A DNA stretch of 64,000 nucleotides. It comes from Eubacterium sp. (GTDB lineage Bacteria; Bacillota; Clostridia; Oscillospirales; Acutalibacteraceae). A model generated the notes under the pieces. That model searched no databases and was not told where the DNA came from. It saw only the letters and a list, made by a program, of their open reading frames with translations. Position 1 is the stretch's first letter; each line of letters begins with the position of its first letter. Location: positions 1 through 64,000 of the forward strand of contig JAFSRX010000062.1 of the NCBI GenBank assembly GCA_017445905.1. Direction: 5' to 3'. The position numbers and the translations under genes are program-made. Of the stretch, positions 1 to 64,000 are shown in pieces.

Positions 1-31
1 AATGATTGAAAGCGGCTTCGGCGAAGAATAA
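1..31 (+). CDS. Probable HPr (PTS phosphocarrier) C-terminus, partial
   Basis: Only the last nine codons of a gene entering from the left edge are visible, ending in ESGFGEE and a TAA stop. Clostridial HPr proteins often end in a similar (E/D)xGFGE tail, and the next gene is ptsI, the usual partner of ptsH. The identification rests on that short tail plus synteny, so it could be another small protein. Confidence 0.45.
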   Translation, partial: MIESGFGEE

Positions 32-41
32 GAAATGAAAA

Positions 42-61
42 AGGGCGGAGAAATCCGCCCT
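42..61 (+). other. Intercistronic hairpin before ptsI
   Basis: An 8-bp perfect stem (AGGGCGGA/TCCGCCCT) closed by a GAAA tetraloop lies between the upstream stop codon and the ptsI ribosome binding site. No T-run follows, so a processing or stability hairpin inside a ptsH-ptsI transcript fits better than a terminator. Confidence 0.55.
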
Positions 62-76
62 CTATGAGGTGATTTT

Positions 77-1690
77 ATGTTACAGGGTATAGGCGCTTCT
101 CAGGGCTATGGCATAGGAAAAGCAGTCATAATTGAAGATATAAGCCTTGACTATTCTGCTGTGAAATATACTACTGCAGACGAAGAAAAAGCTCGCCTTA
201 ATAAAGCGGTTGAAGCCTTCACTGCCGAAACAAGAGAAATGGCAGAAGCGCTGAAAGCAAGCGCAGGCGAAAAAGAGGCTGAAATTCTTGAAGGTCATTT
301 AACAATGCTTGCCGACCCGTTTATGCTTTCCCAGATGAATGATAACATTGACGGCGGCGCAGTTGCCGAAGCAGCAGTTGATACTGTTTGCACAATGTTC
401 TACGATATGTTCGCAGGCGTTGAAGATGAAATGATGCGCCAGCGTGCTTCGGATGTCAAGGATATTAAAGACAGCCTTATCAGAATTCTTCTCGGCGTTA
501 AAAGTGTTGATATTGCAGCTGTTCCAAAGGGCTCAATTCTGATTGCAAAGGACTTCACTCCTTCAATGACAAGCCAGATAAACAAGGAAAATGTCAGCGC
601 TATCGTAACCGAGGTTGGCGGTGTTACAAGTCACGGCGCAATTCTTGCCCGTGCAATGGGAATACCTGCTGCACTTTCCGTTATCAATGTTACTCAGATT
701 GTTGAAAACGGCGATATGCTGATTGTAGATGGTTTCAAGGGCAAGGTTTTTACAAAACCCAATGATGCTGAAATTGCTGAATACACAGGCAAGCAAAAGG
801 CATACCTTGAAGAAAAAGAGGGACTGAAGATCTATTTCAATAAGCCGACTGTTACAAAGAGCGGAGCTAAAAAGAAGGTTTACGGAAATATCGGAAAAGC
901 TGAAGACGCTCAGAATGTAATTCAGAATGGCGGCGAGGGAATAGGACTTTTTAGAACGGAATTTTTGTTTATGGACAGAGACCGCGAGCCAACTGAAGAA
1001 GAGCAGTTTGAAGCGTATTCAACCGTTGCAAAGGCAATGGACGGCAAAGAGGTTATAATTAGAACTCTTGATATCGGAGGCGACAAGGCTATTGATTATC
1101 TTAAAATTGAAAAAGAGGAAAACCCGTTTCTCGGCTTCCGTGCGATTCGCTATTGCCTGAAAAACACAGAGCTTTATAAAAAGCAAATCCGTGCGCTTCT
1201 CAGAGCGGCATATTTCGGAGATATAAAGATTATGCTTCCGCTTGTTACTTCGCTCGATGAGGTTAAAGCGGCAAAGGCACTGATTGATGAATGTGCCGCA
1301 GAGCTTGAAAGCGAAGGCTTATCCTATCGAATGGCTCCTTTGGGAGTTATGATTGAAACTCCTTCAGCTGCGCTGATTTCAGATATGCTTGCAAAAGAGG
1401 TTTCATTCTTCTCAATCGGAACAAACGACTTAACAGGCTATACTATGGCTGTTGACCGAGGCAACGCAAATGTCAGCCATTTGTATGACACCTTCCAGCC
1501 CGCTGTTCTTCGTGCGATTGAGATGACAATAAAAAATGCAAAGGCAGCAGGAATTATGGTTGGTATGTGCGGCGAAGCTGCGGCTGACGAACGTTTAATT
1601 CCAAAACTTGTTGAATGGGGACTTGATGAGTTTTCCGTAACTCCTTCATCAATTCTCCAGACAAGAAGAAATATTTGCCAGTGCGAATAA
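77..1690 (+). CDS. ptsI: PTS enzyme I (phosphoenolpyruvate-protein phosphotransferase)
   Basis: Cytoplasmic enzyme that takes phosphate from phosphoenolpyruvate and passes it to HPr, starting all PTS sugar uptake. The 537-aa length is close to the family norm. The N-terminal domain is followed by the swivelling phosphohistidine domain with GGVTSHGAI (active His about residue 186), then the PEP-binding barrel with GLFRTEFLFMDR, IRTLDIGGDK and FSIGTNDL, and the C-terminal catalytic cysteine in GMCGEAAAD (about Cys498). GAGGTG lies six bases before the ATG. It sits 45 bases after what looks like the end of HPr, the normal ptsH-ptsI order, and ends at a strong hairpin. No transporter-specific EII gene is present in the window. 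Confidence 0.97.
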   Translation: MLQGIGASQGYGIGKAVIIEDISLDYSAVKYTTADEEKARLNKAVEAFTAETREMAEALKASAGEKEAEILEGHLTMLADPFMLSQMNDNIDGGAVAEAAVDTVCTMFYDMFAGVEDEMMRQRASDVKDIKDSLIRILLGVKSVDIAAVPKGSILIAKDFTPSMTSQINKENVSAIVTEVGGVTSHGAILARAMGIPAALSVINVTQIVENGDMLIVDGFKGKVFTKPNDAEIAEYTGKQKAYLEEKEGLKIYFNKPTVTKSGAKKKVYGNIGKAEDAQNVIQNGGEGIGLFRTEFLFMDRDREPTEEEQFEAYSTVAKAMDGKEVIIRTLDIGGDKAIDYLKIEKEENPFLGFRAIRYCLKNTELYKKQIRALLRAAYFGDIKIMLPLVTSLDEVKAAKALIDECAAELESEGLSYRMAPLGVMIETPSAALISDMLAKEVSFFSIGTNDLTGYTMAVDRGNANVSHLYDTFQPAVLRAIEMTIKNAKAAGIMVGMCGEAAADERLIPKLVEWGLDEFSVTPSSILQTRRNICQCE

Positions 1691-1702
1691 TAAACATTTT
1701 TT

Positions 1703-1728
1703 AAAGCAGGGAAAATTTTCCCTGCTTT
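1703..1728. terminator. Bidirectional terminator between ptsI and spoVAC
   Basis: A perfect 13-bp inverted repeat (AAAGCAGGGAAAA/TTTTCCCTGCTTT) lies between the stop codons of the convergent ptsI and spoVAC genes. Its outer A/T pairs give a short U tract in either direction. Confidence 0.8.
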
Positions 1729-1729
1729 A

Positions 1730-2173
1730 TTAATATAATTTGAATATGAAAATAATCAGTCCGTAAAGGAATGCGCTCGAAATTCCATAAACAATAACGG
1801 GACCCGCTATTGAAAACATTTGTGCAGCTGTTCCGAGAATAAATCCCTCGTGCTGAAATTCAAGGGCGGGGGAAACAACTGCATTAGCAAAGCCCGAAAT
1901 CGGAACAACTGTTCCTGCTCCTGCATGGCGGGCGATTTTATCATAAACTCCGATACCCGTTAATATTGCGGTTATAATAATTATAATGCTCGGCGTTGCT
2001 AATTTTATATCGTCCTCTTTGAGTCCTGCGCTTTGAAAAATGAAATTCAAAATCTGGGAAAAAGCGCAGATTCCTCCACCAAAAAGAAATGCTTTTATGC
2101 AGTTTTTAATAATTGGAGAATTCGGACTTGCTTTGTCGGTCATTTTTGAATAATCGCTGTTTGAAATGCTCAT
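1730..2173 (-). CDS. spoVAC: Stage V sporulation protein AC
   Basis: Membrane protein of the SpoVA channel that moves dipicolinic acid into the forespore and out during germination. The 147-aa protein has the SpoVAC layout: a short polar N-terminus, then KNCIKAFLFGGGICAFSQ and several hydrophobic segments, with the shared SpoVAC/AE motif HAGAGTVVPISGFANAVVSPA. The reading starts at an ATG preceded on the minus strand by AAGGA. The usual neighbour spoVAD is absent, and the related spoVAE lies 1.2 kb away on the other strand. It supports a spore-forming host. Confidence 0.9.
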   Translation of the reverse strand: MSISNSDYSKMTDKASPNSPIIKNCIKAFLFGGGICAFSQILNFIFQSAGLKEDDIKLATPSIIIIITAILTGIGVYDKIARHAGAGTVVPISGFANAVVSPALEFQHEGFILGTAAQMFSIAGPVIVYGISSAFLYGLIIFIFKLY

Positions 2174-2243
2174 TTTAATCCTTCCTTAAACTATAATTCA
2201 GTCATATTATTTGTGAAAGCGATATTAATATTCTGCTTTTTTC

Positions 2244-2272
2244 TTGACAATATTATTTTGCTTTAGTAAAAT
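2244..2272 (+). promoter_or_regulatory. Promoter of the ABC ATPase gene
   Basis: TTGACA (2244-2249), a 17-base spacer and TAAAAT (2267-2272) form a near-consensus vegetative promoter 31 bases upstream of the GTG start. Confidence 0.75.
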
Positions 2273-2302
2273 TGTTTTAATAAATGATAAGAGGGTGTTA
2301 AT

Positions 2303-3049
2303 GTGCATCTGATAGACGTTAGAAATGTTTATAAAATATATAATCCGGGCGAAAACCAGGTAAATGCGCTTGACGGCGTTTCAATAACTATTGATGAGGG
2401 CGAGTTTGTTGCAATCATCGGTCAGTCGGGATCGGGTAAATCAACGCTGATGAATATGCTCGGTTTGCTTGATACTCCTACAGAGGGTGAATACTATATC
2501 AACGGAAAGCTTGTTGATGATTTAACCGATGACCAGATGAGCGTTATCAGAAATGAACAGATAGGCTTTATTTTCCAGGGCTTTAACCTTATTCCGTCGC
2601 TTTCGGCAGTTGAAAATGTTGAGCTTCCTTTGGTTTATAGAGGAATGCACAGAGAAGAAAGACGAAAGGTTTCAATCGCGGCACTTGAAAAAGTCGGACT
2701 TGCAGACAGAATGGATCATCTTCCAAATGAAATGTCGGGCGGTCAGCAGCAGAGGGTTGCTGTTGCAAGGGCTATTGCCGCAGCGCCACCTGTTATTCTT
2801 GCCGATGAGCCGACCGGTAACCTCGATACCCGCTCAACAAGGGATGTTATGAATATTCTTCATACTCTTAAAGATGAGGGAAGAACTGTTGTTGTTATAA
2901 CCCACGATAACGAAATTGCAATGGAAGCTGAAAGAGTTATAAGAATCCGTGACGGAAAAGTTGTTGAGGATTATATTAACCCCGGCTTTGAAGAAAAATA
3001 CGGAAGAAAAGCAAAAGAGAATAACGAAAATCCGATTGATTTGGGTTAG
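2303..3049 (+). CDS. ABC transporter ATP-binding protein, MacB/LolD type
   Basis: ATPase of the MacB/LolD/FtsE family, which powers lipoprotein, peptide or antibiotic export permeases. The 248 residues carry Walker A (GQSGSGKST, about residue 40), a Q-loop in IFQGFNL, the signature MSGGQQQR, Walker B VILADEP, the D-loop and the switch His in VVITHD. The start is a GTG with GAGGGTG five bases upstream. No permease gene lies next to it, so its partner must be elsewhere or lost. Its TAG stop is formed within the first bases of the foldback element that follows, so the last residues may have been altered by that insertion. Confidence 0.93.
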
Positions 3050-3324
3050 GCAGAGAAAGATGAATCCGAACCGCCTGAAATGCAGTATTTAAGCGAACTT
3101 CGGCATTTTCATTCTTGCTTTGCGCCAGCAAAGCTGCGCCCTCAAATACCAAATTTCATCTTAACTCCAAGCATTTCAGGTGCTTTGCAGTTTAAAATGT
3201 GCAGATTTGGTTTAGGTCAAGGCAAAAAACGCAGGAATACTTTCGTATTCCGAGTATTTTTAACACAGAGATAAGGCGAATCTGCCATTTTAAACCGTGT
3301 TCGGATTCATCTTTCTCTGCCTAA
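3046..3324. mobile_element. 279-bp foldback (MITE-like) element
   Basis: Perfect 26-base terminal inverted repeats lie at 3046-3071 and 3299-3324. Two inner arms are also inverted: CCTGAAATGC (3074-3083) with GCATTTCAGG (3171-3180), and about 17 bases at 3190-3207 with 3279-3295. Smaller hairpins such as GGAATAC-TTTC-GTATTCC lie inside. As RNA this would fold into a three-way junction. There is no convincing open reading frame. TA dinucleotides flank GGCAGAG...CTCTGCC, which would fit a TA target duplication. It could be a non-autonomous element or a structured RNA. Confidence 0.7.
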
Positions 3325-3332
3325 ACAAGAAT

Positions 3333-3371
3333 AAATCACCTGTTTTTGTAAAGAATACGAACAGGTGATTT
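3333..3371 (+). terminator. Hairpin with T-run overlapping the spoVAE ribosome binding site
   Basis: A 12-bp stem (AAATCACCTGTT 3333-3344 / AACAGGTGATTT 3360-3371) is followed by Ts. It looks like an intrinsic terminator for the upstream unit, but its 3' arm contains the AGGTGA that serves as the spoVAE Shine-Dalgarno sequence. Confidence 0.65.
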
Positions 3372-3374
3372 TTT

Positions 3375-3734
3375 ATGTTTTTAATGGTTTTAAAAGCTTT
3401 TTTAATCGGCGGTTTAATCTGTGTTATCGGTCAGATACTCATTGATATAACCAAGATGACTCCCGCAAAAATTCTTGTTTTGTTTGTATGCTCGGGCGTT
3501 CTGCTCGGCGCTTTGGGAATATATGATAAAATTGTTGACTTTGCAGGCGCAGGGGCAACAATTCCCATTGTCGGCTTCGGAAATACGCTGGCAAACGGAG
3601 TTCGTGATGCTGTAAAAGAGCAGGGCTTTGTCGGAGTTGTTACGGGACCTCTTTCAGCCTGCGCAGGCGGAGTAACTGTTGCAATCCTCAGCGGACTGAT
3701 AACGGCGTTTGTAACTAAGCCGAAAGACAAGTAG
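3375..3734 (+). CDS. spoVAE: Stage V sporulation protein AE
   Basis: Small integral membrane component of the SpoVA dipicolinate channel. The 119-aa protein matches the family length and layout: LKAFLIGGLICVIGQILIDIT at the N-terminus, a second hydrophobic stretch, the family motif FAGAGATIPIVGFGNTLANGV and a final membrane helix. AGGTGA lies six bases before the ATG at 3375; an in-frame ATG at 3384 is the alternative. It is unusual in standing apart from spoVAC and without spoVAD. The Shine-Dalgarno sequence is buried in the preceding hairpin, so translation may be limited unless transcription starts inside that hairpin. Confidence 0.9.
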   Translation: MFLMVLKAFLIGGLICVIGQILIDITKMTPAKILVLFVCSGVLLGALGIYDKIVDFAGAGATIPIVGFGNTLANGVRDAVKEQGFVGVVTGPLSACAGGVTVAILSGLITAFVTKPKDK

Positions 3735-3738
3735 AGTT

Positions 3739-3766
3739 GCCGGTAGCCGGTGTCCGGTGGTCAGAA
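3739..3766 (+). repeat. Heptamer tandem repeat tract (GCCGGTA type)
   Basis: Consecutive 7-base units GCCGGTA, GCCGGTG, TCCGGTG and a degenerate fourth follow the spoVAE stop codon. It belongs to the heptamer tract set described in the findings; the tract at 61847 has nearly the same unit. Confidence 0.65.
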
Positions 3767-3804
3767 TTGAGGTCGTACCCTGCACAGCACACAGAAACAA
3801 TGGT

Positions 3805-3833
3805 TTGACATCCATCCCTTCAAAAGCTATAAT
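3805..3833 (+). promoter_or_regulatory. Promoter of the GPH transporter-phosphoesterase unit
   Basis: TTGACA (3805-3810), 17 bases, TATAAT (3828-3833). The predicted start site falls at about 3840, at the edge of the GGAGGGG ribosome binding site, so the untranslated leader would be only about 12 bases. Confidence 0.8.
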
Positions 3834-3851
3834 ACTTTTGGAGGGGATATT

Positions 3852-5369
3852 ATGCCATTAGCTAAAACATATACAAAAAAAGAAGCGGCTCTGTATCTGA
3901 CCGGAATGTTCGGTCAGAATATGATTTATAACATCATTGCAACAGGGCTCTATTTTTATTTTCAGAATGTTATCTGTCTTCCTGCAATAGCTCTCGGATG
4001 GATTTTCGCTATTGCAAGAGTATGGGACGCAATAAACGACCCGATGATGGGCGCAATCGTTGATAAAACAAAAACAAAATGGGGCAAATGCAGACCCTAT
4101 CTTCTTTTTGCGCCGCCCTTTATCTGCTTGATAACCTGCGTAACCTTCCTTAATGGAAATTATGCGGTTGCAAAGGAAAGCGGCAATAAAACAGCAATGT
4201 TTCTGATTGTTGCCTGGGCTGCTATATCATATATCCTCTGGGGTATGAGCTATACTGTCGGCGATATTCCTCTTTGGGGAATTATCAGCCGTATGAGTGA
4301 GGTTGAAAAAGACAGGGCAAAGCTTATTTCTCTTTCCCGAATTGTTGCTTCAATCGGTGCCGCCGCTGTAATAGTTTCAATCGTTGCGCTTTCTCAGGCT
4401 GCTAATGATGCTTTTGGCGAAAATACTAATGCTCAGAAGGGCTTTATTGTTGTTTCAATAGCAATGACGGTTGTTGCTTCTCTTATGTTTGAGTGCGCAG
4501 GTCTCGGAACAAAGGAAAGAGTTCCCGCAAGCGATGAGAGAAAAACAATGAAGGAGAGCATTGCGCTTATGTGGAAATGCCTTCCTTTCAGAAGGCTTCT
4601 TATAAGCGGAATTCTTCGTTCACCGATGCAGCTTATGATGATTGTTGTTTTAACCCTATTTACATATTATTACTGCGACGGAAATCTTCAGCTTGCATTT
4701 ACTGAGCCGTCAAGACTTGTTATTCTTCTCATTGTCGGCGGCGGATATTTTGCAGGGCAGTTTATTGCAATGATTCTCTGTCCGTTCTTAATTGGAAAAA
4801 TGAGCGTTAAAACTCTTTATAATTCAACCGCTTTAACCGCAATTCCCGTTGGACTGATTTTTGTAACCTATCTTATAGCACCTCAGAATTTGATGGATTT
4901 AAAATGGGTTATAATTGATGGAATACTCTTCCTGTTCTCAGGTGCAGGCTTCGGCGTTGTCAACGTTGCCCAGTCAATTATGATATCGGATTGCATTGAT
5001 TATGAGGAATACCATAACGGCTACAGACCCGACGGTATTTTCTTCTCGGGTCAGAGCTTTATAACTAAGTTTTCAGCAGGAATTGCATCAATTATTTCAG
5101 CTTATGTTTATAACTATGTCGGCTACACCGATGTTAATATTGATAAAATGAACAAAGCCCTTGAAAACGGCGCAAGCTTTGCAAGGGACTATGCACAGTA
5201 TTCAAAGGCTATGTGGTTTATTCTGACAATTCCCGCAGCAATAGCATACGCCATTGCAATTATTCCAACTATTAAGTATGAAATCTCAACAAAGGAGCAC
5301 CAGAAAATGCTCGATGTTCTTGTTGAAAGACATTCCAAAATGAACAGCGGAGCCTCGGAGGAGAATTGA
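3852..5369 (+). CDS. GPH-family sugar:cation symporter (MelB/XynB-like)
   Basis: Twelve-helix inner-membrane transporter of the glycoside-pentoside-hexuronide:cation symporter family. The 505-aa protein has the diagnostic N-terminal region WDAINDPMMGAIVDKTKTKWGKCRPYLL, with the conserved aspartates used for cation binding, the DIPLWG motif in the fourth helix region, and the C-terminal SDCIDYEEYHNGYRPDG loop. A GGAGGGG ribosome binding site precedes the ATG. The stop codon overlaps the ATG of the phosphoesterase (TGATG), so the two are translationally coupled. The substrate is not readable from the sequence; the partner enzyme suggests a phosphorylated or phosphodiester compound could be involved. 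Confidence 0.92.
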   Translation: MPLAKTYTKKEAALYLTGMFGQNMIYNIIATGLYFYFQNVICLPAIALGWIFAIARVWDAINDPMMGAIVDKTKTKWGKCRPYLLFAPPFICLITCVTFLNGNYAVAKESGNKTAMFLIVAWAAISYILWGMSYTVGDIPLWGIISRMSEVEKDRAKLISLSRIVASIGAAAVIVSIVALSQAANDAFGENTNAQKGFIVVSIAMTVVASLMFECAGLGTKERVPASDERKTMKESIALMWKCLPFRRLLISGILRSPMQLMMIVVLTLFTYYYCDGNLQLAFTEPSRLVILLIVGGGYFAGQFIAMILCPFLIGKMSVKTLYNSTALTAIPVGLIFVTYLIAPQNLMDLKWVIIDGILFLFSGAGFGVVNVAQSIMISDCIDYEEYHNGYRPDGIFFSGQSFITKFSAGIASIISAYVYNYVGYTDVNIDKMNKALENGASFARDYAQYSKAMWFILTIPAAIAYAIAIIPTIKYEISTKEHQKMLDVLVERHSKMNSGASEEN

Positions 5370-6463
5370 TGAAACTCGAATTTAAGGATAATAAATTCAG
5401 AATACTTATGATTGCCGATACCCAGGAGGGAAAAAGGGTAAATGAAGATACTCTGAGACTAATCAACGCCTCCCTTGATGAAGCAATGCCCGATATGGTT
5501 GTATATAGCGGCGACCAGATATGGGGAAAACGCAATTTCAAAGGGAACGCAAGCGAGGTTGAAAGAGTTTTAAGAGAGCTTACAGAGCCTGTTTCAAAGA
5601 GAAATATTCCATTTGCAATATGCTTCGGAAATCACGACAGACAGGTTGGATTATCCAATGCCGAGCAGTTTGAAATATATAAAAAATTCCCTTGCTTCAT
5701 AGGCGAAACAACACCCGATATAGACGGAACAGGTAATTTTTGTTACGAGATAAAAGACGGGGAAGAAGTTAAATATCTTCTCTATCTTTTCGACAGCCAT
5801 TCCAGTCTGAAAATCGGTTATGATAATGTTCACGAAAACCAGATTGAGTGGTATAAAAAAACAAGGGACAGCTACATAGAAAAAAACGGCGAGCCGATTC
5901 CCTCAGTTGTTATTCAGCATATTCCCGTATGCGAGGTTTTCGAACTCTTAACAAGGGTTAAAAGAACAAAGAGGGGAGCAGTCAGAGGTTTCAGAACTCA
6001 TGACGGCGAGTACTTTGTTCTCAATAAAGAAAGAGTCAACGAAACAGGCTTTATGAAGGAATCCCCTGCCGACCCTCAGGAAAACAGCGGAGAATTTGCA
6101 GCATTTACTGAAAAAGGAGACGTCAGAGGACTATATTTCGGACACGACCATAATAATTCCTTCAACGGCGATATTAACGGAATTGATGTCGGCTATACCC
6201 AGGGCGCAGGTTTCAATGTATATGGTCCCGGTAAAGACAGGGGAACAAGGGTTATTGATTTATATTCAGACGGAACGCTTAAAACCTTTGATTTAAGATA
6301 TAAAAACATTGTCGGTAAAAGAGTTAAGAATAAAATCAAGTACGCAATAATGCAGCTCTGCCCAACGAATATGTTTGATGCAATATCAAGAGCAGCAAAG
6401 TTTTTCGTCTCAGTTGCAGCAATTCTCATAATTGCGCTTATAATAATAACATTTCTTAAATAA
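5369..6463 (+). CDS. Membrane-anchored calcineurin-like metallophosphoesterase
   Basis: Two-metal phosphoesterase. The 364 residues show the fold's metal ligands in order: MIADTQEG, YSGDQIWG, FGNHDRQ, IQHIPVCE and the terminal YFGHDHNN. A single hydrophobic helix at the extreme C-terminus (SVAAILIIALIIITF) should tether it to the membrane. The ATG at 5369 is preferred: GGAGG lies seven bases upstream and the codon overlaps the transporter stop. It is plausibly an acid-phosphatase-like enzyme of the PhoD/Icc class acting on the compound handled by the adjacent symporter. No signal peptide is seen, so a cytoplasmic-facing catalytic domain is likely. Confidence 0.88.
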   Translation: MKLEFKDNKFRILMIADTQEGKRVNEDTLRLINASLDEAMPDMVVYSGDQIWGKRNFKGNASEVERVLRELTEPVSKRNIPFAICFGNHDRQVGLSNAEQFEIYKKFPCFIGETTPDIDGTGNFCYEIKDGEEVKYLLYLFDSHSSLKIGYDNVHENQIEWYKKTRDSYIEKNGEPIPSVVIQHIPVCEVFELLTRVKRTKRGAVRGFRTHDGEYFVLNKERVNETGFMKESPADPQENSGEFAAFTEKGDVRGLYFGHDHNNSFNGDINGIDVGYTQGAGFNVYGPGKDRGTRVIDLYSDGTLKTFDLRYKNIVGKRVKNKIKYAIMQLCPTNMFDAISRAAKFFVSVAAILIIALIIITFLK

Positions 6464-6468
6464 ATTTC

Positions 6469-6497
6469 TTGACAAAACAACTATAATATTATAAAAT
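6469..6497 (+). promoter_or_regulatory. tRNA-Pro promoter
   Basis: TTGACA (6469-6474), 17 bases, TAAAAT (6492-6497), placed 52 bases before the mature tRNA. Confidence 0.75.
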
Positions 6498-6548
6498 ATC
6501 AAAGCGTTCAAAAAGTGATACAGCAATTTGAACGCTGAGATAATTTTT

Positions 6549-6626
6549 CGAGGTGTAACTCAGTTTGGCTAGAGTGCTTGCTTTGGGAGCAAGATGCCGC
6601 AGGTTCAAGTCCTGTCACCTCGACCA
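6549..6626 (+). tRNA. tRNA-Pro (TGG anticodon)
   Basis: The acceptor stem pairs CGAGGTG with CACCTCG, followed by A and an encoded CCA end. The anticodon stem-loop CTTGC-TTTGGGA-GCAAG gives anticodon TGG, and the T arm contains GGTTCAAGTCC. It has its own promoter and terminator. Antisense translation gives the familiar false GLEPAASCSQSK protein, which is not a gene. Confidence 0.96.
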
Positions 6627-6630
6627 ACGG

Positions 6631-6657
6631 GACGGGTTTTTTAACCCGTCTTATTTT
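6631..6657 (+). terminator. tRNA-Pro terminator
   Basis: GACGGGTT-TTTT-AACCCGTC followed by TTATTTTT, immediately after the tRNA CCA end. Confidence 0.85.
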
Positions 6658-6865
6658 TATGCAAATCGCTCTAAATTGGCTTAAACAGGCATTATATGCA
6701 ATATGCGTTTTTTTCAATGGCTGACTTGGGTTGCCATTAGTTGACTTGAGTTTGCCTGAACGCCAACCACTTGCCAACCGTTTAGCAACCGATTTTCGAT
6801 AATAAAATTGCATATTTTCAGCAATTATGGTATTATCATTTATATCAGCAAATGGCGGTGAAAAA

Positions 6866-7525
6866 ATGAATAAAGAGTTGTTTAAAACTATAGAATCATT
6901 TATGTTGGAATGCGTTAAGGAATCTGCTCATGATAAAGAGCATGTTTACAGAGTCCTTAATTATTGTTTGTTTTTTGCTGACGGCGAAAACAATGTCGAT
7001 TATGATATTCTTATTACTGCAGCCCTTTTGCATGATATTGGAAGAGATGGTAAAAAGAAGAATCACGCTGTTGTTGGGGCAGAAATGTCATACAATTTTT
7101 TGAATAGCATCAGTTTCCCTAAAGATAAGATTGAAGCCGTATGCGATGCGATAAAATATCATAACAATAACAGTTATGGCAATCAAGAAACTATTGAAGC
7201 AAAAATACTATATGACGCTGATAAACTAGATGCTGTCGGCGTTATGGGGATAGCCAGAAGTTTAATAGGAATTGGTAATTATAACAATCCCATGTATGCT
7301 ATTATTGATAACAAAATAGATTTAAACGAAAATGCTGACAGCGATACCTATATTAGATATTACCTATCTCATATTACCAAGAACTACGACAGGTTTTTCA
7401 CTGGTAAAGCTAAAGATTTAGCAAACAAAATGAAAGCAGTTGATGAGTACTATATGCAGGAATTCGTTAAAACTGTAAATGATAATCAGTCTTACTCAAG
7501 ACTACTTGATGATATAGTACATTAG
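6866..7525 (+). CDS. HD-domain phosphohydrolase
   Basis: Predicted cytoplasmic metal-dependent phosphohydrolase of the HD superfamily, similar in layout to YedJ/YpgQ-type proteins. The 219 residues contain the ligand set H...HD...D: AHDKEHVYRVLNYC, ALLHDIGRD, KYHNNN and DADKLDAVG. The start at 6866 is chosen because GGCGGTG lies six bases before it; an upstream in-frame ATG at 6827 has no ribosome binding site. The substrate (nucleotide, nucleotide alarmone or other phosphate ester) is unknown. It begins an accessory stretch directly downstream of a tRNA gene. Confidence 0.85.
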   Translation: MNKELFKTIESFMLECVKESAHDKEHVYRVLNYCLFFADGENNVDYDILITAALLHDIGRDGKKKNHAVVGAEMSYNFLNSISFPKDKIEAVCDAIKYHNNNSYGNQETIEAKILYDADKLDAVGVMGIARSLIGIGNYNNPMYAIIDNKIDLNENADSDTYIRYYLSHITKNYDRFFTGKAKDLANKMKAVDEYYMQEFVKTVNDNQSYSRLLDDIVH

Positions 7526-7604
7526 AATAAACTTTGAAAAACGCTTATCGGTTTAAATACTTTGAAGTCAACTGTTTTTACAATTAATTATATTGAGGCA
7601 AGTT

Positions 7605-8168
7605 ATGGAGATTTTGGATTCAATAATTGAAGTGCTATATAAAGAAGAGAATTATTGGAATATTTGCCGCCAGTGTCAGTGCAAGGGGTACTGTTGTATA
7701 GGAGCAAATGTCTTTGTAAATGCTGATGAGTGGTCAAAAATCAAAGAGAATATTCAGTATTTACTGCCTAATGAAAAGACGGAATTAAAAAATAACATTG
7801 ATAAGAGAAAGCAATGCGTTTTTCACACGGATGAAAAATGCTTAATCCATAATATTCGACCCGAAAACTGTAGGTATACACCATATCAAGCAGTTGTGGG
7901 GCGTTTTAACATTTTAAAGTACTCCATGGTTAAGATTGATCCTTTAACAAAAACATGCAAATTTAAGACCGTAAGAAAAAAGATCAGCCAAGAAGAAGGA
8001 CGTTTATTTGAACAGCAGTGTTTTGTATCGCTTCCGAATTATGATACATATACAAAATATGTTTCGTTAAATTGGTTAGCAAATTCCTGTCTTTCAAACA
8101 AAAAAATATTACACGTTTCTGAATGGTTAAAAAAGGAACCGCTGTTTAAGCTATATGAAAAATCTTAA
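7605..8168 (+). CDS. YkgJ-type cysteine-cluster protein
   Basis: Protein of the zinc/iron-chelating CxxCxxCC family (YkgJ/UPF0153), function unproven. In the 187 residues, CRQCQCKGYCC lies near residue 25, CLIHNIRPENCRYTPYQ at about residue 85, and a further CKF follows; together these make the usual eight-cysteine metal site. The ATG at 7605 has GAGG six bases upstream. It is co-directional with the HD gene, 79 bases apart, and ends at a strong bidirectional hairpin. Confidence 0.75.
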   Translation: MEILDSIIEVLYKEENYWNICRQCQCKGYCCIGANVFVNADEWSKIKENIQYLLPNEKTELKNNIDKRKQCVFHTDEKCLIHNIRPENCRYTPYQAVVGRFNILKYSMVKIDPLTKTCKFKTVRKKISQEEGRLFEQQCFVSLPNYDTYTKYVSLNWLANSCLSNKKILHVSEWLKKEPLFKLYEKS

Positions 8169-8181
8169 TTATATATGAAAG

Positions 8182-8202
8182 AGCCTCGGCATCGCCGAGG
8201 CT
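8182..8202. terminator. Bidirectional terminator
   Basis: Perfect 9-bp stem AGCCTCGGC/GCCGAGGCT with a three-base loop between the cysteine-cluster gene and the convergent methyltransferase gene. Confidence 0.8.
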
Positions 8203-8206
8203 TTCG

Positions 8207-8947
8207 TTATACTTTTCTCGCTTTTATAATTAGAAATGTGGGTTTAATAAATTCTTTGCTCAATCCTTCTCGCTTTTTTAGTGCTTCTTCGCTTGGCAGA
8301 GGTTCTTCTACCGTTTCAATAATAAAGCCGCATTTTATAAGAGTATTAAAGATATAGCTAATTGTCCTGTGATATTTTTCAACTCCGTCAACAAACCACT
8401 TTTCTTTTCTGATACCCATATCGGCATAATTGTTGAGCAGATAGCCCTTAATGCTACCGTTGAGCTTTTTCACATAGTTATCGCCGTTATTCTTTACGGC
8501 GGTTACAATAGGATGTTCCTGCGAGAATAACAGAACTCCGTTTGTATTCAACTTATTATAGATTTTAGCAATCAGATTTTCAAAATCTTCTATATAGTGG
8601 AAAGCAAGCGAACTGTAAATGAGGTCGAATTGTTCGGTTATTTGGTCAATATCCGTCATACTCATATTTATATAAGTAATGTTCTCAAGCTTGTTATTCT
8701 CATTTGCTTGTGCAATCATTTTTTCGGACAAATCAATTCCGACTACGCTTTTAGCGCCTGCCTTTGCAAATTCTTTGCAGTTAAATCCAAAGCCACAACC
8801 TAAATCCGATACCGTCTTTCCGTTCAAATCGGGGAGCAAACTGTTTATCGCCGGTTGTTCCAACAGTTCGTTAAAGCTGTTTTTGCTAAACCGAACTTTT
8901 TTGTATTCATCAAAGAATTTTACATCATCATAAATGTTCTGCTGCAT
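8207..8947 (-). CDS. Class I SAM-dependent methyltransferase
   Basis: Cytoplasmic methyltransferase with the Rossmann SAM-binding motif I VSDLGCGFGFNCKEFAKAG (about residue 46), an acidic motif II in VVGIDLSEKMI and a motif IV-like DLIYSSLAFHYI. The 246-residue protein resembles UbiE/Methyltransf_11 small-molecule methyltransferases; the acceptor is unknown. AAAAGGA precedes the ATG. It lies 14 bases downstream of the NUDIX gene on the same strand, so the two are one transcript. The pairing suggests modification and disposal of a nucleotide-like or other small molecule, but that is inference. Confidence 0.85.
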   Translation of the reverse strand: MQQNIYDDVKFFDEYKKVRFSKNSFNELLEQPAINSLLPDLNGKTVSDLGCGFGFNCKEFAKAGAKSVVGIDLSEKMIAQANENNKLENITYINMSMTDIDQITEQFDLIYSSLAFHYIEDFENLIAKIYNKLNTNGVLLFSQEHPIVTAVKNNGDNYVKKLNGSIKGYLLNNYADMGIRKEKWFVDGVEKYHRTISYIFNTLIKCGFIIETVEEPLPSEEALKKREGLSKEFIKPTFLIIKARKV

Positions 8948-8961
8948 ATGTATTCCTTTTC

Positions 8962-9438
8962 TTAATACTCATATTCCGTAAGCATTTCAAATTGCTCCGG
9001 CAAATCGTTAATTTTCTCCTTTATGAAAAGCGGATACAGATACTGCTCCTTTATCGTATCTATATCAAGCCATTCAAACACTTCGTGATTCCACGTTACG
9101 AGTCCTTCAAAGCGTTCGTGATTTATAAGGTCTGTATCGGACACATCAACCAAATAATAAATACAAAGCTCGTGAAACTTTTCTTTAATTTCATCTTCAA
9201 TAAAAAAGCTCTGAACAAACCAAAGCGGTCGTACAATATCAGCGTCAATACCGAGTTCCTCTTTTAGTTCTCTTTTAATAGCAGTGTCGGCGTCTTCGTG
9301 CAAATCAACTCTTCCGCCGGGCAGAAAATAATATGGGGAATAGTCATTCTTCATAGCGAGCAGTTTGTTATTATACTTGATAATGGCGCACACTCTGTAA
9401 TTAAAAACTCCGTTATCGGTTTTAAACGTAATATCCAT
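8962..9438 (-). CDS. NUDIX hydrolase
   Basis: Pyrophosphohydrolase with a complete NUDIX box: GGRVDLHEDADTAIKRELKE continuing to EELGID, matching GX5EX7REUXEEXGU. The length of 158 residues is typical of MutT/ADP-ribose-type enzymes. The ATG at 9438 has GGAGGG seven bases upstream; longer in-frame starts would run into the structured leader. It is the first gene of a NUDIX-methyltransferase operon with its own promoter. Its transcript would begin with a hairpin resembling helices II-III of 5S rRNA. Confidence 0.9.
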   Translation of the reverse strand: MDITFKTDNGVFNYRVCAIIKYNNKLLAMKNDYSPYYFLPGGRVDLHEDADTAIKRELKEELGIDADIVRPLWFVQSFFIEDEIKEKFHELCIYYLVDVSDTDLINHERFEGLVTWNHEVFEWLDIDTIKEQYLYPLFIKEKINDLPEQFEMLTEYEY

Positions 9439-9460
9439 AATTCCCTCCGAAATAATACAG

Positions 9461-9481
9461 ACCTGCCACGTCGTGACAGGT
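9461..9481 (-). other. Leader hairpin before the NUDIX gene
   Basis: On the minus strand ACCTGTCAC-GAC-GTGGCAGGT forms a 9-bp stem (one G-T pair) about 20 bases before the NUDIX start codon. Only a weak T-rich stretch follows. It is the second structured element of the same leader. Confidence 0.55.
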
Positions 9482-9511
9482 CGATGTAACAGCATCTCTT
9501 ATTGTAGATTA

Positions 9512-9555
9512 TCAAGTCTTAACGCTGTGTTCGGAATGGGAACAGGTGTACCTGA
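9512..9555 (-). ncRNA. 5S-rRNA-like helix II/III hairpin in an mRNA leader
   Basis: The minus strand carries the conserved 5S core: ACACCTGTTCCCATTCCGAA followed by CACAG and GTTAAG. The flanking TCAGGT and ACTTGA can pair, with one G-T, exactly where helix II of 5S lies. Sequence expected for helices I, IV and V is not recognisable, so it is not a complete 5S gene. It is either a remnant or a reused protein-binding module. It starts within a few bases of the predicted transcription start. Confidence 0.6.
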
Positions 9556-9562
9556 CTATTTG

Positions 9563-9591
9563 ATTATATCAAAACAGATATGCAAAGTCAA
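9563..9591 (-). promoter_or_regulatory. Promoter of the NUDIX-methyltransferase operon
   Basis: On the minus strand TTGACT (9591-9586), 17 bases and TATAAT (9568-9563). The predicted start near 9556 puts the 5S-like hairpin at the very 5' end of the mRNA. Confidence 0.7.
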
Positions 9592-9721
9592 ATATTTCTA
9601 TACTCTCCTTGACCTGCACCATAAAATGCGTGTACGGATTGTTGTACATATTGGGTTATTCATTTTTCCTTGATATTATCTCTCTGAAAAACCATTCAGA
9701 AAATAATTCAGCTATTAAAAT

Positions 9722-9756
9722 AAACAGGCTATCACATAATTTGCGAAAGCCTGTTT
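9722..9756. terminator. Terminator of the toxin-antitoxin operon
   Basis: AAACAGGCT (9722-9730) pairs with AGCCTGTTT (9748-9756). It lies just past the toxin stop codon on the minus strand and could act both ways. Confidence 0.7.
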
Positions 9757-9760
9757 GTTT

Positions 9761-10075
9761 TTAATCTTTGAGTATGTTTATCCAATCCCGTCTTGAAAAA
9801 AGAAAACGCAGAACAGTTATAGACTTGCTTTCTTCACGAACAACATAAAAAGCTGAATAGTTTGTTATATTTATCATTCTTATGCCTTGTGCAGCAAGAA
9901 CGGCATCATTTACAACAGAATATCTTTCAGGCATATCCGATAGCGAATTAATCATATTTTCTGTTTCATCAAGCAAATTTTTTGCAGCGATTTTGTTTTT
10001 CAGCTTATTTGAAATATAGGATATTGCATCTCTCAAATCATTTTCGGCAGGATTAGTAATAACGATTTTATACAT
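9761..10075 (-). CDS. RelE/ParE-family toxin
   Basis: Toxin of a type II toxin-antitoxin pair. The 104 residues begin MYKIVITNPAENDLRDAISYI, the usual RelE/ParE opening, continue with LLDETENMINSLSDMPERYSVV and end in a basic strand FLFSRRDW. RelE members cut ribosome-bound mRNA and ParE members poison gyrase; the sequence does not decide which, although the YxxxxxxR...RRDW layout fits the plasmid-stabilisation RelE/ParE group. It starts one base after the antitoxin stop, so the pair is translationally coupled. Confidence 0.85.
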   Translation of the reverse strand: MYKIVITNPAENDLRDAISYISNKLKNKIAAKNLLDETENMINSLSDMPERYSVVNDAVLAAQGIRMINITNYSAFYVVREESKSITVLRFLFSRRDWINILKD

Positions 10076-10076
10076 A

Positions 10077-10337
10077 TTACTCTAACCCTTTCTTCAAATC
10101 GCTTACAACACTGTCAAACGACTTTAACTCTCCGTTTCTTTCTGCTTTAAGTCCTTCATTTAAAAGGTTATATAATTCGAATTTTCCGCAAAGCCTTTCA
10201 TATTCTTCAATACTCATAACAGCAAGATCACCTTTACCGTTTTTTGTAATGAAAACAGGTTCGGAATACTGATGGCAAAAAGCAGAGATTTCGTTATAAT
10301 TATTTCTTAAATCTGCACTGGGTCTGATTGTTGGCAT
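10077..10337 (-). CDS. Phd/YefM-family antitoxin
   Basis: Antitoxin and autorepressor partner of the downstream toxin. The 86 residues open with MPTIRPSADLRNNYNEISAFC, the DNA-binding N-terminus of Phd/YefM proteins, followed by EPVFITKNGKGDLAVMSIEEYE, the most conserved part of the family; the charged C-terminal tail would wrap the toxin. AGAGGTG precedes the ATG. The promoter upstream carries a short dyad (ATTGA-N7-TCAAT) at the -35 box that could be the operator. Confidence 0.9.
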   Translation of the reverse strand: MPTIRPSADLRNNYNEISAFCHQYSEPVFITKNGKGDLAVMSIEEYERLCGKFELYNLLNEGLKAERNGELKSFDSVVSDLKKGLE

Positions 10338-10369
10338 ATTAACACCTCTTGTATAATTATTATAGTCAA

Positions 10370-10398
10370 ATTATATCATAATATTGATATGACGTCAA
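10370..10398 (-). promoter_or_regulatory. Toxin-antitoxin promoter and possible operator
   Basis: On the minus strand TTGACG (10398-10393), 17 bases, TATAAT (10375-10370). An imperfect palindrome ATTGATATGACGTCAAT (10383-10399) overlaps the -35 box. Confidence 0.7.
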
Positions 10399-10434
10399 TC
10401 TTCTTCATGAGTAAAGATATGGCAAAAGAATGAT

Positions 10435-10463
10435 TTGATTTTGATATTAGTATATGTTATAAT
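10435..10463 (+). promoter_or_regulatory. Promoter of the small membrane-protein gene
   Basis: TTGATT (10435-10440), 17 bases, TATAAT (10458-10463). Confidence 0.7.
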
Positions 10464-10466
10464 ATG

Positions 10467-10484
10467 TTTAAACAATTGTTTAAA
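10467..10484. promoter_or_regulatory. 18-bp perfect palindrome at the transcription start
   Basis: TTTAAACAATTGTTTAAA is a perfect 18-base dyad starting four bases after the -10 box, across the predicted +1. That is a classic repressor operator position. Confidence 0.6.
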
Positions 10485-10510
10485 TTCTTGCTAAGAAGGG
10501 TAGAAGAATT

Positions 10511-10765
10511 ATGATAAAAAAGCTTAACAACCTGATTGATATTCTTAAAAAAATAACAGAGTTTTTAACCTATATAGCAACAGGATATGCAAAAACGGTG
10601 GAGGCTGCTGAAAAAATATCCCTTGTTTTTGTTAAGATATTCAGAATTATTATGTATTTTGTATTCGGCGGAATTACAGTGATAGTTGCTAATAAAATTA
10701 TCAAAACTATAAAGAAAAAGAAAGAAGCTCAGTTAGCTTCTGCTGAAAAAGATGATAAGGATTAA
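10511..10765 (+). CDS. Small hypothetical membrane protein
   Basis: I do not recognise a family. The 84 residues have an amphipathic N-terminus rich in lysine, one clear membrane helix (IIMYFVFGGITVIVANKII, about residues 46-64) and a charged C-terminal tail KTIKKKKEAQLASAEKDDKD, so the tail is probably cytoplasmic. It has its own promoter, an 18-bp palindrome at the start site, a GAAGGG ribosome binding site and a terminator, so it is a monocistronic regulated unit. A phage-holin-like or stress peptide role is possible but not shown. Confidence 0.7.
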   Translation: MIKKLNNLIDILKKITEFLTYIATGYAKTVEAAEKISLVFVKIFRIIMYFVFGGITVIVANKIIKTIKKKKEAQLASAEKDDKD

Positions 10766-10769
10766 AAAA

Positions 10770-10789
10770 AGCGTATCTTCGGATGCGCT
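10770..10789 (+). terminator. Terminator of the small membrane-protein gene
   Basis: AGCGTATC-TTCG-GATGCGCT stem with a UUCG loop, followed by ATTTTAATT. Confidence 0.75.
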
Positions 10790-10829
10790 ATTTTAATTCA
10801 TATAAACTGAAAAATATTATATGGTAAAA

Positions 10830-10858
10830 TAGACATTTATCAATTTTTATGTTATAAT
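10830..10858 (+). promoter_or_regulatory. Promoter of the PP2C phosphatase gene
   Basis: TAGACA (10830-10835), 17 bases, TATAAT (10853-10858). Confidence 0.65.
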
Positions 10859-10908
10859 ACAGAGCATTAATTCTGATTTTAAATGAAAACATAGAAATGG
10901 GTGTTTTT

Positions 10909-12258
10909 ATGAGTGATATGGATTTCCTTTTTTCAAAAATGATAGGTACGCTTGCCGTTATACTCCTCATTGCGGCATTTATCGGAAGCAACGATATCAT
11001 TAATAAATGGATGGAAAAGCAAAAGAGTCAATGGATGTATTCCGTTTTTTCGGGTCTGATTGGCGGTATTTTTGGAATTTATGGTAATATATCAGGTTTT
11101 GAGCTTAACGGAGCAGTTATTTCTGTTCGTGATATTGGCCCGATGCTTTCAGGATTTCTCGGTGGTCCTCTTGGGGGAATTATTGCCGGTCTTATTGCAG
11201 GGCTTCACCGTTTATCGCTCGGAGGAATAACCGCTCAGGCATGTGTTGTTGCAACCTGCTGTATCGGTCTTATATGTGGAATTTTATCAAAGTTTGACCA
11301 TAATCATATTACAAAGCCGCTTTGGGCATTGTTTATCAGTGCAGCAATGGAAGCGTTTCATTTAGGCGTTGTTCTTATTATGGTTAAGCCGTTTGAAACT
11401 GCGCTGGATATTGTAAAACAGATTGCTCTACCTTTTATTGCAATTAATTCTTTAGGCTTTGCTATGATGATAAGTATTATAAAATATACTGAACGTCAGC
11501 GAAATATTGTTCTTGAAAAGAAGCGTATGCAATCTGAACTTGAGGTTGCAAATGTTATTCAGAATTCACTATTGCCGAGTCTTACCGAAGAATACCCCGG
11601 ACGAAGCGAGGTTGATGTCAGCGCATCAATGGACGCAGCTAAAGAGGTTGGCGGAGATTTTTATGATGTCTTTTTTGTTGATAAAGACAGAATTGCATTT
11701 GTAATCGGTGATGTTTCGGGTAAGGGAGTTCCTGCTGCGCTGTTTATGGCTAACTCGAAAATAACTCTTCAGAACTGCATCAGGGATATTCCGGAACTGT
11801 CAAATGCTGTTGAAATTGCAAACAATGCTCTTTGCGCAAGAAATGATGCAGAAATGTTTGTAACACTGTGGGTTGGCGTTTTAGATTTGCTTAGCGGTGA
11901 AATTACATATGTTAACGCGGGTCACAATCCTCCTGTTACAGTTATGGACGGTAAAACAGATTTTCTCAAGGCAAAAAGCGGCTTTATTCTCGCCGGAATG
12001 GAAGATATTCCATATAAAGAGCATATGTTGACTTTAAATAAGGGCGATATGGTTTATCTCTATACTGACGGTATTACAGAAGCAGAAAACAAAAATCATG
12101 AATTATTTGGAGAAGAGCGTTTGATTGAAGTCTTTGAAAATTCTAAAGATTGCAGCACTGAGCAGATTATTGAAAACGTTAAAAAATCAGTTGATGAATT
12201 TGTTAACGGATGCGATCAGTTTGACGATATGACAATGCTTTGTTTCAGATATCAGTAA
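10909..12258 (+). CDS. 5TMR-LYT membrane sensor with SpoIIE/RsbU-type PP2C phosphatase domain
   Basis: Membrane-bound serine phosphatase of the RsbU/SpoIIE group, likely controlling a partner-switching anti-sigma system. The N-terminal ~200 residues are hydrophobic and carry the 5TMR_LYT signature: DIGPMLSGFLGGPLGGII, then GLHRLSLGG. A short coiled linker (EKKRMQSELEVANVIQNSLLP) leads to the phosphatase, with metal motifs VGGDFYDVF, VIGDVSGKGVPAALFM, YVNAGHNPP, YLYTDGITEA and DDMTML. ATG 10909 has GGGTG five bases upstream; ATG 10897 is the alternative. No anti-sigma or antagonist gene is adjacent. The LytS-like sensor suggests an input from cell envelope or small extracellular metabolites. 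Confidence 0.88.
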   Translation: MSDMDFLFSKMIGTLAVILLIAAFIGSNDIINKWMEKQKSQWMYSVFSGLIGGIFGIYGNISGFELNGAVISVRDIGPMLSGFLGGPLGGIIAGLIAGLHRLSLGGITAQACVVATCCIGLICGILSKFDHNHITKPLWALFISAAMEAFHLGVVLIMVKPFETALDIVKQIALPFIAINSLGFAMMISIIKYTERQRNIVLEKKRMQSELEVANVIQNSLLPSLTEEYPGRSEVDVSASMDAAKEVGGDFYDVFFVDKDRIAFVIGDVSGKGVPAALFMANSKITLQNCIRDIPELSNAVEIANNALCARNDAEMFVTLWVGVLDLLSGEITYVNAGHNPPVTVMDGKTDFLKAKSGFILAGMEDIPYKEHMLTLNKGDMVYLYTDGITEAENKNHELFGEERLIEVFENSKDCSTEQIIENVKKSVDEFVNGCDQFDDMTMLCFRYQ

Positions 12259-12260
12259 TA

Positions 12261-12305
12261 AATAACAACAAATCCTTCATATAATATGAGGGATTTGTTG
12301 TTATT
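12261..12305 (+). terminator. Terminator of the PP2C gene
   Basis: A long stem of about 20 bp (AATAACAACAAATCC pairing with GGATTTGTTGTTATT, continuing into CTTCAT/ATGAG) directly follows the stop codon. Confidence 0.75.
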
Positions 12306-12383
12306 AAGAGTGCAAAAATATAAAATCTTAAAAAAGTGTTGCATAAGGCTTTTAACTGTGCTAAAATACTTTCACAATTAAAA

Positions 12384-12556
12384 AGGTTGGGTGAAGCATA
12401 CAGGAAAGGACTGTATTTTTACAGCGCCGAAGGCGTAACACGCTCAGGATAATGAACTGTTTGCTGACAAACCCCGGAGAATTCCATTTATGGGTGCCGA
12501 AGGTGCAAGCAGAGTTATCTGTGAATCTCTCAGGCAAAAGGACGGGGCATTTCTCA
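12384..12556 (+). ncRNA. Tandem glycine riboswitch
   Basis: Two glycine aptamers in series, each with the conserved core: GCCGAAGGCGTAA...CGCTCAGGA for the first, and GGTGCCGAAGGTGCAA...CTCTCAGGCAAAAGGAC for the second, joined by a short linker. It precedes an alanine/glycine:cation symporter. An intrinsic terminator (12585-12609) lies between riboswitch and gene, so glycine probably sets the balance between read-through and termination. Confidence 0.92.
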
Positions 12557-12584
12557 GATAGTTAATACTGTCTTTGGGTTTTTG

Positions 12585-12609
12585 GGTCAGCAAATTCTGC
12601 CGACCTTTT
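12585..12609 (+). terminator. Expression-platform terminator of the glycine riboswitch
   Basis: GGTCAGCA pairs with TGCCGACC (one A-C mismatch), followed by TTTTATTATTT, just before the symporter ribosome binding site. Confidence 0.65.
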
Positions 12610-12631
12610 ATTATTTCAAGGAGAGAAAACT

Positions 12632-14152
12632 ATGTGGGAAAATTTGATCAATACGCTTGAAAAAATCAATAATACCGTTAACGGCATTGTCTGGGGATGG
12701 CCGGTTATCATCTTAATCCTCGGAACAGGAATTTTACTTACTGTTCGAACTAAAGGACTCCAGATAAAGCATTTCTCGGATTCGCTCAATACAACGATTA
12801 TACCAACGTTAAAGGGCATGGGAAAGAAAAAAGAAAAGGATAACAGACTGCATTCTGTATCACAGTTCGAAGCCTTTTCAACCGCCATATCGGGAACAGT
12901 TGGAACGGGTAATATTGTTGGCGTTATATCGGCTATTCTTACGGGCGGACCGGGTGCAGTATTCTGGATGTGGGTTTCAGCCTTCTTCGGAATGGTGACT
13001 AATTACTCTGAAAATGTTCTCGGATTATATTTCAGAAAAAAGGATAAAGACGGTCATCTTTCCGGCGGTGCGTTTTATTATATCGCATACGGTCTTAAAT
13101 GGAAGTGGCTCGGATATCTTGCGTCAATTTTCTGTATCTTTGCTGCTATAGGTATGAGCGGCGTTCAGACTAATAAAATATCAGGAACTCTCTCTGAGGC
13201 ATATGCAAGAATGACAGCGTCCCAAAATACTCAGAATATACGATTGATTGTTGGTATTATTGTTGCTGTTATTACCGCTGTTGTTATTATCGGCGGAATT
13301 AAAAGAATCGGCAAGGTTGCTTCAATGTTAGTTCCGTTTATGTCGCTTCTTTTTATTATAATGGCTGTTATCGCTATTATTATGAACATTGAAAACCTTC
13401 CGAAAACATTTGTTTTAATCTTTTCAAAAGCCTTTAATTTCAAAGCAGCAGGCGGCGGAATACTCGGATATTCATTTGCACAGGTCATAAAAAAAGGTAT
13501 GGCGCGTGGAGTTTTCTCAAATGAAGCAGGACTTGGCTCTTCTGTTATCGCTCATTCAGCATCTGAAACAAGAGAGCCTGTTAAACAGGGACTTTGGGGT
13601 GTTTTTGAGGTTTTCTTTGACAGTTTCATTATCTGCACCTTAACTGCGTTCATGTTCCTGACAACTTTTGATTTAACAACTCTTTCAGCCGATATGGAAG
13701 ACAGCGTTATGTCGATGAATATGTTTTCAACTAATTTCGGCGCTTTCGGAACAGCAGTATTCTCAATTATATTGCCGCTCTTCGCATTTACAACGGTTAT
13801 TGCCTGGTCATACTACGGTGAAAAAGCAGTTGAATTCTGCTTCAGCTGGCTCAAAGGCGGAAAACAGAAGTATGCTGTAACTGTTTTCAAAGTAATCTAT
13901 GTTATTCTTATCGCAGCATCATCAACAATCCACAGTGAATTAATCTGGTCCATTGACGATACATTTAATGGACTTATGGCGGTTCCAAACTTAATTTGTC
14001 TTATCGCTCTCAACGGTCTTGTTGTTAAGATTACAAAGAACTATTTTGACAGAAAAAAAGGCAAGAAGGTTGAGCCGATGCTTTCAGCATATCCGGAAAT
14101 GAACGAAGAATTCAAAGAGGATATTTTAACAGAAAACATAGAAATGCAGTAA
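12632..14152 (+). CDS. Alanine/glycine:cation symporter (AGCS family)
   Basis: Sodium- or proton-coupled amino acid importer of the AgcS/DagA family, here probably for glycine because of its riboswitch. The 506 residues contain the family signatures FSTAISGTVGTGNIVGV and MVTNYSENVLGLYFR, and in the second half GVFSNEAGLGSSVIAHSA, with about eleven hydrophobic helices and a charged cytoplasmic tail. AAGGAGAG precedes the ATG. It is monocistronic, ending at a perfect 17-bp terminator. Whether glycine turns it on or off depends on how the aptamer and terminator compete; other clostridial examples include both outcomes. Confidence 0.94.
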   Translation: MWENLINTLEKINNTVNGIVWGWPVIILILGTGILLTVRTKGLQIKHFSDSLNTTIIPTLKGMGKKKEKDNRLHSVSQFEAFSTAISGTVGTGNIVGVISAILTGGPGAVFWMWVSAFFGMVTNYSENVLGLYFRKKDKDGHLSGGAFYYIAYGLKWKWLGYLASIFCIFAAIGMSGVQTNKISGTLSEAYARMTASQNTQNIRLIVGIIVAVITAVVIIGGIKRIGKVASMLVPFMSLLFIIMAVIAIIMNIENLPKTFVLIFSKAFNFKAAGGGILGYSFAQVIKKGMARGVFSNEAGLGSSVIAHSASETREPVKQGLWGVFEVFFDSFIICTLTAFMFLTTFDLTTLSADMEDSVMSMNMFSTNFGAFGTAVFSIILPLFAFTTVIAWSYYGEKAVEFCFSWLKGGKQKYAVTVFKVIYVILIAASSTIHSELIWSIDDTFNGLMAVPNLICLIALNGLVVKITKNYFDRKKGKKVEPMLSAYPEMNEEFKEDILTENIEMQ

Positions 14153-14162
14153 GACTAAAACT

Positions 14163-14201
14163 AAAAAATTAAGATAGGTGTTAAACCTATCTTAATTTTT
14201 T
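14163..14201 (+). terminator. Symporter terminator
   Basis: Perfect 17-bp stem (14163-14179 with 14185-14201), loop GTTAA, ending in a T-run. Confidence 0.9.
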
Positions 14202-14422
14202 ATGTACTGTGTTTTTTTCTTTTTCGCTGTTGAAGGCTTCCTCTGTTGTTGCCTCTCTTACAACTAAAAACTCATCTCCGCCGAAACGATAAACATATTC
14301 TTCGCCGAAAACTTCGCTGAAAACCTTTGCGAAAGCCGCGATAACTTTGTCTCCTGCAATGTGACCTTTTCATTTGCCTTGGGAAAAACAGTTGAATGAA
14401 TTTTTCTAACAAGGTCCTTCAT
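14187..14422 (-). pseudogene. GGDEF (diguanylate cyclase) domain remnant
   Basis: Read on the minus strand, this stretch encodes GHIAGDKVIAAFAKVFSEVF followed by YVYRFGGDEFLVV, an unmistakable active-site region of a GGDEF domain with intact RFGGDEF. It then runs into a stop shared with the neighbouring terminator. The part before it (MKDLVRKIHSTVFPKANEK) is in another frame, and the rest of the domain is missing, so it is a truncated, frameshifted relic. A functional diguanylate cyclase would need about 160 residues. Confidence 0.75.
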
Positions 14423-14566
14423 TTTCTACACTCCAAACAATAATCAAATATAATTTTCAAAACACAAAAACTTGTGTAAAATAAAATACAATTTATTTAT
14501 ACTCTTTTTATTCAATACAAAAAGACAAATATTTATGACAATAATTCAAGTGTGTATTGATGTAGA

Positions 14567-15298
14567 TTATCCTTTTAGTACTTCTTTAAGCCAGGAAACG
14601 CTGTCTGAAGTCCAATTTGGAGTTCTGCTACACATTTCAAGTGATGCCGAATTAACAGTTTCATCTGCAACAGAAAATCCGTGGGGCGCGTCGCTGTAAA
14701 TATGGCATTCAAAATTAACGCCGTTTTTATTTAGCGCATCAATGAACTCAATAGTGTTTTCTACGGGAACGGTATTGTCATTTCTGCTTGCGAAAACAAA
14801 GCAGGGAGAGGTGTTTTTATCAACGCAGGCAACAACATCGGGCGCTTCTTCACTGTATTTATCAGCAGTTTTTCGGTTTAAAACAGGATAGGCGAGTATG
14901 GCTGCGTCAGGCTTGCAATTTGAAATAGTTGCAGTGCAACCTGCAAGATGGCCGCCTGCGGAAAAACCGATAACTGCAATTCTGTTTGTATCAATATTCC
15001 ATTTGCTGCTGTTTTTACAAATCAGTTTATATGCCTTTTCATAATCATCAAGCGGATTGCGCCACTGTTTATACTCTCCAACGGAATATCTGAGAATAAA
15101 TGTCTGAAATCCTGCTTTGAGATAAACAAATGCAATCGGGTCAGCTTCTCTGTCTGAGCAGAAATTATATCCTCCGCCCGGAAGAATAATAATTGCGGGG
15201 CGATTTTCAATGTTTGAGAATTCTCCGCCTGTTTTCTGAATATATGCAGTAAGGGTAACATTGCGTTTTTTATTAATTATCAGTTCTTTGGCTTTCAT
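14567..15298 (-). CDS. Alpha/beta hydrolase, BD-FAE/acetyl-esterase type
   Basis: Predicted cytoplasmic esterase, 243 residues. The oxyanion-hole motif LPGGGYNF (about residue 40) replaces the usual HGGG. The nucleophile elbow is GFSAGGH, an Asp follows in ASRNDNTVPVEN, and the catalytic His is in DAPHGFS. The family deacetylates xylan-derived oligosaccharides or processes similar small esters. The start at 15298 is chosen because AAGGAG lies seven bases upstream; the nine extra residues of a longer reading frame have no ribosome binding site. It stands alone on this strand, next to the GGDEF relic. Confidence 0.85.
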   Translation of the reverse strand: MKAKELIINKKRNVTLTAYIQKTGGEFSNIENRPAIIILPGGGYNFCSDREADPIAFVYLKAGFQTFILRYSVGEYKQWRNPLDDYEKAYKLICKNSSKWNIDTNRIAVIGFSAGGHLAGCTATISNCKPDAAILAYPVLNRKTADKYSEEAPDVVACVDKNTSPCFVFASRNDNTVPVENTIEFIDALNKNGVNFECHIYSDAPHGFSVADETVNSASLEMCSRTPNWTSDSVSWLKEVLKG

Positions 15299-15443
15299 TT
15301 TATTTCTCCTTTTCAGAAATTTCAATCTATAATAATTATATCATTCTGAAACTGAAAAGTACAGATAACTTATAATGAAAAACTCTTTAGAATAATTACA
15401 CTTGTGAATAATATAGTTTTTCAACTTTTTTGTGTATAAATTA

Positions 15444-15470
15444 TTGACAAAGTATTAATATTATTATAAT
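15444..15470 (+). promoter_or_regulatory. Promoter of the L,D-transpeptidase gene
   Basis: TTGACA (15444-15449) with TATAAT (15465-15470) at a short 15-base spacing; an overlapping TAATAT gives 17. Confidence 0.6.
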
Positions 15471-15503
15471 ATTATTCTGTTATTGATTTGGAGGTACAAG
15501 AAT

Positions 15504-16724
15504 ATGAAAAAGACAGTTTTAGTTAAAAGTTTAAGCCTTTTTCTTTCATTCGTTCTGATGCTCAGCACCTTCGCTTCGTTTAGTGTTTTTGCTGATGAAC
15601 TTAACGGATGGAATGAAGACCATACTATATATTATGAAAACAGCGTTGCTGTTACAGGCTTTAAAACAATCAACGGTTATGATTATTATTTCAGCCCTGA
15701 AACAACGATGGCTGTAACAGGTCTTAAAAAGATAGATAATGCTTACTATTATTTCAGTGAAAAAGGCATTATGCAGCATAACTGGAGAACTATATCCGGA
15801 GAAAGATACTATTTCTCACCTGAAAACGGTCAGGCTACAACAGGACTTACTAAAATCGACGGGGCTACTTATTTCTTTGGAACAAGCGGAAAGAGAAAAG
15901 AAGGTCTCAAGACAATAAACAGTAAAAAGTATTATTTCAGCAAGAATAACGGAAAAGCAGTTAAAGGCTTAAAGGTTATTGATGGTAACCGCTATTATTT
16001 CGGCAAGAATTATAAGGCTGTTAAAGGCTGGAAAACTGTTGGAAAGAAACGTTATTATTTCGACAAAAAAAGCTATAAAGCATATAAGGGACTCAAAAAA
16101 ATAGGCAGCTATCGTTATTATTTCAACATAAAATCTGAAATGGTAACAGGCTGGAAAACAGTTAAGGCAGAAAAATACTATTTCAGTCCTAAAAAGAAAA
16201 CACTTGGCAGAGCTGCAACAGGAACAGTTAAAATTAACGGAAAAACATATAAGTTTAATAAAAAAGGTCAGCTTATTTCTGCTAAGCAGATGATGAAGAG
16301 AAAAGCAAATAAGATAAGCAGTCCGACTAAATATTTAATCCTTGTAAATAAGAGCACCCACAAGGTTGGCGTTTTCAAAGGAAAAAAGGGCGACTGGAAA
16401 CTTATTAACTATTGGACTTGTACAATCGGCGCTCCCGCAACACCGACTCCGTCAGGAACATTCCTTATGGGCCCTTCAGGCGGAAAGCCTTTCCATCAGG
16501 TTTATTTTGACTCAGCTCAGATTCGTTGCTGGTACGCATCAAGAATTACAGGAGGATATAACTTCCATTCTGTTTTATATTCACAGGCAAGCAAACCTGT
16601 CAGAGTAGTAAATCCGAGACTTGGCGCAAACCTTTCCCACGGATGTATCAGACTTAAAATTGAAAATGCAAAATGGATTTATAACAAGATTCCTAAGAAT
16701 ACAAAGTGCGTTATCTATAAATAA
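15504..16724 (+). CDS. Secreted L,D-transpeptidase with cell-wall-binding repeats
   Basis: Exported enzyme that forms 3-3 crosslinks in, or attaches proteins to, peptidoglycan. The 406 residues start with a Sec signal peptide (KKTVLVKSLSLFLSFVLML, cleavage probably after VFA). Then come about ten tandem 20-residue choline/glucan-binding-type repeats with the pattern G-x-K-x-I-x-x-x-x-Y-Y-F. The C-terminal YkuD domain runs from about residue 280, with catalytic SHGCIRL (Cys about 381) and the upstream HSVLYS histidine. GGAGGT lies before the ATG. A terminator separates it from the next secreted protein. Confidence 0.93.
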   Translation: MKKTVLVKSLSLFLSFVLMLSTFASFSVFADELNGWNEDHTIYYENSVAVTGFKTINGYDYYFSPETTMAVTGLKKIDNAYYYFSEKGIMQHNWRTISGERYYFSPENGQATTGLTKIDGATYFFGTSGKRKEGLKTINSKKYYFSKNNGKAVKGLKVIDGNRYYFGKNYKAVKGWKTVGKKRYYFDKKSYKAYKGLKKIGSYRYYFNIKSEMVTGWKTVKAEKYYFSPKKKTLGRAATGTVKINGKTYKFNKKGQLISAKQMMKRKANKISSPTKYLILVNKSTHKVGVFKGKKGDWKLINYWTCTIGAPATPTPSGTFLMGPSGGKPFHQVYFDSAQIRCWYASRITGGYNFHSVLYSQASKPVRVVNPRLGANLSHGCIRLKIENAKWIYNKIPKNTKCVIYK

Positions 16725-16740
16725 TAAATATTAGTATTTC

Positions 16741-16776
16741 CTTAGCTAAGTTTTTGAGAGCTTAGCTAAGTTTTTT
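16741..16776 (+). terminator. Terminator made from two copies of a palindrome
   Basis: CTTAGCTAAG occurs twice, ten bases apart. The self-complementary unit lets the copies pair as a 10-bp stem followed by TTTTTT. Confidence 0.75.
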
Positions 16777-16797
16777 AGAAACAACGGGAGTAACACA

Positions 16798-18390
16798 ATG
16801 AGATTAAAAATTTCAAGAATTTGTATTCTGACATTCTTGTTAGCAGTTCTGATTTTTCCTGCGTTTAATGCCAGTGCGTTAGACTCGTCAGAAAAAATTG
16901 TTTTAGATAAAGAAACTGCAACAATCGGAAAAGGCGAGGAAATCAACGTATATGATTTCATTGCCGATGAAAACAAATCCGATAATGTTTATACTTATGA
17001 ATCAAAAAGCACATCAATTGCAACAGTTGATGAAAATGGTATTGTAACAGGTATGAAGAAGGGTAAAACCTCAATTATAATTACCCGTCATATCTTTGAA
17101 AATGAAGAAACGATTGATGAAGAAACAGGAGAAACAATCAACCGGGAAGTTGAATATACAATAAATAAACATTTCAGGGTTGAGGTTGATTCTGCGCCTT
17201 CGAAGGTTAAACTCAGCGCACATAATATTCTTATCGGCGTTAAAAAAACATATAATCTTGATTATGTAATAAGCGGTGGAACTGCAAATGAAAAGAGCTT
17301 CGTGTCATCGGATGATAAAATTGCAACAGTAAATGAAAACGGAGTTGTTAAAGGTAAGACATCGGGAGTTGTAACAATAACCTTTAAAACATATAACGGT
17401 GTTTCTGACAAATGCAAGGTTACTGTTTCAAAGAGCGCTCCGAGCTTAAAAATTGCAGACGCTAATACTAAAATTCAAAAAGGTTCAAATAACCATAAAT
17501 TCAAAATTAGCTTTAAAGCGGGCAAATATGCCGACAAAACAGTAAGAATCCATACTTCCGATAAAAAAATTCTTTGGATTAAAGATAAAACTTATGCCGT
17601 TGGAGCAAAAAAAGGAACCGTTACTGTTTCGCTTACAACAAATTATGATAATATTAAAGCACAGAGAAAGTTTAAGGTTATCAATGAATCACTTTCTCTC
17701 AGCCGGAATTCATATCAGCTTTCTCTTGACAGAGATAATGTAAAACGTGTTAAGTATGGTAAATCAGTTAACGGACGTCCTCTTGAGGGATATATTATTA
17801 CCAATGCAAAAACAGGAAAGTATAAAAAAACCCTGTTTATGGATTTTGCGGTTCACGGATTTGAGGACTTTTATGCAAAGGACGGCAAGAAGCTTGTTGC
17901 TGAGGCAAACAGACTGATTGAATATTTTGCAACTCATTCCTCTGAGCTTGGAAAATACAGATTAGTTATCGTTCCATGCGCTAACCCCGATGGAACGATT
18001 TCAGGAAGAAACAATCTTCGTGCATGCTCAAAGGCATACGGAAGATGTACTGCAAAGCATGTTGATATGAACCGTGATTTTGGGCCGTTTAAAGCGCTTG
18101 AGTCAAGAAAACTCAGAGATTTCATCAAAGAGTGCAAGCCGAATGTTTATCTCAATATGCATGGTTGGCTAAACGAAACACTCGGCTCGTATAATCTTTG
18201 CAGAATAATCAATAAAGCGCAGGGCTTCCATAAATATATCGGAAGTTTTGGTGCTGACAGTCATTATATAATAGCTTGGGTCAACAAAAACCTCGGCATT
18301 CCGAGTGCGCTTGTTGAATATAAGGGACCAAAAAGCATAAGCAAAAAAAGAGATATAAAGATGATAAAAAATATCATAAAAGCATATTAA
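16798..18390 (+). CDS. Secreted M14 zinc carboxypeptidase-like protein with Big_2 domains
   Basis: Exported metallopeptidase, 530 residues. A signal peptide (LKISRICILTFLLAVLIFPA) is followed by two bacterial Ig-like Big_2 domains, each with the pattern IATVxENGxVxGxxxGxxxI (about residues 30-140 and 145-215), a linker module, and a C-terminal M14 fold. Candidate zinc ligands are His353 and Glu356 (HGFE) and His455 (NMHGW). An Asn-Pro-Asp-Gly substrate loop (CANPDGTISGRNN), DMNRDFG and the general-base Glu about 507 in SALVEYKG are also present. It probably trims peptidoglycan peptides or wall proteins, fitting its transpeptidase neighbour. Confidence 0.87.
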   Translation: MRLKISRICILTFLLAVLIFPAFNASALDSSEKIVLDKETATIGKGEEINVYDFIADENKSDNVYTYESKSTSIATVDENGIVTGMKKGKTSIIITRHIFENEETIDEETGETINREVEYTINKHFRVEVDSAPSKVKLSAHNILIGVKKTYNLDYVISGGTANEKSFVSSDDKIATVNENGVVKGKTSGVVTITFKTYNGVSDKCKVTVSKSAPSLKIADANTKIQKGSNNHKFKISFKAGKYADKTVRIHTSDKKILWIKDKTYAVGAKKGTVTVSLTTNYDNIKAQRKFKVINESLSLSRNSYQLSLDRDNVKRVKYGKSVNGRPLEGYIITNAKTGKYKKTLFMDFAVHGFEDFYAKDGKKLVAEANRLIEYFATHSSELGKYRLVIVPCANPDGTISGRNNLRACSKAYGRCTAKHVDMNRDFGPFKALESRKLRDFIKECKPNVYLNMHGWLNETLGSYNLCRIINKAQGFHKYIGSFGADSHYIIAWVNKNLGIPSALVEYKGPKSISKKRDIKMIKNIIKAY

Positions 18391-18394
18391 AATA

Positions 18395-18426
18395 AAGCAG
18401 TCAGTTTCGCCTGAAACCGACTGCTT
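18395..18426. terminator. Bidirectional terminator
   Basis: A 14-bp stem (AAGCAGTCAGTTTC with GAAACCGACTGCTT, one mismatch), loop GCCT, lies between the M14 gene and the convergent EEP gene and is followed by AATTTTT. Confidence 0.85.
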
Positions 18427-18437
18427 AATTTTTATAA

Positions 18438-19958
18438 CTATTTCTGAATATCCGTGTATATTCCGTAGTGGTCACTGATGTAGCCCTCTCTTAAATCGTC
18501 GAGATAGCCGCAACCTTTTATTTTCATATTATCACTTATAAAAATGAAATCAATGGGAAGAAAGCCAGTATCTCTGTAGCCCCATTCCTGATAGGTTGCC
18601 TTAACTTCATTATTTATCATTTGTGAATTAATAAGCGTTTCAGCGATTGTTTTATACGCCTTATCTTCACTTGTCTGATTAAAATCACCTGTGAGAATGA
18701 TTTTAATTTCTCTATATTGATTTTTTATTTCATCAATTCTACTTTTTATCAGCCCTGCTGAGAAATTTCTCGCCTCTTCACTTGAATTATCAAGGTGAGT
18801 ATTTAGAAAAGCGTATTTATTGCTTTTGTTATCTTCAAGAATTGCATATGAACAAATTCTGTTGCAGCCCGCTTCCTCTTTTTTGCCGTTTTTATCGGTG
18901 AAGGTGAAGCGGCTTTCCTTTTCGGGAGTGGCTGATAGCCATATGGTGTTTGTTTCAAGGGCTTTGAAAACATTTTTGTTCCAGAATATTCCGTTCATTT
19001 CGCTTGTTCTTTCATCACTGTCACCACCTCGTTTAACGGCATAGCTTTCGTAGTCGGGAAGAAGCTTTCCGAGTTTTTCAAGCCATTCGGAATTGAGCTC
19101 CTGAGTTCCGATTAAATCGGGGGAGGACGCTTCCATATAATCCGCAAAGCGAATAACTCTGTCCTCACTTGCCGTATCGTCAAAGCTGCTGCCCCAGGGG
19201 GCTGCAACATTGAAGGAAACAACACGAAGGGTGCTTTCGCTTTTATCAACGGTGCGAATTACCTGAGCATACGGATAAAAAATCGTTAAAGTTAAAGCCA
19301 ATGTCAGAATAACTGACGCAACTGTGTATCTGAATTTTCTGCTGTTTTTATCTGTTTGACATAAATAATGCAGCATAAATTCAAACGCATAGATTAAGAG
19401 AGTTACAGCGTATCCGATTAAAACTCTTCCGTCGAAAAATCTTACAAGCTCGGAAAACATCACCAAAACAAATGCGTTAAAAGCGCTGAACATCATATTC
19501 CTCTTAAACCCGTTTTCAGTGCTTGAAAACAGGGAAGCAATGATAACGGCAAGTGAAAAAACAATAACGCCGATAATTGCAAGAACTGCAAAGAGATAGG
19601 ATTTGTCCGCCGTCAGCGAAGCAAAATCAAAGCCGTGATTAACAATGCAGAGGATGAATGCAAGCAGCGAAACCTTTTTATGCCCTGCCCAAAACATCGG
19701 CAGAAGCATTGAAAGCAGGGGAGTGAAGAAAAGAATCAGCCTTATGATGTGCCACGGTGTTTTTATGGTTGAGGCTTTGAGCATATCGCCAAAGCGATTG
19801 ACCGCGTCAACCTCCTTTTGCGCCTGCTTTGCGTCTGCTTCAAGGCGCTCGTCAAGCTTGTAATACATAAGGTTAACGCCGCATTTGGGGCAGGTTTGCT
19901 TCATATAGAAGGGGCTGAGCCTTTCGCCGCATTTGGGACATTTTGAATTATTCTTCAT
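18438..19958 (-). CDS. Membrane EEP (endonuclease/exonuclease/phosphatase) protein with zinc ribbon
   Basis: The 506-residue protein has three parts. An N-terminal double zinc ribbon (CPKCGERLSPFYMKQTCPKCG) is followed by five or six hydrophobic helices (about residues 70-230). The EEP phosphoesterase domain contains VVSFNVAAPWG, GTQELN, LTGDFNQT and the terminal SDHYGIY catalytic His. Such domains hydrolyse phosphodiesters in DNA, lipids or inositol phosphates. The domain follows a helix, so it may face outward. A strong AAAGGAGGTG lies before the ATG, which overlaps the end of the GPH symporter gene by 11 bases. The coupling mirrors the symporter-phosphoesterase pair at 3.8-6.5 kb. Confidence 0.87.
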   Translation of the reverse strand: MKNNSKCPKCGERLSPFYMKQTCPKCGVNLMYYKLDERLEADAKQAQKEVDAVNRFGDMLKASTIKTPWHIIRLILFFTPLLSMLLPMFWAGHKKVSLLAFILCIVNHGFDFASLTADKSYLFAVLAIIGVIVFSLAVIIASLFSSTENGFKRNMMFSAFNAFVLVMFSELVRFFDGRVLIGYAVTLLIYAFEFMLHYLCQTDKNSRKFRYTVASVILTLALTLTIFYPYAQVIRTVDKSESTLRVVSFNVAAPWGSSFDDTASEDRVIRFADYMEASSPDLIGTQELNSEWLEKLGKLLPDYESYAVKRGGDSDERTSEMNGIFWNKNVFKALETNTIWLSATPEKESRFTFTDKNGKKEEAGCNRICSYAILEDNKSNKYAFLNTHLDNSSEEARNFSAGLIKSRIDEIKNQYREIKIILTGDFNQTSEDKAYKTIAETLINSQMINNEVKATYQEWGYRDTGFLPIDFIFISDNMKIKGCGYLDDLREGYISDHYGIYTDIQK

Positions 19959-21405
19959 TTTCCGACACCTCCTTTGAAAGCTCGTGGCGTCTTTCTTTCA
20001 TATCCGAGCGGATGATTTCAAGGCGCTCTCCTGTTAAATCGTAGAAGAAATATGGAATCAGCGAAAGCAGACCTAAGAGCCAGGGAACAAGGGTGAAAAG
20101 CGCCCAGATATATAAATCGGTTTTGTCGCCCTTGATGGTTGTTCTGTTGCCGAGGCTGTCGGTTTTAAACGAAAGACCTATAACAGGAAGAAGTGCAGTT
20201 CCCAAAGAGGTTGAAACCGAGCCTGAAAGTTTGCCGACAAAGGTTAAAACAGAAAACGAAACGCCCTCGTTTCTTTCGCCTGTTTTCCATTCCATATAGT
20301 CAACTGTGTCGCCAATCATTTCGGTTGGGATAACAGCATTGATTGTGTTGAAGAAGCTGAAAATGAAGTTCTGAAGCATAAGAAGAATTGATATAACAAG
20401 AATGGAATTGTTATAGAATTTCAGCCCTGCGAAAAATACAACTGTTCCAACAACACAGCGAACAATTATATTAAGCATAACAATCTGGCGGTTATCAAAT
20501 TTCTTTTTCAGCTTAGGTATAAGAAGATAGGTTAAAAAGCCGAAAATTGTTCCGGGAAGGCTTATCCATAAGACCGCAGAATTGAGATTTAGAACCTCGG
20601 AGAAATAATAGGTTTGAAAAACGCCTGCAAGACCTGTTAAGGTTCCGATAACATTGCCGAGAATAATCATCATAAGCGGCTTGTTTTTAAGCATTATTTT
20701 AAATCCCTCTAAAACTGAGGGCTCTTTTATGCTTTGAACAACTCTTTCTTTTGTTTTTCTTCCTGCAAGCGAGAAAACAAAAATGAGCATAAACGCTGAA
20801 ACAACTGCAAGAATTAAGAAATCCTGGGAAAGAGTTATGCTCCATTTGCCGTTATTTGATAAATCCATCATAATGACGAGGAAGGTTGTTGAAAGCCCTC
20901 CGAGAATGCTTGAAATAAAGCGGGCTGTTGAAATTGCCCTTGTTCTGTCGCTTGGAGAGGGTGATATAGCAGTGCTCATACCCCAAAACGGAACATCGCC
21001 GATGGTGTAGAAAAACTCCCATATGAAATATGAGATATACATATAAACTATTTTAATTGTTGTTGTTTTTGCATCGGCTAAGATTTCAGGACCCGCAAAA
21101 AGCATTATTGTTGCAACTGCAAGCGGAATGGGAACAATTAATAAATACGGTCTGAGTTTGCCGTATCGAGTTCTTGTTCTGTCGATAATTCCGCCCATGA
21201 GAGGGTCGTTGATTGTATCCCATATTCCGAGAATTAAAATCATTGTTGCAACGGCTTTTCCCGGTATTCCGAAAACCTTTGTGAAAAACAGGGAGAGATA
21301 GCCGCCCGCAACCATATTATAACCGAAAACCTGACCCGCGTTTGCAAAGCCGTAAGCCAGGTTTTCTTTTACACCAACATATCTGATGTCTTTATTATCG
21401 TTCAT
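19948..21405 (-). CDS. GPH-family sugar:cation symporter
   Basis: Second member of the MelB/XynB-type symporter family in the window, 485 residues and twelve predicted helices. Family motifs are WDTINDPLMGGIIDRTRTRYG, the DVPFWG motif in TIGDVPFWGMSTAISPS, and MIGDTVDYMEWKTGERNEGV near the C-terminus. The start at 21405 is chosen for AAGGAA eight bases upstream; a longer frame begins inside the repeat element. It lies 70 bases after asnA on the same strand, so it may share the asnS T-box transcript, though a separate promoter cannot be excluded. The substrate is unknown. Confidence 0.9.
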   Translation of the reverse strand: MNDNKDIRYVGVKENLAYGFANAGQVFGYNMVAGGYLSLFFTKVFGIPGKAVATMILILGIWDTINDPLMGGIIDRTRTRYGKLRPYLLIVPIPLAVATIMLFAGPEILADAKTTTIKIVYMYISYFIWEFFYTIGDVPFWGMSTAISPSPSDRTRAISTARFISSILGGLSTTFLVIMMDLSNNGKWSITLSQDFLILAVVSAFMLIFVFSLAGRKTKERVVQSIKEPSVLEGFKIMLKNKPLMMIILGNVIGTLTGLAGVFQTYYFSEVLNLNSAVLWISLPGTIFGFLTYLLIPKLKKKFDNRQIVMLNIIVRCVVGTVVFFAGLKFYNNSILVISILLMLQNFIFSFFNTINAVIPTEMIGDTVDYMEWKTGERNEGVSFSVLTFVGKLSGSVSTSLGTALLPVIGLSFKTDSLGNRTTIKGDKTDLYIWALFTLVPWLLGLLSLIPYFFYDLTGERLEIIRSDMKERRHELSKEVSENEE

Positions 21406-21412
21406 ATTACTG

Positions 21413-21475
21413 TTCCTTAATTGACCGAACGAAGTGAGAAACCTAAATTCTTCATTCTCAACTCTCAATTTATAA
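21413..21475 (-). repeat. Heptamer tract with variant tail module
   Basis: On the minus strand, units ATTGAGA, GTTGAGA, ATGAAGA and ATTTAGG run in register and are followed by TTTCTCACTTCGTTCGGTCA, a diverged form of the tail shared by other tracts. It fills the asnA-symporter gap. Confidence 0.55.
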
Positions 21476-22477
21476 TTAAAGCAAAATTATATTTTGCTTT
21501 TTGCATTCTTCTCTCATTTCATCGCTCCAGATTGAACACTGAACCTCGCCGATATGCGCTTTCTGAAGAAGGAGCATACAAAGTCTTGACTGACCTATTC
21601 CGCCGCCGATGGTGAGGGGATAGGTGTTATCAAGAATACATTTATGAAAATCAAATTCTTCTCTTTCAAGAAGATTTTCTTCTTTAAGCTGAGCGTGGAG
21701 ACTTTCAGCATCAACCCTTATTCCCATTGAACTTAGCTCAAAGGCGCATTCGAGTAAATCGTTCCAGACGAGAATATCGCCGTTGAGACTCCAGTCATCA
21801 TAGTCGGGCGCTCTTCCGTCGTGCTTTTCGCCGCTTTTAAGCTTGCCGCCTATCTGCATAAGGAAAATAGTTTTATGCTCTTTTGTTATTTCGTTTTCTC
21901 TTTCCTTTGCAGTTAAGTCAGGATACATATCCTCAAGCTCCTGAGTTGTTATGAAGAAAACTTCTTCTTTCATATCAAAACTCAAAACAGGGTATTGCTC
22001 CCTGACTTTTTTATTTGATTCATAAATTGCGCCAACAATCTTTTGAACTGTTTCTTTTAAATATTCAATGTTTCTTTGTTCTTTGGTTATAACCTTGCAC
22101 CAGTCCCACTGGTCAACAAACATCGAATGAAGATTATCAGTATCATCGTCGCGGCGAATTGCATTCATATCTGTATAGATGCCTTCGCCCGGCTTGTAGC
22201 CGTAGCGATAAAGCGCCTGCCTTTTCCACTTTGCAAGACTTTGAACAACTTCAGCTTCACCCGGAACATTCTTCATAGTGAAATGAACTTTTCGTTCAAC
22301 GCCGTTGAGGTCATCGTTTATGCCGCTTGCTTTTGTAACGATTAAAGGCGCTGTAATTCTATCGAGCTCAAGTGTTTTTGCAAGAGTATTCTGAAAGGTA
22401 TCTTTAACTGTTTTAATTGCTTTTTGAGTTTGCTTCTGACTTAATGAGGATTGATATCCCTTTGGATATACTGTCAT
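21476..22477 (-). CDS. asnA: Aspartate-ammonia ligase (asparagine synthetase A)
   Basis: Makes asparagine from aspartate, ammonia and ATP. The 333-residue length and the motifs are those of AsnA, a class II synthetase-like fold: YPKGYQSSLSQKQTQKAI at the N-terminus, VDQWDWCKVI, a KHDGRAPDYDDW loop and the C-terminal GGGIGQSRLCMLLL motif. AGGAGG precedes the ATG. It follows asnS by 58 bases on the same strand under an asparagine-type T-box leader, so asparagine synthesis and asparaginyl-tRNA charging are probably induced together when tRNA-Asn is uncharged. Confidence 0.96.
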   Translation of the reverse strand: MTVYPKGYQSSLSQKQTQKAIKTVKDTFQNTLAKTLELDRITAPLIVTKASGINDDLNGVERKVHFTMKNVPGEAEVVQSLAKWKRQALYRYGYKPGEGIYTDMNAIRRDDDTDNLHSMFVDQWDWCKVITKEQRNIEYLKETVQKIVGAIYESNKKVREQYPVLSFDMKEEVFFITTQELEDMYPDLTAKERENEITKEHKTIFLMQIGGKLKSGEKHDGRAPDYDDWSLNGDILVWNDLLECAFELSSMGIRVDAESLHAQLKEENLLEREEFDFHKCILDNTYPLTIGGGIGQSRLCMLLLQKAHIGEVQCSIWSDEMREECKKQNIILL

Positions 22478-22505
22478 ACCTGATTCCTCCTTTTTGTTTT
22501 AATAA

Positions 22506-22533
22506 CTATGCACTATGCCTTATGCCCTATGGC
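22506..22533. repeat. Heptamer tandem repeat tract (CTATGCC type)
   Basis: CTATGCA, CTATGCC, TTATGCC and CTATGGC, four 7-base units in register, in the asnS-asnA gap. Confidence 0.7.
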
Positions 22534-22535
22534 AC

Positions 22536-23912
22536 TTATTTGATGTTTCCGACTGTTCTCGGATAGAGAATTACGTCGCGGATGTTTGCCATTCCTGTGC
22601 AGTACATAATAATTCTTTCAAATCCGAGGCCGAAACCTGAGTGGGGAACAGAGCCGTACTTTCTAAGGTCGAGATATGCCTCATAATCCTCAAGACCCAT
22701 TCCTTTTTCTTTCATTGCGGCAATGAGTTTATCATAATCAGCTTCTCTTTCGCTTCCGCCGATTATCTCACCAACACCGGGAACAAGAAGGTCTGTTGCA
22801 GCAACGGTTTTTCCGTCGGGATTTTGCTTCATATAGAAGGACTTGATTCCCTTTGGATAGTTGATTAAGAAAACAGGCTTCTTATATACAACCTCGGTTA
22901 TATATCTTTCGTGTTCACTCTGAAGGTCGCAGCCCCATTCAACGGGGAACTCAAACTTAACATCAGCCTTTTGAAGAATATCAATAGCGTCTGTGTAGTC
23001 AACTATTGCGAAATCACTGTTTACAACCGAAAGGAGCTTTTCTGTTAAGCCCTTTTCAAAGCGGTCCTCGAAGAATTTAAGCTCTTCCGGGCATTTTTCC
23101 ATATAGTCTTTAACAACATATTTAATCATTTCTTCTGCAATTTCGATTAAGTCCTCGAGTTCACAGAAGGCAATTTCGGGCTCAATATGCCAGAACTCTG
23201 CAACATGGCGCTGAGTGTTTGAGTTTTCAGCTCGGAATGACGGACCGAAGGTATAGATTTTACCAAGTCCCATTGCTGCTATTTCACCCTCAAGCTGACC
23301 TGAAACAGAAAGGCTTGTTTTCTTGCCGAAGAAATCGTTTGAATAATATTCCTCGGCGGTTTTGTATTCAGGATTGAAGCCTATTGTTGTAACCTGAAAC
23401 ATTTCGCCAGCGCCCTCAGCGTCCGAGCCTGTGATAAGAGGAGTGTTGATATAAACATACCCTCTCTCCTGGAAGAAACGATGAATAGCAGCAGCCATAA
23501 CAGAACGAACTCTGAATACAGCGTTAAAGGTGTTTGTTCTAACCCTGATATGGGGCATTTCGCGGAGAGTTTCAAGCTTCTGGAATTTCTTCTGAAGCGG
23601 ATAATCGCCGGGGCATTTGCCGAGAACGATAATCTCTTTTGCATTAACCTCATTTGTGTTGTTTCTTTCGTTTTTAACAACTGTTCCAATAACCTTTAAT
23701 GATGCTCCGAGCTTTGTTGCCTCGGGATCAACATCAGAAAGAGTTGCTTTATCAATAACAATCTGAAGATGGTTTAATGAGCTTCCGTCATTGAGCGCAA
23801 GAAAGGCAACATTCTTGCTGTCTCTTGCAGTTCTTACCCATCCGCATACGGTAACTTCTTTACCGATAAATCCGTCTTTTTCAATAATGTCTTTAATGTC
23901 TGTGTGTTTCAT
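22536..23912 (-). CDS. asnS: Asparaginyl-tRNA synthetase
   Basis: Class II synthetase that charges tRNA-Asn. The 458 residues comprise an N-terminal OB-fold anticodon-binding domain (VTVCGWVRTARDSKNVAFL), motif 2 in FRAENSNTQRHVAEFWHIEPE and motif 3 GFGLGFERIIMYCTG near the C-terminus. The length fits AsnRS and not the larger bacterial AspRS. It is first in the T-box-regulated unit with asnA. The presence of both asnA and asnS means the host can make Asn-tRNA directly. Confidence 0.96.
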   Translation of the reverse strand: MKHTDIKDIIEKDGFIGKEVTVCGWVRTARDSKNVAFLALNDGSSLNHLQIVIDKATLSDVDPEATKLGASLKVIGTVVKNERNNTNEVNAKEIIVLGKCPGDYPLQKKFQKLETLREMPHIRVRTNTFNAVFRVRSVMAAAIHRFFQERGYVYINTPLITGSDAEGAGEMFQVTTIGFNPEYKTAEEYYSNDFFGKKTSLSVSGQLEGEIAAMGLGKIYTFGPSFRAENSNTQRHVAEFWHIEPEIAFCELEDLIEIAEEMIKYVVKDYMEKCPEELKFFEDRFEKGLTEKLLSVVNSDFAIVDYTDAIDILQKADVKFEFPVEWGCDLQSEHERYITEVVYKKPVFLINYPKGIKSFYMKQNPDGKTVAATDLLVPGVGEIIGGSEREADYDKLIAAMKEKGMGLEDYEAYLDLRKYGSVPHSGFGLGFERIIMYCTGMANIRDVILYPRTVGNIK

Positions 23913-23948
23913 AGTTTTTCTCCTTACATTGATTTTAGAGGAAACAAA

Positions 23949-23992
23949 AATCCCTCCACCGCAAGCGGTCCCCTCCCTTTGACAAGGGAGGC
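23949..23992. repeat. Palindromic intergenic repeat
   Basis: TCCCTCCACCGCAAGCGGTC continues into CCCTCCCTTTGACAAGGGAGG. Two small hairpins (ACCGC/GCGGT and CCTCCCTT/AAGGGAGG) lie between the T-box and asnS. The G/C-rich composition and hairpin pair look like a dispersed REP-type repeat; I see one copy here. Confidence 0.5.
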
Positions 23993-24013
23993 TAATATGT
24001 TATGATTTAAAAT

Positions 24014-24264
24014 AAAAAATACAGCCGATATCGTCCTTACTATAGGACGAGCGACTGTACCCGTGGTGCCACCTATATTGCTTCTCAATGACTTCGTAAT
24101 TAAAGTCTGCCACTATAACGCTTGGCTTGCGGCGTACTTACTCGTTTCCTTTCAGCTTGCAGCTCTTAAGTGTTCTTCATACGACTGACTCTGTTCGGCT
24201 CACACCGCCCCGAACTCGCTTTGAGAACTTTTTCGTACTACTTTTCTTAGTCATCGCTTTTGAT
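24014..24264 (-). ncRNA. T-box leader (asparagine type)
   Basis: The minus-strand leader has a long stem I region and the T-box core AGGTGGCACCACGG (24074-24061). An intrinsic terminator (GTCC...GGAC inside TACAG...CTGTA, then TTTTTT) lies at about 24011-24057. A candidate specifier AAC followed by A occurs in GAAGAACAC on the 3' side of stem I, matching the downstream asnS. Uncharged tRNA-Asn should favour the antiterminator. Confidence 0.93.
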
Positions 24265-24270
24265 GAGATA

Positions 24271-24299
24271 ATTATATAGCCGTAAAAACTATTTGTCAA
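24271..24299 (-). promoter_or_regulatory. asnS T-box promoter
   Basis: On the minus strand TTGACA (24299-24294), exactly 17 bases, TATAAT (24276-24271): a full consensus promoter just before the T-box leader. Confidence 0.85.
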
Positions 24300-24328
24300 G
24301 TTTTTTATTCGTTCCCTCTACAGCACAC

Positions 24329-24386
24329 GGGGACGTTCCTCCACCGACACTACTCTTATTTGAAGCGCGCTCGGAGGTGCGTCCCC
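24329..24386. repeat. REP-like imperfect inverted repeat
   Basis: GGGGACGTTCCTCCACCGA (24329-24347) and TCGGAGGTGCGTCCCC (24371-24386) form an imperfect long stem between the T-box promoter and the cation-transporter gene. It resembles REP sequences starting GGGGACG seen in Firmicutes. Confidence 0.5.
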
Positions 24387-24394
24387 ATGGCGTA

Positions 24395-25555
24395 CTAAAT
24401 ATATGAATTTTCAACGTTAACGGTAAATTCTATTGGTGAAAATTCTTTTTCAAGTGCCTTTGTTATCTCGTTTTTGATTTCTTCTTTTTTGATATTATCT
24501 TCAAACGGAATTGTTAAATCAAAGAAAATATGCTCCTTGCCGCTTTCTTCTCTGAGTCTGAAATCGTGGAGTGAATAATCAGAATTGAAGCTTTTAATTA
24601 TTTCCTTTGATTTTTTCCTCATTGCGAATCTTCTGGAATCCTCAACTCTGATGGGGTCAATATGTATGCAGATTATTATATTCAGTTCTTCGAGTATTCT
24701 TCTTTCGGCTTTATCAATAACATCGTGAATTGCAAAAATATCCTCATCTGAGTTAACCTCAGCATCAGCGGAGGCAATAATTTTTCCTGCGCCATAAGAA
24801 TGAACAATCAAATCGTGAACGCCGAGAACAATATCATCCTCAAGAATAATGCTTTTAATTTTCTCAGTAAGCTCCTTTGACGGCGCTTCTCCCAAAAGGG
24901 GAGAGATGACCTCTTTGAGTATCTGTATTCCTGAAATAAGAATGAAAACCGAAACGCCGAGTCCTATTATTCCGTCTGCTCTGTGAAAATGTAAAAATTT
25001 TGAAATGAGCAAAGCGGCTATTGTTGAAAGTGTTGCAATGCAGTCGTTTAAACTATCCTGCCTTAGCGCTTTCATATTAAGGTTATCGGTGAGTTTGAAA
25101 AGCTTTAAATTGAAAAACGCCATCCACAGTTTAACTATTATTGCCGCGCCGAGAGCTATTATATACCATATTGAAAACTGAACTGCGCTCGGATTGATTA
25201 TTTTATTTATCGAGCTTTTGGCAAGTTCAAAGCTCATAACAAAAATGAAAAGTGAAACAATTAGCGCGCTTATGTATTCAATTCTTCCATGACCGAATGG
25301 ATGTTCTTTGTCAACGGGCTTGTTTGAGAGCTTTGTTCCCGTTAAGCTGACAATATTTGACGCGCAGTCACTCAGATTGTTAATTGCATCAGCAGTTATT
25401 GAAAGCGCACCGCTTAAAGAGCCGATGACAATCTTTAAAAAGCCCAACAGAAGATTGCAGAATATGCAAACCCATCCGCTTAAATTTGATAGCGCTGTCC
25501 TTTGTTCAGCTACCTCTTTATTCTTTTTTGCAAAACCGATTAATAGTTTTGTCAA
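24395..25555 (-). CDS. Cation diffusion facilitator (CDF) metal transporter
   Basis: Divalent metal/proton antiporter of the CDF family, 386 residues. Membrane segments begin at about residue 28 (VCIFCNLLLGFLKIVIG), with metal-site motif DAINNLSDCASN in the second helix, HPFGHGRIEY after the third, and a second metal-binding helix NMKALRQDSLNDCIAT. The cytoplasmic domain follows, with an extension beyond the usual length. The start is a TTG with GGGTGA six bases upstream, as no early ATG exists. It follows feoB by 59 bases on the same strand, so an iron or manganese efflux role (FieF/MntE-like) is reasonable but not proven. Confidence 0.9.
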   Translation of the reverse strand: MTKLLIGFAKKNKEVAEQRTALSNLSGWVCIFCNLLLGFLKIVIGSLSGALSITADAINNLSDCASNIVSLTGTKLSNKPVDKEHPFGHGRIEYISALIVSLFIFVMSFELAKSSINKIINPSAVQFSIWYIIALGAAIIVKLWMAFFNLKLFKLTDNLNMKALRQDSLNDCIATLSTIAALLISKFLHFHRADGIIGLGVSVFILISGIQILKEVISPLLGEAPSKELTEKIKSIILEDDIVLGVHDLIVHSYGAGKIIASADAEVNSDEDIFAIHDVIDKAERRILEELNIIICIHIDPIRVEDSRRFAMRKKSKEIIKSFNSDYSLHDFRLREESGKEHIFFDLTIPFEDNIKKEEIKNEITKALEKEFSPIEFTVNVENSYI

Positions 25556-25580
25556 TTAAATCACCCTGTTTAAATAGTTT

Positions 25581-25608
25581 CGAGTATCGAGTGCCGAGTT
25601 CCGAGTTT
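25581..25608. repeat. Heptamer tandem repeat tract (CGAGTTC type)
   Basis: CGAGTAT, CGAGTGC, CGAGTTC and CGAGTTT, four 7-base units in register in the feoB-CDF gap. The unit matches, in reverse complement, the tract at 41478. Confidence 0.75.
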
Positions 25609-25614
25609 AAGGTG

Positions 25615-27972
25615 TCAGAAAAATGATGCAATCAGATATACTGCGCCCGATGCGAGCCAGGCAACAGTGCACTGTAAAACTATTATTCCTGCTGCCCATT
25701 TTCCGCCGAGCTCTCTTCTAACTGCTGATATCGTTGCAACGCAGGGAGTATAAAGCAAACAGAAAACAAGGAATGAAAGTGCAGAGCTGATAGTGAAATA
25801 TGATGTCAGCGCCTTTGTTCCTCCAACTAAAACGGATAGAGTTGAAACAACGCTTTCCTTTGCCATAAAGCCTGTAATAAGAGAGGTTGTTATTTTCCAG
25901 TCGCCGAAGCCGAGCGGAGCAAATATCGGAGAGATGAAGCCCGCAATAACAGAAAGCATACTATCTTTTGAGCCGTCAACCATTTCGAGATGGAAGTTAA
26001 AGGTCTGCAAGAACCAGATAAGAATTGATGCGAGAAAGATAACTGTAAACGCTCTTGTTAAAAAGTCCTTTGACTTATCCCAAAGAAGCCTGACTGTATT
26101 TTTGAAGGATGGCATTCTGTAGTTAGGAAGCTCCATAACAAAGGGAACTGCCTCACCCTTGAAGGAGGTTGTTTTTGAAATCAGAGCAAGGAAAATTCCG
26201 ATGATTATTCCGAGAATATAAAGTCCTGTCATAACGAGGGCAGCATATTTCGGGAAAAATGCTGCTGAAAACAGCGCATAAATCGGAAGTTTTGCAGAGC
26301 AGCTCATAAATGGAATGAGAACTATTGTCATTTTTCTGTCGCGCTGAGAGGGGAGTGTTCTTGCACTCATAACTCCCGGAACACTGCAGCCAAAGCCAAT
26401 AAGAAGCGGAACAATGCTTCTTCCCGAAAGCCCGATTTTTCTGAGCAGTTTATCCATAACGAAAGCTACTCTTGCCATATAACCGGTATCTTCAAGAAGC
26501 GAGAGAAAGAAGAAAAGTATAACGATTATCGGAAGAAAAACAATAACGCTTCCAACGCCTGTTATAACACCTTTTGTTATCAGCGAGTGAACAACCTCGT
26601 TCGTGTGCCAGGCGGTCAGCCCTGAGTCAACTGCCTTTGTCAGCAAATCAACGCCCTGTTCCATAAGCTCCTGAAGATATTTTCCGATAACGCCGAAGGT
26701 CAGCCAGAAAATAAGAGCCATAATTGCTATGAAGGAGGGAATTGCAGTAAATTTGCCGGTTAAAACAGTATCTATCTTTCTGCTGATTTCGCGCTCCTTG
26801 CTCTCTTTCGGCTTAACAACGCATTTGTTAACGAGCTTCATTATGAATGAAAAACGCATATCAGCTATTGCAGCCGCTCTGTCAAGTCCGCGTTCCTGCT
26901 CCATCTGAACTATAATATGCTCAACAAATTCAGCCTCGTTTTTATCAAGATTCAGTGCGTCGAGAATGGTTTTATCGCCTTCAACAACCTTTGTTGCAGC
27001 AAAACGAACGGGAATTTTCGCAGCTTTTGCGTGGTCCTCAATTAAGTGCATTATTCCGTGAAGAGCTCGGTGAACTGCGCCGCCAAAATCATTTTCATCG
27101 CAGAAATCATATCTTTTAGGCTTTTCCTGATATTTTGCAATATGTACTGCGTGGCTGATCAATTCCTTAACGCCTTCATTTTTTGAAGCGGAAATCGGAA
27201 CTACCGGTATTCCGAGAATTTCCTCCATTTCGTTAATACGAACTGAGCCGCCGTTTGAGCGAACCTCGTCCATCATATTCAGAGCAAGCACCATCGGAAC
27301 TTCAAGTTCCATAAGCTGCATTGTAAGATAGAGGTTGCGTTCGATGTTTGTTGCATCAACAATATTGATTATTCCCGTTGGGTTTTCATCGAGAATATAT
27401 CTTCTTGAAACAATTTCCTCACTTGTATAAGGAGATAGGGAATAGATACCCGGAAGGTCAACAACTTCGGTGTTTGGCTGGCCCTTTATCTGTCCGCTCT
27501 TTCTATCTACAGTAACGCCGGGAAAGTTGCCAACGTGCTGATTAGCCCCGGTTAGTTGGTTGAAAAGCGTTGTTTTTCCGCAGTTCTGATTTCCAGCAAG
27601 CGCAAAGGATAAAACTGTATCATCTGGCAGGGGATTTTCGTGAGTAGGGTCGTGGTATTTTCCGCCCTCACCAAGTCCCGGATGTTCTGTTTTAACAACG
27701 GGAGCTTTATTTGCTCTTCTGAGCTGAGGTTCGTTTTTATCTTCTTTTACAGAAGGAAGAATTGATATTTCTTTGGCGTCATTGAGCCTTAGCGTAAGCT
27801 CATATCCGTGAATACGGTATTCTGCGGGGTCTCCCATTGGGGCATACTTAACAAGTGTTATTTCACTTCCCGGAATAACACCCATATCAAGAAAATGCTG
27901 TCTTAGTGAGCCCTCGCCGCCGACTGTTTCAATTATTCCTGTTTTTCCTATTTCAAGTTCGTTTAATTTCAT
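25615..27972 (-). CDS. feoB: Ferrous iron transporter FeoA-FeoB fusion
   Basis: Inner-membrane Fe(II) importer. From the preferred start the protein has 785 residues. A FeoA/SH3-like domain (about 1-72, MKLNELEIGKTGIIE and FLDMGVIPGSEI) is followed by a linker and the G domain with GNQNCGKTTLF (about 127), DLPGIYSL and NMMDE. The membrane core includes the Gate motifs FLPIIVILFFFL and SCSAKLPIYALFSAAFF. ATG 27972 is chosen since FeoA begins there; a 13-residue longer form is possible. The fusion replaces a separate feoA. It is transcribed with the CDF gene, linking iron uptake and metal export. Confidence 0.95.
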   Translation of the reverse strand: MKLNELEIGKTGIIETVGGEGSLRQHFLDMGVIPGSEITLVKYAPMGDPAEYRIHGYELTLRLNDAKEISILPSVKEDKNEPQLRRANKAPVVKTEHPGLGEGGKYHDPTHENPLPDDTVLSFALAGNQNCGKTTLFNQLTGANQHVGNFPGVTVDRKSGQIKGQPNTEVVDLPGIYSLSPYTSEEIVSRRYILDENPTGIINIVDATNIERNLYLTMQLMELEVPMVLALNMMDEVRSNGGSVRINEMEEILGIPVVPISASKNEGVKELISHAVHIAKYQEKPKRYDFCDENDFGGAVHRALHGIMHLIEDHAKAAKIPVRFAATKVVEGDKTILDALNLDKNEAEFVEHIIVQMEQERGLDRAAAIADMRFSFIMKLVNKCVVKPKESKEREISRKIDTVLTGKFTAIPSFIAIMALIFWLTFGVIGKYLQELMEQGVDLLTKAVDSGLTAWHTNEVVHSLITKGVITGVGSVIVFLPIIVILFFFLSLLEDTGYMARVAFVMDKLLRKIGLSGRSIVPLLIGFGCSVPGVMSARTLPSQRDRKMTIVLIPFMSCSAKLPIYALFSAAFFPKYAALVMTGLYILGIIIGIFLALISKTTSFKGEAVPFVMELPNYRMPSFKNTVRLLWDKSKDFLTRAFTVIFLASILIWFLQTFNFHLEMVDGSKDSMLSVIAGFISPIFAPLGFGDWKITTSLITGFMAKESVVSTLSVLVGGTKALTSYFTISSALSFLVFCLLYTPCVATISAVRRELGGKWAAGIIVLQCTVAWLASGAVYLIASFF

Positions 27973-28009
27973 TGCCTTTTTCCATCTGTGCATATTAATA
28001 TTTATGTAC

Positions 28010-28037
28010 ATTATAACAGTATTATAATTTTTTTCAA
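28010..28037 (-). promoter_or_regulatory. feoB promoter
   Basis: On the minus strand TTGAAA (28037-28032), 16 bases, TATAAT (28015-28010). No clear Fur box was identified by eye. Confidence 0.6.
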
Positions 28038-28048
28038 TATAAATATAT

Positions 28049-28074
28049 AAAAGCCTCGGAAGCCCAAGGCTTTT
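28049..28074. terminator. Terminator after the FGGY kinase gene
   Basis: AAAAGCCT (28049-28056) pairs with AGGCTTTT (28067-28074), with an imperfect inner stem, just past the kinase stop codon. Confidence 0.65.
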
Positions 28075-28083
28075 ATATGTTTT

Positions 28084-29703
28084 TTATCCGTTGAGAATTT
28101 TGAAATTCTTTTTATTTGATTTATAAAGGCTTGTGAAAACCTTGAAGTTTCTGTCATAAACAGCTTTGTTTTCTTTGTTCGGATGATATGTAATTTTTGC
28201 AGGAATAAATTTTTTTACATCCTTAAGCTCGGGGATAATTCCAAGACCGACTGCAATACATGCTGCAGCTCCGACTGCTCCGATATTCTGAGGTGAATCA
28301 ACAACCTCAACATTCCTTTGAAGAATATCGGCAAGAATCTGGCAGGTTGCAGAGCCTAAAGCGCCACCTCCACAGAAACGAACAGTATCTGAAATATGAA
28401 CATCCTTTTTCATATTCTGTTTTTCAAGCATCCATCTCATATGGAAGGCAATACCTTCAACAACCGCCCTTATAAGCTCTGTTTTTCCTGTTTCAAGTTT
28501 AATGTTGAAAAACATTCCTGCTGCGTTCGGGTCTTCAAACGGACAGCGGTTTCCGTGGAGCCACGGAGTGAAAACAACTCCGCCTGCGCCCGGTTCCGCC
28601 TGTTCAACAACCTCTTCAAGAAAATCATAGAGGTTAACTGCAATATGTTCGTAATCTGAGTCCCCGGTCGGATGATGTGCGAGATAAACTCCGATTTCGT
28701 CAAGAGCAAGGTGGTCTTTAACCCAGCTTACGCATTTGTTTGAGGTTTCAAGCTCGCCGAAATAGTTATATGATTTCGGGTCTGCGCCGACTATTGAAGC
28801 CATAAGCGCACCTGCATCAACAACCTGTTTTTTAACAACTGTTCCAACCCATCCCGATGTTCCGGAATAAATATGGGTATCGCCGATTTCAACTGCGCCT
28901 GTTCCAACTCCTATGAGTGAAGCGTCTCCGCCGCCGCCGAATACAGCTGTTCCGGGAGCGAGTCCGAGTTCCTGAGCAGCTTTTTCGGTTATCTCGCCGA
29001 CTTTATCAGTACACTTCATAATCTTAGGAAGATGCTCGGTGTTTACTCCGAACATATTGCAAAGAGGCTTACACCATCCCTCGTGTCCTTTTCTTGTATC
29101 ATATATAAGCGTTGAAAAGGCTGAGTCAGTTGTCATAACAAATTCGCCGCTTGCACGGAGAATAAGGTATTCTTTAACATCAAGCCATTTATAAACCTTT
29201 TTGAAGTTTTCGGGCTCGTGAGCTTCAACCCACTTATATTTCCATACCGGGTCTTTAACCGAAAGGGGAGCGGCGCCTGTATGAATTAAACATTTTAAAA
29301 ATTTGAAAACGTTTGCTCCTGCAATCTGCAATCCGTGAGCGATTCCTTTTTTAAGCTCCTCGGTTGCACGCTGGTCCATATATGTCATGGGTCTTCTTAT
29401 GCAGTTGCCCTCTTTATCAACAAGAACAAGTCCCTGCATTGCAGAGCAGAAGCTTATTCCCTCAATCTGATCTTTCTTGATTTCGGGAGCTTTCTCAAAA
29501 ACGGTTTTGGTTGTTTGGCACATTGCCTCCCACCATTCATCCGCCTCCTGCTCAGCACCGCCCTTAACGCCTGTTTCATCTTCAACATAAAGATTGTAGC
29601 CGTGAGTTGCGGAAGCGATAATTTTAATTTCGCTGCCGATTTCGATTAAACAGGTTTTAATGCCGGTCGTTCCTGTGTCATAAGTTATAACATATCTGCT
29701 CAT
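28084..29703 (-). CDS. FGGY-family carbohydrate kinase
   Basis: Sugar or polyol kinase of the xylulokinase/glycerol-kinase superfamily, 539 residues, slightly longer than typical xylulokinases. Signatures are TYDTGTTGIKTCLIE (N-terminal phosphate loop), FCSAMQGLVLVD, SGTSGWVGTV in the hinge and the C-terminal FCGGGALGSATCQILADIL. ATG 29703 has AAAGGAG upstream. It lies 33 bases after the TetR gene on the same strand and is divergent from an aminotransferase and a class II aldolase. It probably phosphorylates the substrate later cleaved by the aldolase; the natural sugar cannot be read from the sequence. Confidence 0.88.
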   Translation of the reverse strand: MSRYVITYDTGTTGIKTCLIEIGSEIKIIASATHGYNLYVEDETGVKGGAEQEADEWWEAMCQTTKTVFEKAPEIKKDQIEGISFCSAMQGLVLVDKEGNCIRRPMTYMDQRATEELKKGIAHGLQIAGANVFKFLKCLIHTGAAPLSVKDPVWKYKWVEAHEPENFKKVYKWLDVKEYLILRASGEFVMTTDSAFSTLIYDTRKGHEGWCKPLCNMFGVNTEHLPKIMKCTDKVGEITEKAAQELGLAPGTAVFGGGGDASLIGVGTGAVEIGDTHIYSGTSGWVGTVVKKQVVDAGALMASIVGADPKSYNYFGELETSNKCVSWVKDHLALDEIGVYLAHHPTGDSDYEHIAVNLYDFLEEVVEQAEPGAGGVVFTPWLHGNRCPFEDPNAAGMFFNIKLETGKTELIRAVVEGIAFHMRWMLEKQNMKKDVHISDTVRFCGGGALGSATCQILADILQRNVEVVDSPQNIGAVGAAACIAVGLGIIPELKDVKKFIPAKITYHPNKENKAVYDRNFKVFTSLYKSNKKNFKILNG

Positions 29704-29736
29704 TTTCAAAACTCCTTTGGAATAATACTTACTTAA

Positions 29737-30420
29737 TTACTTTTCAAATGTGAATGCGCTTTCAATGAATTTGAGAAGCTGGGATACTATTGCCTCCTCA
29801 TCCATTTCTTCAACATTCACCCCTGTGTATATCTCAAAACGCTCTTTATAGTAGTCGCAGGTGTAAGAAAAGCGGAGGGCTAAAAGAATATCGTCAAGGA
29901 AAAACGCAAAAAACCTCGGGTCAAGGTCCTGACGAACATCCCCGGTTTTAAGAGCGCTTGAAATTGAATAAACATATTTCTTTGAAATGCTGCTTTCAAT
30001 CTCATTTGCAATAGTTTTAACAAGCAGGGGATTTCTCTCGCTTGTTATCTCATTATATAATCTAATATAATTTGCATTTTTCTTTGAATGGATGCAGGTT
30101 GTTCGAATAAGCTTTTCGGCTTTGATTAAAAGCTTATCATCACTCATCATAATTTCTTCAAGAGCGCAGTCGAGAATATTCATTCCATGCTGAACGCAGG
30201 TTATGAATAAATCCTCTTTGGTTGAAAAGTATTTATACATCAAACCAATGCTTATTCCCGCATTTTTTGCAATAACATTTATATTAGCTTTTTCATAGCC
30301 CTTTGAGGCGAATTCCTTTGTTGCAGTTTCAAGAATTAAATTCTTTCTTTCGTCGCTGGCCCTCTCAAAAGCATCCTTATATCTTTTTTCCGTCATATCC
30401 ATTTTTGGCTGTTTGCACAA
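29737..30420 (-). CDS. TetR-family transcriptional regulator
   Basis: Repressor-type regulator, 227 residues from a TTG start. The helix-turn-helix is ILETATKEFASKGYEKANIN followed by VIAKNAGISIGLMYKYFSTKEDLF (about residues 29-70); the remainder is a ligand-binding helical domain. AAAAGG eight bases before TTG 30420 supports that start; ATG 30402 (221 aa) lacks a ribosome binding site. The start codon lies in one arm of a dyad TTTGCACAA-N16-TTGTGCAAA. It heads an operon with the kinase and is divergent from the aminotransferase promoter, where two TGAxTG...CTCA boxes look like its operators. Confidence 0.88.
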   Translation of the reverse strand: MCKQPKMDMTEKRYKDAFERASDERKNLILETATKEFASKGYEKANINVIAKNAGISIGLMYKYFSTKEDLFITCVQHGMNILDCALEEIMMSDDKLLIKAEKLIRTTCIHSKKNANYIRLYNEITSERNPLLVKTIANEIESSISKKYVYSISSALKTGDVRQDLDPRFFAFFLDDILLALRFSYTCDYYKERFEIYTGVNVEEMDEEAIVSQLLKFIESAFTFEK

Positions 30421-30445
30421 AGGCTAAACCTTTTCCTTGTGCAAA
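30412..30445. promoter_or_regulatory. Dyad over the TetR-gene start
   Basis: Perfect 9-base arms TTTGCACAA (30412-30420) and TTGTGCAAA (30437-30445), 16 bases apart. In the mRNA the arms could pair with the ribosome binding site in the loop; as DNA it could be an operator. Confidence 0.5.
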
Positions 30446-30546
30446 TGGCACAAAATACCTCCGACTATCCGCTTTTGTATAACAACATACTATCATTTTT
30501 TATGGCAATTTGCAATAAAAATCACTAATTTTTCACAACTTATTAA

Positions 30547-30574
30547 TTGACAAATTGTTAAAAAGTGATATACT
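30547..30574 (+). promoter_or_regulatory. Promoter of the aminotransferase-aldolase unit
   Basis: TTGACA (30547-30552), 16 bases, TATACT (30569-30574). Confidence 0.75.
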
Positions 30575-30590
30575 TAATGTGTAAATATAG

Positions 30591-30630
30591 TGAATGGTTA
30601 CTCACACCTAAAACGGTGAGTGACCGCTCA
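30591..30630 (+). promoter_or_regulatory. Two operator-like repeats downstream of the promoter
   Basis: TGAATGGTTACTCA (30591-30604) and TGAGTGACCGCTCA (30617-30630) share the pattern TGArTGrnnnCTCA, 26 bases apart, each a partial dyad. They lie between the start site and the gene, a repression position, and suit the adjacent divergent TetR protein. Confidence 0.65.
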
Positions 30631-30665
30631 CGGTAATACAATTATTTTTTCAAGGAGGTAAGAAA

Positions 30666-32150
30666 ATGGATACAAGATTTGCTATTTCAGAGTATCCTGA
30701 TGCATCAACCTTAACTGCTAAACTTGATGCACTCATCAAAAAACCTATTTATTCAATCAACAGAGCTGCTCTTAAAGAATACGAAGAAGAGTATTTTGAA
30801 AAGAAATGCGCTAAGTCAAAGGAAATGATTGCCGAGGCAAAAAATGTTATTCCCGGTGGCGTTCAGCATAACCTTGCATTTAACTATCCTTTCCCGATAG
30901 TTATGACAAAGGCTAAGGGCAACAAGCTCTATGATATCGACGGAAATGAATACTATGATTTCCTTCAGGCAGGCGGTCCGACAATTATCGGCTCAAACGA
31001 TGATGTTGTTAAGGAAAAGGTTAAAGAGCTTCTTGATGACTGCGGTCCTTCAACCGGTCTTTTCCATCCTTATGAATATAAACTTGCTAAGAAAATCAGC
31101 GAGTGCGTTCCTTCAGTAGAAATGTTCCGTATGCTCGGTTCAGGTACTGAGGCTTGTATGTGCGCAGTTCGTGTTGCTCGTCTTGCAACAGGACATAAAA
31201 ACATTATAAAGATGGGTGGAGCTTATCACGGCTGGTCTGATCAGCTTGCATGGGGTATGCGTGTTCCCGGAACTCTCAACCTCCAGTCACACGGTGTTCC
31301 GCTTTTCGTATTCAAACATACTCAGGAGTTCTTCCCGAACGACCTTAAATCACTTGAATTAAAACTTAAACTCAACAAATTCCGCGGCGGAACAGCTGCT
31401 GTATTCATTGAGCCTATCGGACCTGAATCAGCAACACGTCCTGTTGATAAGGATTTCCCGAAGGGTGTTCAGGCTCTTTGCCGTAAGTATGGCGCTCTTC
31501 TTGTTTGCGACGAAGTTGTATCAGGCTTCAGAATCGGTCTCAGCGGTGCTCAGGGTTACTACGGAATCGATCCCGATATCTCAATCTTCGGTAAGATTAT
31601 TGCAGGCGGATATCCTGGTGCAGGCGGAATTGGCGGACACAGAGAAGTTATGAAGTATCTTGGCGCAGGTCTTGATAAGGCTGAGGGCAAGAAGATTCAT
31701 AAGGCTATGTGCGGCGGAACAATGGCTGCAACTCCGATTTCATGCGTTGCAGGTTATACTGTAATTGAAGAAATTGAAAAGAGAAATGCTTGCCAGGTAG
31801 CAGGTCAGATGGCTGACAGACTTGTTAAGGGTATCAACGAAAGCATCAAGAAGTATGACCTTCCGTTCGTATGCTACAATATCGGTTCAGTTTGCCACCT
31901 TCACACTGTTGCAACAATGCACTTCAAGGTTGACTGGAAGAAGCCCTGGACAATTCCTGCAACTCTTAAAGAAACAGGTATTCGTCAGACAGAAATGCAG
32001 TATATGGGCGCAGCTTATATGGCTGAAGGACTTGTTACTCTTGCAGGTTCAAGACTCTATACTTCAAGCGCATACACTGAAGAGGACATTGATGAATGTA
32101 TTGCTCGTTTCGACAAGGTTCTTTCAAAGTGCGAAAAGATTGATTATTAA
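30666..32150 (+). CDS. Class III PLP-dependent aminotransferase (GSA-aminomutase-like)
   Basis: Pyridoxal-phosphate enzyme, 494 residues. Motifs are PGGVQHNLAF, GSGTEACMCAVRVAR (phosphate-binding), the region of FIEPIGPES, LLVCDEVVSGFRIG (Asp for the PLP ring nitrogen) and the lysine in SIFGKIIAGGYPGAG. The layout is closest to glutamate-1-semialdehyde aminomutase and its relatives, which also include catabolic omega-transaminases; an extra ~50 residues precede the usual start. No haem genes are nearby, so haem synthesis is unlikely to be its role. AAGGAGG precedes the ATG. It is first in a TetR-controlled unit with the class II aldolase. Confidence 0.88.
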   Translation: MDTRFAISEYPDASTLTAKLDALIKKPIYSINRAALKEYEEEYFEKKCAKSKEMIAEAKNVIPGGVQHNLAFNYPFPIVMTKAKGNKLYDIDGNEYYDFLQAGGPTIIGSNDDVVKEKVKELLDDCGPSTGLFHPYEYKLAKKISECVPSVEMFRMLGSGTEACMCAVRVARLATGHKNIIKMGGAYHGWSDQLAWGMRVPGTLNLQSHGVPLFVFKHTQEFFPNDLKSLELKLKLNKFRGGTAAVFIEPIGPESATRPVDKDFPKGVQALCRKYGALLVCDEVVSGFRIGLSGAQGYYGIDPDISIFGKIIAGGYPGAGGIGGHREVMKYLGAGLDKAEGKKIHKAMCGGTMAATPISCVAGYTVIEEIEKRNACQVAGQMADRLVKGINESIKKYDLPFVCYNIGSVCHLHTVATMHFKVDWKKPWTIPATLKETGIRQTEMQYMGAAYMAEGLVTLAGSRLYTSSAYTEEDIDECIARFDKVLSKCEKIDY

Positions 32151-32164
32151 TTGATTAGTCATTT

Positions 32165-32190
32165 TAAGGGAGCGGGCAACTGCTCCCTTA
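32165..32190 (+). other. Intercistronic hairpin
   Basis: TAAGGGAGC and GCTCCCTTA form a perfect 9-bp stem between aminotransferase and aldolase genes. There is no T-run, so partial termination or mRNA processing is more likely than a full stop. Confidence 0.55.
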
Positions 32191-32220
32191 ATGCGATTAA
32201 GATAAGATAGGAGAAAATTT

Positions 32221-33438
32221 ATGGCTTATGATATTCAGGAGGCTAAGGAATTAGTCGTTAAAGCCGGCAAAGAGCTTATTGAAAAAGGGCTTATTGCCAG
32301 AACCTGGGGTAATGTTTCTGCAAGAATAAGTGATACCCAGTTTGTTATAACTCCTTCGGGAAGAGCATATGAGGATTTAACACCCGAGGAAATCGTTGTT
32401 GTTAATATCGAGGATTGCTCATATGAAGGAGAAATTAAGCCTTCTTCGGAAAAGGGCGTTCATGCTGCCGCATACCGCCATCATCCGACAGTTGATTTCG
32501 TTATCCACACTCATCAGAAAGCTGCAACCATCGTTTCTATAACGGGAATGACAATAACTAATGTTTATGATGAGTTCAGAGATGTTCTCGGCGATACAGT
32601 TCCTTGTGCAGCATATGCTATGTCAACAACTGATTCACTTCGCAAGAAAGTTGAAATGAGCATAATGACAAATCCAAATGCGCGCGCAATTATGATGATG
32701 CATCACGGAACAATCTGTATGGGCGATGATTATGACCACGCTTTTGCACTTGCAGAAAACCTTGAAAAGTGCTGTGAAAAGGTTATTAAAGATAACTATC
32801 TTCGTCATTCATGGGCAAAAACTTATTCAGACGACGATAAGAGAGCATACTTCCTTAAAAAGAACGGCGCTCAGTTTATGCCCGATGAAATCTGCGATTT
32901 AGGTTCATCAATCAGAAACGGAAACACCTTCACATTAACAGTCGGCGGTAAAACAGTTGATATTGATGTTGAAACAGGCGTTGGCATAAACGGAATTGCT
33001 CCTAAGGTAGAAAAGATTCACAGAGCAATTTATAACACCGAGGATTGCACAATTATTAAACATCTTACATCTCCCGATATCGTTGCAGTTTCATGCACAG
33101 GGGATGATATGGTCCCAATGATTGATGACTTTGCTCAGATTGTTGGCGTTGACGTTAAGAATTGTCCGTGGATAGACGGCGATACCGATGATTGCGCTAA
33201 GGAAATCGGCAAGGCTATCGATAACAGAAATGCAGTTCTCATTCAGGGCAACGGCGCTCTTGTAACAGGTAATACAGACGGCGATATGCAAGCTCTTGAT
33301 ATTATTATGAACAAGGCTTGCGAGGCTGTTGTTGATGTTAATATCTTTAACAGAGCTCACTATGTTCCTAAGCTTGAATGCTTCCTTATGAGAACAGTTT
33401 ATCTTGCAAAGTACAGCAAGAAGATAGACGAGAAATAA
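32221..33438 (+). CDS. Class II aldolase/adducin protein with a second degenerate aldolase domain
   Basis: Zinc-dependent aldolase, 405 residues. The first half is a complete FucA/RhaD/AraD-type domain: ARTWGNVSARI, TPSGRAYEDL, PSSEKGVHAAAYRHHP (catalytic Glu region), FVIHTHQ (zinc His pair) and MMMHHGTI (third His). The second half (from about residue 250) repeats the fold, with KVEKIHRAIY, IKHLTSPDIVAVS and VLIQGNGALVTG, but the zinc histidines are missing. Class II aldolases usually cleave or epimerise sugar phosphates, which fits the FGGY kinase. GGAGAAAATTT precedes the ATG. A strong terminator follows. Confidence 0.87.
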   Translation: MAYDIQEAKELVVKAGKELIEKGLIARTWGNVSARISDTQFVITPSGRAYEDLTPEEIVVVNIEDCSYEGEIKPSSEKGVHAAAYRHHPTVDFVIHTHQKAATIVSITGMTITNVYDEFRDVLGDTVPCAAYAMSTTDSLRKKVEMSIMTNPNARAIMMMHHGTICMGDDYDHAFALAENLEKCCEKVIKDNYLRHSWAKTYSDDDKRAYFLKKNGAQFMPDEICDLGSSIRNGNTFTLTVGGKTVDIDVETGVGINGIAPKVEKIHRAIYNTEDCTIIKHLTSPDIVAVSCTGDDMVPMIDDFAQIVGVDVKNCPWIDGDTDDCAKEIGKAIDNRNAVLIQGNGALVTGNTDGDMQALDIIMNKACEAVVDVNIFNRAHYVPKLECFLMRTVYLAKYSKKIDEK

Positions 33439-33445
33439 AAATACA

Positions 33446-33472
33446 AAGGGGTTGCTTCGGCAGCCCTTTTAT
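33446..33472 (+). terminator. Terminator after the aldolase gene
   Basis: AAAGGGGTTGC-TTCG-GCAGCCCTTT, a 10-bp stem with a UUCG loop and a short T-run. Confidence 0.8.
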
Positions 33473-33552
33473 TAATTCCTGATTTCTTAGAAACGCCCGG
33501 CAGGGTTGTTTCTTTATTTTTTATCCTTGTGAAAAATTTACAAAAAAAGGTG

Positions 33553-33581
33553 TTGACATATTGTTTTTCATGGTCTATAAT
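33553..33581 (+). promoter_or_regulatory. rpoB promoter
   Basis: TTGACA (33553-33558), 17 bases, TATAAT (33576-33581): full consensus. The leader to rpoB is about 130 bases and contains GGCGGAAAAACCGCT as a small hairpin. Confidence 0.85.
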
Positions 33582-33717
33582 GCTTATCACTATTATAATG
33601 GATATATATGCCTATTTGAGCATTTTAGTCGGCTTTTCAGTCACAAAAAGTTTACTTTTTCAGGGCGGAAAAACCGCTGAATATCCTGATTTTTAGGCGA
33701 AATTTTAAGGAAACGGA

Positions 33718-36700
33718 GTGAATACCTTTATGGTGAATGTGAAGGATGTTAAGCTCGGAACAACAACGCGTAAAAGCTTTGCGAAAATCAATGAGGTTAT
33801 GCAGATGCCTAATCTTATTGAGGTGCAGAAGAAATCTTATCAGTGGTTTCTTGATGAAGGCTTGAAAGAGGTTTTTCGTGATATCGGTTCAATAACCGAC
33901 TATACAGGAAATCTTGTGCTCGATTTCATTGATTATTCAATGGACGATGAGCCGAAGTATTCAATCGCTCAGTGTAAGGCGCGTGATGTTACTTATGCAA
34001 AACCTCTCAAGGTAAGAGCAAGACTTCAGAACAAGGAAACAGGCGAGGTTAAGGAAAACACAATCTATATGGGCGATTTCCCGCTTATGACGGATGCAGG
34101 AACATTCGTTATTAACGGCGCCGAAAGATGTATTGTATCTCAGCTCGTCAGATCTCCAGGCGTATATTATCATATGGAGCATGATAAAACAGGTAAGGAA
34201 TTATATACCAACACTGTTATTCCTAACCGCGGTGCATGGCTCGAATATGAAACTGATGCAAACGATTTATTCTACGTCAGAATAGATAAAAACCGAAAAA
34301 TATTTATAACAACTTTTCTTCGTTCTCTCGGTCTTTCAAGCGACGATGATATAAGAGAATTTTTCGGCGATGATGAAAGAATCGAAGCAACTATTGAAAA
34401 GGATACAACAAAGAATCAGGAAGAAGCGCTTCTTGAGGTTTATAAAAAGCTTCGTCCCGGTGAGCCGCCAACACTTGAAACTGCTCAGGCTCATCTTGAC
34501 GCTCTCTTCTTTGATGCTCATAGATACGATCTTTCAAGAGTCGGCAGATATAAGTATAACAAAAAGCTCGGCATGACGGACAGACTTACAGGTCAGGTTC
34601 TTTCTCAGCCTGTTATTTCGCCTCAGGGTGAGCTCCTTGCAGATGCAGGAGATAAGATTGATGCTGCTAAAGCTGCCGAAATCGAAAATGCAGGTGTTAT
34701 GTTTGCGTTTGTTCAGCTTGAAAGCGGAAAAGAAGTCAAGATCGTTTCAAACGGTATGGTTGATATGGAGGTTTACTGCCCCGATATCGATAAGAAGGCT
34801 TTTGCAATCAACGAAAAGGTTTCTTACAGAGTTTTAAGCGGAATTCTTGATAAATGCGGCGACGATAAAGATGCGCTTGAAGAAGAAATAAGAATCAAGC
34901 ACGATGATCTTATTCCTAATCATATTATAGTTGACGATATTTTCGCAACTGTTTCATATCTTCTCAACGTTGCAAACGGCGTTGGAACAACGGATGATAT
35001 CGACCATCTCGGAAACCGCCGTATCCGTGCAGTCGGCGAACTTCTTCAGAATCAGTTCAGAATCGGCTTCACAAGAATGGAAAGAGGCATTCGTGAGAGA
35101 ATGACTCTTCAGGCTCAGGACGATGAGGAATCAATAACTCCTCAGGCACTTATCAACATCCGTCCTGTATTCGCTGCAATCAGAGAGTTCTTCGGTTCAT
35201 CTCCACTTTCACAGTTTATGGACCAGAACAACCCGCTTGCAGAGCTTACTCATAAAAGACGTCTTTCAGCTCTCGGCCCCGGCGGACTTTCAAGAGACCG
35301 CGCAGGCTTCGAGGTTCGTGACGTTCACTATACTCACTACGGAAGAATGTGTCCTATCGAGACTCCTGAAGGACCAAACATCGGACTTATTTCTTATCTT
35401 GCTTGTTATTCAAGACTTAATGAATACGGCTTCATTGAAGCTCCGTACCGTAAGATAGATAAGGAAACAGGCGTTGTAACCGACGAGGTTGTTTATATGA
35501 CAGCCGATATGGAGGACGAATATGTTGTTGCTCAGGCAAACGAGCCGCTTGATGAAAACGGAAGATTTGCCAACAGCAGAGTAACCTGCCGTTACAGAGA
35601 TGAGTTCTTAACTCTTCCTCCCGACAGAGTTGACTATATGGACGTATCTCCTAAGATGGTTGTTTCGGTTGCAACCGCAATGATTCCGTTCCTTGAAAAC
35701 GACGACGCAAACCGTGCTCTTATGGGTGCTAACATGCAGCGTCAGGCTGTACCGCTTCTTAAAACAGAGGCTCCCGTTGTTGGAACAGGTATGGAATACA
35801 AGGCTGCATATGACTCAGGCGTTGTTGTTCCCGCTAAGAGAGGCGGAACAGTTGTTGCGCTTGATGCAGATACTATTGAAATCAAAACAAAATCAGGCGA
35901 GATAGATAAATATGAACTTATCAAATTCGCCGGATCAAACCAGGGAACCTGCATTAACCAGAGACCTATCGTATCTCTTCATCAGGAAGTTGAGGATGGA
36001 CAGGTTATCGCAGACGGACCTGCAACCCACGGCGGTGAGATTTCACTCGGTAAGAATGCTCTTATCGGATTTATGACCTGGGAAGGTTATAACTACGAGG
36101 ACGCTGTTCTTATCAACGAAAAAATTGTTCGTGATGATGTTTATACATCAATCCATATTATAGAACACGATCAGGAAGCAAGAGATACCAAGCTCGGACC
36201 TGAGGAAATCACAAGAGATATTCCAAACGTTGGTGAAGATGCTCTTAAAGACCTTGATGAAGACGGAATTATCCGCATCGGCGCTGAGGTTAAGAGCGGA
36301 GACATCCTTGTCGGCAAGGTAACACCAAAGGGTGAAACCGAGCTTACAAGTGAGGAAAGACTCCTTCGTGCAATCTTTGGTGAGAAGGCAAGGGAAGTAA
36401 GAGATACATCTCTCAAGGTTCCCCACGGTGAATACGGTATCGTTGTTGACGTTAAGGTGTTCACAAGAGCAAATTCAGACGAGCTCAACCCAGGCGTAAA
36501 CAAGGTTGTTCGTGTTTATATTGCTCAGAAGAGAAAGATTCAGGCGGGCGATAAGATGGCTGGTCGTCACGGAAACAAGGGTGTTGTTTCAAGAGTTCTT
36601 CCTCAGGAAGATATGCCCTTCCTTCCCGACGGCAGACCGCTTGATATTGTTCTTAATCCTCTTGGCGTACCATCACGTATGAATATCGGTCAGGTTCTTG

Positions 36701-37521
36701 AAGTTCATCTCGGCTATGCAGCTAAGGCTCTCGGCTGGAAGATGATGACTCCTGTATTCGACGGCGCTCACGAGGAAGATATCCGCGAATGCTTAAAACT
36801 TGCTGATATCGGATATTATATTGATGAAAACGGAAACAAGGTATTCGACGGTAAAACAAAACTTATCGACGGAAGAACAGGCGAGCCGTTTGATAACCGT
36901 ATAACAGTTGGTTATATGTATTATCTCAAGCTCCATCACCTTGTTGATGATAAGATGCATGCCCGTTCAACAGGACCTTATTCTCTTGTTACCCAGCAGC
37001 CTCTCGGCGGTAAAGCGCAGTTCGGCGGACAGCGTTTCGGTGAGATGGAAGTTTGGGCGCTTGAAGCATACGGCGCTGCATATACTCTTCAGGAAATCAT
37101 AACCGTTAAGTCGGATGATGTTGTCGGAAGAGTTAACACCTATGAATCAATTGTCAAGGGCGAGAACATTCCTCCTGCAGGAACTCCTGAGGCATTCAAG
37201 GTTCTTTATAAAGAGTTCCAGGCTCTCGGACTCGACACCACTCTTTATGACAGAAACGGTGAAGAGGTTGAGATTAAACAGGATCTCGATGATGATGGAA
37301 TTCAGCCGCTTCCGGCTGATGATGAAGCTTTCCAGACGGTTAACGATGTTGAAGGCACAGAGGGCTGGGGCGTTGTTAATCCTGATGAAGAGCAACAGGA
37401 AGCAGATCAGAGCAGTTCAGACATTTTTGCAAGCTTTGCTGATGCACTTGCAAGCGCTGAGGATGACGATGATGATTTCATCGGCGATTTCGGTGCAGAT
37501 AATGATGAAGAAGAGTTCTAA
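33718..37521 (+). CDS. rpoB: RNA polymerase beta subunit
   Basis: Catalytic beta subunit, 1267 residues. It contains the Rif region [20 protein letters not shown] followed by RLSALGPGG with the wild-type residues at the common resistance positions, [21 protein letters not shown]-type core sequence, [12 protein letters not shown] near the active site, and the C-terminal clamp [18 protein letters not shown]. The acidic extension at the end ([19 protein letters not shown]) is common in Clostridia. GTG 33718 has AAGGA six bases upstream; ATG 33730 gives the more usual MVNVKD start and is the alternative. It has its own promoter and is not preceded by rplJ-rplL. Confidence 0.98.
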
Positions 37522-37577
37522 CTCTTAGCTTTGAAAACTTACCTACCTAATTATATAGAAAAGGAGTGCTTCCATTA

Positions 37578-40500
37578 ATGAATACTAATTCAACAAATGA
37601 TTTCAGTTCAATCAGAATCGGACTTGCGTCACCCGAGCGTATCCGCGAATGGTCATACGGCGAGGTAACAAAGCCCGAAACTATAAACTACAGAACACTT
37701 AAACCCGAGCGCGACGGTCTTTTCTGCGAAAAAATCTTCGGTCCCATGAAGGACTGGGAATGCCACTGCGGAAAGTATAAGAGAGTTCGCTATAAGGGTA
37801 AGATTTGCGAGCGCTGCGGAGTTGAAATCACCCGTGCTAAAGTGCGCCGCGAACGTATGGGCCATATTGAGCTTGCGGCTCCCGTATCACATATCTGGTA
37901 CTTCAAGGGAATCCCGAGCAGACTTGGTCTTGTTCTCGACATAAGCCCGAGATATCTTGAAAAGGTTCTCTATTTCGCTCTTTATATCGTAACCGATCCC
38001 GGTGATACTCCGCTTGAGAAAATGCAGATTCTCAACGAAAAAGAGTATGCCGAAATGCGCGAAAGATATGAGGATGACTTCGAGGCAGGAATGGGTGCAG
38101 AAGCTATCAAAAAGCTTCTTCAGGATATTGATGTTCCAACTCTTCGTGAAGAGCTTACCGCTGAGCTTGAAGGCGCAACAGGTCAGAAGAGAGTTAAACT
38201 CCTCAAGAGACTTGATGTTGTTGACGCTTTCTATAACAGCGGAAACAAGCTCGAGTGGATGATTCTCGACGTTATTCCGGTTATTCCTCCGGATATTCGT
38301 CCTATGGTACAGCTCGACGGCGGACGTTTTGCAACAAGCGACCTCAACGACCTCTACAGAAGAGTTATCAACAGAAATAACAGACTTAAAAGACTTATCG
38401 AGCTCAATGCTCCCGATATTATCGTAAGAAACGAAAAGAGAATGCTCCAGGAATCTGTTGACGCTCTTATTGATAACGGCAGACGCGGACGTCCTGTAAC
38501 AGGACCGAATAACCGTCCTCTTAAATCTCTTTCGGATATGCTTAAAGGTAAGCAGGGACGTTTCCGTCAGAACCTTCTCGGAAAGCGTGTTGACTACTCA
38601 GGACGTTCGGTTATCGTTGTAGGACCTGAACTTAAAATGTATCAGTGCGGTCTTCCAAAGGAAATGGCTATTGAGCTCTTCAAGCCCTTCATTATGAAGA
38701 GACTTGTTGAAATCGGTAAGGCTTCAAATATCAAATCTGCAAGAAAGATGGTTGAAAAGGCTGAAAAGGCTGAGGTCTGGGATGCTCTTGAGGTTGTAAT
38801 CAAGGATCACCCCGTTATGCTCAACCGTGCTCCCACTCTTCACAGACTCGGTATTCAGGCGTTTGAACCCGTTCTCGTTGAAGGAAGAGCAATCAAACTT
38901 CATCCCCTTGCTTGTACAGCGTTTAACGCCGACTTCGACGGTGACCAGATGGCTGTTCACGTTCCTCTTTCTGCGGAGGCTCAGGCAGAGGCAAGAATGC
39001 TTATGCTCGCTGCCAACAACCTCTTAAAGCCTTCAGATGGTAAGCCTGTTGCAGTTCCTACTCAGGATATGGTTATCGGTTCATACTACTTAACGATGGT
39101 TAAGGAAGGCGAGCCCGGCGCACCAACTGTTGAAACAATCGACGGCAAAGAGGTAACTAAATATAATATCTACCGCGACAAGGATGAGGCTATGATGGCA
39201 TTCCAGGAAGGCTCACTCGGTCTTCACAGCGAATGCTTGATCCGCTTCTCAAAAGAGGTTGACGGTGAGATTAAATCAAAGCTTGTTAAAACAACAATCG
39301 GAAGAGTTATTTTCAATAATCCTGTTCCTCAGGATCTCGGATTTGTTGACAGAAGCGACCCGGATAATGAATTCAACCTTGAAATAGAATTCGTTGTAAA
39401 GAAGGGCGGACTCGGAAAAATTGTTGATAAGTGCATAAGAAAGCACGGCGTTTCTGTTGCATCAAGAATGCTTGATGAGCTTAAAGCTCAGGGCTATAAG
39501 TATTCAACAATTTCAGGAACAACCGTTGCCGTTATAGATGCTCTTATCCCTGAAAAGAAGAAGGACTACCTTGAAGAAGCTGAGGCAAAGGTTGATGAAA
39601 TCACCATGCACTATAACTTCGGTGAAATTACCAACGAAGAGCGCAGCGAGGCTGTTATCAAGGCTTGGGAAGTTTGCACCAACAAGGTTTCAGACGAGCT
39701 TACCAACAACTTCGACGGAACACATAACCCAATTCATATGATGGTTGACTCCGGAGCCCGTGGTTCTATTTCACAGCTTCGTCAGCTCGCAGGTATGAGA
39801 GGTCTTATCGCTAATACCTCGGGTAAAACAATCGAGGTTCCGATCAGAGCTAACTACCGTGAAGGTCTTAATATTCTTGAATACTTCATTTCTTCCCGTG
39901 GTGCGCGTAAGGGATTAACCGATACCGCGCTTCGTACAGCTGACTCAGGTTATCTGACACGTCGTCTTGTAGATGTATCTCAGGATGTTATCATTCGTGA
40001 TAATGACTGCGGTTGCCACGACGGTATTGAAGTTTACGCTATTATGGACGGTAAACGTGTTCTTGAAAGCGTTGAAGAAAGACTTGTCGGAAGATATGTT
40101 GTTGACCCTGTAGTTCATCCTGAAACAGGCGAAGTTCTTATGGGTAATGACAGAATTATGACAGAAGAGGATGCTAAGAGAATTGTTGATGCAGGCATCA
40201 CTTCAGTTAAGATTCGCTCACTTATTACATGTAAGTCAAGAAACGGCGTATGTTGCAAGTGCTACGGTTCAAACCTTGCATTCAACGAGCCTGTTCAGGT
40301 TGGTGAGGCAGTCGGAACTATTGCTGCTCAGTCAATCGGTGAGCCCGGTACCCAGCTTACAATGCGTACCTTCCATACAGGTGGTGTCGCAGGAGGTGAG
40401 GATATCACTCAGGGCCTTCCAAGAGTCGAGGAACTCTTCGAGGCAAGAAAACCGAAGCAGCTTGCAATACTCTCTGAAATCGAGGGTGATATGCGTTTCG

Positions 40501-41228
40501 AGGAAATTAAAAAATCTCGCCACGTTGTTGTTTATAACACTGAAACAGGGGAAGAGAAGAAATATCTCATTCCTTACGGCGCAAGACTTCACGAAAACAT
40601 TGTTGAAGGCGCACACATCGAAAAGGGTCAGGAAATCACCGTTGGTGCAAAGAATCCCCACGATGTTCTTGCAATTCTCGGTAAAGAGGCTGTTTATAAC
40701 TATCTTATTAAAGAAGTTCAGTTCGCATACCGTACTCAGGGTGTTGATATCAACGATAAACACATTGAGGTTATTGTTCGTCAGATGCTCAAGAAGTGCA
40801 CTGTTGATGATGCAGGAAGCACAGATCTTATCGCAGGAACAATGGTTGATGTATCTGATGTTGATGCTGCAAACGATAAGATTGAAGAAAGAATCAAAGC
40901 AGGCGAAGAGGGACTTGCATATGCAACATATATCCCGATTCTTATGGGTATCACCAAAGCTTCTCTTGCAACCGATTCCTTCCTTTCAGCAGCTTCCTTC
41001 CAGGAAACAACCCGTGTTCTTACCGACGCTGCTATCAGAGGAAAGAGCGACCAGCTTCTCGGTCTTAAAGAGAATGTTCTTATCGGTAAGCTCATCCCTG
41101 CAGGAACAGGTATGGAAGTATTTAAGGATGTTGATATTGTTCCGAGCTATTTCAGTGCAGAAGGCTCAGAAGAAATCCTCAACCTTGAACAGCTTCAGGA
41201 GCTTTTAACAAATAGTATGTCAGAATAA
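37578..41228 (+). CDS. rpoC: RNA polymerase beta' subunit
   Basis: Catalytic beta' subunit, 1216 residues from the chosen start. The N-terminal zinc ribbon [20 protein letters not shown], the RPGDIIVR-type clamp region, the magnesium-binding loop [12 protein letters not shown], the trigger loop/bridge helix region and the second zinc site CGCHDG...CCKCYG are all present. ATG 37578 follows AAAAGGAG by 11 bases; a GTG at 37566 would overlap the ribosome binding site. It lies 56 bases after rpoB, in the same operon. Its end runs directly into the promoter of the rpsL unit. Confidence 0.98.
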
Positions 41229-41236
41229 ATAAAATC

Positions 41237-41266
41237 TTGACAAATGCTAATACCTGATGGTATAAT
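41237..41266 (+). promoter_or_regulatory. rpsL-rpsG-fusA promoter
   Basis: TTGACA (41237-41242), 18 bases, TATAAT (41261-41266), directly after the rpoC stop. Confidence 0.8.
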
Positions 41267-41330
41267 ATTAACTTGCATCGGCATGAGTTTAGCAAAATTG
41301 CATAAATTCAACCGATTCAATTTGTACAAA

Positions 41331-41367
41331 TCGCTAATGGAGTGCACTTCGGTGCGCTCCATAGCGA
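41331..41367 (+). other. UUCG hairpin in the rpsL leader
   Basis: TCGCT-ATGGAGTGCAC, loop TTCG, GTGCGCTCCAT-AGCGA: about 16 paired bases with one bulged A. No T-run follows. It sits about 60 bases into the predicted leader. Confidence 0.7.
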
Positions 41368-41526
41368 GCGCATACAAAACAGCTTCGATTACAATTACGA
41401 ATTACAAGTTACGAATTACAAATTGATGGTGGGCTCCGACCACACCCGATTATATAATCGGAGCGAAGCGACCCGACAACTCGGAACTCGGGGCTCGAAA
41501 CTCGAAACTGTTTCGTATGCGCTTGC
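41364..41526. repeat. Composite repeat element in the rpsL leader
   Basis: Arms at 41364-41382 and 41508-41526 pair at 18 of 19 positions and enclose two heptamer tracts: AATTACG-type at 41386-41420 and AACTCGG-type at 41478-41505. A tail module between them reads on the minus strand CGGGTCGCTTCGCTCCGATT followed by ATATAA. Confidence 0.7.
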
Positions 41527-41554
41527 ATAAATACTACAGAAAGGAGATAAACTA

Positions 41555-41974
41555 TTGCCAACCTTTAATCAGCTCGTCAGAACAGGACGTAAGTCACTTG
41601 AAAAAAAGGCAAAGGCACCTGCGCTCTTAAAGGGTCTCAACACAAAGAAGAACGTTATGACTGATAACGCTTCTCCCCAGAAGCGCGGCGTTTGCACAGC
41701 TGTTAAAACCGCAACACCTAAGAAGCCTAACTCAGCACTTCGTAAGATTGCCAGAGTTCGTCTTACAAACGGTATGGAAGTTTCTGCTTACATTCCGGGT
41801 GTTGGCCATAACCTTCAGGAGCACTCCGTTGTTATGGTTCGCGGCGGCAGAGTTAAGGATCTTCCCGGTGTTCGTTACCACATCATCCGCGGAACTCTTG
41901 ATACTCAGGGCGTAACAGGCAGAATGCAGAGCCGTTCAAAATACGGTGCTAAAAAGCCAAAAGCTAAGAAGTAA
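41555..41974 (+). CDS. rpsL: 30S ribosomal protein S12
   Basis: Decoding-centre ribosomal protein, 139 residues. It contains the invariant [11 protein letters not shown] loop and the [13 protein letters not shown] loop, with the lysines whose replacement gives streptomycin resistance still present. The start is TTG 41555 (reading MPTFNQLVR), with AAGGAG eight bases upstream. It is first in the str operon but separated from rpsG by 292 bases, longer than usual. The leader carries a stable hairpin and a repeat element. Confidence 0.98.
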
Positions 41975-42266
41975 TTAACAGCCGATTTCGCAAATTTAAA
42001 ATGAGGTATAATTGCGAATTTGCCCGTTTTTTAATTTGATATACGACAGTATGCCTGCATTAAAGAAACGACCAAATTCATAAATTCTCCCAACATTTTA
42101 TCTTTGCCAATTCAACTATTAATCACTTCAATAGTAACTAGAATTACAACTAAGGAAACCGACAATAGTTTATACCTATTATATATAGCGTAGGACCTGT
42201 TGTTGGCTCCACGGAAAAACCGAGTACCTATGAACTCATCAATATTAATGAAGGAGGGAAGCGAAG
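41975..42266 (+). other. 292-base rpsL-rpsG spacer
   Basis: No open reading frame of note. An imperfect inverted pair (TTCGCAAATT...AATTGCGAA, 41987-42018) followed by CCCGTTTTTT could attenuate transcription after rpsL. A TATAAT-like box occurs at 42009. Later sequence, with GGCTCCACGG and AAAAACCGAG, shows no structure I can assign. In E. coli the shorter intercistronic region is where S7 represses its own synthesis; a similar role here is only a guess. Confidence 0.4.
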
Positions 42267-42737
42267 ATGCCAAGAAGAGGTCAAATCGCTAAGCGTGACG
42301 TTTTACCGGATCCGCTTTATAACTCAAAGGTTGTAACTCGTCTTATCAATAATATTATGCTCGACGGTAAGAAGGGTGTTGCCCAGAAAATCGTTTACGG
42401 TGCATTCGATATTATCCAGGAAAAGACAGGTAAAGAACCCCTTGAAGTTTTTGAAGAGGCTATGGAACACGTTATGCCTGTTCTCGAGGTAAAGGCTCGT
42501 CGTATCGGCGGTGCAACTTACCAGGTTCCGCTTGAAGTTCGTCCTGAAAGAAGACAGACACTTGGTCTTAGATGGATAACTGCATTCGCTCGCGCAAGAA
42601 GCGAGAGAACAATGAAGGAACGTCTTGCAGCAGAGATTATGGACGCTGCAAACTCAACAGGCGGAGCAGTTAAGAAGTGTGATGATACACACAGAATGGC
42701 TGAAGCTAACAAGGCTTTTGCTCATTTCAGATATTAA
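42267..42737 (+). CDS. rpsG: 30S ribosomal protein S7
   Basis: Primary 16S rRNA-binding protein that nucleates the 30S head, 156 residues. It opens [21 protein letters not shown] and carries [20 protein letters not shown] and the C-terminal [16 protein letters not shown] strong GGAGGG precedes the ATG. In other bacteria it represses its own operon. Confidence 0.98.
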
Positions 42738-42785
42738 TATCTGTTTAAACAAACTATTCCTATTTTTTGAAACTTTAGAAAGGCT

Positions 42786-44906
42786 ATGGATAAAGAAATG
42801 CCAAGAAAAGTATCACTTCAACAAACAAGAAATATTGGTATTATGGCGCACATTGATGCAGGTAAGACTACAACAACTGAGCGTATTCTTTTCTACACCG
42901 GTATTAACCATAAAATCGGTGAGACCCATGAGGGTGCTGCAACAATGGACTGGATGGAACAGGAGCAGGAAAGAGGTATAACAATTACCTCTGCGGCAAC
43001 AACATGTTTCTGGAAAGACCATAGAATCAATATCATTGATACTCCGGGACACGTTGACTTTACAGTTGAAGTTCAGCGTTCACTCCGTGTGCTCGACGGT
43101 TCTGTAACTGTTTTATGTGCAAAGGGCGGCGTTGAGCCTCAGTCTGAAACAGTTTGGCGTCAGGCTGACGAATACAAGGTTCCCCGTATGATCTTCGTAA
43201 ACAAGATGGATATTATGGGCGCTAATTTCTATAATGTTCTTGATATGGTATTAGACCGTTTCAAGTGCAATGCGCTCCCGATTCAGCTTCCGATTGGTCA
43301 GGAGGAAACCTTTGAAGGTATTATTGACCTTATCAATAATAACGAAATCGTTTATATTGATCCTGCAGGAAACAAGGGTCAGGTTTTCGAAGTAAGAGAA
43401 ATCCGTGACGAGCTCAAGGACAAGGCTGCGCAGTACAGAACAAGCCTTATTGAGCATATTGTTGAGCAGGATGAAGAGCTTATGGAGAAGTATTTCGAAG
43501 AGGGTGAAGATGCAATCACCGTTGATGAAATCAAGAATATGATCCGTAAGTCAACTATCGCAGGCGAGATGGTTCCCGTATGCTGCGGAACAGCATACAG
43601 AAATATGGGAGTTCAGCCTCTCCTCGATGCAATCGTTGATTTTATGCCCGCACCAACTGACGTTGAGTCAATTAAGGGCGTTAATCCCGATACAGATGAA
43701 GAAGAAGACCGTCATTCATCAGATGATGAGCCGTTCTCAGCTCTTGCATTCAAGATTGCAACTGACCCGTATGTAGGAAAGATTTGCTATTTCCGTGTTT
43801 ATTCGGGAACCGTTGAATCAGGCTCTGCTGTTTATAACTCTGTTAAGGGTCATAAAGAGAGAATGGGACGTATTCTTCAGATGCATGCAAACCACAGAGA
43901 AGATATCCCCATTTGCTATGCAGGTGATATTGCTGCTGCTGTTGGTCTTAAGAACACAACAACCGGTGATACACTCTGTGATGAAAATCATCCTGTAATC
44001 CTTGAATCAATGAACTTCCCGGATCCTGTTATCCGTGTTGCTATTGAGCCTAAGACTAAGGCAGGTCAGGAAAAGATGGGCGTTGCTCTTGCAAAGCTCG
44101 CTGAAGAAGACCCGACTTTCAAGGCATATACAGATGAAGAAACAGGTCAGACAATTATCGCCGGTATGGGTGAGCTTCATCTTGAGATTATCGTTGACCG
44201 TTTGCTTCGTGAATTCAAAGTTGAGGCAAATGTCGGCGCTCCCCAGGTAGCTTATAAAGAGACTGTTCAGGGAGAAAGCATGTCCGATCTTAAATATAAG
44301 AAACAGTCAGGTGGTTCAGGTCAGTACGGTCACGTTAAAATCAGACTCTTCCCGAATCTTGATGAAAACGGAATCGGAAAAGGCTATGAATTTGAAAACC
44401 AGATTGTCGGCGGTGCTATTCCTAAGGAATATATTCCTGCAGTTGATGCGGGAATCCAGGCTGCTATGAAGAGCGGTATTCTTGCAGGATATCCTGTTGT
44501 TGACGTTAGAATCGAGCTCTATGATGGATCTTATCATGAGGTTGACTCCTCTGAAATGGCATTCAAGATTGCCGGTTCAATGGCATTCAAGGATGCAGCA
44601 AAGAAGGCTAACCCGATTATCCTCGAGCCTATGATGAAGGTAATCGTTATCGTTCCCGAGGAATATATGGGCGACGTAATCGGCGACCTTAACTCACGTC
44701 GTGGACAGATTCAGGGCATGGAAGATAGAAACGGCGCTAAACAGATCAATTCAAGAGTTCCTCTTTCAGAGATGTTCGGCTACGTTAACGATCTTCGTTC
44801 AAAGACTCAGGGTCGTGGCCAGTACACAATGGAACCCGATGGATATGAGCCTGTTCCTAAGTCAATTTCTGAAGCGATCATCAATGAACGCTCAAAGAGA
44901 GACTAA
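42786..44906 (+). CDS. fusA: Elongation factor G
   Basis: Ribosomal translocase GTPase, 706 residues. G motifs are [20 protein letters not shown] (switch I region), DTPGHVDF and NKMD, followed by domains II-V ending [13 protein letters not shown]. The start is uncertain: ATG 42786 lies only two bases after AAAGG, and ATG 42798 ([14 protein letters not shown]) matches the usual family start but is 14 bases away. It lies 48 bases after rpsG in the str operon. Confidence 0.97.
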
Positions 44907-44942
44907 TTAAGTTTATTAAATTATAGCTAAATAAAAAAATAC

Positions 44943-44971
44943 TTGATATTTTGCCACTAATTTGGTAAAAT
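44943..44971 (+). promoter_or_regulatory. tuf promoter
   Basis: TTGATA (44943-44948), 17 bases, TAAAAT (44966-44971), in the 110-base fusA-tuf gap; it would allow extra tuf transcription. Confidence 0.65.
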
Positions 44972-45016
44972 ATCATTGCACAATTTTCTATTGTATATTT
45001 TAAGGAGGAATTTCCA

Positions 45017-46210
45017 ATGGCAAAAGAACATTTTAACCGTACCAAACCCCATGTAAACATTGGTACAATCGGTCACGTTGACCATGGTAAGACAACTCTT
45101 ACAGCTGCTATCACAAAGTATCTTGCTAATAAGGGCTATGCAAAGTTTGAGGACTATGCAGACATCGATAAGGCTCCTGAAGAAAGAGAACGTGGTATCA
45201 CAATCAACACAGCTCACGTTGAGTACGAAACAGACGCTCGTCACTATGCTCACGTTGACTGCCCAGGCCACGCTGACTATATCAAAAACATGATTACTGG
45301 TGCTGCTCAGATGGATGGTGCTATCCTTGTTATCGCAGCAACAGACGGACCTATGGCTCAGACTAAGGAGCACCTTCTCCTTGCTCGTCAGGTTGGTGTA
45401 CCGGCAATCATCGTATTCCTTAACAAGACTGACCAGGTTGACGACGAAGAGCTTCTTGAACTTGTTGAAATGGAAGTTCGTGATACTCTTGCTGAGTATG
45501 AGTTCGATGAGGACTGCCCGATCATCAAGGGTTCTGCTCTTCTTGCTCTTAACGCAACTTCAAATGACGATCCTGCTTGCGCTTGCATTGAGGAACTCAT
45601 GAATGCAGTTGACGAGTACATTCCTACTCCTGACCGTAAGGCAGACCTTCCTTTCCTTATGCCTGTTGAGGACGTTTTCACAATCACCGGTCGTGGAACA
45701 GTTGCTACAGGTAGAGTTGAAAGAGGACAGCTTAAGACAAATGATACAGTAGAGATGGTTGGTCTTGAAGACGAAATCAAGTCAACAGTATGTACTGGTA
45801 TCGAGATGTTCAGAAAGATTCTTGACTACGCTGAGGCTGGAGATAACATTGGTTGTCTTCTTCGTGGTGTTCAGAGAACAGAGATCAAGAGAGGCCAGGT
45901 TCTTGCTGCTCCCGGATCAATCAAACCTCACACCAAGTTCACAGGTCAGGTTTACGTTCTTTCTAAGGAAGAAGGCGGACGTCATACTCCTTTCTTCAAC
46001 AACTACAGACCTCAGTTCTATTTCAGAACAACTGACGTTACAGGCGTTATCTCTCTTCCCGAAGGAACAGAGATGTGTATGCCTGGCGATAACGTTGATA
46101 TGAACGTTGAACTTATCACTCCTATCGCTATCGAAAACGGACTTCGTTTCGCTATTCGTGAAGGTGGTAGAACAGTTGGTTCAGGCGTTGTTATCGCAAT
46201 CGAAGAGTAA
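45017..46210 (+). CDS. tuf: Elongation factor Tu
   Basis: GTPase delivering aminoacyl-tRNA to the ribosome, 397 residues. It has [40 protein letters not shown] and NKTD for nucleotide binding. AAGGAGG precedes the ATG. It is last in the str cluster and has its own upstream promoter and a strong terminator. Its codon use is strongly biased, as expected for a very highly expressed gene. Confidence 0.98.
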
Positions 46211-46224
46211 TCTTTAACAAAATT

Positions 46225-46257
46225 AAGCAATCTGCTTTTGCAGGTTGCTTTTTTTGA
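46225..46257 (+). terminator. tuf terminator
   Basis: AAGCAATCTGC-TTTT-GCAGGTTGCTT, 11-bp stem with one G-T pair, then TTTTTT. Confidence 0.9.
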
Positions 46258-46311
46258 TGTTCTAAAAGCAATCATAGACAACTGTTGTACTTATTGCGAT
46301 ATATTTTATTA

Positions 46312-46339
46312 TTGAATATATTGTAATTTATGATATAAT
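46312..46339 (+). promoter_or_regulatory. recD2 promoter, apparently leaderless
   Basis: TTGAAT (46312-46317), 16 bases, TATAAT (46334-46339). The ATG begins at 46347, only seven bases after the -10 box, with no Shine-Dalgarno sequence between. Confidence 0.6.
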
Positions 46340-46346
46340 AAAATCT

Positions 46347-48560
46347 ATGGAAAATGAAGTTCTTGAAAAGTTAATAGGAACTGTTGAGGAGGTATCCTTC
46401 TATAATGAGGATACCGGGTTTTGTGTTGCCGAAATCAATACCGGAGAAGAAGGCGTAACAGTTGTTGGTGCCATTGGTGAGATAGCTGTTGGCGCCGAAG
46501 TTCGGTGCGAGGGAAAATGGGATATGCACCCCTCTTTTGGCAGACAGTTTCGTGCAAGCGTTGTTCATCAGACCTTGCCCGAGGATGTTTCGGGAATACT
46601 TCGCTATCTCTCCTCGGGAATTATCAGAGGAATAAGGCAGTCAACGGCGCAGAAGATTATTGAAGCCTTTGGGGCGGATGCGTTTAACGTTATTGAAAAC
46701 GAGCCTGAACGCCTTGCATCAATTAAAGGAATAAGCATTTCTAAGGCAAGACAGATAAGCATCGATTTCAAGAGCAAATTTGCCTCTCGCGAAACCGTTG
46801 TTGCGCTGACCGCTTTAGGGCTTACTCAGCATCAGGCACTTAAAGCATATAAGCTCTTTAAGTCGGACGCCGTTGATTTAATCAAAGCCAATCCCTATTC
46901 GTTCATCGGAAGTACAATGGGAATAAGCTTTGATAAAGCGGATGAAATTGCAGCAAACCTTGATGAACAGCCCCCGTATAATTACAGAGCACAGGCGGCT
47001 GTTGTTCATATTGTTCGCCATAATCTTTCAAACGGCCACACCTGCATCCCGAGGGATAAGATATTTGCTCCTGCCTGTGATTTTCTTGGCTGTGAAGAGG
47101 ATTATGTTGAAATTGCAATAGATAATGCTATTGAAGAAAAAGCACTTATTCAAAAGGAAATTGAAGGCAGAGAATTTCTTTTTATTCCTGAAATATATCA
47201 TGCCGAAAGCGGGGTTGCGCAGCGAATTAATATAATGGTTCATTATCCGCCGAGAGAAAACGAAATATTCTCTTCTGAGGTTTATGCATTTGAAGAAGCA
47301 AATAACATCAGCTTTGATGAAAAACAGAGGCGAGCTATTGAAATAGCGGTTGAAAAGGGACTTTTAATTCTCACAGGCGGACCCGGAACAGGTAAAACAA
47401 CAACCTTAAAGGGAATAATAAGTCTTATGAAAAACAGGGGACTTCGTGTTGCCCTGACAGCCCCGACAGGAAGAGCTGCTCAGCGAATGGAAGAGCTTTG
47501 CGGCTATGAAGCGAAAACAATTCATCGGCTTCTTGAGGTTGAATACAATGAGGACAGTGATGTTCCTGCGTTTGTTCACAACCTTAAAAACCCGCTTGAT
47601 TTTGATGCCGTTATTGTTGACGAGCTTTCGATGGTTGATGTAACGCTGTTTTCGGCGCTTCTTGATGCGCTTCCTCTTCACTGCAGACTTATTATGGTCG
47701 GAGATAAAAATCAGCTTCCGCCCGTTGGTGCGGGTAATGTTCTGTCCGATCTGATAGAAAGCAAGCTGATTGATGTTATAACTCTTGATAAAATCTTCCG
47801 TCAGGCTATGGAGAGCAGAATTGTAACAAATGCCCACAGAGTTGTTAAGGGCGAAATGCCCGTTATTGATAATTCCCATGAATCCGATTTTTTCCTTCTC
47901 AAAGAGGACAGTCGATATAATGCGCCGAAAAAAATTCTTGATTTAGTAACTTCAAGGCTTCCTGCATCATATGGATTTGACCCTATGAGCGATATTCAGG
48001 TGCTGTGTCCGAGCAGGATGGGAGAATGCGGAACACAGAATATAAACGCAATTCTTCAGGCGAAGCTTAATCCGCCGTCTAAAAACAAGAAGGAAATCCG
48101 TTACAAGGGCTTTACTCTCCGTGAGGGCGACAGAGTTATGCAGATAAAGAATAACTACGATGTTCCGTGGTTCAAGGCAAATGATAACGGTCAGGGCGTT
48201 TTTAACGGCGATATCGGGATTTTAACAAAAATTGATCTCGGCAATGATATTATCAATGTAAAATTTGATGATAAAGAGGCAATGTATTCAATGGACAGCG
48301 TTAAAGAAATTGAACTTGCCTATGCAATGACTGTTCATAAGAGTCAGGGAAGTGAGTTCAACGCAGTTGTTATGCCCGTTCTTGCAACTCCTAAAAAGCT
48401 TGCTTACAGAAATCTTTTTTATACCGCATTAACAAGAGCCAAAGAGCTTATAGTTCTTGTCGGAAATGAAAGTTCAATAAAAAATATGGTCGAAAATGAT
48501 AAAAAATCAAAAAGGTTAAGCGCACTTAAATTTTTTATTGAAACAGAAAGTGATATATAA
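46347..48560 (+). CDS. recD2: RecD2-type ATP-dependent DNA helicase
   Basis: SF1B 5'-3' DNA helicase that works without RecBC, in repair. The 737 residues comprise an N-terminal OB-like domain (GTVEEVSFYNEDTGFCVAEI) and tandem helix-hairpin-helix segments (ASIKGISISKARQI). The helicase core has Walker A GGPGTGKTTT (about residue 345), VIVDELSMVD, VGDKNQLPPVGAG and the C-terminal AMTVHKSQGSEF. The protein starts at the family's normal N-terminus, yet no ribosome binding site precedes it and the promoter -10 lies seven bases upstream, so the mRNA is probably leaderless. The MreB-like gene follows by 36 bases. Confidence 0.95.
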   Translation: MENEVLEKLIGTVEEVSFYNEDTGFCVAEINTGEEGVTVVGAIGEIAVGAEVRCEGKWDMHPSFGRQFRASVVHQTLPEDVSGILRYLSSGIIRGIRQSTAQKIIEAFGADAFNVIENEPERLASIKGISISKARQISIDFKSKFASRETVVALTALGLTQHQALKAYKLFKSDAVDLIKANPYSFIGSTMGISFDKADEIAANLDEQPPYNYRAQAAVVHIVRHNLSNGHTCIPRDKIFAPACDFLGCEEDYVEIAIDNAIEEKALIQKEIEGREFLFIPEIYHAESGVAQRINIMVHYPPRENEIFSSEVYAFEEANNISFDEKQRRAIEIAVEKGLLILTGGPGTGKTTTLKGIISLMKNRGLRVALTAPTGRAAQRMEELCGYEAKTIHRLLEVEYNEDSDVPAFVHNLKNPLDFDAVIVDELSMVDVTLFSALLDALPLHCRLIMVGDKNQLPPVGAGNVLSDLIESKLIDVITLDKIFRQAMESRIVTNAHRVVKGEMPVIDNSHESDFFLLKEDSRYNAPKKILDLVTSRLPASYGFDPMSDIQVLCPSRMGECGTQNINAILQAKLNPPSKNKKEIRYKGFTLREGDRVMQIKNNYDVPWFKANDNGQGVFNGDIGILTKIDLGNDIINVKFDDKEAMYSMDSVKEIELAYAMTVHKSQGSEFNAVVMPVLATPKKLAYRNLFYTALTRAKELIVLVGNESSIKNMVENDKKSKRLSALKFFIETESDI

Positions 48561-48596
48561 TATAATAAAACCAAGTTAAAGATTATTGGTGAAAAT

Positions 48597-49625
48597 ATGT
48601 TCGGATACGATTTAGGATTTGACTTAGGAACAAATAACGTTGTTATTTCCGTTCCCTCAAAGGGAGTGGTTTTAAACGAGCCATGTTATGTTGCCTATGA
48701 TATTGAAACAGAAAAAATTCTCTATGCCGGAAGGCGCGCCTACTATCTTGAAGGAAGAGAGCCGAAGGGCGTTGCCGTTGTTCAGCCGGTTGAAAGGGGC
48801 GTTATAAGTAATTATGCGCTCACTCAGCAGATGCTAAGATTTTTTATAAACAGAGTTATAAAGAAAAATGTTTTCAGACCGAGGGTTGTTGCGAGCGTTC
48901 CCGCTCTTGCAACCGATGTTGAAAAAAGAACACTTGTATCTGTTATTATTTCAGCGGGCGCAAGGTCGGTTTGTCTTGTTGAATCAACGCTATGCGCCGC
49001 TTTCGGGTCAGGCGTTGACCCGCTCCAGCCAAACGGAGTTTTTGTTGTTGATATCGGCGCAGGAAGCTCGGATATGGCTGTTATCTCCCAGGGCTCAATG
49101 AACCAGATTGAAACAGTTAAAATCGGCGGAAATGATTTTGACCGCGAGATTATTAAGCTGTTTAAGGATAAATATAATCTTCTTATTGGAATCAGAACTG
49201 CCGAGGATATTAAGAAATTAATCGGTTGCGCTATTCACAGGGATGAACCTGTAACAATGAGCGCAAGAGGCAGGGATGCTGAAAACGGAATGCCCAAAAC
49301 GGTTGATATTTCATCTGAAGAAATCTATGAATGCTTAAAACCTCTTTTTTCGGAAATAACTGCTGCCGCTCAGGCAATATTTGAAAGAACATCTCCTCAG
49401 CTTGCAGCTGACATAGTTTCGGGCGAGGTTTTGCTAACAGGCGGATCTGCTGAGCTTTATGGACTTGATAAGCTGCTGAGCGATGCGCTAAATCTCGGCG
49501 TTAAATTAGTTCCTCAGCCTGCGCTGTGCGTTTCAAAAGGCGCCCAGGTTGCGCTTAACAAAATGCATATTCTTGATAACTACGGTTATCAGTTCAAGAC
49601 TAAAGAAGATGTTAGAATAAGATAA
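48597..49625 (+). CDS. MreB-like bacterial actin
   Basis: Actin/Hsp70-fold cytoskeletal ATPase, 342 residues. The phosphate-1 loop DLGFDLGTNNVVISV, phosphate-2 VVDIGAGSSDMAVI, adenosine motif VLLTGGSAELYGL and connecting segments follow MreB/Mbl order, and ALATDVEKRTLVSVIISAGA matches the MreB interdomain region. It is diverged from canonical MreB, for example KSxxDxxA-type replacements, and has no mreC-mreD next to it, so a Mbl/MreBH paralogue or another shape/segregation filament is possible. The ribosome binding site is weak (GGTG). It shares a unit with recD2 and ends at a terminator. Confidence 0.87.
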   Translation: MFGYDLGFDLGTNNVVISVPSKGVVLNEPCYVAYDIETEKILYAGRRAYYLEGREPKGVAVVQPVERGVISNYALTQQMLRFFINRVIKKNVFRPRVVASVPALATDVEKRTLVSVIISAGARSVCLVESTLCAAFGSGVDPLQPNGVFVVDIGAGSSDMAVISQGSMNQIETVKIGGNDFDREIIKLFKDKYNLLIGIRTAEDIKKLIGCAIHRDEPVTMSARGRDAENGMPKTVDISSEEIYECLKPLFSEITAAAQAIFERTSPQLAADIVSGEVLLTGGSAELYGLDKLLSDALNLGVKLVPQPALCVSKGAQVALNKMHILDNYGYQFKTKEDVRIR

Positions 49626-49630
49626 ATTTC

Positions 49631-49649
49631 GGGGCTGTTAATCAGCCCC
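49631..49649 (+). terminator. Terminator after the MreB-like gene
   Basis: GGGGCTG-TTAAT-CAGCCCC followed by TATTAAAATT. Confidence 0.7.
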
Positions 49650-49655
49650 TATTAA

Positions 49656-49769
49656 AATTACGAATTACTAATTTCGGGCGGGAACCTTGGAGCGGGCGCC
49701 AGACCCTTTTGTCTCGCAAGCTCGACATTTCACCTAGCAGGGGAATAACCCGCACCCGATTATATAAGA
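49656..49769 (+). repeat. Heptamer tract and split tail module
   Basis: AATTACG, AATTACT, AATTTCG in register lead into TTTCGGGC. About 80 bases later CACCCGATTATATAA, shared with the copy at 41441, closes the element just before the ecfT ribosome binding site. Confidence 0.6.
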
Positions 49770-49784
49770 GAGAGGAGGGGTTGT

Positions 49785-50651
49785 GTGAATAGGTTTTCAA
49801 AGCTGCATCCGATATTGCATCTGTTTTTTTATTTGTTTTCGTTGATGTTTGTTTTAGTTGTTTCAAATCCTTTTTATTCGCTGGTATCCCTCATCTGTGC
49901 GTTCTTATATAATGCAGTAATAGCTCATAAAAGAACACTGAAAAGTTTATCATTCGTTTTTTTCATAATCATTTTTGTTTCACTATTCAATATGCTTTTT
50001 GCCCACTATGGTAATGATGTTCTTTTCAGAATCGGATATACGGATTTTACCCTTGAAGCGCTTTTTTACGGCTTTAATCAGGGAATGGTTTTCGCCGCAG
50101 TTGTTATGTGGTTTTCTGCGCTGAGTTTTAATTCGGACGGCGACAGAGTTTTGTATTTATTCTCATTTGCGCCGAAGCTCTCGCTGATGTTTTCAATGAT
50201 TCTCGGCTTTATTCCGAGATTTAATCAAAAACTAACTGAAATTCGCGATGCTCAGAAGGCGCTCAGGGGCGGCGAAAGTCCGAGGAGCATTAAAGATAAA
50301 TTCAAAAATGCGATTAATAACCTTTCAGCGCTGATAACGTACAGTCTTGAAAGCAGTATCATAACCGCTGATTCAATGAACGCAAGGGGCTACAAAAGAG
50401 GCGCTCTGAGCGTTAAGAGATATAAACTGTGCGCAGAGGATATTATCTTTTTTGCTGTTATTGTTTTATCTGCGATATATTTGATTTATTCAAAGGCAGT
50501 CGGTAATATATCTTTTATATTTGAACCCGTTATTTATTCAAAATCATTCAGTATCAGCGCATTTATCGTATTTATTATTGCCGAGTTGATACCGTTTGTT
50601 GCAGAAATATGGGAGGAAATGCTATGGAAGCTGTCAAATTCAAAGGCATAA
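49785..50651 (+). CDS. ecfT: ECF transporter membrane coupling protein
   Basis: Energy-coupling-factor T component, which links vitamin-binding S proteins to the ATPases. The 288 residues have four or five membrane helices and the two cytoplasmic Ala-Arg-Gly-type coupling motifs: AQKALRGGE and SMNARGYKRG. The start is a GTG with GAGGAGGGG a few bases upstream. It overlaps the fused ATPase gene by 28 bases, so the genes are coupled. A repeat element fills the space up to its ribosome binding site. Confidence 0.88.
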   Translation: MNRFSKLHPILHLFFYLFSLMFVLVVSNPFYSLVSLICAFLYNAVIAHKRTLKSLSFVFFIIIFVSLFNMLFAHYGNDVLFRIGYTDFTLEALFYGFNQGMVFAAVVMWFSALSFNSDGDRVLYLFSFAPKLSLMFSMILGFIPRFNQKLTEIRDAQKALRGGESPRSIKDKFKNAINNLSALITYSLESSIITADSMNARGYKRGALSVKRYKLCAEDIIFFAVIVLSAIYLIYSKAVGNISFIFEPVIYSKSFSISAFIVFIIAELIPFVAEIWEEMLWKLSNSKA

Positions 50652-52105
50652 GCTTTACATATCCGAAAAGTGAAAAGCCTGCGCTGAGAGATATTTCTTT
50701 CTCTGTCGGCAAGGGAGAGCTTTGTATTGTTATGGGCAAATCCGCGTCCGGCAAATCCACTCTTTTAAAGCTGATGAAAGAAGAAATTGCGCCCCACGGT
50801 AATCTTGAGGGTGAAATTGAAATAAACGGAAAAACAGGTTATGTTGCTCAGAATGTTGAAGAGAGCATTATTTGCAACAAGGTCAGAGCGGAGCTTTCTT
50901 TTGCTCTTGCAAACGAAGGAAAAAGAGAGGATGAAATTGAACTTGCTGTTGCTGAAACCGCTTCATATTTCAATCTTGAGAGCAAGCTCGATTATGAAAT
51001 ATCATCGCTCTCAGGCGGCGAAAAACAGATTTTAAACCTTGCCGCTGTTATGATAATGAAACCCGATGTTCTTATTCTTGATGAGCCCGCCTCACGCCTT
51101 GATCCGATATGGGCACAGCGTTTTGCGGATATTATCAGAAAAATGCACAGCGATTTTTCAACAACTATTATTATTGCAGAGCATAATGCAGACGCCCTGT
51201 TTGATAGCGCAGAGAGTATTATTATTCTTGAAAATTCCAAGCTCCTTATTAAATCCGACTATGAAAGCGTTGCAAAATATCTTAAAGATACGAATAATGA
51301 TATGCTCGGAGCAATTCCGCTTCGTATGAGCTTATTTGACGGAGCAAAAACAATTAATGAGTGCAGCGAGATATTCAGAACAAAGAGTATAAAAAAGCTC
51401 GACAGCGAGGATACACCTAAGGATATAGCCCTTGAGATAAAAAAGCTTTATTTTGCATATGAAAAGGGAAAGGATATTTTATCAGGGCTTGATTTAAAGG
51501 TGTATAAGGGCAAAATAAACGCTGTTTTAGGTGCAAATTCAAGCGGCAAAACAACTCTCTTAAAAGCGATTGCAGGCGTTCATAAGGCGTATAGAGGCAA
51601 AATTAAGGAGCAGGGAAAAATATCAATGCTTTCTCAGAATGCTTTTGATTTATTCACAAAGGAAACCTGCGGTGAAGAGGTTGACTTTAATAATATTGCC
51701 GAATTCCTTGAAATTGAGGATATTGAAAACCGTCATCCATACGACCTCTCGGGCGGACAGGCGCAGAGGCTTGCTCTGGCAATGGTGCTTGAGCAGAATG
51801 CCGATATAATTCTTCTCGACGAGCCGACTAAAGGCTTTGACTGTGTTTTGAAAGAAAAACTTTCAAAGATACTCAAAGAGCTTTGCGCTCAGGGTAAAAC
51901 CGTTTTAATTGTTACCCACGATATTGAGTTTATTTCAAGATACTGCGATATCGCCTCATTTTTATCAAGGGGAAGGATTGTTGTAACAAAACCGAGAAGA
52001 GAGTTCTTTTCTTCCCTCAGCTTTTATACAAGCACAGTTGCTTCAATAACAAAAACTGACATTGTCAGCATTGATGATTTAAAGGAGTGCGGTGCATATG
52101 ATTAA
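50624..52105 (+). CDS. ECF transporter fused double ATPase
   Basis: Two EcfA-type ABC ATPase domains in one chain, 493 residues. The first half has GKSASGKSTLL, LSGGEKQILNLAAVM and VLILDEPAS; the second has GANSSGKTTLL, LSGGQAQRLALAMV and IILLDEPTKG. Separate EcfA1/EcfA2 subunits are common, so this is the fused form found with dedicated (group I) ECF systems. ATG 50624 has GGAGG seven bases upstream. It overlaps both neighbours, giving the T-A-A-S gene order of a self-contained transporter. Confidence 0.92.
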   Translation: MEAVKFKGISFTYPKSEKPALRDISFSVGKGELCIVMGKSASGKSTLLKLMKEEIAPHGNLEGEIEINGKTGYVAQNVEESIICNKVRAELSFALANEGKREDEIELAVAETASYFNLESKLDYEISSLSGGEKQILNLAAVMIMKPDVLILDEPASRLDPIWAQRFADIIRKMHSDFSTTIIIAEHNADALFDSAESIIILENSKLLIKSDYESVAKYLKDTNNDMLGAIPLRMSLFDGAKTINECSEIFRTKSIKKLDSEDTPKDIALEIKKLYFAYEKGKDILSGLDLKVYKGKINAVLGANSSGKTTLLKAIAGVHKAYRGKIKEQGKISMLSQNAFDLFTKETCGEEVDFNNIAEFLEIEDIENRHPYDLSGGQAQRLALAMVLEQNADIILLDEPTKGFDCVLKEKLSKILKELCAQGKTVLIVTHDIEFISRYCDIASFLSRGRIVVTKPRREFFSSLSFYTSTVASITKTDIVSIDDLKECGAYD

Positions 52106-52790
52106 AAAAGCGTTGTTTCCTTCTTTAATTCTTTTAACTCTTGCGGCAATGGTTATCTGGCAGTGTTTTTTTGCCGAAAAGGTCAACTACTATATTATAT
52201 CGGTTGCAATTCTCATTATCTCAATGCTTCCCTTTTTCATCTCGTTTGAAAAAAGAAAAAGCACTTCAAGAGAGATAACTCTGATATCGAGTTTAATCGC
52301 CCTTGCGGTTGTTTCAAGAGCGGCGTTTTATCTCATTCCCCAGGTTAAGCCAATAGCGGCGGTTGTTATCGCCTCGGCGGTCTGCCTCGGAGCCGAGAGG
52401 GGATATATTGTTGGCGCATTTTCAGCATTCATATCAAATTTTATCTTCTCCCAGGGAATATGGACTCCGTTTCAGATGACTGCTCTCGGACTTGTCGGCT
52501 TCTTTGCAGGATTGATATTCAGAAAAGATAGCTTTAACAGGTTCACTCTTGCGCTCTATGGATTTCTTTCGGCAACATTCCTCTATGGACTCATTGTTGA
52601 CATTTCAACAATTCTTGTTTCCCTCGGTGATAATTTAACTATTTCGGGGATACTTTCAATCTATGCAGCAGGAATGCCGTTCAATCTTGTTTTCGGAGCA
52701 GCAACTGCAGTTTTTCTTTTCTTCTTCGGAGAAGGTTTTATTAAAAAGATTAATAGAATAGATATAAAATACAACATCTTGAAAGAATAG
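52098..52790 (+). CDS. ECF transporter substrate-binding (S) component
   Basis: Membrane vitamin-binding subunit, about 230 residues and six hydrophobic helices. The segment YLIPQVKPIAAVVIASAVCLG followed by GYIVGAFSAFISNFIFSQG and WTPFQMTALGLVGFFAGLIF resembles the CbrT-type S proteins linked with cobalamin or precursor uptake. That assignment is from memory of the family and is moderate. No cobalamin riboswitch was seen upstream. The start may be GTG 52092 (AAAGGAG four bases away) or ATG 52098; both overlap the ATPase gene. Confidence 0.78.
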   Translation: MIKKALFPSLILLTLAAMVIWQCFFAEKVNYYIISVAILIISMLPFFISFEKRKSTSREITLISSLIALAVVSRAAFYLIPQVKPIAAVVIASAVCLGAERGYIVGAFSAFISNFIFSQGIWTPFQMTALGLVGFFAGLIFRKDSFNRFTLALYGFLSATFLYGLIVDISTILVSLGDNLTISGILSIYAAGMPFNLVFGAATAVFLFFFGEGFIKKINRIDIKYNILKE

Positions 52791-52837
52791 CAAACAGGTG
52801 TTATATTATAGATATAAAATACTCAGGCAGGTTTATT

Positions 52838-53947
52838 ATGGTTAATGTTAACAGAATAATTGAAAATTTTAAATCAATAGTCTCTCTCGATAGCCCTTCC
52901 CACGATGAAAGGCTTGTTTGTGAGTACTTAAAAGATTATCTAAAAAAGCTCGGTATTGAAGCATATGAAGATAATTCGGGCGAAAAATCAGGCGGAACAA
53001 CCGGCAATCTCTACGCTTTTATTGAGGGCAATAAAAATCTTGAGCCCTTTGTTTTTTCTTCTCATATGGATACTGTTGAGCCGTCAAAAAACAAATGCGC
53101 GATTATCCATGAAAACGGAAAAATCACCTCGAAGGGCGATACTGTTTTAGGCTCGGATGATGTTGCGGGAATTGTTTCAATTCTTGAAGCGCTGACGGTT
53201 ATCAAAGAGAATAATTTATCCCACAGACCGATTGAGCTGCTTTTTACTGTCAGCGAGGAAACGCACTGCGGCGGAAGTTCATTTTTTGATTATTCAAAAC
53301 TGAAATCAAAGCAGGCATTTGTTTTTGATATGGATGGAGAAGTTGGCGGTGCCGCTTCAAAAGCGCCGACTATTTTATCATATGAAGCAAAGTTCATCGG
53401 TCAGAGCGCACACGCTGCGTTTGCTGCAAAAGAGGGAATTCACGCAATAAAGGCGGCTGCGCTAGCGGTTTCAAAAATCCCCTGCGGTGCGATAGCCGAG
53501 GAAATGACTGCCAATATTGGCGTTATTGAAGGCGGAAAAGCAACTAATATTGTTCCGGATTTATGCACGATAAAAGGCGAAATAAGAAGCTTTGATGATT
53601 CAAAGGTTTTAGCTTCCTTTAAAGGGGTTGAAGAAATCTGTAAATCCTCAGCAGAAGAACTCGGAGCAAGAGTTGAAATAAAGCACGAAATTGCGGTTAA
53701 AGCATTTAATGTTGATGAAAACAGCGAGGTTGCGAAGGTCTTTAAAAAATGCTGTGCAGCTCTTGGACTTTCGGGCGAGCTTTTTGAAACCTTCGGCGGC
53801 TCGGATAACAATGTTTTTGCTGAGCACGGCGTTGAAGGGCTTGTTGTTGCAACAGGCATGAACAACTGCCATTCAGTTGATGAATACACGAGTGTTGACC
53901 AGCTTGAAACAGCGGCGAGATTGGCACTTGAGTTGATGCTTAGCTGA
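52838..53947 (+). CDS. M20-family metallopeptidase (PepT-like)
   Basis: Zinc aminopeptidase or dipeptidase of the M20 family, 369 residues. Metal ligands and catalytic residues lie in FSSHMDTVEP, LGSDDVAGI, VSEETHCGGS and the dimerisation-domain His region GQSAHAAFAAKEGIHAI, with a terminal NCHSVDEYTS. The length and order suit the PepT/tripeptidase group. AGGCAGG lies eight bases before the ATG. It follows the ECF genes by 47 bases on the same strand but has no obvious functional link to vitamin transport. Confidence 0.9.
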   Translation: MVNVNRIIENFKSIVSLDSPSHDERLVCEYLKDYLKKLGIEAYEDNSGEKSGGTTGNLYAFIEGNKNLEPFVFSSHMDTVEPSKNKCAIIHENGKITSKGDTVLGSDDVAGIVSILEALTVIKENNLSHRPIELLFTVSEETHCGGSSFFDYSKLKSKQAFVFDMDGEVGGAASKAPTILSYEAKFIGQSAHAAFAAKEGIHAIKAAALAVSKIPCGAIAEEMTANIGVIEGGKATNIVPDLCTIKGEIRSFDDSKVLASFKGVEEICKSSAEELGARVEIKHEIAVKAFNVDENSEVAKVFKKCCAALGLSGELFETFGGSDNNVFAEHGVEGLVVATGMNNCHSVDEYTSVDQLETAARLALELMLS

Positions 53948-54008
53948 GTTTGGAGTGTGGAGAGTGGAGTGTGGAGTTTCGGGTCGCTTCACTCCGATTA
54001 TAAATAAG
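53946..54008 (+). repeat. Heptamer tract with tail module
   Basis: GAGTTTG, GAGTGTG, GAGAGTG, GAGTGTG, GAGTTTC (53946-53980) lead directly into GGGTCGCTTCACTCCGATTA. It starts at the M20 stop codon and ends at the ribosome binding site of the next gene. Confidence 0.75.
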
Positions 54009-54025
54009 AAAAAGGAGATATGAAA

Positions 54026-55051
54026 ATGCGAAATCACGAAGTAGTAACAGCACATAAATTGCTTGATGAAAACGGAAAACTCATCGAGCCCGGCTGGAGC
54101 AGAACTCTTATTCAGGAATATTCAAGAAAAGATATAAAAAAGCGCAAAACAAGAATTAAGGAGTGGGATTATTACTATATTATGAGTAATAAAAACTCTC
54201 TTGCGCTATGTCTTACCGTATCTGATTTAGGATATATCGGAATGCACAGCGTCAGCCTTGTTGACCTGAAATCGGCAATGGAAAAAACCGAGTCGGTTAT
54301 CATTCCTTTTCCTATGGGCAAAACAAAAATGCCGCCAACATCAAAAGAGGGCAATGTTATTTTTACTAATAACAAGCTAGGAATTGAGTTTTTGCATTTT
54401 GGAAAAGACAGAATTATTAAAATGAACTATCCCTCATTTAACGGCGGTAAGGGAATAAGATGCTATATAACTCTTAGCGACGAGCCGGAGGATTCAATGG
54501 TTATTGCAACTCCCTGGGATAACGATGAAACGGCATTTTATTATAATCAGAAAATAAACTGTTTCAGAGCATCGGGCAGAATTGAATACGACGGCGAAGT
54601 TTTCGAACTCGACCATGAGCAGGATTTTGCAGGACTTGACTGGGGACGCGGAGTCTGGACCTATGATAATTATTGGTACTGGGGCTCAGGCTCGGGTCAG
54701 GTTGACGGCGTACCCTTTGGCTTTAATATCGGCTATGGCTTTGGAAATACAAGCGCTGCCAGTGAAAATGTTATTTTCTATGACGGAAAAGCAAATAAGA
54801 TTGATGATGTAACCTTTAATATCAGCGAAAACTATATTGACCCGTGGACCTTCACATCAAGCGATGGCAGATTTGAAATGGAATTTGTTCCGATAATCGA
54901 CAGAGCGGCGGTTATAGATTTAAAAGCAATTATAACCGACCAACATCAGGTCTTCGGAAAAATGAGCGGATATGCAGTTCTTGATGACGGAAGAAAAATT
55001 GATATAAAGGATTTTCTGTGTTTTGCGGAGAAGGTGCATAATAAGTATTGA
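54026..55051 (+). CDS. DUF2804 family protein
   Basis: Protein of unknown function, 341 residues, matching the DUF2804 layout: N-terminal LLDENGKLIEPGWSR, a middle region HEQDFAGLDWGRGVWTYDNYWYW rich in aromatics, NIGYGFG, and a beta-rich C-terminus. No enzyme motif is evident; some relatives are lipocalin-like and may bind hydrophobic ligands. ATG 54026 is preferred over 54020 because GGAG is then eight bases away. The stop is followed one base later by the ATG of the FRG gene. Confidence 0.8.
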   Translation: MRNHEVVTAHKLLDENGKLIEPGWSRTLIQEYSRKDIKKRKTRIKEWDYYYIMSNKNSLALCLTVSDLGYIGMHSVSLVDLKSAMEKTESVIIPFPMGKTKMPPTSKEGNVIFTNNKLGIEFLHFGKDRIIKMNYPSFNGGKGIRCYITLSDEPEDSMVIATPWDNDETAFYYNQKINCFRASGRIEYDGEVFELDHEQDFAGLDWGRGVWTYDNYWYWGSGSGQVDGVPFGFNIGYGFGNTSAASENVIFYDGKANKIDDVTFNISENYIDPWTFTSSDGRFEMEFVPIIDRAAVIDLKAIITDQHQVFGKMSGYAVLDDGRKIDIKDFLCFAEKVHNKY

Positions 55052-55052
55052 T

Positions 55053-55982
55053 ATGAAAATAAATAAGATTATTAATGAGAGGCTTGAAAACGAGCTTGAT
55101 TTCGATTTCCACCTTGATAAAAGAAGAATAAATACACTTGAGGAATTGGAGAAAAATATTCTTGAACCGTATAATCAGGGTAAAAGAATTTTTTTCAGAG
55201 GAGAGAGGAAGGAGGATATAACCCGTCCTCTTCTCCCCTCAATTTTCAGAGATAAAGAATTTCTCTTTGAAAACAAAAACCGCGTTAATCTTGTAAACTC
55301 TCAGTTTCTATATTCCTTTTATTCAAAATTCGGTAATTTCACAGAGCTTTATGAGAAAATACTGGGAAGCGCAGACACAAACAATATGTATTCGTTTCTT
55401 GCGTTTTCACAGCATTATCTCGGAATAAGTCCGCTTATTGATTTTTCAAAAAGTCCCTATGCAGCGCTTTCGTTTGCGCTAAAAGACAGAGAAGAATACT
55501 CCGAGGATGTTTTGCTCTACACTCTTGAAATTAAAAACGACGAGGACTATACAAAATCGCTTGATGTTGCAAATTACTGGATAAAGAATTATTCAGTTCT
55601 TGTTTTCAGGGATGTTTCAAAAATTGATTTTCAAAAGCCGCTTGAAGCCTTTGAGGATTATAAAAAGATTGTTGAAAACAACAGGGGAAGGGGCAATCTC
55701 TTTGAAATGAATACTCCAAGCGCAAAGCTTATTGATGTTCCAACTAATGATTTAATGCGTTATCAGCAGGGCGTTTTTCTTCTTCTCGATGATTTTTCTC
55801 TTATGGGGAAAAGTTATCTTACCAAGAAAATCAGAGATGAGTTCATAGTTAAAAAATGGATAATCAATAAGGAAATATGCCCCAAAATTCTCGATATGCT
55901 CCTTGAAGAAAATCCCTACTATGCCTATAAATATATAACTAATCTTAACCTTATAGCAGAAAAAGTAAAAAAAGATATTTAA
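55053..55982 (+). CDS. FRG-domain protein
   Basis: The 309 residues carry an FRG domain: FFRGERKE near residue 38, then LLPSIFRDK, FLAFSQHYLGISPLIDFSKSPYAALSFAL and FLLLDDFS. The domain occurs in phage-related and some defence-associated proteins; its biochemical role is unproven, though an ADP-ribosyltransferase-like fold has been suggested for relatives. The ATG lies one base after the DUF2804 stop with no good ribosome binding site, so translation probably depends on coupling. A terminator follows. Confidence 0.8.
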   Translation: MKINKIINERLENELDFDFHLDKRRINTLEELEKNILEPYNQGKRIFFRGERKEDITRPLLPSIFRDKEFLFENKNRVNLVNSQFLYSFYSKFGNFTELYEKILGSADTNNMYSFLAFSQHYLGISPLIDFSKSPYAALSFALKDREEYSEDVLLYTLEIKNDEDYTKSLDVANYWIKNYSVLVFRDVSKIDFQKPLEAFEDYKKIVENNRGRGNLFEMNTPSAKLIDVPTNDLMRYQQGVFLLLDDFSLMGKSYLTKKIRDEFIVKKWIINKEICPKILDMLLEENPYYAYKYITNLNLIAEKVKKDI

Positions 55983-55984
55983 AT

Positions 55985-56022
55985 TTGCGGGAGATATTCT
56001 GTTTCTCCCGCAATATTTTTTC
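55985..56022 (+). terminator. Terminator after the FRG gene
   Basis: TTGCGGGAGA pairs with TCTCCCGCAA, followed by TATTTTTTC. Confidence 0.85.
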
Positions 56023-56051
56023 TTGACAATTGACAAATATGGCTATATATT
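56023..56051 (+). promoter_or_regulatory. Promoter of the Na/Pi cotransporter gene
   Basis: TTGACA (56023-56028), 17 bases, TATATT (56046-56051); a second TTGACA at 56030 overlaps. Confidence 0.7.
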
Positions 56052-56111
56052 ATATTTGAGGTAAATTGGCAAATTAAATTAAATACCTTATCTGAAAAAA
56101 CGGAGAATTAT

Positions 56112-57746
56112 ATGAGTGTTGTTAATATAATCAATCTTCTTGGAGGTCTGGGTCTGTTTCTCTTCGGAATGAAATATATGAGCGAAGGTCTTAACCAGGT
56201 CGCAGGAAGCAAAATGAAAAATCTGCTTGAGAAGCTGACCAGAAATCGCTTTAAAGGCTTTTTGCTTGGCGTTTTAGTAACAGCAGTTATTCAGTCATCT
56301 TCGGCAACAACCGTTATGCTGATGGGATTTCTCAATGCAGGAATAATGGATCTTGCTCAGGCAACAGGAGTTATCATTGGTGCAAATATCGGAACAACTG
56401 TAACCGCTGTTCTTATTGCGATTGACGTATCGGCTATTGCGCCCATATGTATTGTTATCGGAGCCGGAATGGCGCTCTTTGCAAAAAAGCAAAAGCAGAA
56501 ATACATAGGTCAAATAATTCTTGGTTTCGGTATTTTGTTCTTCGGGCTCAAATATATGAGCGGCGAAAATGCAATGGGAGTGCTTAAAACAAACGAAGCC
56601 TTCCAGAACTTTATAACAAGCTTCAATAATCCGCTTATTGGAATACTAATCGGAATGTTATTCTGTGCGATTTTGCAGTCTTCAAGCGCTGCAATCGGTG
56701 TTTTGCAGGTTCTTGCACTTAGCGGAGGAGTTCCGATCAACCTTGCGATATTTCTTATTATCGGTATTGAAATCGGTTCGGTAACGCCTCTCGTTCTATC
56801 CTCTCTCGGAGCAAAAACAAATGCAAAAAGAGCTGCTTTTGTTTATTTCGTTTTCAATGTAGTTCCCGTTATTTATCTTCCGCTTGCATATTGCGAACCG
56901 TTTTTGAATTTCATCAATAAAATCGGCGCAAACGGTTCAGTTGAGGTTGCAGCTTGCCATATTATATTTAAGATTGCAACAGCACTCATTCTTCTTCCGT
57001 TTGTTCCTCAGATTGTTAAGCTATCTGAATTTGTTGTTAAATCTAAGGAACACGAAAGCGTTCTTCGCTTTATGTTTATCGATAAAAGGATAACCGAAAA
57101 CACAACGGCAACAGTTCTTCAGATAGGTTCCGAGGTTGAAAGAATGGCAAAAGTTGTTCGTAACAATTTCGTTCTTGCCTGTGAGGGATATCTCAGTAAA
57201 TCACTTGAAAACGAGCAGGAGATAAGAGATAATGAAGAGCTGATAAACTGGCTTAATCATAATATCTCAGACTTTATGGTAACCGTTTGTTCGGGCGAAA
57301 TAGCTGCTGAGGATTCTGAATATGTCGGAAAGCTCTTCCATGTTATAACCGACCTTGAAAGAATCGGTGACCATGCTGAAAACATACTTAACAGAACAAA
57401 GGTTATTCAGGAGAGCGAGCTTGATTTTTCTGAAGATAGTATGAAAGAAATTAAAAAGCTCTATGAAACTGTTCTTGAACTTCTTGATCGAGCTATAGGA
57501 TGTTTTGTTAACAAAAAGTTCTCTGATTTCGAGGAACACGAACTTCATAATCTTGAAAATACTATTGATAAACTCACTCTTGAAGCTCAGGATAATCATG
57601 TTCAGCGTCTTAAAGAGAAAAAATGCCACACCTCGTCGGGTGTTGTTTATACAAAGCTTCTTCAGGACCTTGAACGAGTCGGCGACCATGCCTACAATAT
57701 CGCCTGGGCAGCTAGAAAAGATAAAAACTTAATAAGACAAATATAA
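56112..57746 (+). CDS. Na/Pi cotransporter family protein with PhoU-like domain
   Basis: Sodium-dependent phosphate transporter of the NptA/PNaS family, 544 residues. Two inverted membrane repeats each contain the QSSS motif: VIQSSSATTVMLMG and ILQSSSAAIGVLQ. The C-terminal cytoplasmic half is a PhoU-like helical domain with two DLERIGDHAEN/DLERVGDHAYN repeats that bind metal clusters. GGAG precedes the ATG. It is monocistronic with its own promoter and terminator. Whether it imports phosphate or exports excess phosphate is not decided by sequence. Confidence 0.93.
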   Translation: MSVVNIINLLGGLGLFLFGMKYMSEGLNQVAGSKMKNLLEKLTRNRFKGFLLGVLVTAVIQSSSATTVMLMGFLNAGIMDLAQATGVIIGANIGTTVTAVLIAIDVSAIAPICIVIGAGMALFAKKQKQKYIGQIILGFGILFFGLKYMSGENAMGVLKTNEAFQNFITSFNNPLIGILIGMLFCAILQSSSAAIGVLQVLALSGGVPINLAIFLIIGIEIGSVTPLVLSSLGAKTNAKRAAFVYFVFNVVPVIYLPLAYCEPFLNFINKIGANGSVEVAACHIIFKIATALILLPFVPQIVKLSEFVVKSKEHESVLRFMFIDKRITENTTATVLQIGSEVERMAKVVRNNFVLACEGYLSKSLENEQEIRDNEELINWLNHNISDFMVTVCSGEIAAEDSEYVGKLFHVITDLERIGDHAENILNRTKVIQESELDFSEDSMKEIKKLYETVLELLDRAIGCFVNKKFSDFEEHELHNLENTIDKLTLEAQDNHVQRLKEKKCHTSSGVVYTKLLQDLERVGDHAYNIAWAARKDKNLIRQI

Positions 57747-57783
57747 AAAAGACTGCATCGGGCGCTCGTCATAAAGAAGTTTT

Positions 57784-57826
57784 ACAGACTGAAAGAGTAT
57801 GTTCTCTTTCGGTCTGTTTTCATTTT
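57784..57826 (+). terminator. Na/Pi gene terminator
   Basis: A 14-bp stem (ACAGACTGAAAGAG with CTCTTTCGGTCTGT, one G-T pair), loop TATGTT, then TTTCATTTT. Confidence 0.85.
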
Positions 57827-57912
57827 ACGGATTTGGCAGTACAAATCCTATGCTCGCTACAGTCTATGACATAGTTCTTGACTATCAATCGCATAAATGT
57901 TAGAATAATGTT

Positions 57913-58028
57913 GCCAAACCAATTTAATATTTTTCGATACCATGGGTACGCTATTTTTATCTATTAGATAAAAATGCATGCTCCTAAATTCTCGTACTTG
58001 TGGTATTGAGTAATTAAATTGGTTTGGC
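57913..58028. mobile_element. 116-bp foldback element
   Basis: Perfect 16-base inverted ends GCCAAACCAATTTAAT and ATTAAATTGGTTTGGC enclose a second nested pair, ATACCA-GTACG with CGTAC-TGGTAT, and a central 9-bp hairpin TTTTTATCT-ATT-AGATAAAAA. No coding potential. Either a small non-autonomous element or a structured RNA. Confidence 0.6.
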
Positions 58029-58051
58029 GACTGTTGGAGTTATGTGTTTTT

Positions 58052-58077
58052 TGTGCGTAGCTTCTGCTACGCATTTT
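58052..58077 (+). terminator. Hairpin with T-run upstream of the TPM gene
   Basis: TGCGTAGC-TTCT-GCTACGCA followed by TTTTTT, 22 bases before the TPM start codon; it would stop transcripts entering from the foldback region. Confidence 0.8.
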
Positions 58078-58099
58078 TTATTTGAAGAAGGGACAATTG

Positions 58100-59056
58100 A
58101 TGAAAAGAATAATTGCAGCAATAGTTTTTATATCTATATTTCTTTCTGTATCAGCCTGTACAAAAACAGAAACAAAGAACATTGGCAAAACTCTCACTAC
58201 GACAGAAATCAATTCTTTAATTACTACCACTGAAACAACAACGCAAAAGTTTATAACAAAGTCAAAATATCTTATAGATAATGCAAATCTATTAACGGAT
58301 AAAGAAAAACACTTAATAATAACAGATTTGGATGATATTCGAAGCAACATTCAGTTTGATACGGCTATTTTGACTACAGAATCATTTGACAGTAAAGTTG
58401 TCGACGACTATGCAGCGAATTACTTTGAAAAAGCGGGATATGGTTATGGTGAAAACAAAGACGGTTGTCTCTTGATAATTAATAAAACTGACAGAGAATG
58501 GTATCTCTATACAAACGGTTTTGGAACAACGGCAATCAGCGATGATTATGGTATTGACTATATTTCAGAGAAGTTTTTACCGCAACTAAAGAATAATAAA
58601 TACGGTGACGCTATTCTTACATTTGTTAACTATGTGAAAGAATTTGTTACTCAAGCAAATTACGGAGAACCTTACAGCGACAGAAATCCATATAGTGATG
58701 TTAGAGAGGAAATAGAAACCCCGACAAAAGGCAGTAAGACAACAAATAGGGCAACTACTGCATATGTGGATAATTATGCCGGCATATATACTGATTTAGA
58801 AGCAAACGTTTGGTATCAATACAAACAGTATCCTTACCTTAAAATATATAATACTGTTGTAAAGGACTGTGATACCAATAGCTATAATAATTCTTGCAGT
58901 GTAACGCATTATCCTGTGTGCTGTGTTTGTCACATATCTTCTAATTATCCAAAGCATACTGCCGTGCAGTTTGATAGTACGGTTGAAGAAAAATATTATT
59001 GCTCTAACTGTGGCGCAACAACATATGTTGAATTAAAACTAAATGAATTATTATAA
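58100..59056 (+). CDS. TPM-domain lipoprotein with cysteine-rich C-terminus
   Basis: Exported lipoprotein, 318 residues. The signal sequence ends at a lipobox VSAC (Cys about 20). A threonine-rich linker precedes a TPM domain (about residues 55-190): YLIDNANLLTDKEKHLI, TAILTTESFDS and GCLLIINKTDREWYLYTNG. TPM domains occur in envelope proteins and in phosphatase-like or repair factors. The C-terminus has clustered cysteines (VCCVCH...CSNCGATT) that look like a zinc site. ATG 58100 is chosen since AAGGGA lies seven bases upstream. It lies 21 bases before the large secreted protein gene. Confidence 0.82.
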   Translation: MKRIIAAIVFISIFLSVSACTKTETKNIGKTLTTTEINSLITTTETTTQKFITKSKYLIDNANLLTDKEKHLIITDLDDIRSNIQFDTAILTTESFDSKVVDDYAANYFEKAGYGYGENKDGCLLIINKTDREWYLYTNGFGTTAISDDYGIDYISEKFLPQLKNNKYGDAILTFVNYVKEFVTQANYGEPYSDRNPYSDVREEIETPTKGSKTTNRATTAYVDNYAGIYTDLEANVWYQYKQYPYLKIYNTVVKDCDTNSYNNSCSVTHYPVCCVCHISSNYPKHTAVQFDSTVEEKYYCSNCGATTYVELKLNELL

Positions 59057-59077
59057 TTTATGAAAGGATGATAAAAT

Positions 59078-61702
59078 ATGAAAAAGAAATTATGCATTTT
59101 TATTTCGGCGGTACTGATATTTGTTTCAATGCCCACTATAGCGTTTGCTGATGATTACAGCGATGCAACGCCCGTAGGTGACAAATACGCGTTTGCTGCA
59201 ATGGCAGAAAATCCCAACGGTAACTATTACCTTACAGATGATATTATATTTACAGCAAACGATTTTAAATATAAAGGAGACTTTTTCAATGACGGCAACT
59301 ATTTTAAAGCAATAGATACCTTCAGAGGAACGCTTGACGGGTGCGGTCACACAGTGAGCGGTCTAAAAGGTGATAGTGCCATAACTAAAACAAATTTCGG
59401 CACGGTTAAAAATATCTTACTGAAAAACTGTACTTTTTCTTCAGGTGCAATTTGCTATGAAAATAAGTATTCCATATCAAATTGCAAGCTTGAATCAAGC
59501 ACATCAGTTAAATTAACAGAATTAAATTATGGAGATATTGAGTATTGCTTTTCAAACGATAATAATTGCGGAATATGTGGTACAAACTATGCGAATATTT
59601 CTTACTGCATTAACAACACCGACTTAACTGAGGGTGGCGGAATAGCAAACGACAATTACGGGAGTATCTCATACTGTATAAATAACGGAGATATTTTATC
59701 AAATTCGAGTGAAGTTGGCGGTATTTGCGGCAGTAATACAAGCCCTGATTACGGAGAAACCGGAAGCAGCGCAAGTGTTAATTACTGTATTAACAATGGC
59801 CAAATCAAAGGTGAAAGAGCTGTTGGTGGTATCTGCGGTGTGACATGGTACGGAAGTATTACAAATTGTCTGAATACTGCAACTGTATCAGCAACAACAG
59901 GGTTAAGCAATATTAGAGGTCCGCAATACTGGTCGTCCGGTATTTCTGAGTTACAATACAACGCCAAGACAATATGTTGTATTAATATCGGTTCGGTCAA
60001 TTCGGGTAATGGGGCTGCAGTTTCACTTGTAAGAGATTATCAAACAGGCAGTATAAATGAAGGTTTTTATTTATCAAACACCGGCAAAGTAAGCGACAAC
60101 ACGACTTCTACAGCCGTTTCATCAAGTAATCTTTCAAACGAAAACTCCTTTCCAAGTTTAGATTTTGATAATGATTGGGAAATTTCCGATAGTAAGCCTA
60201 CATTGAAATTTACTAAGCAAAAAATAATTGGCGCAAGCATTTATTCACAACCTATAAAACTATACTATGACATTGATGAATCGTTTGATTCTTCAGGCTT
60301 AAGTGTTATTGTATATGATAATTTAGGTAACTGGGAAAATAATGAAGAGTATGAAGTCAGCGGTTACACAGGTAAATTTGGGATAAATAAAATAAGCGTT
60401 ACAGCACAAGGGTATAACAATAAGTTTAATGTATTTGTGCAGGACAAAATTGAAAACTGCACCATTGAACCACTTGCACCTATAACAGTAACAGGTAAAG
60501 CAATTGAGCCAATACCAAATATTATTTCACCAAGAGGTGATTTGCTTGAGTATGGGAAAGATTTCCTTCTTGATTATGAAAACAACAACAATATTGGGGT
60601 TGCAAAGATTATCATTAAAGGAATCGGATTATATAAAGGTTCTGCATATACTGAATTTTTGATTACACCTGAAAAGCGACTTGAAATAGTTAATGTGCCA
60701 GATAAGTATTACTATACATATGGCGATAAGGTTGACGCTACAGGACTTGTTGTCCGTAAATTTACCGATGATGGATTATGGCATATTATAGAAACCTATG
60801 AATTATCTGGCTATACGGGAGAACTTGGTAAAAATAATATAACAGTTTCAAGCGATGGATTTGAAAACCAGTTTGAAGTTTTTGTTCAGGAATATATTTA
60901 TAATACCAACATAAAGCTTACTAAAGAGACTTTAGTTTCTAACGGCAAACAACTCGCTCCCGCTGTAATAGTTACTACCGATGACAAAGTGTATCTCGAA
61001 CAGGGCAAGGACTATACATTGTCATATAATGACAATGTATATCCGGGTGTTGCAAGAGTAACAATCAGCGGAATAAACAATTATAAAGGCTCTGCCGTTA
61101 AAACTTTTATTATTACTCCGGCACAAACAACAGGATTATGTGCCAAAGACCGGAAAGAACAAAGCATAATGCTTGCGTGGAACAAGCAGGCAGGAGTTGA
61201 CGGCTATTGCGTTGAAAAATATAATGAAAAAACTAAAAAGTACAGTTCATATAAAACAGTCACGACAAATTCGTTAACCGTTACAGCCTTGACTCCGGCA
61301 ACTAACTACAAGTTCCGAGTACGCTCGTACAAGGTAATTGACGGCAAACTGTATTATGGTCAATATAGTAGTGTGCTTAGTACAAAGACCGCAGCTGTAA
61401 AAGTAAGTTCAACTTCTATTTCGTCAGTGAAAGCCAAGACTGCGGCATTTACTGCAAAGTGGAAAAAACAGTCGAGTGTTAACGGATATCAACTTCAGTA
61501 TTCAACTTCAAGCAGTTTCAAATCAGCTAAAACATTAACCATATCTAAGAACGGATCCACAACTACTACTGTCAAAAAGTTAAAAGGCGGCAAGAAGTAT
61601 TATGTTCGTATCCGTTGCTATAGAACTGTTGGCGGTAAAAAATACTACTCTTCATGGTCTAAGAAAAAAACCGTGAAGGTCAAAGCAAAGAATAAGTTTT
61701 AG
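59078..61702 (+). CDS. Large secreted repeat protein (GLUG-like, Ig-like, Fn3)
   Basis: Exported surface or matrix protein, 874 residues. The signal peptide (KKKLCIFISAVLIFVSMPTI) is cleaved probably after AFA. Residues about 75-280 are GLUG/beta-helix-like repeats with NYGxIxYCINNG and VGGICG patterns. Two similar Ig-like units follow (SGYTGKFGINKISVT and SGYTGELGKNNITVS, each ending GYNNKFNVFVQ/GFENQFEVFVQ), alternating with YKGSAxxxFxITP modules. Two fibronectin type III domains (about 690-870) end in a lysine-rich tail. No LPXTG anchor is present. GAAAGGATG precedes the ATG. It is probably an adhesin or substrate-binding protein. Confidence 0.85.
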   Translation: MKKKLCIFISAVLIFVSMPTIAFADDYSDATPVGDKYAFAAMAENPNGNYYLTDDIIFTANDFKYKGDFFNDGNYFKAIDTFRGTLDGCGHTVSGLKGDSAITKTNFGTVKNILLKNCTFSSGAICYENKYSISNCKLESSTSVKLTELNYGDIEYCFSNDNNCGICGTNYANISYCINNTDLTEGGGIANDNYGSISYCINNGDILSNSSEVGGICGSNTSPDYGETGSSASVNYCINNGQIKGERAVGGICGVTWYGSITNCLNTATVSATTGLSNIRGPQYWSSGISELQYNAKTICCINIGSVNSGNGAAVSLVRDYQTGSINEGFYLSNTGKVSDNTTSTAVSSSNLSNENSFPSLDFDNDWEISDSKPTLKFTKQKIIGASIYSQPIKLYYDIDESFDSSGLSVIVYDNLGNWENNEEYEVSGYTGKFGINKISVTAQGYNNKFNVFVQDKIENCTIEPLAPITVTGKAIEPIPNIISPRGDLLEYGKDFLLDYENNNNIGVAKIIIKGIGLYKGSAYTEFLITPEKRLEIVNVPDKYYYTYGDKVDATGLVVRKFTDDGLWHIIETYELSGYTGELGKNNITVSSDGFENQFEVFVQEYIYNTNIKLTKETLVSNGKQLAPAVIVTTDDKVYLEQGKDYTLSYNDNVYPGVARVTISGINNYKGSAVKTFIITPAQTTGLCAKDRKEQSIMLAWNKQAGVDGYCVEKYNEKTKKYSSYKTVTTNSLTVTALTPATNYKFRVRSYKVIDGKLYYGQYSSVLSTKTAAVKVSSTSISSVKAKTAAFTAKWKKQSSVNGYQLQYSTSSSFKSAKTLTISKNGSTTTTVKKLKGGKKYYVRIRCYRTVGGKKYYSSWSKKKTVKVKAKNKF

Positions 61703-61781
61703 CCAAAAAGAGATGACGACCTATAAATTGTAAGGAAATACTATTGCAGTAACCATTAAAACAAATAGAAAATTAAAAAAC

Positions 61782-61804
61782 GAGCACGGCGACTTGCCGT
61801 GCTC
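61782..61804 (+). terminator. Terminator downstream of the secreted protein gene
   Basis: GAGCACGGC-GACTT-GCCGTGCTC, a perfect 9-bp stem with a weak T-rich tail. Confidence 0.65.
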
Positions 61805-61846
61805 TAACTTCTTTATGAAGGACTCCCCATTGCAGTCTTTTTTGTT

Positions 61847-61867
61847 GCCGGTAGCCGGTTGCCAGTC
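61847..61867 (+). repeat. Heptamer tandem repeat tract (GCCGGTA type)
   Basis: GCCGGTA, GCCGGTT, GCCAGTC in register; almost the same unit as the tract at 3739, and both are followed by a GTACC sequence. Confidence 0.65.
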
Positions 61868-61878
61868 ACGTACCACGT

Positions 61879-62646
61879 TTATTTTATAAGCTGAATTGTT
61901 TCAAGCGGTTTTATTCCGAGCTCGGCAATTTCCTTTTTCATTTTATCAAGGCGTTTTTTATCCTCGATAACCTTGGGATTATGAGCGTCAAGACCGATAA
62001 CCGTTTTGATATCCTTTTCCTTAACCATTTTCCAGAATTCAGGATTTGGATAATGCCTCTTGTCAAAATAACCGTAGAAATTGTATTCAAGCGGAATATC
62101 AATCTTTTTAAGCTCGTCGAGAAGGAAGTTATATTTCTCGGAGTTTATTTTTTTATCCTTTTTGAATTTGATTAAATCGGGATGACAAACATAGGTGAAA
62201 AGTCCGCTTTTTGCACCCTCAAGAAGCTGAGAAATATATTTATCAACAGTTTCAATATTATCAGTAGGGTGGCCGCAGTACTCTCTGAAGGGCTCATATT
62301 CATTATCGGTGAAATGCTGAGCTAAAATCAGATAGTCGTAACCGATATCCTTTAAAAATCTTATATCATTTTCAATAAGCTCGGGATACCATTCCATTTC
62401 GTAACCGAGCTTAATATCAATATCATTCTTGTATTTTTCACGAAGATTATCAATGCTCCTTGCGTATTCCTCCGCCTCTTCGGGGAGCATTCTGCAGGTG
62501 CTGACATAATCATTCGGGAAGAAATGGGGAGCATGGTCCGAAAAGCCGAAAACATCATATCCGTTTTCGATTGCCTTTAAAACATATTCCTCATCCTCTC
62601 CCTGAGCATGATGACATCTTTTTGTATGAGTGTGTAGATTAAACAT
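61879..62646 (-). CDS. PHP-domain phosphatase (HisJ-like)
   Basis: Metal-dependent phosphoesterase of the PHP superfamily, 255 residues. It has NLHTHTKRCHHAQG, GFSDHAP, the middle LGYEMEWYPE, LAQHF, TYVCHPDLI and the C-terminal GLDAHNP, the ordered ligand set of histidinol-phosphatase HisJ. No histidine biosynthesis genes are nearby, so a different phosphate ester is possible. AGGAA precedes the ATG. It lies downstream of galT with a heptamer element in the gap. Confidence 0.87.
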   Translation of the reverse strand: MFNLHTHTKRCHHAQGEDEEYVLKAIENGYDVFGFSDHAPHFFPNDYVSTCRMLPEEAEEYARSIDNLREKYKNDIDIKLGYEMEWYPELIENDIRFLKDIGYDYLILAQHFTDNEYEPFREYCGHPTDNIETVDKYISQLLEGAKSGLFTYVCHPDLIKFKKDKKINSEKYNFLLDELKKIDIPLEYNFYGYFDKRHYPNPEFWKMVKEKDIKTVIGLDAHNPKVIEDKKRLDKMKKEIAELGIKPLETIQLIK

Positions 62647-62664
62647 AGTATTCCTATCTTAAAA

Positions 62665-62709
62665 ATTATGAATGATGAATTTCGGGTCACTGCGCGACGA
62701 TTATAATTA
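62665..62709 (+). repeat. Heptamer tract with tail module
   Basis: ATTATGA, ATGATGA, ATTTCGG in register, then GGTCACTGCGCGACGATTAT, the shared tail, in the galT-PHP gap. Confidence 0.65.
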
Positions 62710-62719
62710 TGGCTACTGA

Positions 62720-64000
62720 TTAAACACTTTCAGTAAATTTAATAAACTGCTCTTTTCCTTTTTCGCTTCTCTCGAAAACTCCGCACTGTTCAAGAATGGC
62801 AGTAAATACTTTTCCGATTTCAGCTTTGAGAATTTCTTCGCAGTTGTCTGCATTAATATCGTTGTTTGCTTTGATTTTTTCAGCCCAAGCCTTATGCTTT
62901 GCAATTCTTTCGTCTTTTTCGATATCTGCGCCGCTTAAAATTGCATCTTTGAGAATGCTCATTTCATTTTTAAGACGTGCAGGAAGAACTGCAAGACCCA
63001 TAACCTCGATAAGACCGATATTTTCTTTTTTAATGTTATGGTATTCGGGGTGGGGGTGATAGAAGCCGAGAGGGCATTCATCAGTTGTAATATTGTTTCT
63101 GAGAACTAAATCAAGCTCATATTTGCCATTTCTGAAACGTGCAATAGGAGTTATTGTATTATGTGGCTCGCCATCTGTTTGGGCGAAAATAAACGCCTGC
63201 TCATCGGTGTATTTTCTCCAGGCGCCAAGAATTCTGTCTGCAAGAAGGCTGAGCCTTTCTTTATCTTTGCCTGAAATTCTGATAACGCTCATCGGCCATT
63301 TAACAATGCCTGCTTCAATATCATCAAATCCCATAAAACTGAGCTTTGTTTCAATAGGAGCCTTTGCCATAGCAAACTCATATCTTCCGCCCTGGAAATG
63401 CTCGTGAGTAAGAATAGAGCCGCCGACTATAGGAAGGTCTGCGTTTGAGCCGATGAAATAGTGGGGGAACTTTTCAACAAACGCAAGAAGCTTGTCGAAA
63501 GCCGATTTATTAATTACCATCGGAATATGCTGCTTGTTTAAAACTATGCAGTGCTCGTTATAATAAACATAGGGAGAATACTGCAAAAAGAATTCAGTTT
63601 CGCTTAAATTAATCGGAATAATTCTGTGATTTTGTCTTGCAGGGTGGTTAACTCTGCCCATATATCCCTCATTTTCTCTGCAGAGCTGACATTTCGGATA
63701 TGCGCTTTGCTTCATTCTAAGAGCGGCTGCAATAGCCTTCGGGTCTTTTTCGGGCTTTGATAAATTGATGGTTATATCAATATCGCCGTACTCTGTTTTT
63801 GTAACCCATTTAACGTCGTTTTTAATTCGGTATTCTCTTATATAATCGGTTTTCTTTGAAAGATTATAATAATAATCTGTTGCCTTTTGAGGAGAGCTTT
63901 CGTAGTGAGCATTAAATGCTTTAATAACTTCACTCGGTCTCGGAGTTATAACGCCCATAACTTTTGTATCAAAAAGGTCTCTATATACAATGCTGTCCTC
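62720..64000 (-). CDS. galT: UDP-glucose-hexose-1-phosphate uridylyltransferase, class II (partial)
   Basis: Leloir pathway enzyme that exchanges UMP between UDP-glucose and galactose-1-phosphate. The frame stays open through the right edge (EDSIVYRDLFDTKVMGVITP), so the N-terminal part is outside; Met at 63958 is internal. The visible 426 residues contain the class II (Firmicutes) features CQLCRENEGYMGR, LTHEHFQGGRYEFAM with the catalytic HxH-type site, and DLVLRNNITTDECPLGFYHP. Class II enzymes have about 490-500 residues, so 70 or so are missing. No galK or galE lies inside the window. Confidence 0.93.
   Translation of the reverse strand, partial: EDSIVYRDLFDTKVMGVITPRPSEVIKAFNAHYESSPQKATDYYYNLSKKTDYIREYRIKNDVKWVTKTEYGDIDITINLSKPEKDPKAIAAALRMKQSAYPKCQLCRENEGYMGRVNHPARQNHRIIPINLSETEFFLQYSPYVYYNEHCIVLNKQHIPMVINKSAFDKLLAFVEKFPHYFIGSNADLPIVGGSILTHEHFQGGRYEFAMAKAPIETKLSFMGFDDIEAGIVKWPMSVIRISGKDKERLSLLADRILGAWRKYTDEQAFIFAQTDGEPHNTITPIARFRNGKYELDLVLRNNITTDECPLGFYHPHPEYHNIKKENIGLIEVMGLAVLPARLKNEMSILKDAILSGADIEKDERIAKHKAWAEKIKANNDINADNCEEILKAEIGKVFTAILEQCGVFERSEKGKEQFIKFTESV

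Follow-up and report, generated by a model that had tools for sequence, protein, structure and literature searches.

Why do the gaps between the genes of a clostridial genome hold short tandem repeats that keep one period while their sequence changes? The window, a stretch of 64,000 nucleotides from Eubacterium sp. (contig JAFSRX010000062.1), contains ten such tracts according to a preliminary description, which took them for dispersed intergenic repeats of strict 7-base period and different units, perhaps arising by a length-preserving copying mechanism or from a template. The tracts are probably the arms of a family of small intergenic elements scattered through the genome, here called IVP elements, of which the window holds non-coding derivatives, and whose protein, the IVP, probably recognises the arms and supports movement.

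Period-7 tracts in the window and the genome

All ten tracts were inspected, and the gaps of the window (8.2 kb outside ORFs of at least 150 aa) were scanned with a period-7 score threshold, and the counts were compared with those from 60 runs of first-order resampling. At a score of at least 7, nine of the ten earlier-noted tracts were recovered together with two more (at 10648, score 8, and at 56023, score 7), against an expectation of 1.2 tracts (maximum 4). At a score of at least 8 there were eight period-7 tracts, seven of them noted earlier, against 0.33 expected (maximum 2), and at a score of at least 10 there were five against 0.07 (maximum 1). The other periods stayed at or near the resampled level. 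Their highest counts at score 7 were 3 for period 6 (expected 0.9) and 3 for period 12 (expected 1.2), and at score 10 period 9 and period 12 had a single tract apiece. The nine recovered tracts do score as period 7, but most tracts contain mismatches and the word strict was too strong; likewise the units vary, but some are reverse complements or close variants of each other (CGAGTTC and AACTCGG). Many tracts are paired in inverted orientation beside a hairpin, which had been overlooked.

For the genome, a 222-kb sample was drawn from 20 contigs chosen by number, each contributing at most its first 20 kb, with contigs C1, C8, C16, C20 and C21, where hits were already known, skipped. It contains 21 intergenic period-7 tracts and one genic tract, while the intergenic counts are zero at periods 4, 5, 6, 8 and 9 and 1, 2 and 1 at periods 10, 11 and 12, respectively. 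A 377-kb sample, biased in being picked for holding hits, has 41 intergenic and seven genic period-7 tracts and no intergenic tract at periods 4–6 and 8. Extrapolation gives about 200–230 period-7 tracts per genome. In this partial-genome scan, period 7 is clearly the single tandem period enriched intergenically. The dispersed intergenic location is thereby confirmed (21 of the 22 tracts in the 222-kb sample), and in the part of the genome covered period 7 is far commoner than 6 or 8, the comparison on which the preliminary description had staked its claim. No Rfam family was detected at the tracts at gathering thresholds, nor any rRNA anywhere in the window.

Arms, cores and elements

One half of an element combines an arm of about 4.5 heptamers, whose modal length of 31–33 nt corresponds to five boxes, with a short GC-rich hairpin and an AT spacer, and a second half in inverted orientation is often present. 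The full coding element has the order arm, GC hairpin, PF05635 gene (~120 aa), GC hairpin and inverted arm, and its clearest example in the source genome is 551 bp long. The non-coding derivatives have arms and hairpins without the gene and are mostly 105–120 nt long; in addition, solo halves and solo arms occur in the window.

A complete non-coding element lies in the gap between rpoC and rpsL (names based on Pfam). Its left arm (41393..41424, plus strand, 32 nt) has the unit AATTACR, its right arm (41478..41509, minus strand, 32 nt) has the inward unit AGTTYCG, and the core between them (41425..41477, no strand assigned) has a GC-rich hairpin module on either side of ATTATATAAT, the two modules being inverted relative to each other. 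Three further arms on the plus strand adjoin a core: a 32-nt arm of a solo half-element at 53946..53977 (unit GAGTGTG/GAGAGTG) with the core TTCGGGTCGCTTCACTCCGATTATAA at 53978..54003, a short arm at 49656..49673 (unit AATTACG) with the long core variant TCGGGCGGGAACCTTGGAGC...ACCCGCACCCGATTATATAA at 49674..49767, which recurs at other sites, and a short, weak arm AATTATGAATGATGAAT at 62664..62680 with the core TTCGGGTCACTGCGCGACGATTATAATTATGG at 62681..62712. Solo arms are found at 25576..25607 (plus strand, unit AGTTCCG, 32 nt, five boxes) and at 22505..22531 (minus strand, inward unit GCATAGT); a query with the surroundings of the former gave 20 genome matches, itself included, among the 40 of 65 candidates that were scored. 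A decayed half-element at 21423..21470 reads inward on the minus strand, with the core GACCGAACGAAGTGAGAAACC at 21423–21443 followed by the arm CCTAAATTCTTCATTCTCAACTCTCAATT at 21442–21470. This tract, which overlaps the start of a predicted ORF (19948–21468, TTG start), is too degenerate for tandem scoring and falls below the threshold; it is counted as a decayed arm because it abuts a core like those adjoining good tracts in congeners G000 and G007. At 3739..3759 (three units) and 61847..61863 (weak) there are arm-like tracts of the unit GCCGGTA, neither with an assigned strand or a visible core, and the word AGTTGCCGGT of the former also adjoins a partial IVP match (L212) in the source genome. 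None of the window copies contains a PF05635 gene, and they qualify as derivatives only.

The length class of 31–33 nt is modal both for arms beside IVP genes (34 of 88) and for tracts in sampled stretches of three congeners (53 of 147). A symmetric number of units in the two arms, as suggested by three Nostoc plasmids, is not general, since the length correlation is -0.06 (n = 40), or 0.19 once long arrays are left out. Array variants at fixed positions are common to dispersed copies, and therefore whole arms have been copied. The proposed length-preserving mechanism was thus half right, in that whole arms are copied with lengths peaking at 31–33 nt, while an origin from a template by reverse transcription finds no support (see below).

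PF05635 genes between heptamer arms

Genes of the family PF05635 (23S_rRNA_IVP, "four helix bundle protein") were found sitting between heptamer arms. Of 109 collected IVP loci, 15 are truncated at a contig end and were set aside; in the remaining 94 an array within about 220 bp of the gene was counted as flanking. A period-7 array is present on both sides in 44 loci, on one side in 16 and on neither in 34, of which about half instead show 7-mers split by mini-hairpins on visual reading. At least one side carries an array in 10 of 24 loci from the genus, 10 of 20 from the order, 21 of 30 from the phylum and 19 of 20 from plasmids, the loci being partly non-independent (24 from one genus, four from related Nostoc plasmids). 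For the other periods, the numbers of loci are zero at 4, 5, 6, 9 and 10, three at 8, two at 11 and three at 12. Moreover, the 49 kb beside the IVP genes hold 116 period-7 tracts, and the 188 kb at distances above 500 bp hold 35. A control set of 80 loci from other species, surrounding an unrelated gene and totalling 859 kb, has one. Among 20 congeners, the six with at least three strict heptamer matches all have IVP genes, versus five of the 14 others (p = 0.014). The link between tracts and IVP genes is strong.

The units vary from locus to locus, and the two arms of one locus agree when inverted, with a mean unit match of 5.91 of 7; shuffling the partners 10,000 times gave a mean of 3.85 and never more than 4.43. 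Among the 44 two-armed loci, 31 match in at least 6 of 7 positions in inverted and eight in direct orientation, which speaks against a gene dropped into a pre-existing direct array. In the non-coding elements, the left and right units match at 4.87 versus 4.49 after shuffling, a value reached in 262 of 10,000 shuffles; with so weak a match, many of them are mosaics. Clear two-sided heptamer arms accompany only two of the five IVP genes of the source genome, L206 and the cut locus L197, and in L206, one of the 44 two-armed loci, the PF05635 gene lies between inverted repeats. The IVP gene is under purifying selection: its reading frame has no internal stop in 90 of the 94 loci, and dN/dS is 0.02–0.26 where computable. 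The unit sequence tracks IVP similarity weakly (Mantel r 0.22), a level also expected from common descent alone. The closest solved structures are 2RLD (E 1e-36) and 2GSC (E 4e-5), with five chains each. The anatomy and the inverted arms are thus established, as are a period and a modal arm length shared between phyla while the unit sequence is free. The repeats look like mirror-image ends of small scattered elements, the longer versions of which encode a single ring-forming protein, in bacteria as distant as gut Clostridia, spirochaetes and cyanobacteria. The four-helix-bundle proteins of PF05635 are stated to have no known role (PMC4990558), and in the open-licence literature we found no paper tying this gene family at large to heptamer arrays, apart from a single Coxiella case in the same paper.

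Variation at orthologous gaps

Comparison of orthologous gaps, which the preliminary description had called for, was made between congeneric species, and 10 of the 17 gaps read were occupied in just one of the compared species. In the rpoC–rpsL gap, tracts are present in G000 and in G007 but in none of 14 other congeners; the half-element at 53946 has no counterpart in the orthologous gaps of G007 and G002. The type of the element varies as well. Between the same two flanking genes, G000 has a coding element while G002 and G007 have non-coding ones, and in the next gap upstream the element of G007 is coding with an internal stop while those of G000 and G002 are non-coding. The non-coding copies share the kinds of arm and core with the coding parent, in which the ORF lies between two cores. 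No consistent target-site duplication was seen in the empty-site pairs read by eye, whose flanks are too diverged, and one exact pattern of the core sequence had no match in viral contigs. Mobility of the elements is supported.

Possible mechanisms

Besides the reading of the tracts as arms of a mobile IVP element, a role in RNA may be considered, in which transcribed elements fold into long hairpins that are bound by the IVP or cut by RNase III, the arms being kept for mRNA stability, insulation or autoregulation and not for movement. The intervening sequences of 23S rRNA are cut by RNase III, and among three complete elements, two have folds much stronger than those of shuffled sequences (z -5.9 and z -5.4), with the window element reaching only z -1.5. 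However, such scores are unspecific, as any inverted repeat folds, the same gap differs in occupancy between species, and solo arms and halves are common. A test for RNA-level pairing asked whether the differences between arms tend towards G-U pairs when the coding strand is read as RNA. In the 40 of 44 two-armed loci used, 22 differences retain pairing, 32 break it and 62 are transversions, which does not support such pairing. We regard this role as rather unlikely. Plain slipped-strand microsatellites, in which polymerase geometry favours period 7 and the association with a gene is secondary, are very improbable: in many bacteria, heptamers are over-represented among the longer tandem repeats, for which a polymerase explanation has been proposed (PMC4692102, PMC4679880), and clear expansion is seen in a few arms (L301, 260 nt; L265, 385 nt), but slippage should give broad or decaying lengths and a single orientation, while the arms peak at 31–33 nt, form largely inverted pairs around one gene family, share fixed-position variants among dispersed copies and have hardly a counterpart in the control loci.

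A REPIN-like mode of movement, driven in trans by a Y1 transposase of RAYT type, seems very unlikely. REPINs are GC-rich hairpins in inverted pairs, which the hairpin pairs of the elements resemble, Y1_Tnp matches occur in five of six arm-bearing congeners, and three of 13 Y1 genes examined (L157, L161 and L167) have a heptamer tract within 300 bp on one side. But Y1_Tnp also occurs in six of 14 other congeners (p = 0.16), the G007 matches are weak (proteins of 166–175 aa), none of the 13 genes has heptamer tracts on both sides, and the immediate flanks of the seven Y1 genes of about 250 aa that were read carry other palindromes, such as GGGGTCTGACCCC and GGGGACnGTCCCC, instead of the heptamer repeat. 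No consistently linked transposase was found for the elements. Copying by a reverse transcriptase helped by an Avd-like IVP, as in diversity-generating retroelements, would agree with the described relation of PF05635 to Avd (PMC10053308), but is extremely unlikely in this genus: RVT_1 (PF00078) was found in none of the six arm-bearing congeners, whose genomes have a completeness of 97% for G000 and G007, 90% for G016, 88% for G002, 73% for G006 and 62% for G010, and the three of 20 congeners that have it have no strict heptamer matches.

For the preferred mobile IVP element we infer a mechanism of ring binding and movement. The homologues crystallise with five chains, and an IVP ring would bind the arm, most likely in single-stranded form, with one box per subunit. 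Such binding would hold the period at 7 and keep the number of boxes close to 5, leaving the box sequence free to drift, and the IVP would then support the movement of coding and non-coding forms, with catalysis coming from the host. The match between a pentamer and five boxes is numerical, and we know of no binding of an IVP to arms. A wider reading is possible, if doubtful: that this is a widespread mobile element lacking a transposase, whose sole protein is a pentameric four-helix-bundle ring and whose ends are five heptamer boxes, one per subunit, so that ring geometry fixes period and number while box sequence drifts and new specificities arise freely. If so, many unexplained intergenic heptamers of bacteria, such as cyanobacterial STRRs and the GGGAATC pairs of Xanthomonas, would be its ends and non-coding derivatives, and the 23S rRNA intervening sequences would be copies landed in rRNA genes, giving their origin a concrete candidate. 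It would also be a possible case of an element moving without its own transposase. Reports of intergenic heptamer repeats in bacteria go back a long time without assigning them to any owner; the tie to PF05635 makes both the repeats and the proteins testable, predicts the ligand of the protein and suggests a reason for a period of 7 with changing sequence.

Comparison with known systems

STRR heptamers occur in filamentous cyanobacteria, and the source genome has the same kind of dispersed intergenic heptamer tandem arrays in a clostridial host. The likeness to STRRs drawn in the preliminary description is supported and extends further, as 7-bp arrays flank PF05635 genes in plasmids of Nostoc, Anabaena, Planktothrix, Dolichospermum and other cyanobacteria as they do in this genus (the AATCCCC arms of a Planktothrix IVP gene are the complement of GGGGATT), but two 50-kb stretches of Nostoc plasmids are tract-poor, with two and four period-7 tracts. 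The GGGGA(T/C)T and GGGAATC heptamers of Nostoc and Xanthomonas are likewise largely intergenic, dispersed and of period 7, but are described, in the part of the paper available, without connection to any gene family (PMC4692102). According to the same text, 70–75 cases in Xanthomonas are convergent inverted pairs at position-conserved sites, while Nostoc has few inverted pairs, which fits a mobile inverted element less well. The TAACTGA repeats of Beggiatoaceae are also intergenic heptamer arrays of patchy cross-phylum distribution, but have one fixed unit, are nearly all direct and lie mostly just upstream of start codons; the text available does not mention 23S, S23, four-helix or intervening (PMC4679880).

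Intervening sequences with an S23p/IVP ORF are reported from the 23S rRNA of Leptospira, Coxiella and others, and the Coxiella ORF is preceded by tandem GACAGAT heptamers whose number varies between strains (PMC4990558). They share with the present elements a PF05635-family gene within an inverted-repeat element. In contrast, the elements here are dispersed in large number, mostly non-coding, and have heptamer arrays of similar lengths as both arms, and the window tracts sit between protein genes and not inside a 23S rRNA gene. Avd of the diversity-generating retroelements is a pentamer and likewise PF05635-related, but no reverse transcriptase accompanies the arms in the six congeners. MITEs and REPINs are, like the present derivatives, short, intergenic, dispersed and non-coding inverted-repeat forms of a coding element; here the ends are short tandem arrays of free unit sequence and no transposase is consistently linked, while the relation of the derivatives to the coding element resembles that of a MITE to its parent transposon.

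Heptamer tracts in the window and in the genome

The preliminary description had listed ten intergenic heptamer tracts in the window (a 64-kb stretch of contig C41 from G000, the genome under study, of 2.27 Mb in 75 contigs), and nine of the ten pass a simple period-7 score, where resampling expects about one. The remaining tract, at 21442, is degenerate as a tandem array and falls below the score, although a recognisable core adjoins it. By resampling, other periods are without clear excess in the window, which bears out the special standing that had been given to period 7; and the wider scan that had been proposed, run on a 222-kb sample whose contigs were picked by number, gave 21 intergenic period-7 tracts and one genic tract, the intergenic share of the sample being 17%. 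The window also contains a T-box leader (24040-24263, minus strand) and a glycine riboswitch (12464-12555, plus strand), both annotated with Rfam.

Of 65 candidates from a DNA query around one tract, 40 were scored, giving at least 20 matches in G000; a shorter query returned at least 22 in G000, at least 22 and at least 20 in the congeners G002 and G007, respectively, and no match in 37 other relatives. A strict pattern of four ARTT boxes at period 7 gave 84, 116, 88, 40, 38 and 6 matches in G000, G002, G007, G016, G006 and G010, respectively, these being matches rather than sites, with overlaps and both strands included. In the other 15 congeners searched there were 0-2 matches, and two of four genomes from other families had 5 and 2. 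The same pattern read backward gave 41, 2, 40, 13, 22 and 4 matches in the six arm-bearing congeners in the order G000, G002, G007, G016, G006 and G010, and this control is not near zero because some units fit both readings. The heptamer arms are patchily distributed inside one genus.

Anatomy of the elements

Reading of the flanks revealed one layout around many tracts, namely a tract (the arm) whose last bases are A(A/G)TT, a few bases, a hairpin beginning with GG (the GC-rich core) and an AT-rich, ATTATAA-like spacer. The hairpin stems, as read, are highly variable (GTGGGC/GCCCAC, GTGC/GCAC, GTCT/AGAC, GTCGC/GCGAC, GCGGG/CCCGC and others). In complete elements a second half follows in inverted orientation, for example at 41393-41509 of the window in the gap between rpoC and rpsL (genes named by Pfam), and solo halves, such as that at 53946-54003, and solo arms are also present. 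The two arms of non-coding elements agree weakly. Dispersed copies have array variants in common at fixed places (AATTAAGAATTAAGATTTAAGAATGAAGAATTTCGGGTCGC in three copies and AGGAGTGAGGAGTTAGGAATTAGGAGTTTT in four), which shows that the arms are copied whole. A long core variant (GGGCGGGAACCTTGGAGCGGGCGCCAGACCCTTTTGTCTCGC...ACCCGCACCCG) is recurrent in G000 and was seen at 49674-49767 of the window and at loci L010, L013, L023, L024 and L184; a similar core is present in G016 (L161).

Orthologous gaps and the coding form

Gaps in G000 were compared with those in G002 and G007, mostly in stretches picked for their tracts; the DNA identity of G000 and G007 is 91% across the rpoBC region. All 17 gaps read hold an element in one or more species; 10 are occupied in a single compared species, often with just two species comparable, and 7 in several. 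In at least five of these 7 the units, by reading, are clearly different and the flanks are well conserved. Between rpoC and rpsL the arms are AATTACG/AGTTYCG in G000 and AGTGAAG/AGTTAAG in G007, together with different hairpins, and no period-7 tract was found there in the 14 other congeners whose rpsL locus was examined. Because both presence and unit differ at orthologous gaps, the elements arrive, vanish or are replaced as units, and movement is supported by the gap comparison.

At locus L028 (11180-11730) a 120-aa ORF lies between the arms and matches PF05635 (23S_rRNA_IVP, hereafter IVP; E 1e-29). The order in this element is arm-core-ORF-core-arm, the gene being placed between two core hairpins, and at the same gap G002 and G007 hold arm-core-core-arm without the gene. 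In the next gap upstream, the element of G007 carries an IVP gene interrupted by a single stop codon, and those of G000 and G002 are non-coding. PF05635 matches number 5, 5, 7, 5, 3 and 2 in G000, G002, G007, G013, G006 and G016, respectively, and one each in G001, G005, G008, G010 and G024; none was found in 9 of 20 congeners or on the window contig. Since coding and non-coding forms exchange at orthologous gaps, the copies in the window are best read as non-coding derivatives. Two of the five IVP genes in G000, at L206 and at the cut locus L197, are clearly flanked by heptamer arms left and right. The match at L212 is partial and has a weak tract on a single side, and the repeats at L216 and L220 are of different kinds.

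PF05635 genes and heptamer arrays across phyla

Within the order, 71 of 147 genomes have PF05635, as do 57 of 299 genomes sampled from the phylum. When plasmid records were searched with the IVP protein of G000, 25 matched; 20 carry cyanobacterial organism names and the others are from Bernardetia, Treponema saccharophilum, Monoglobus and Chlorohelix (two). From the four sets (genus, order, phylum and plasmids) 109 IVP loci were taken and 15 cut by contig ends were left out; the remaining 94, each among the best matches of its genome, are not independent, with the genus part representing one clade. Period-7 arrays occur on both sides of the gene in 44 of the 94, on one side in 16 and on no side in 34, and at least one is present in 10/24 loci of the genus, 10/20 of the order, 21/30 of the phylum and 19/20 of the plasmids (20 of the 25 records read). 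Other periods are nearly absent beside IVP genes (period 8 in 3 loci, 11 in 2 and 12 in 3), and the density of period-7 tracts is 2.4 per kb beside the gene vs 0.19 per kb at distances above 500 bp. In a control of 859 kb around an unrelated gene in 80 other species there was a single period-7 tract, with 23 tracts of period 9 and 7 of period 6. The IVP gene is under purifying selection, with dN/dS of 0.02-0.26 in the computable pairs, many pairs being saturated at silent sites, and an internal stop is present in 4 of the 94 loci.

In four Nostoc plasmids (L293-L296) the IVP insertions are related; the two arms measure 33/33, 33/33 and 26/26 nt in three of them, and in L296 they contain matching inverted inserts instead. 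Two Nostoc plasmid stretches have few gene-free arrays. Plasmid IVP genes (L283, L287, L289, L290, L292 and L297-L300) often lie in, beside or one gene from defence or modification genes, as counted with no background rate: between cas2 and cas1 in Nostoc TCL26-01 and Anabaena cylindrica, adjoining csx2 and cas1 in Pseudanabaena, between HsdS and HsdR in Monoglobus, after drmD of a DISARM locus in Planktothrix, and in some cases near DNA methylases.

Rules of the arms

Within a locus the inverted arms match at 5.91 of 7 positions, compared with 3.85 for shuffled partners and 4.05 for direct orientation; inverted arms match at 6 of 7 or better in 31 of 44 loci, and the direct orientation reads better in a few. 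Between loci the unit varies freely, the 60 loci having 53 distinct units. Nevertheless, A(A/G)T occurs in cyclic reading in 45 of the 60 vs 24 (maximum 35) with the letters shuffled. Purines predominate on the inward-reading strand of 80 among 102 arms, and G exceeds C in 72 and C exceeds G in 22. With boxes counted from tract length and tract ends fixed by a score threshold, lengths peak at 31-33 nt, or five boxes. This length was found in 34 of 88 arms beside IVP genes and, in the stretches sampled from G000, G002 and G007, in 53 of 147 tracts; a few arrays are longer than 70 nt.

About 16 of the 34 IVP loci without a tandem array have 7-mers (e.g. ATGAAAT, CATCACT, ATTTAGC) split by mini-hairpins, as judged by reading with no shuffled control, mostly with 4-6 boxes per side by eye. 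This hairpin-spaced type (ATGAAAT-hairpin-ATGAAAT...) was seen at L199, L200, L202, L208, L214, L228, L234, L243 and L245, and in several loci it is inverted on the two sides. Spaced boxes (e.g. TAGTTAA plus four bases, period 11) lie beside the IVP gene at L277, and period-11 tracts flank the gene on both sides in two loci of the phylum set.

Proposed mechanism and alternatives

The tracts are most likely parts of an IVP element. The nearest solved structures of the protein are 2RLD and 2GSC, with five chains each; the Xanthomonas protein is reported to form a homopentamer ring of four-helix bundles (PMC4990558), and PF05635 is described as related to Avd (PMC10053308). We propose that the ring reads the arm one box at a time, probably as a single strand, and that hairpins in the hairpin-spaced arms could bulge out between subunits. 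Such reading would explain the constant period, the favoured number of boxes, the free sequence and the hairpin-spaced arms.

A reverse transcriptase was not found in the six arm-bearing congeners, and in these the heptamer arms have no consistent link to Y1 transposases. Palindromes such as GGGGTCTGACCCC and GGGGACAGTCCCC, a separate repeat family, flank the Y1-transposase genes (RAYT-like, about 250 aa) at L154-L159 in G000 and G002 and at L161 in G016. For arms that act as RNA structure, a bias of arm differences towards G-U pairs would be expected, and none is seen (22 retaining vs 32 breaking). By analogy with rRNA intervening sequences, the IVP may have a separate function on RNA.

Comparison with known systems

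Many bacteria have an excess of heptamer repeats, and in Xanthomonas GGGAATC arrays form 70-75 convergent inverted pairs (PMC4692102). In the rRNA intervening sequence of Coxiella, tandem heptamers lie ahead of the S23p ORF (PMC4990558). As far as the open-licence literature shows, it is new that PF05635 genes across phyla are commonly framed by inverted heptamer arrays, and that the heptamer tracts dispersed between genes in this genus are arms of non-coding relatives of IVP elements. The 23S rRNA intervening sequence is a related element that is already known, and the reading as a transposase-free element, if true, would go further than a relative of that sequence.
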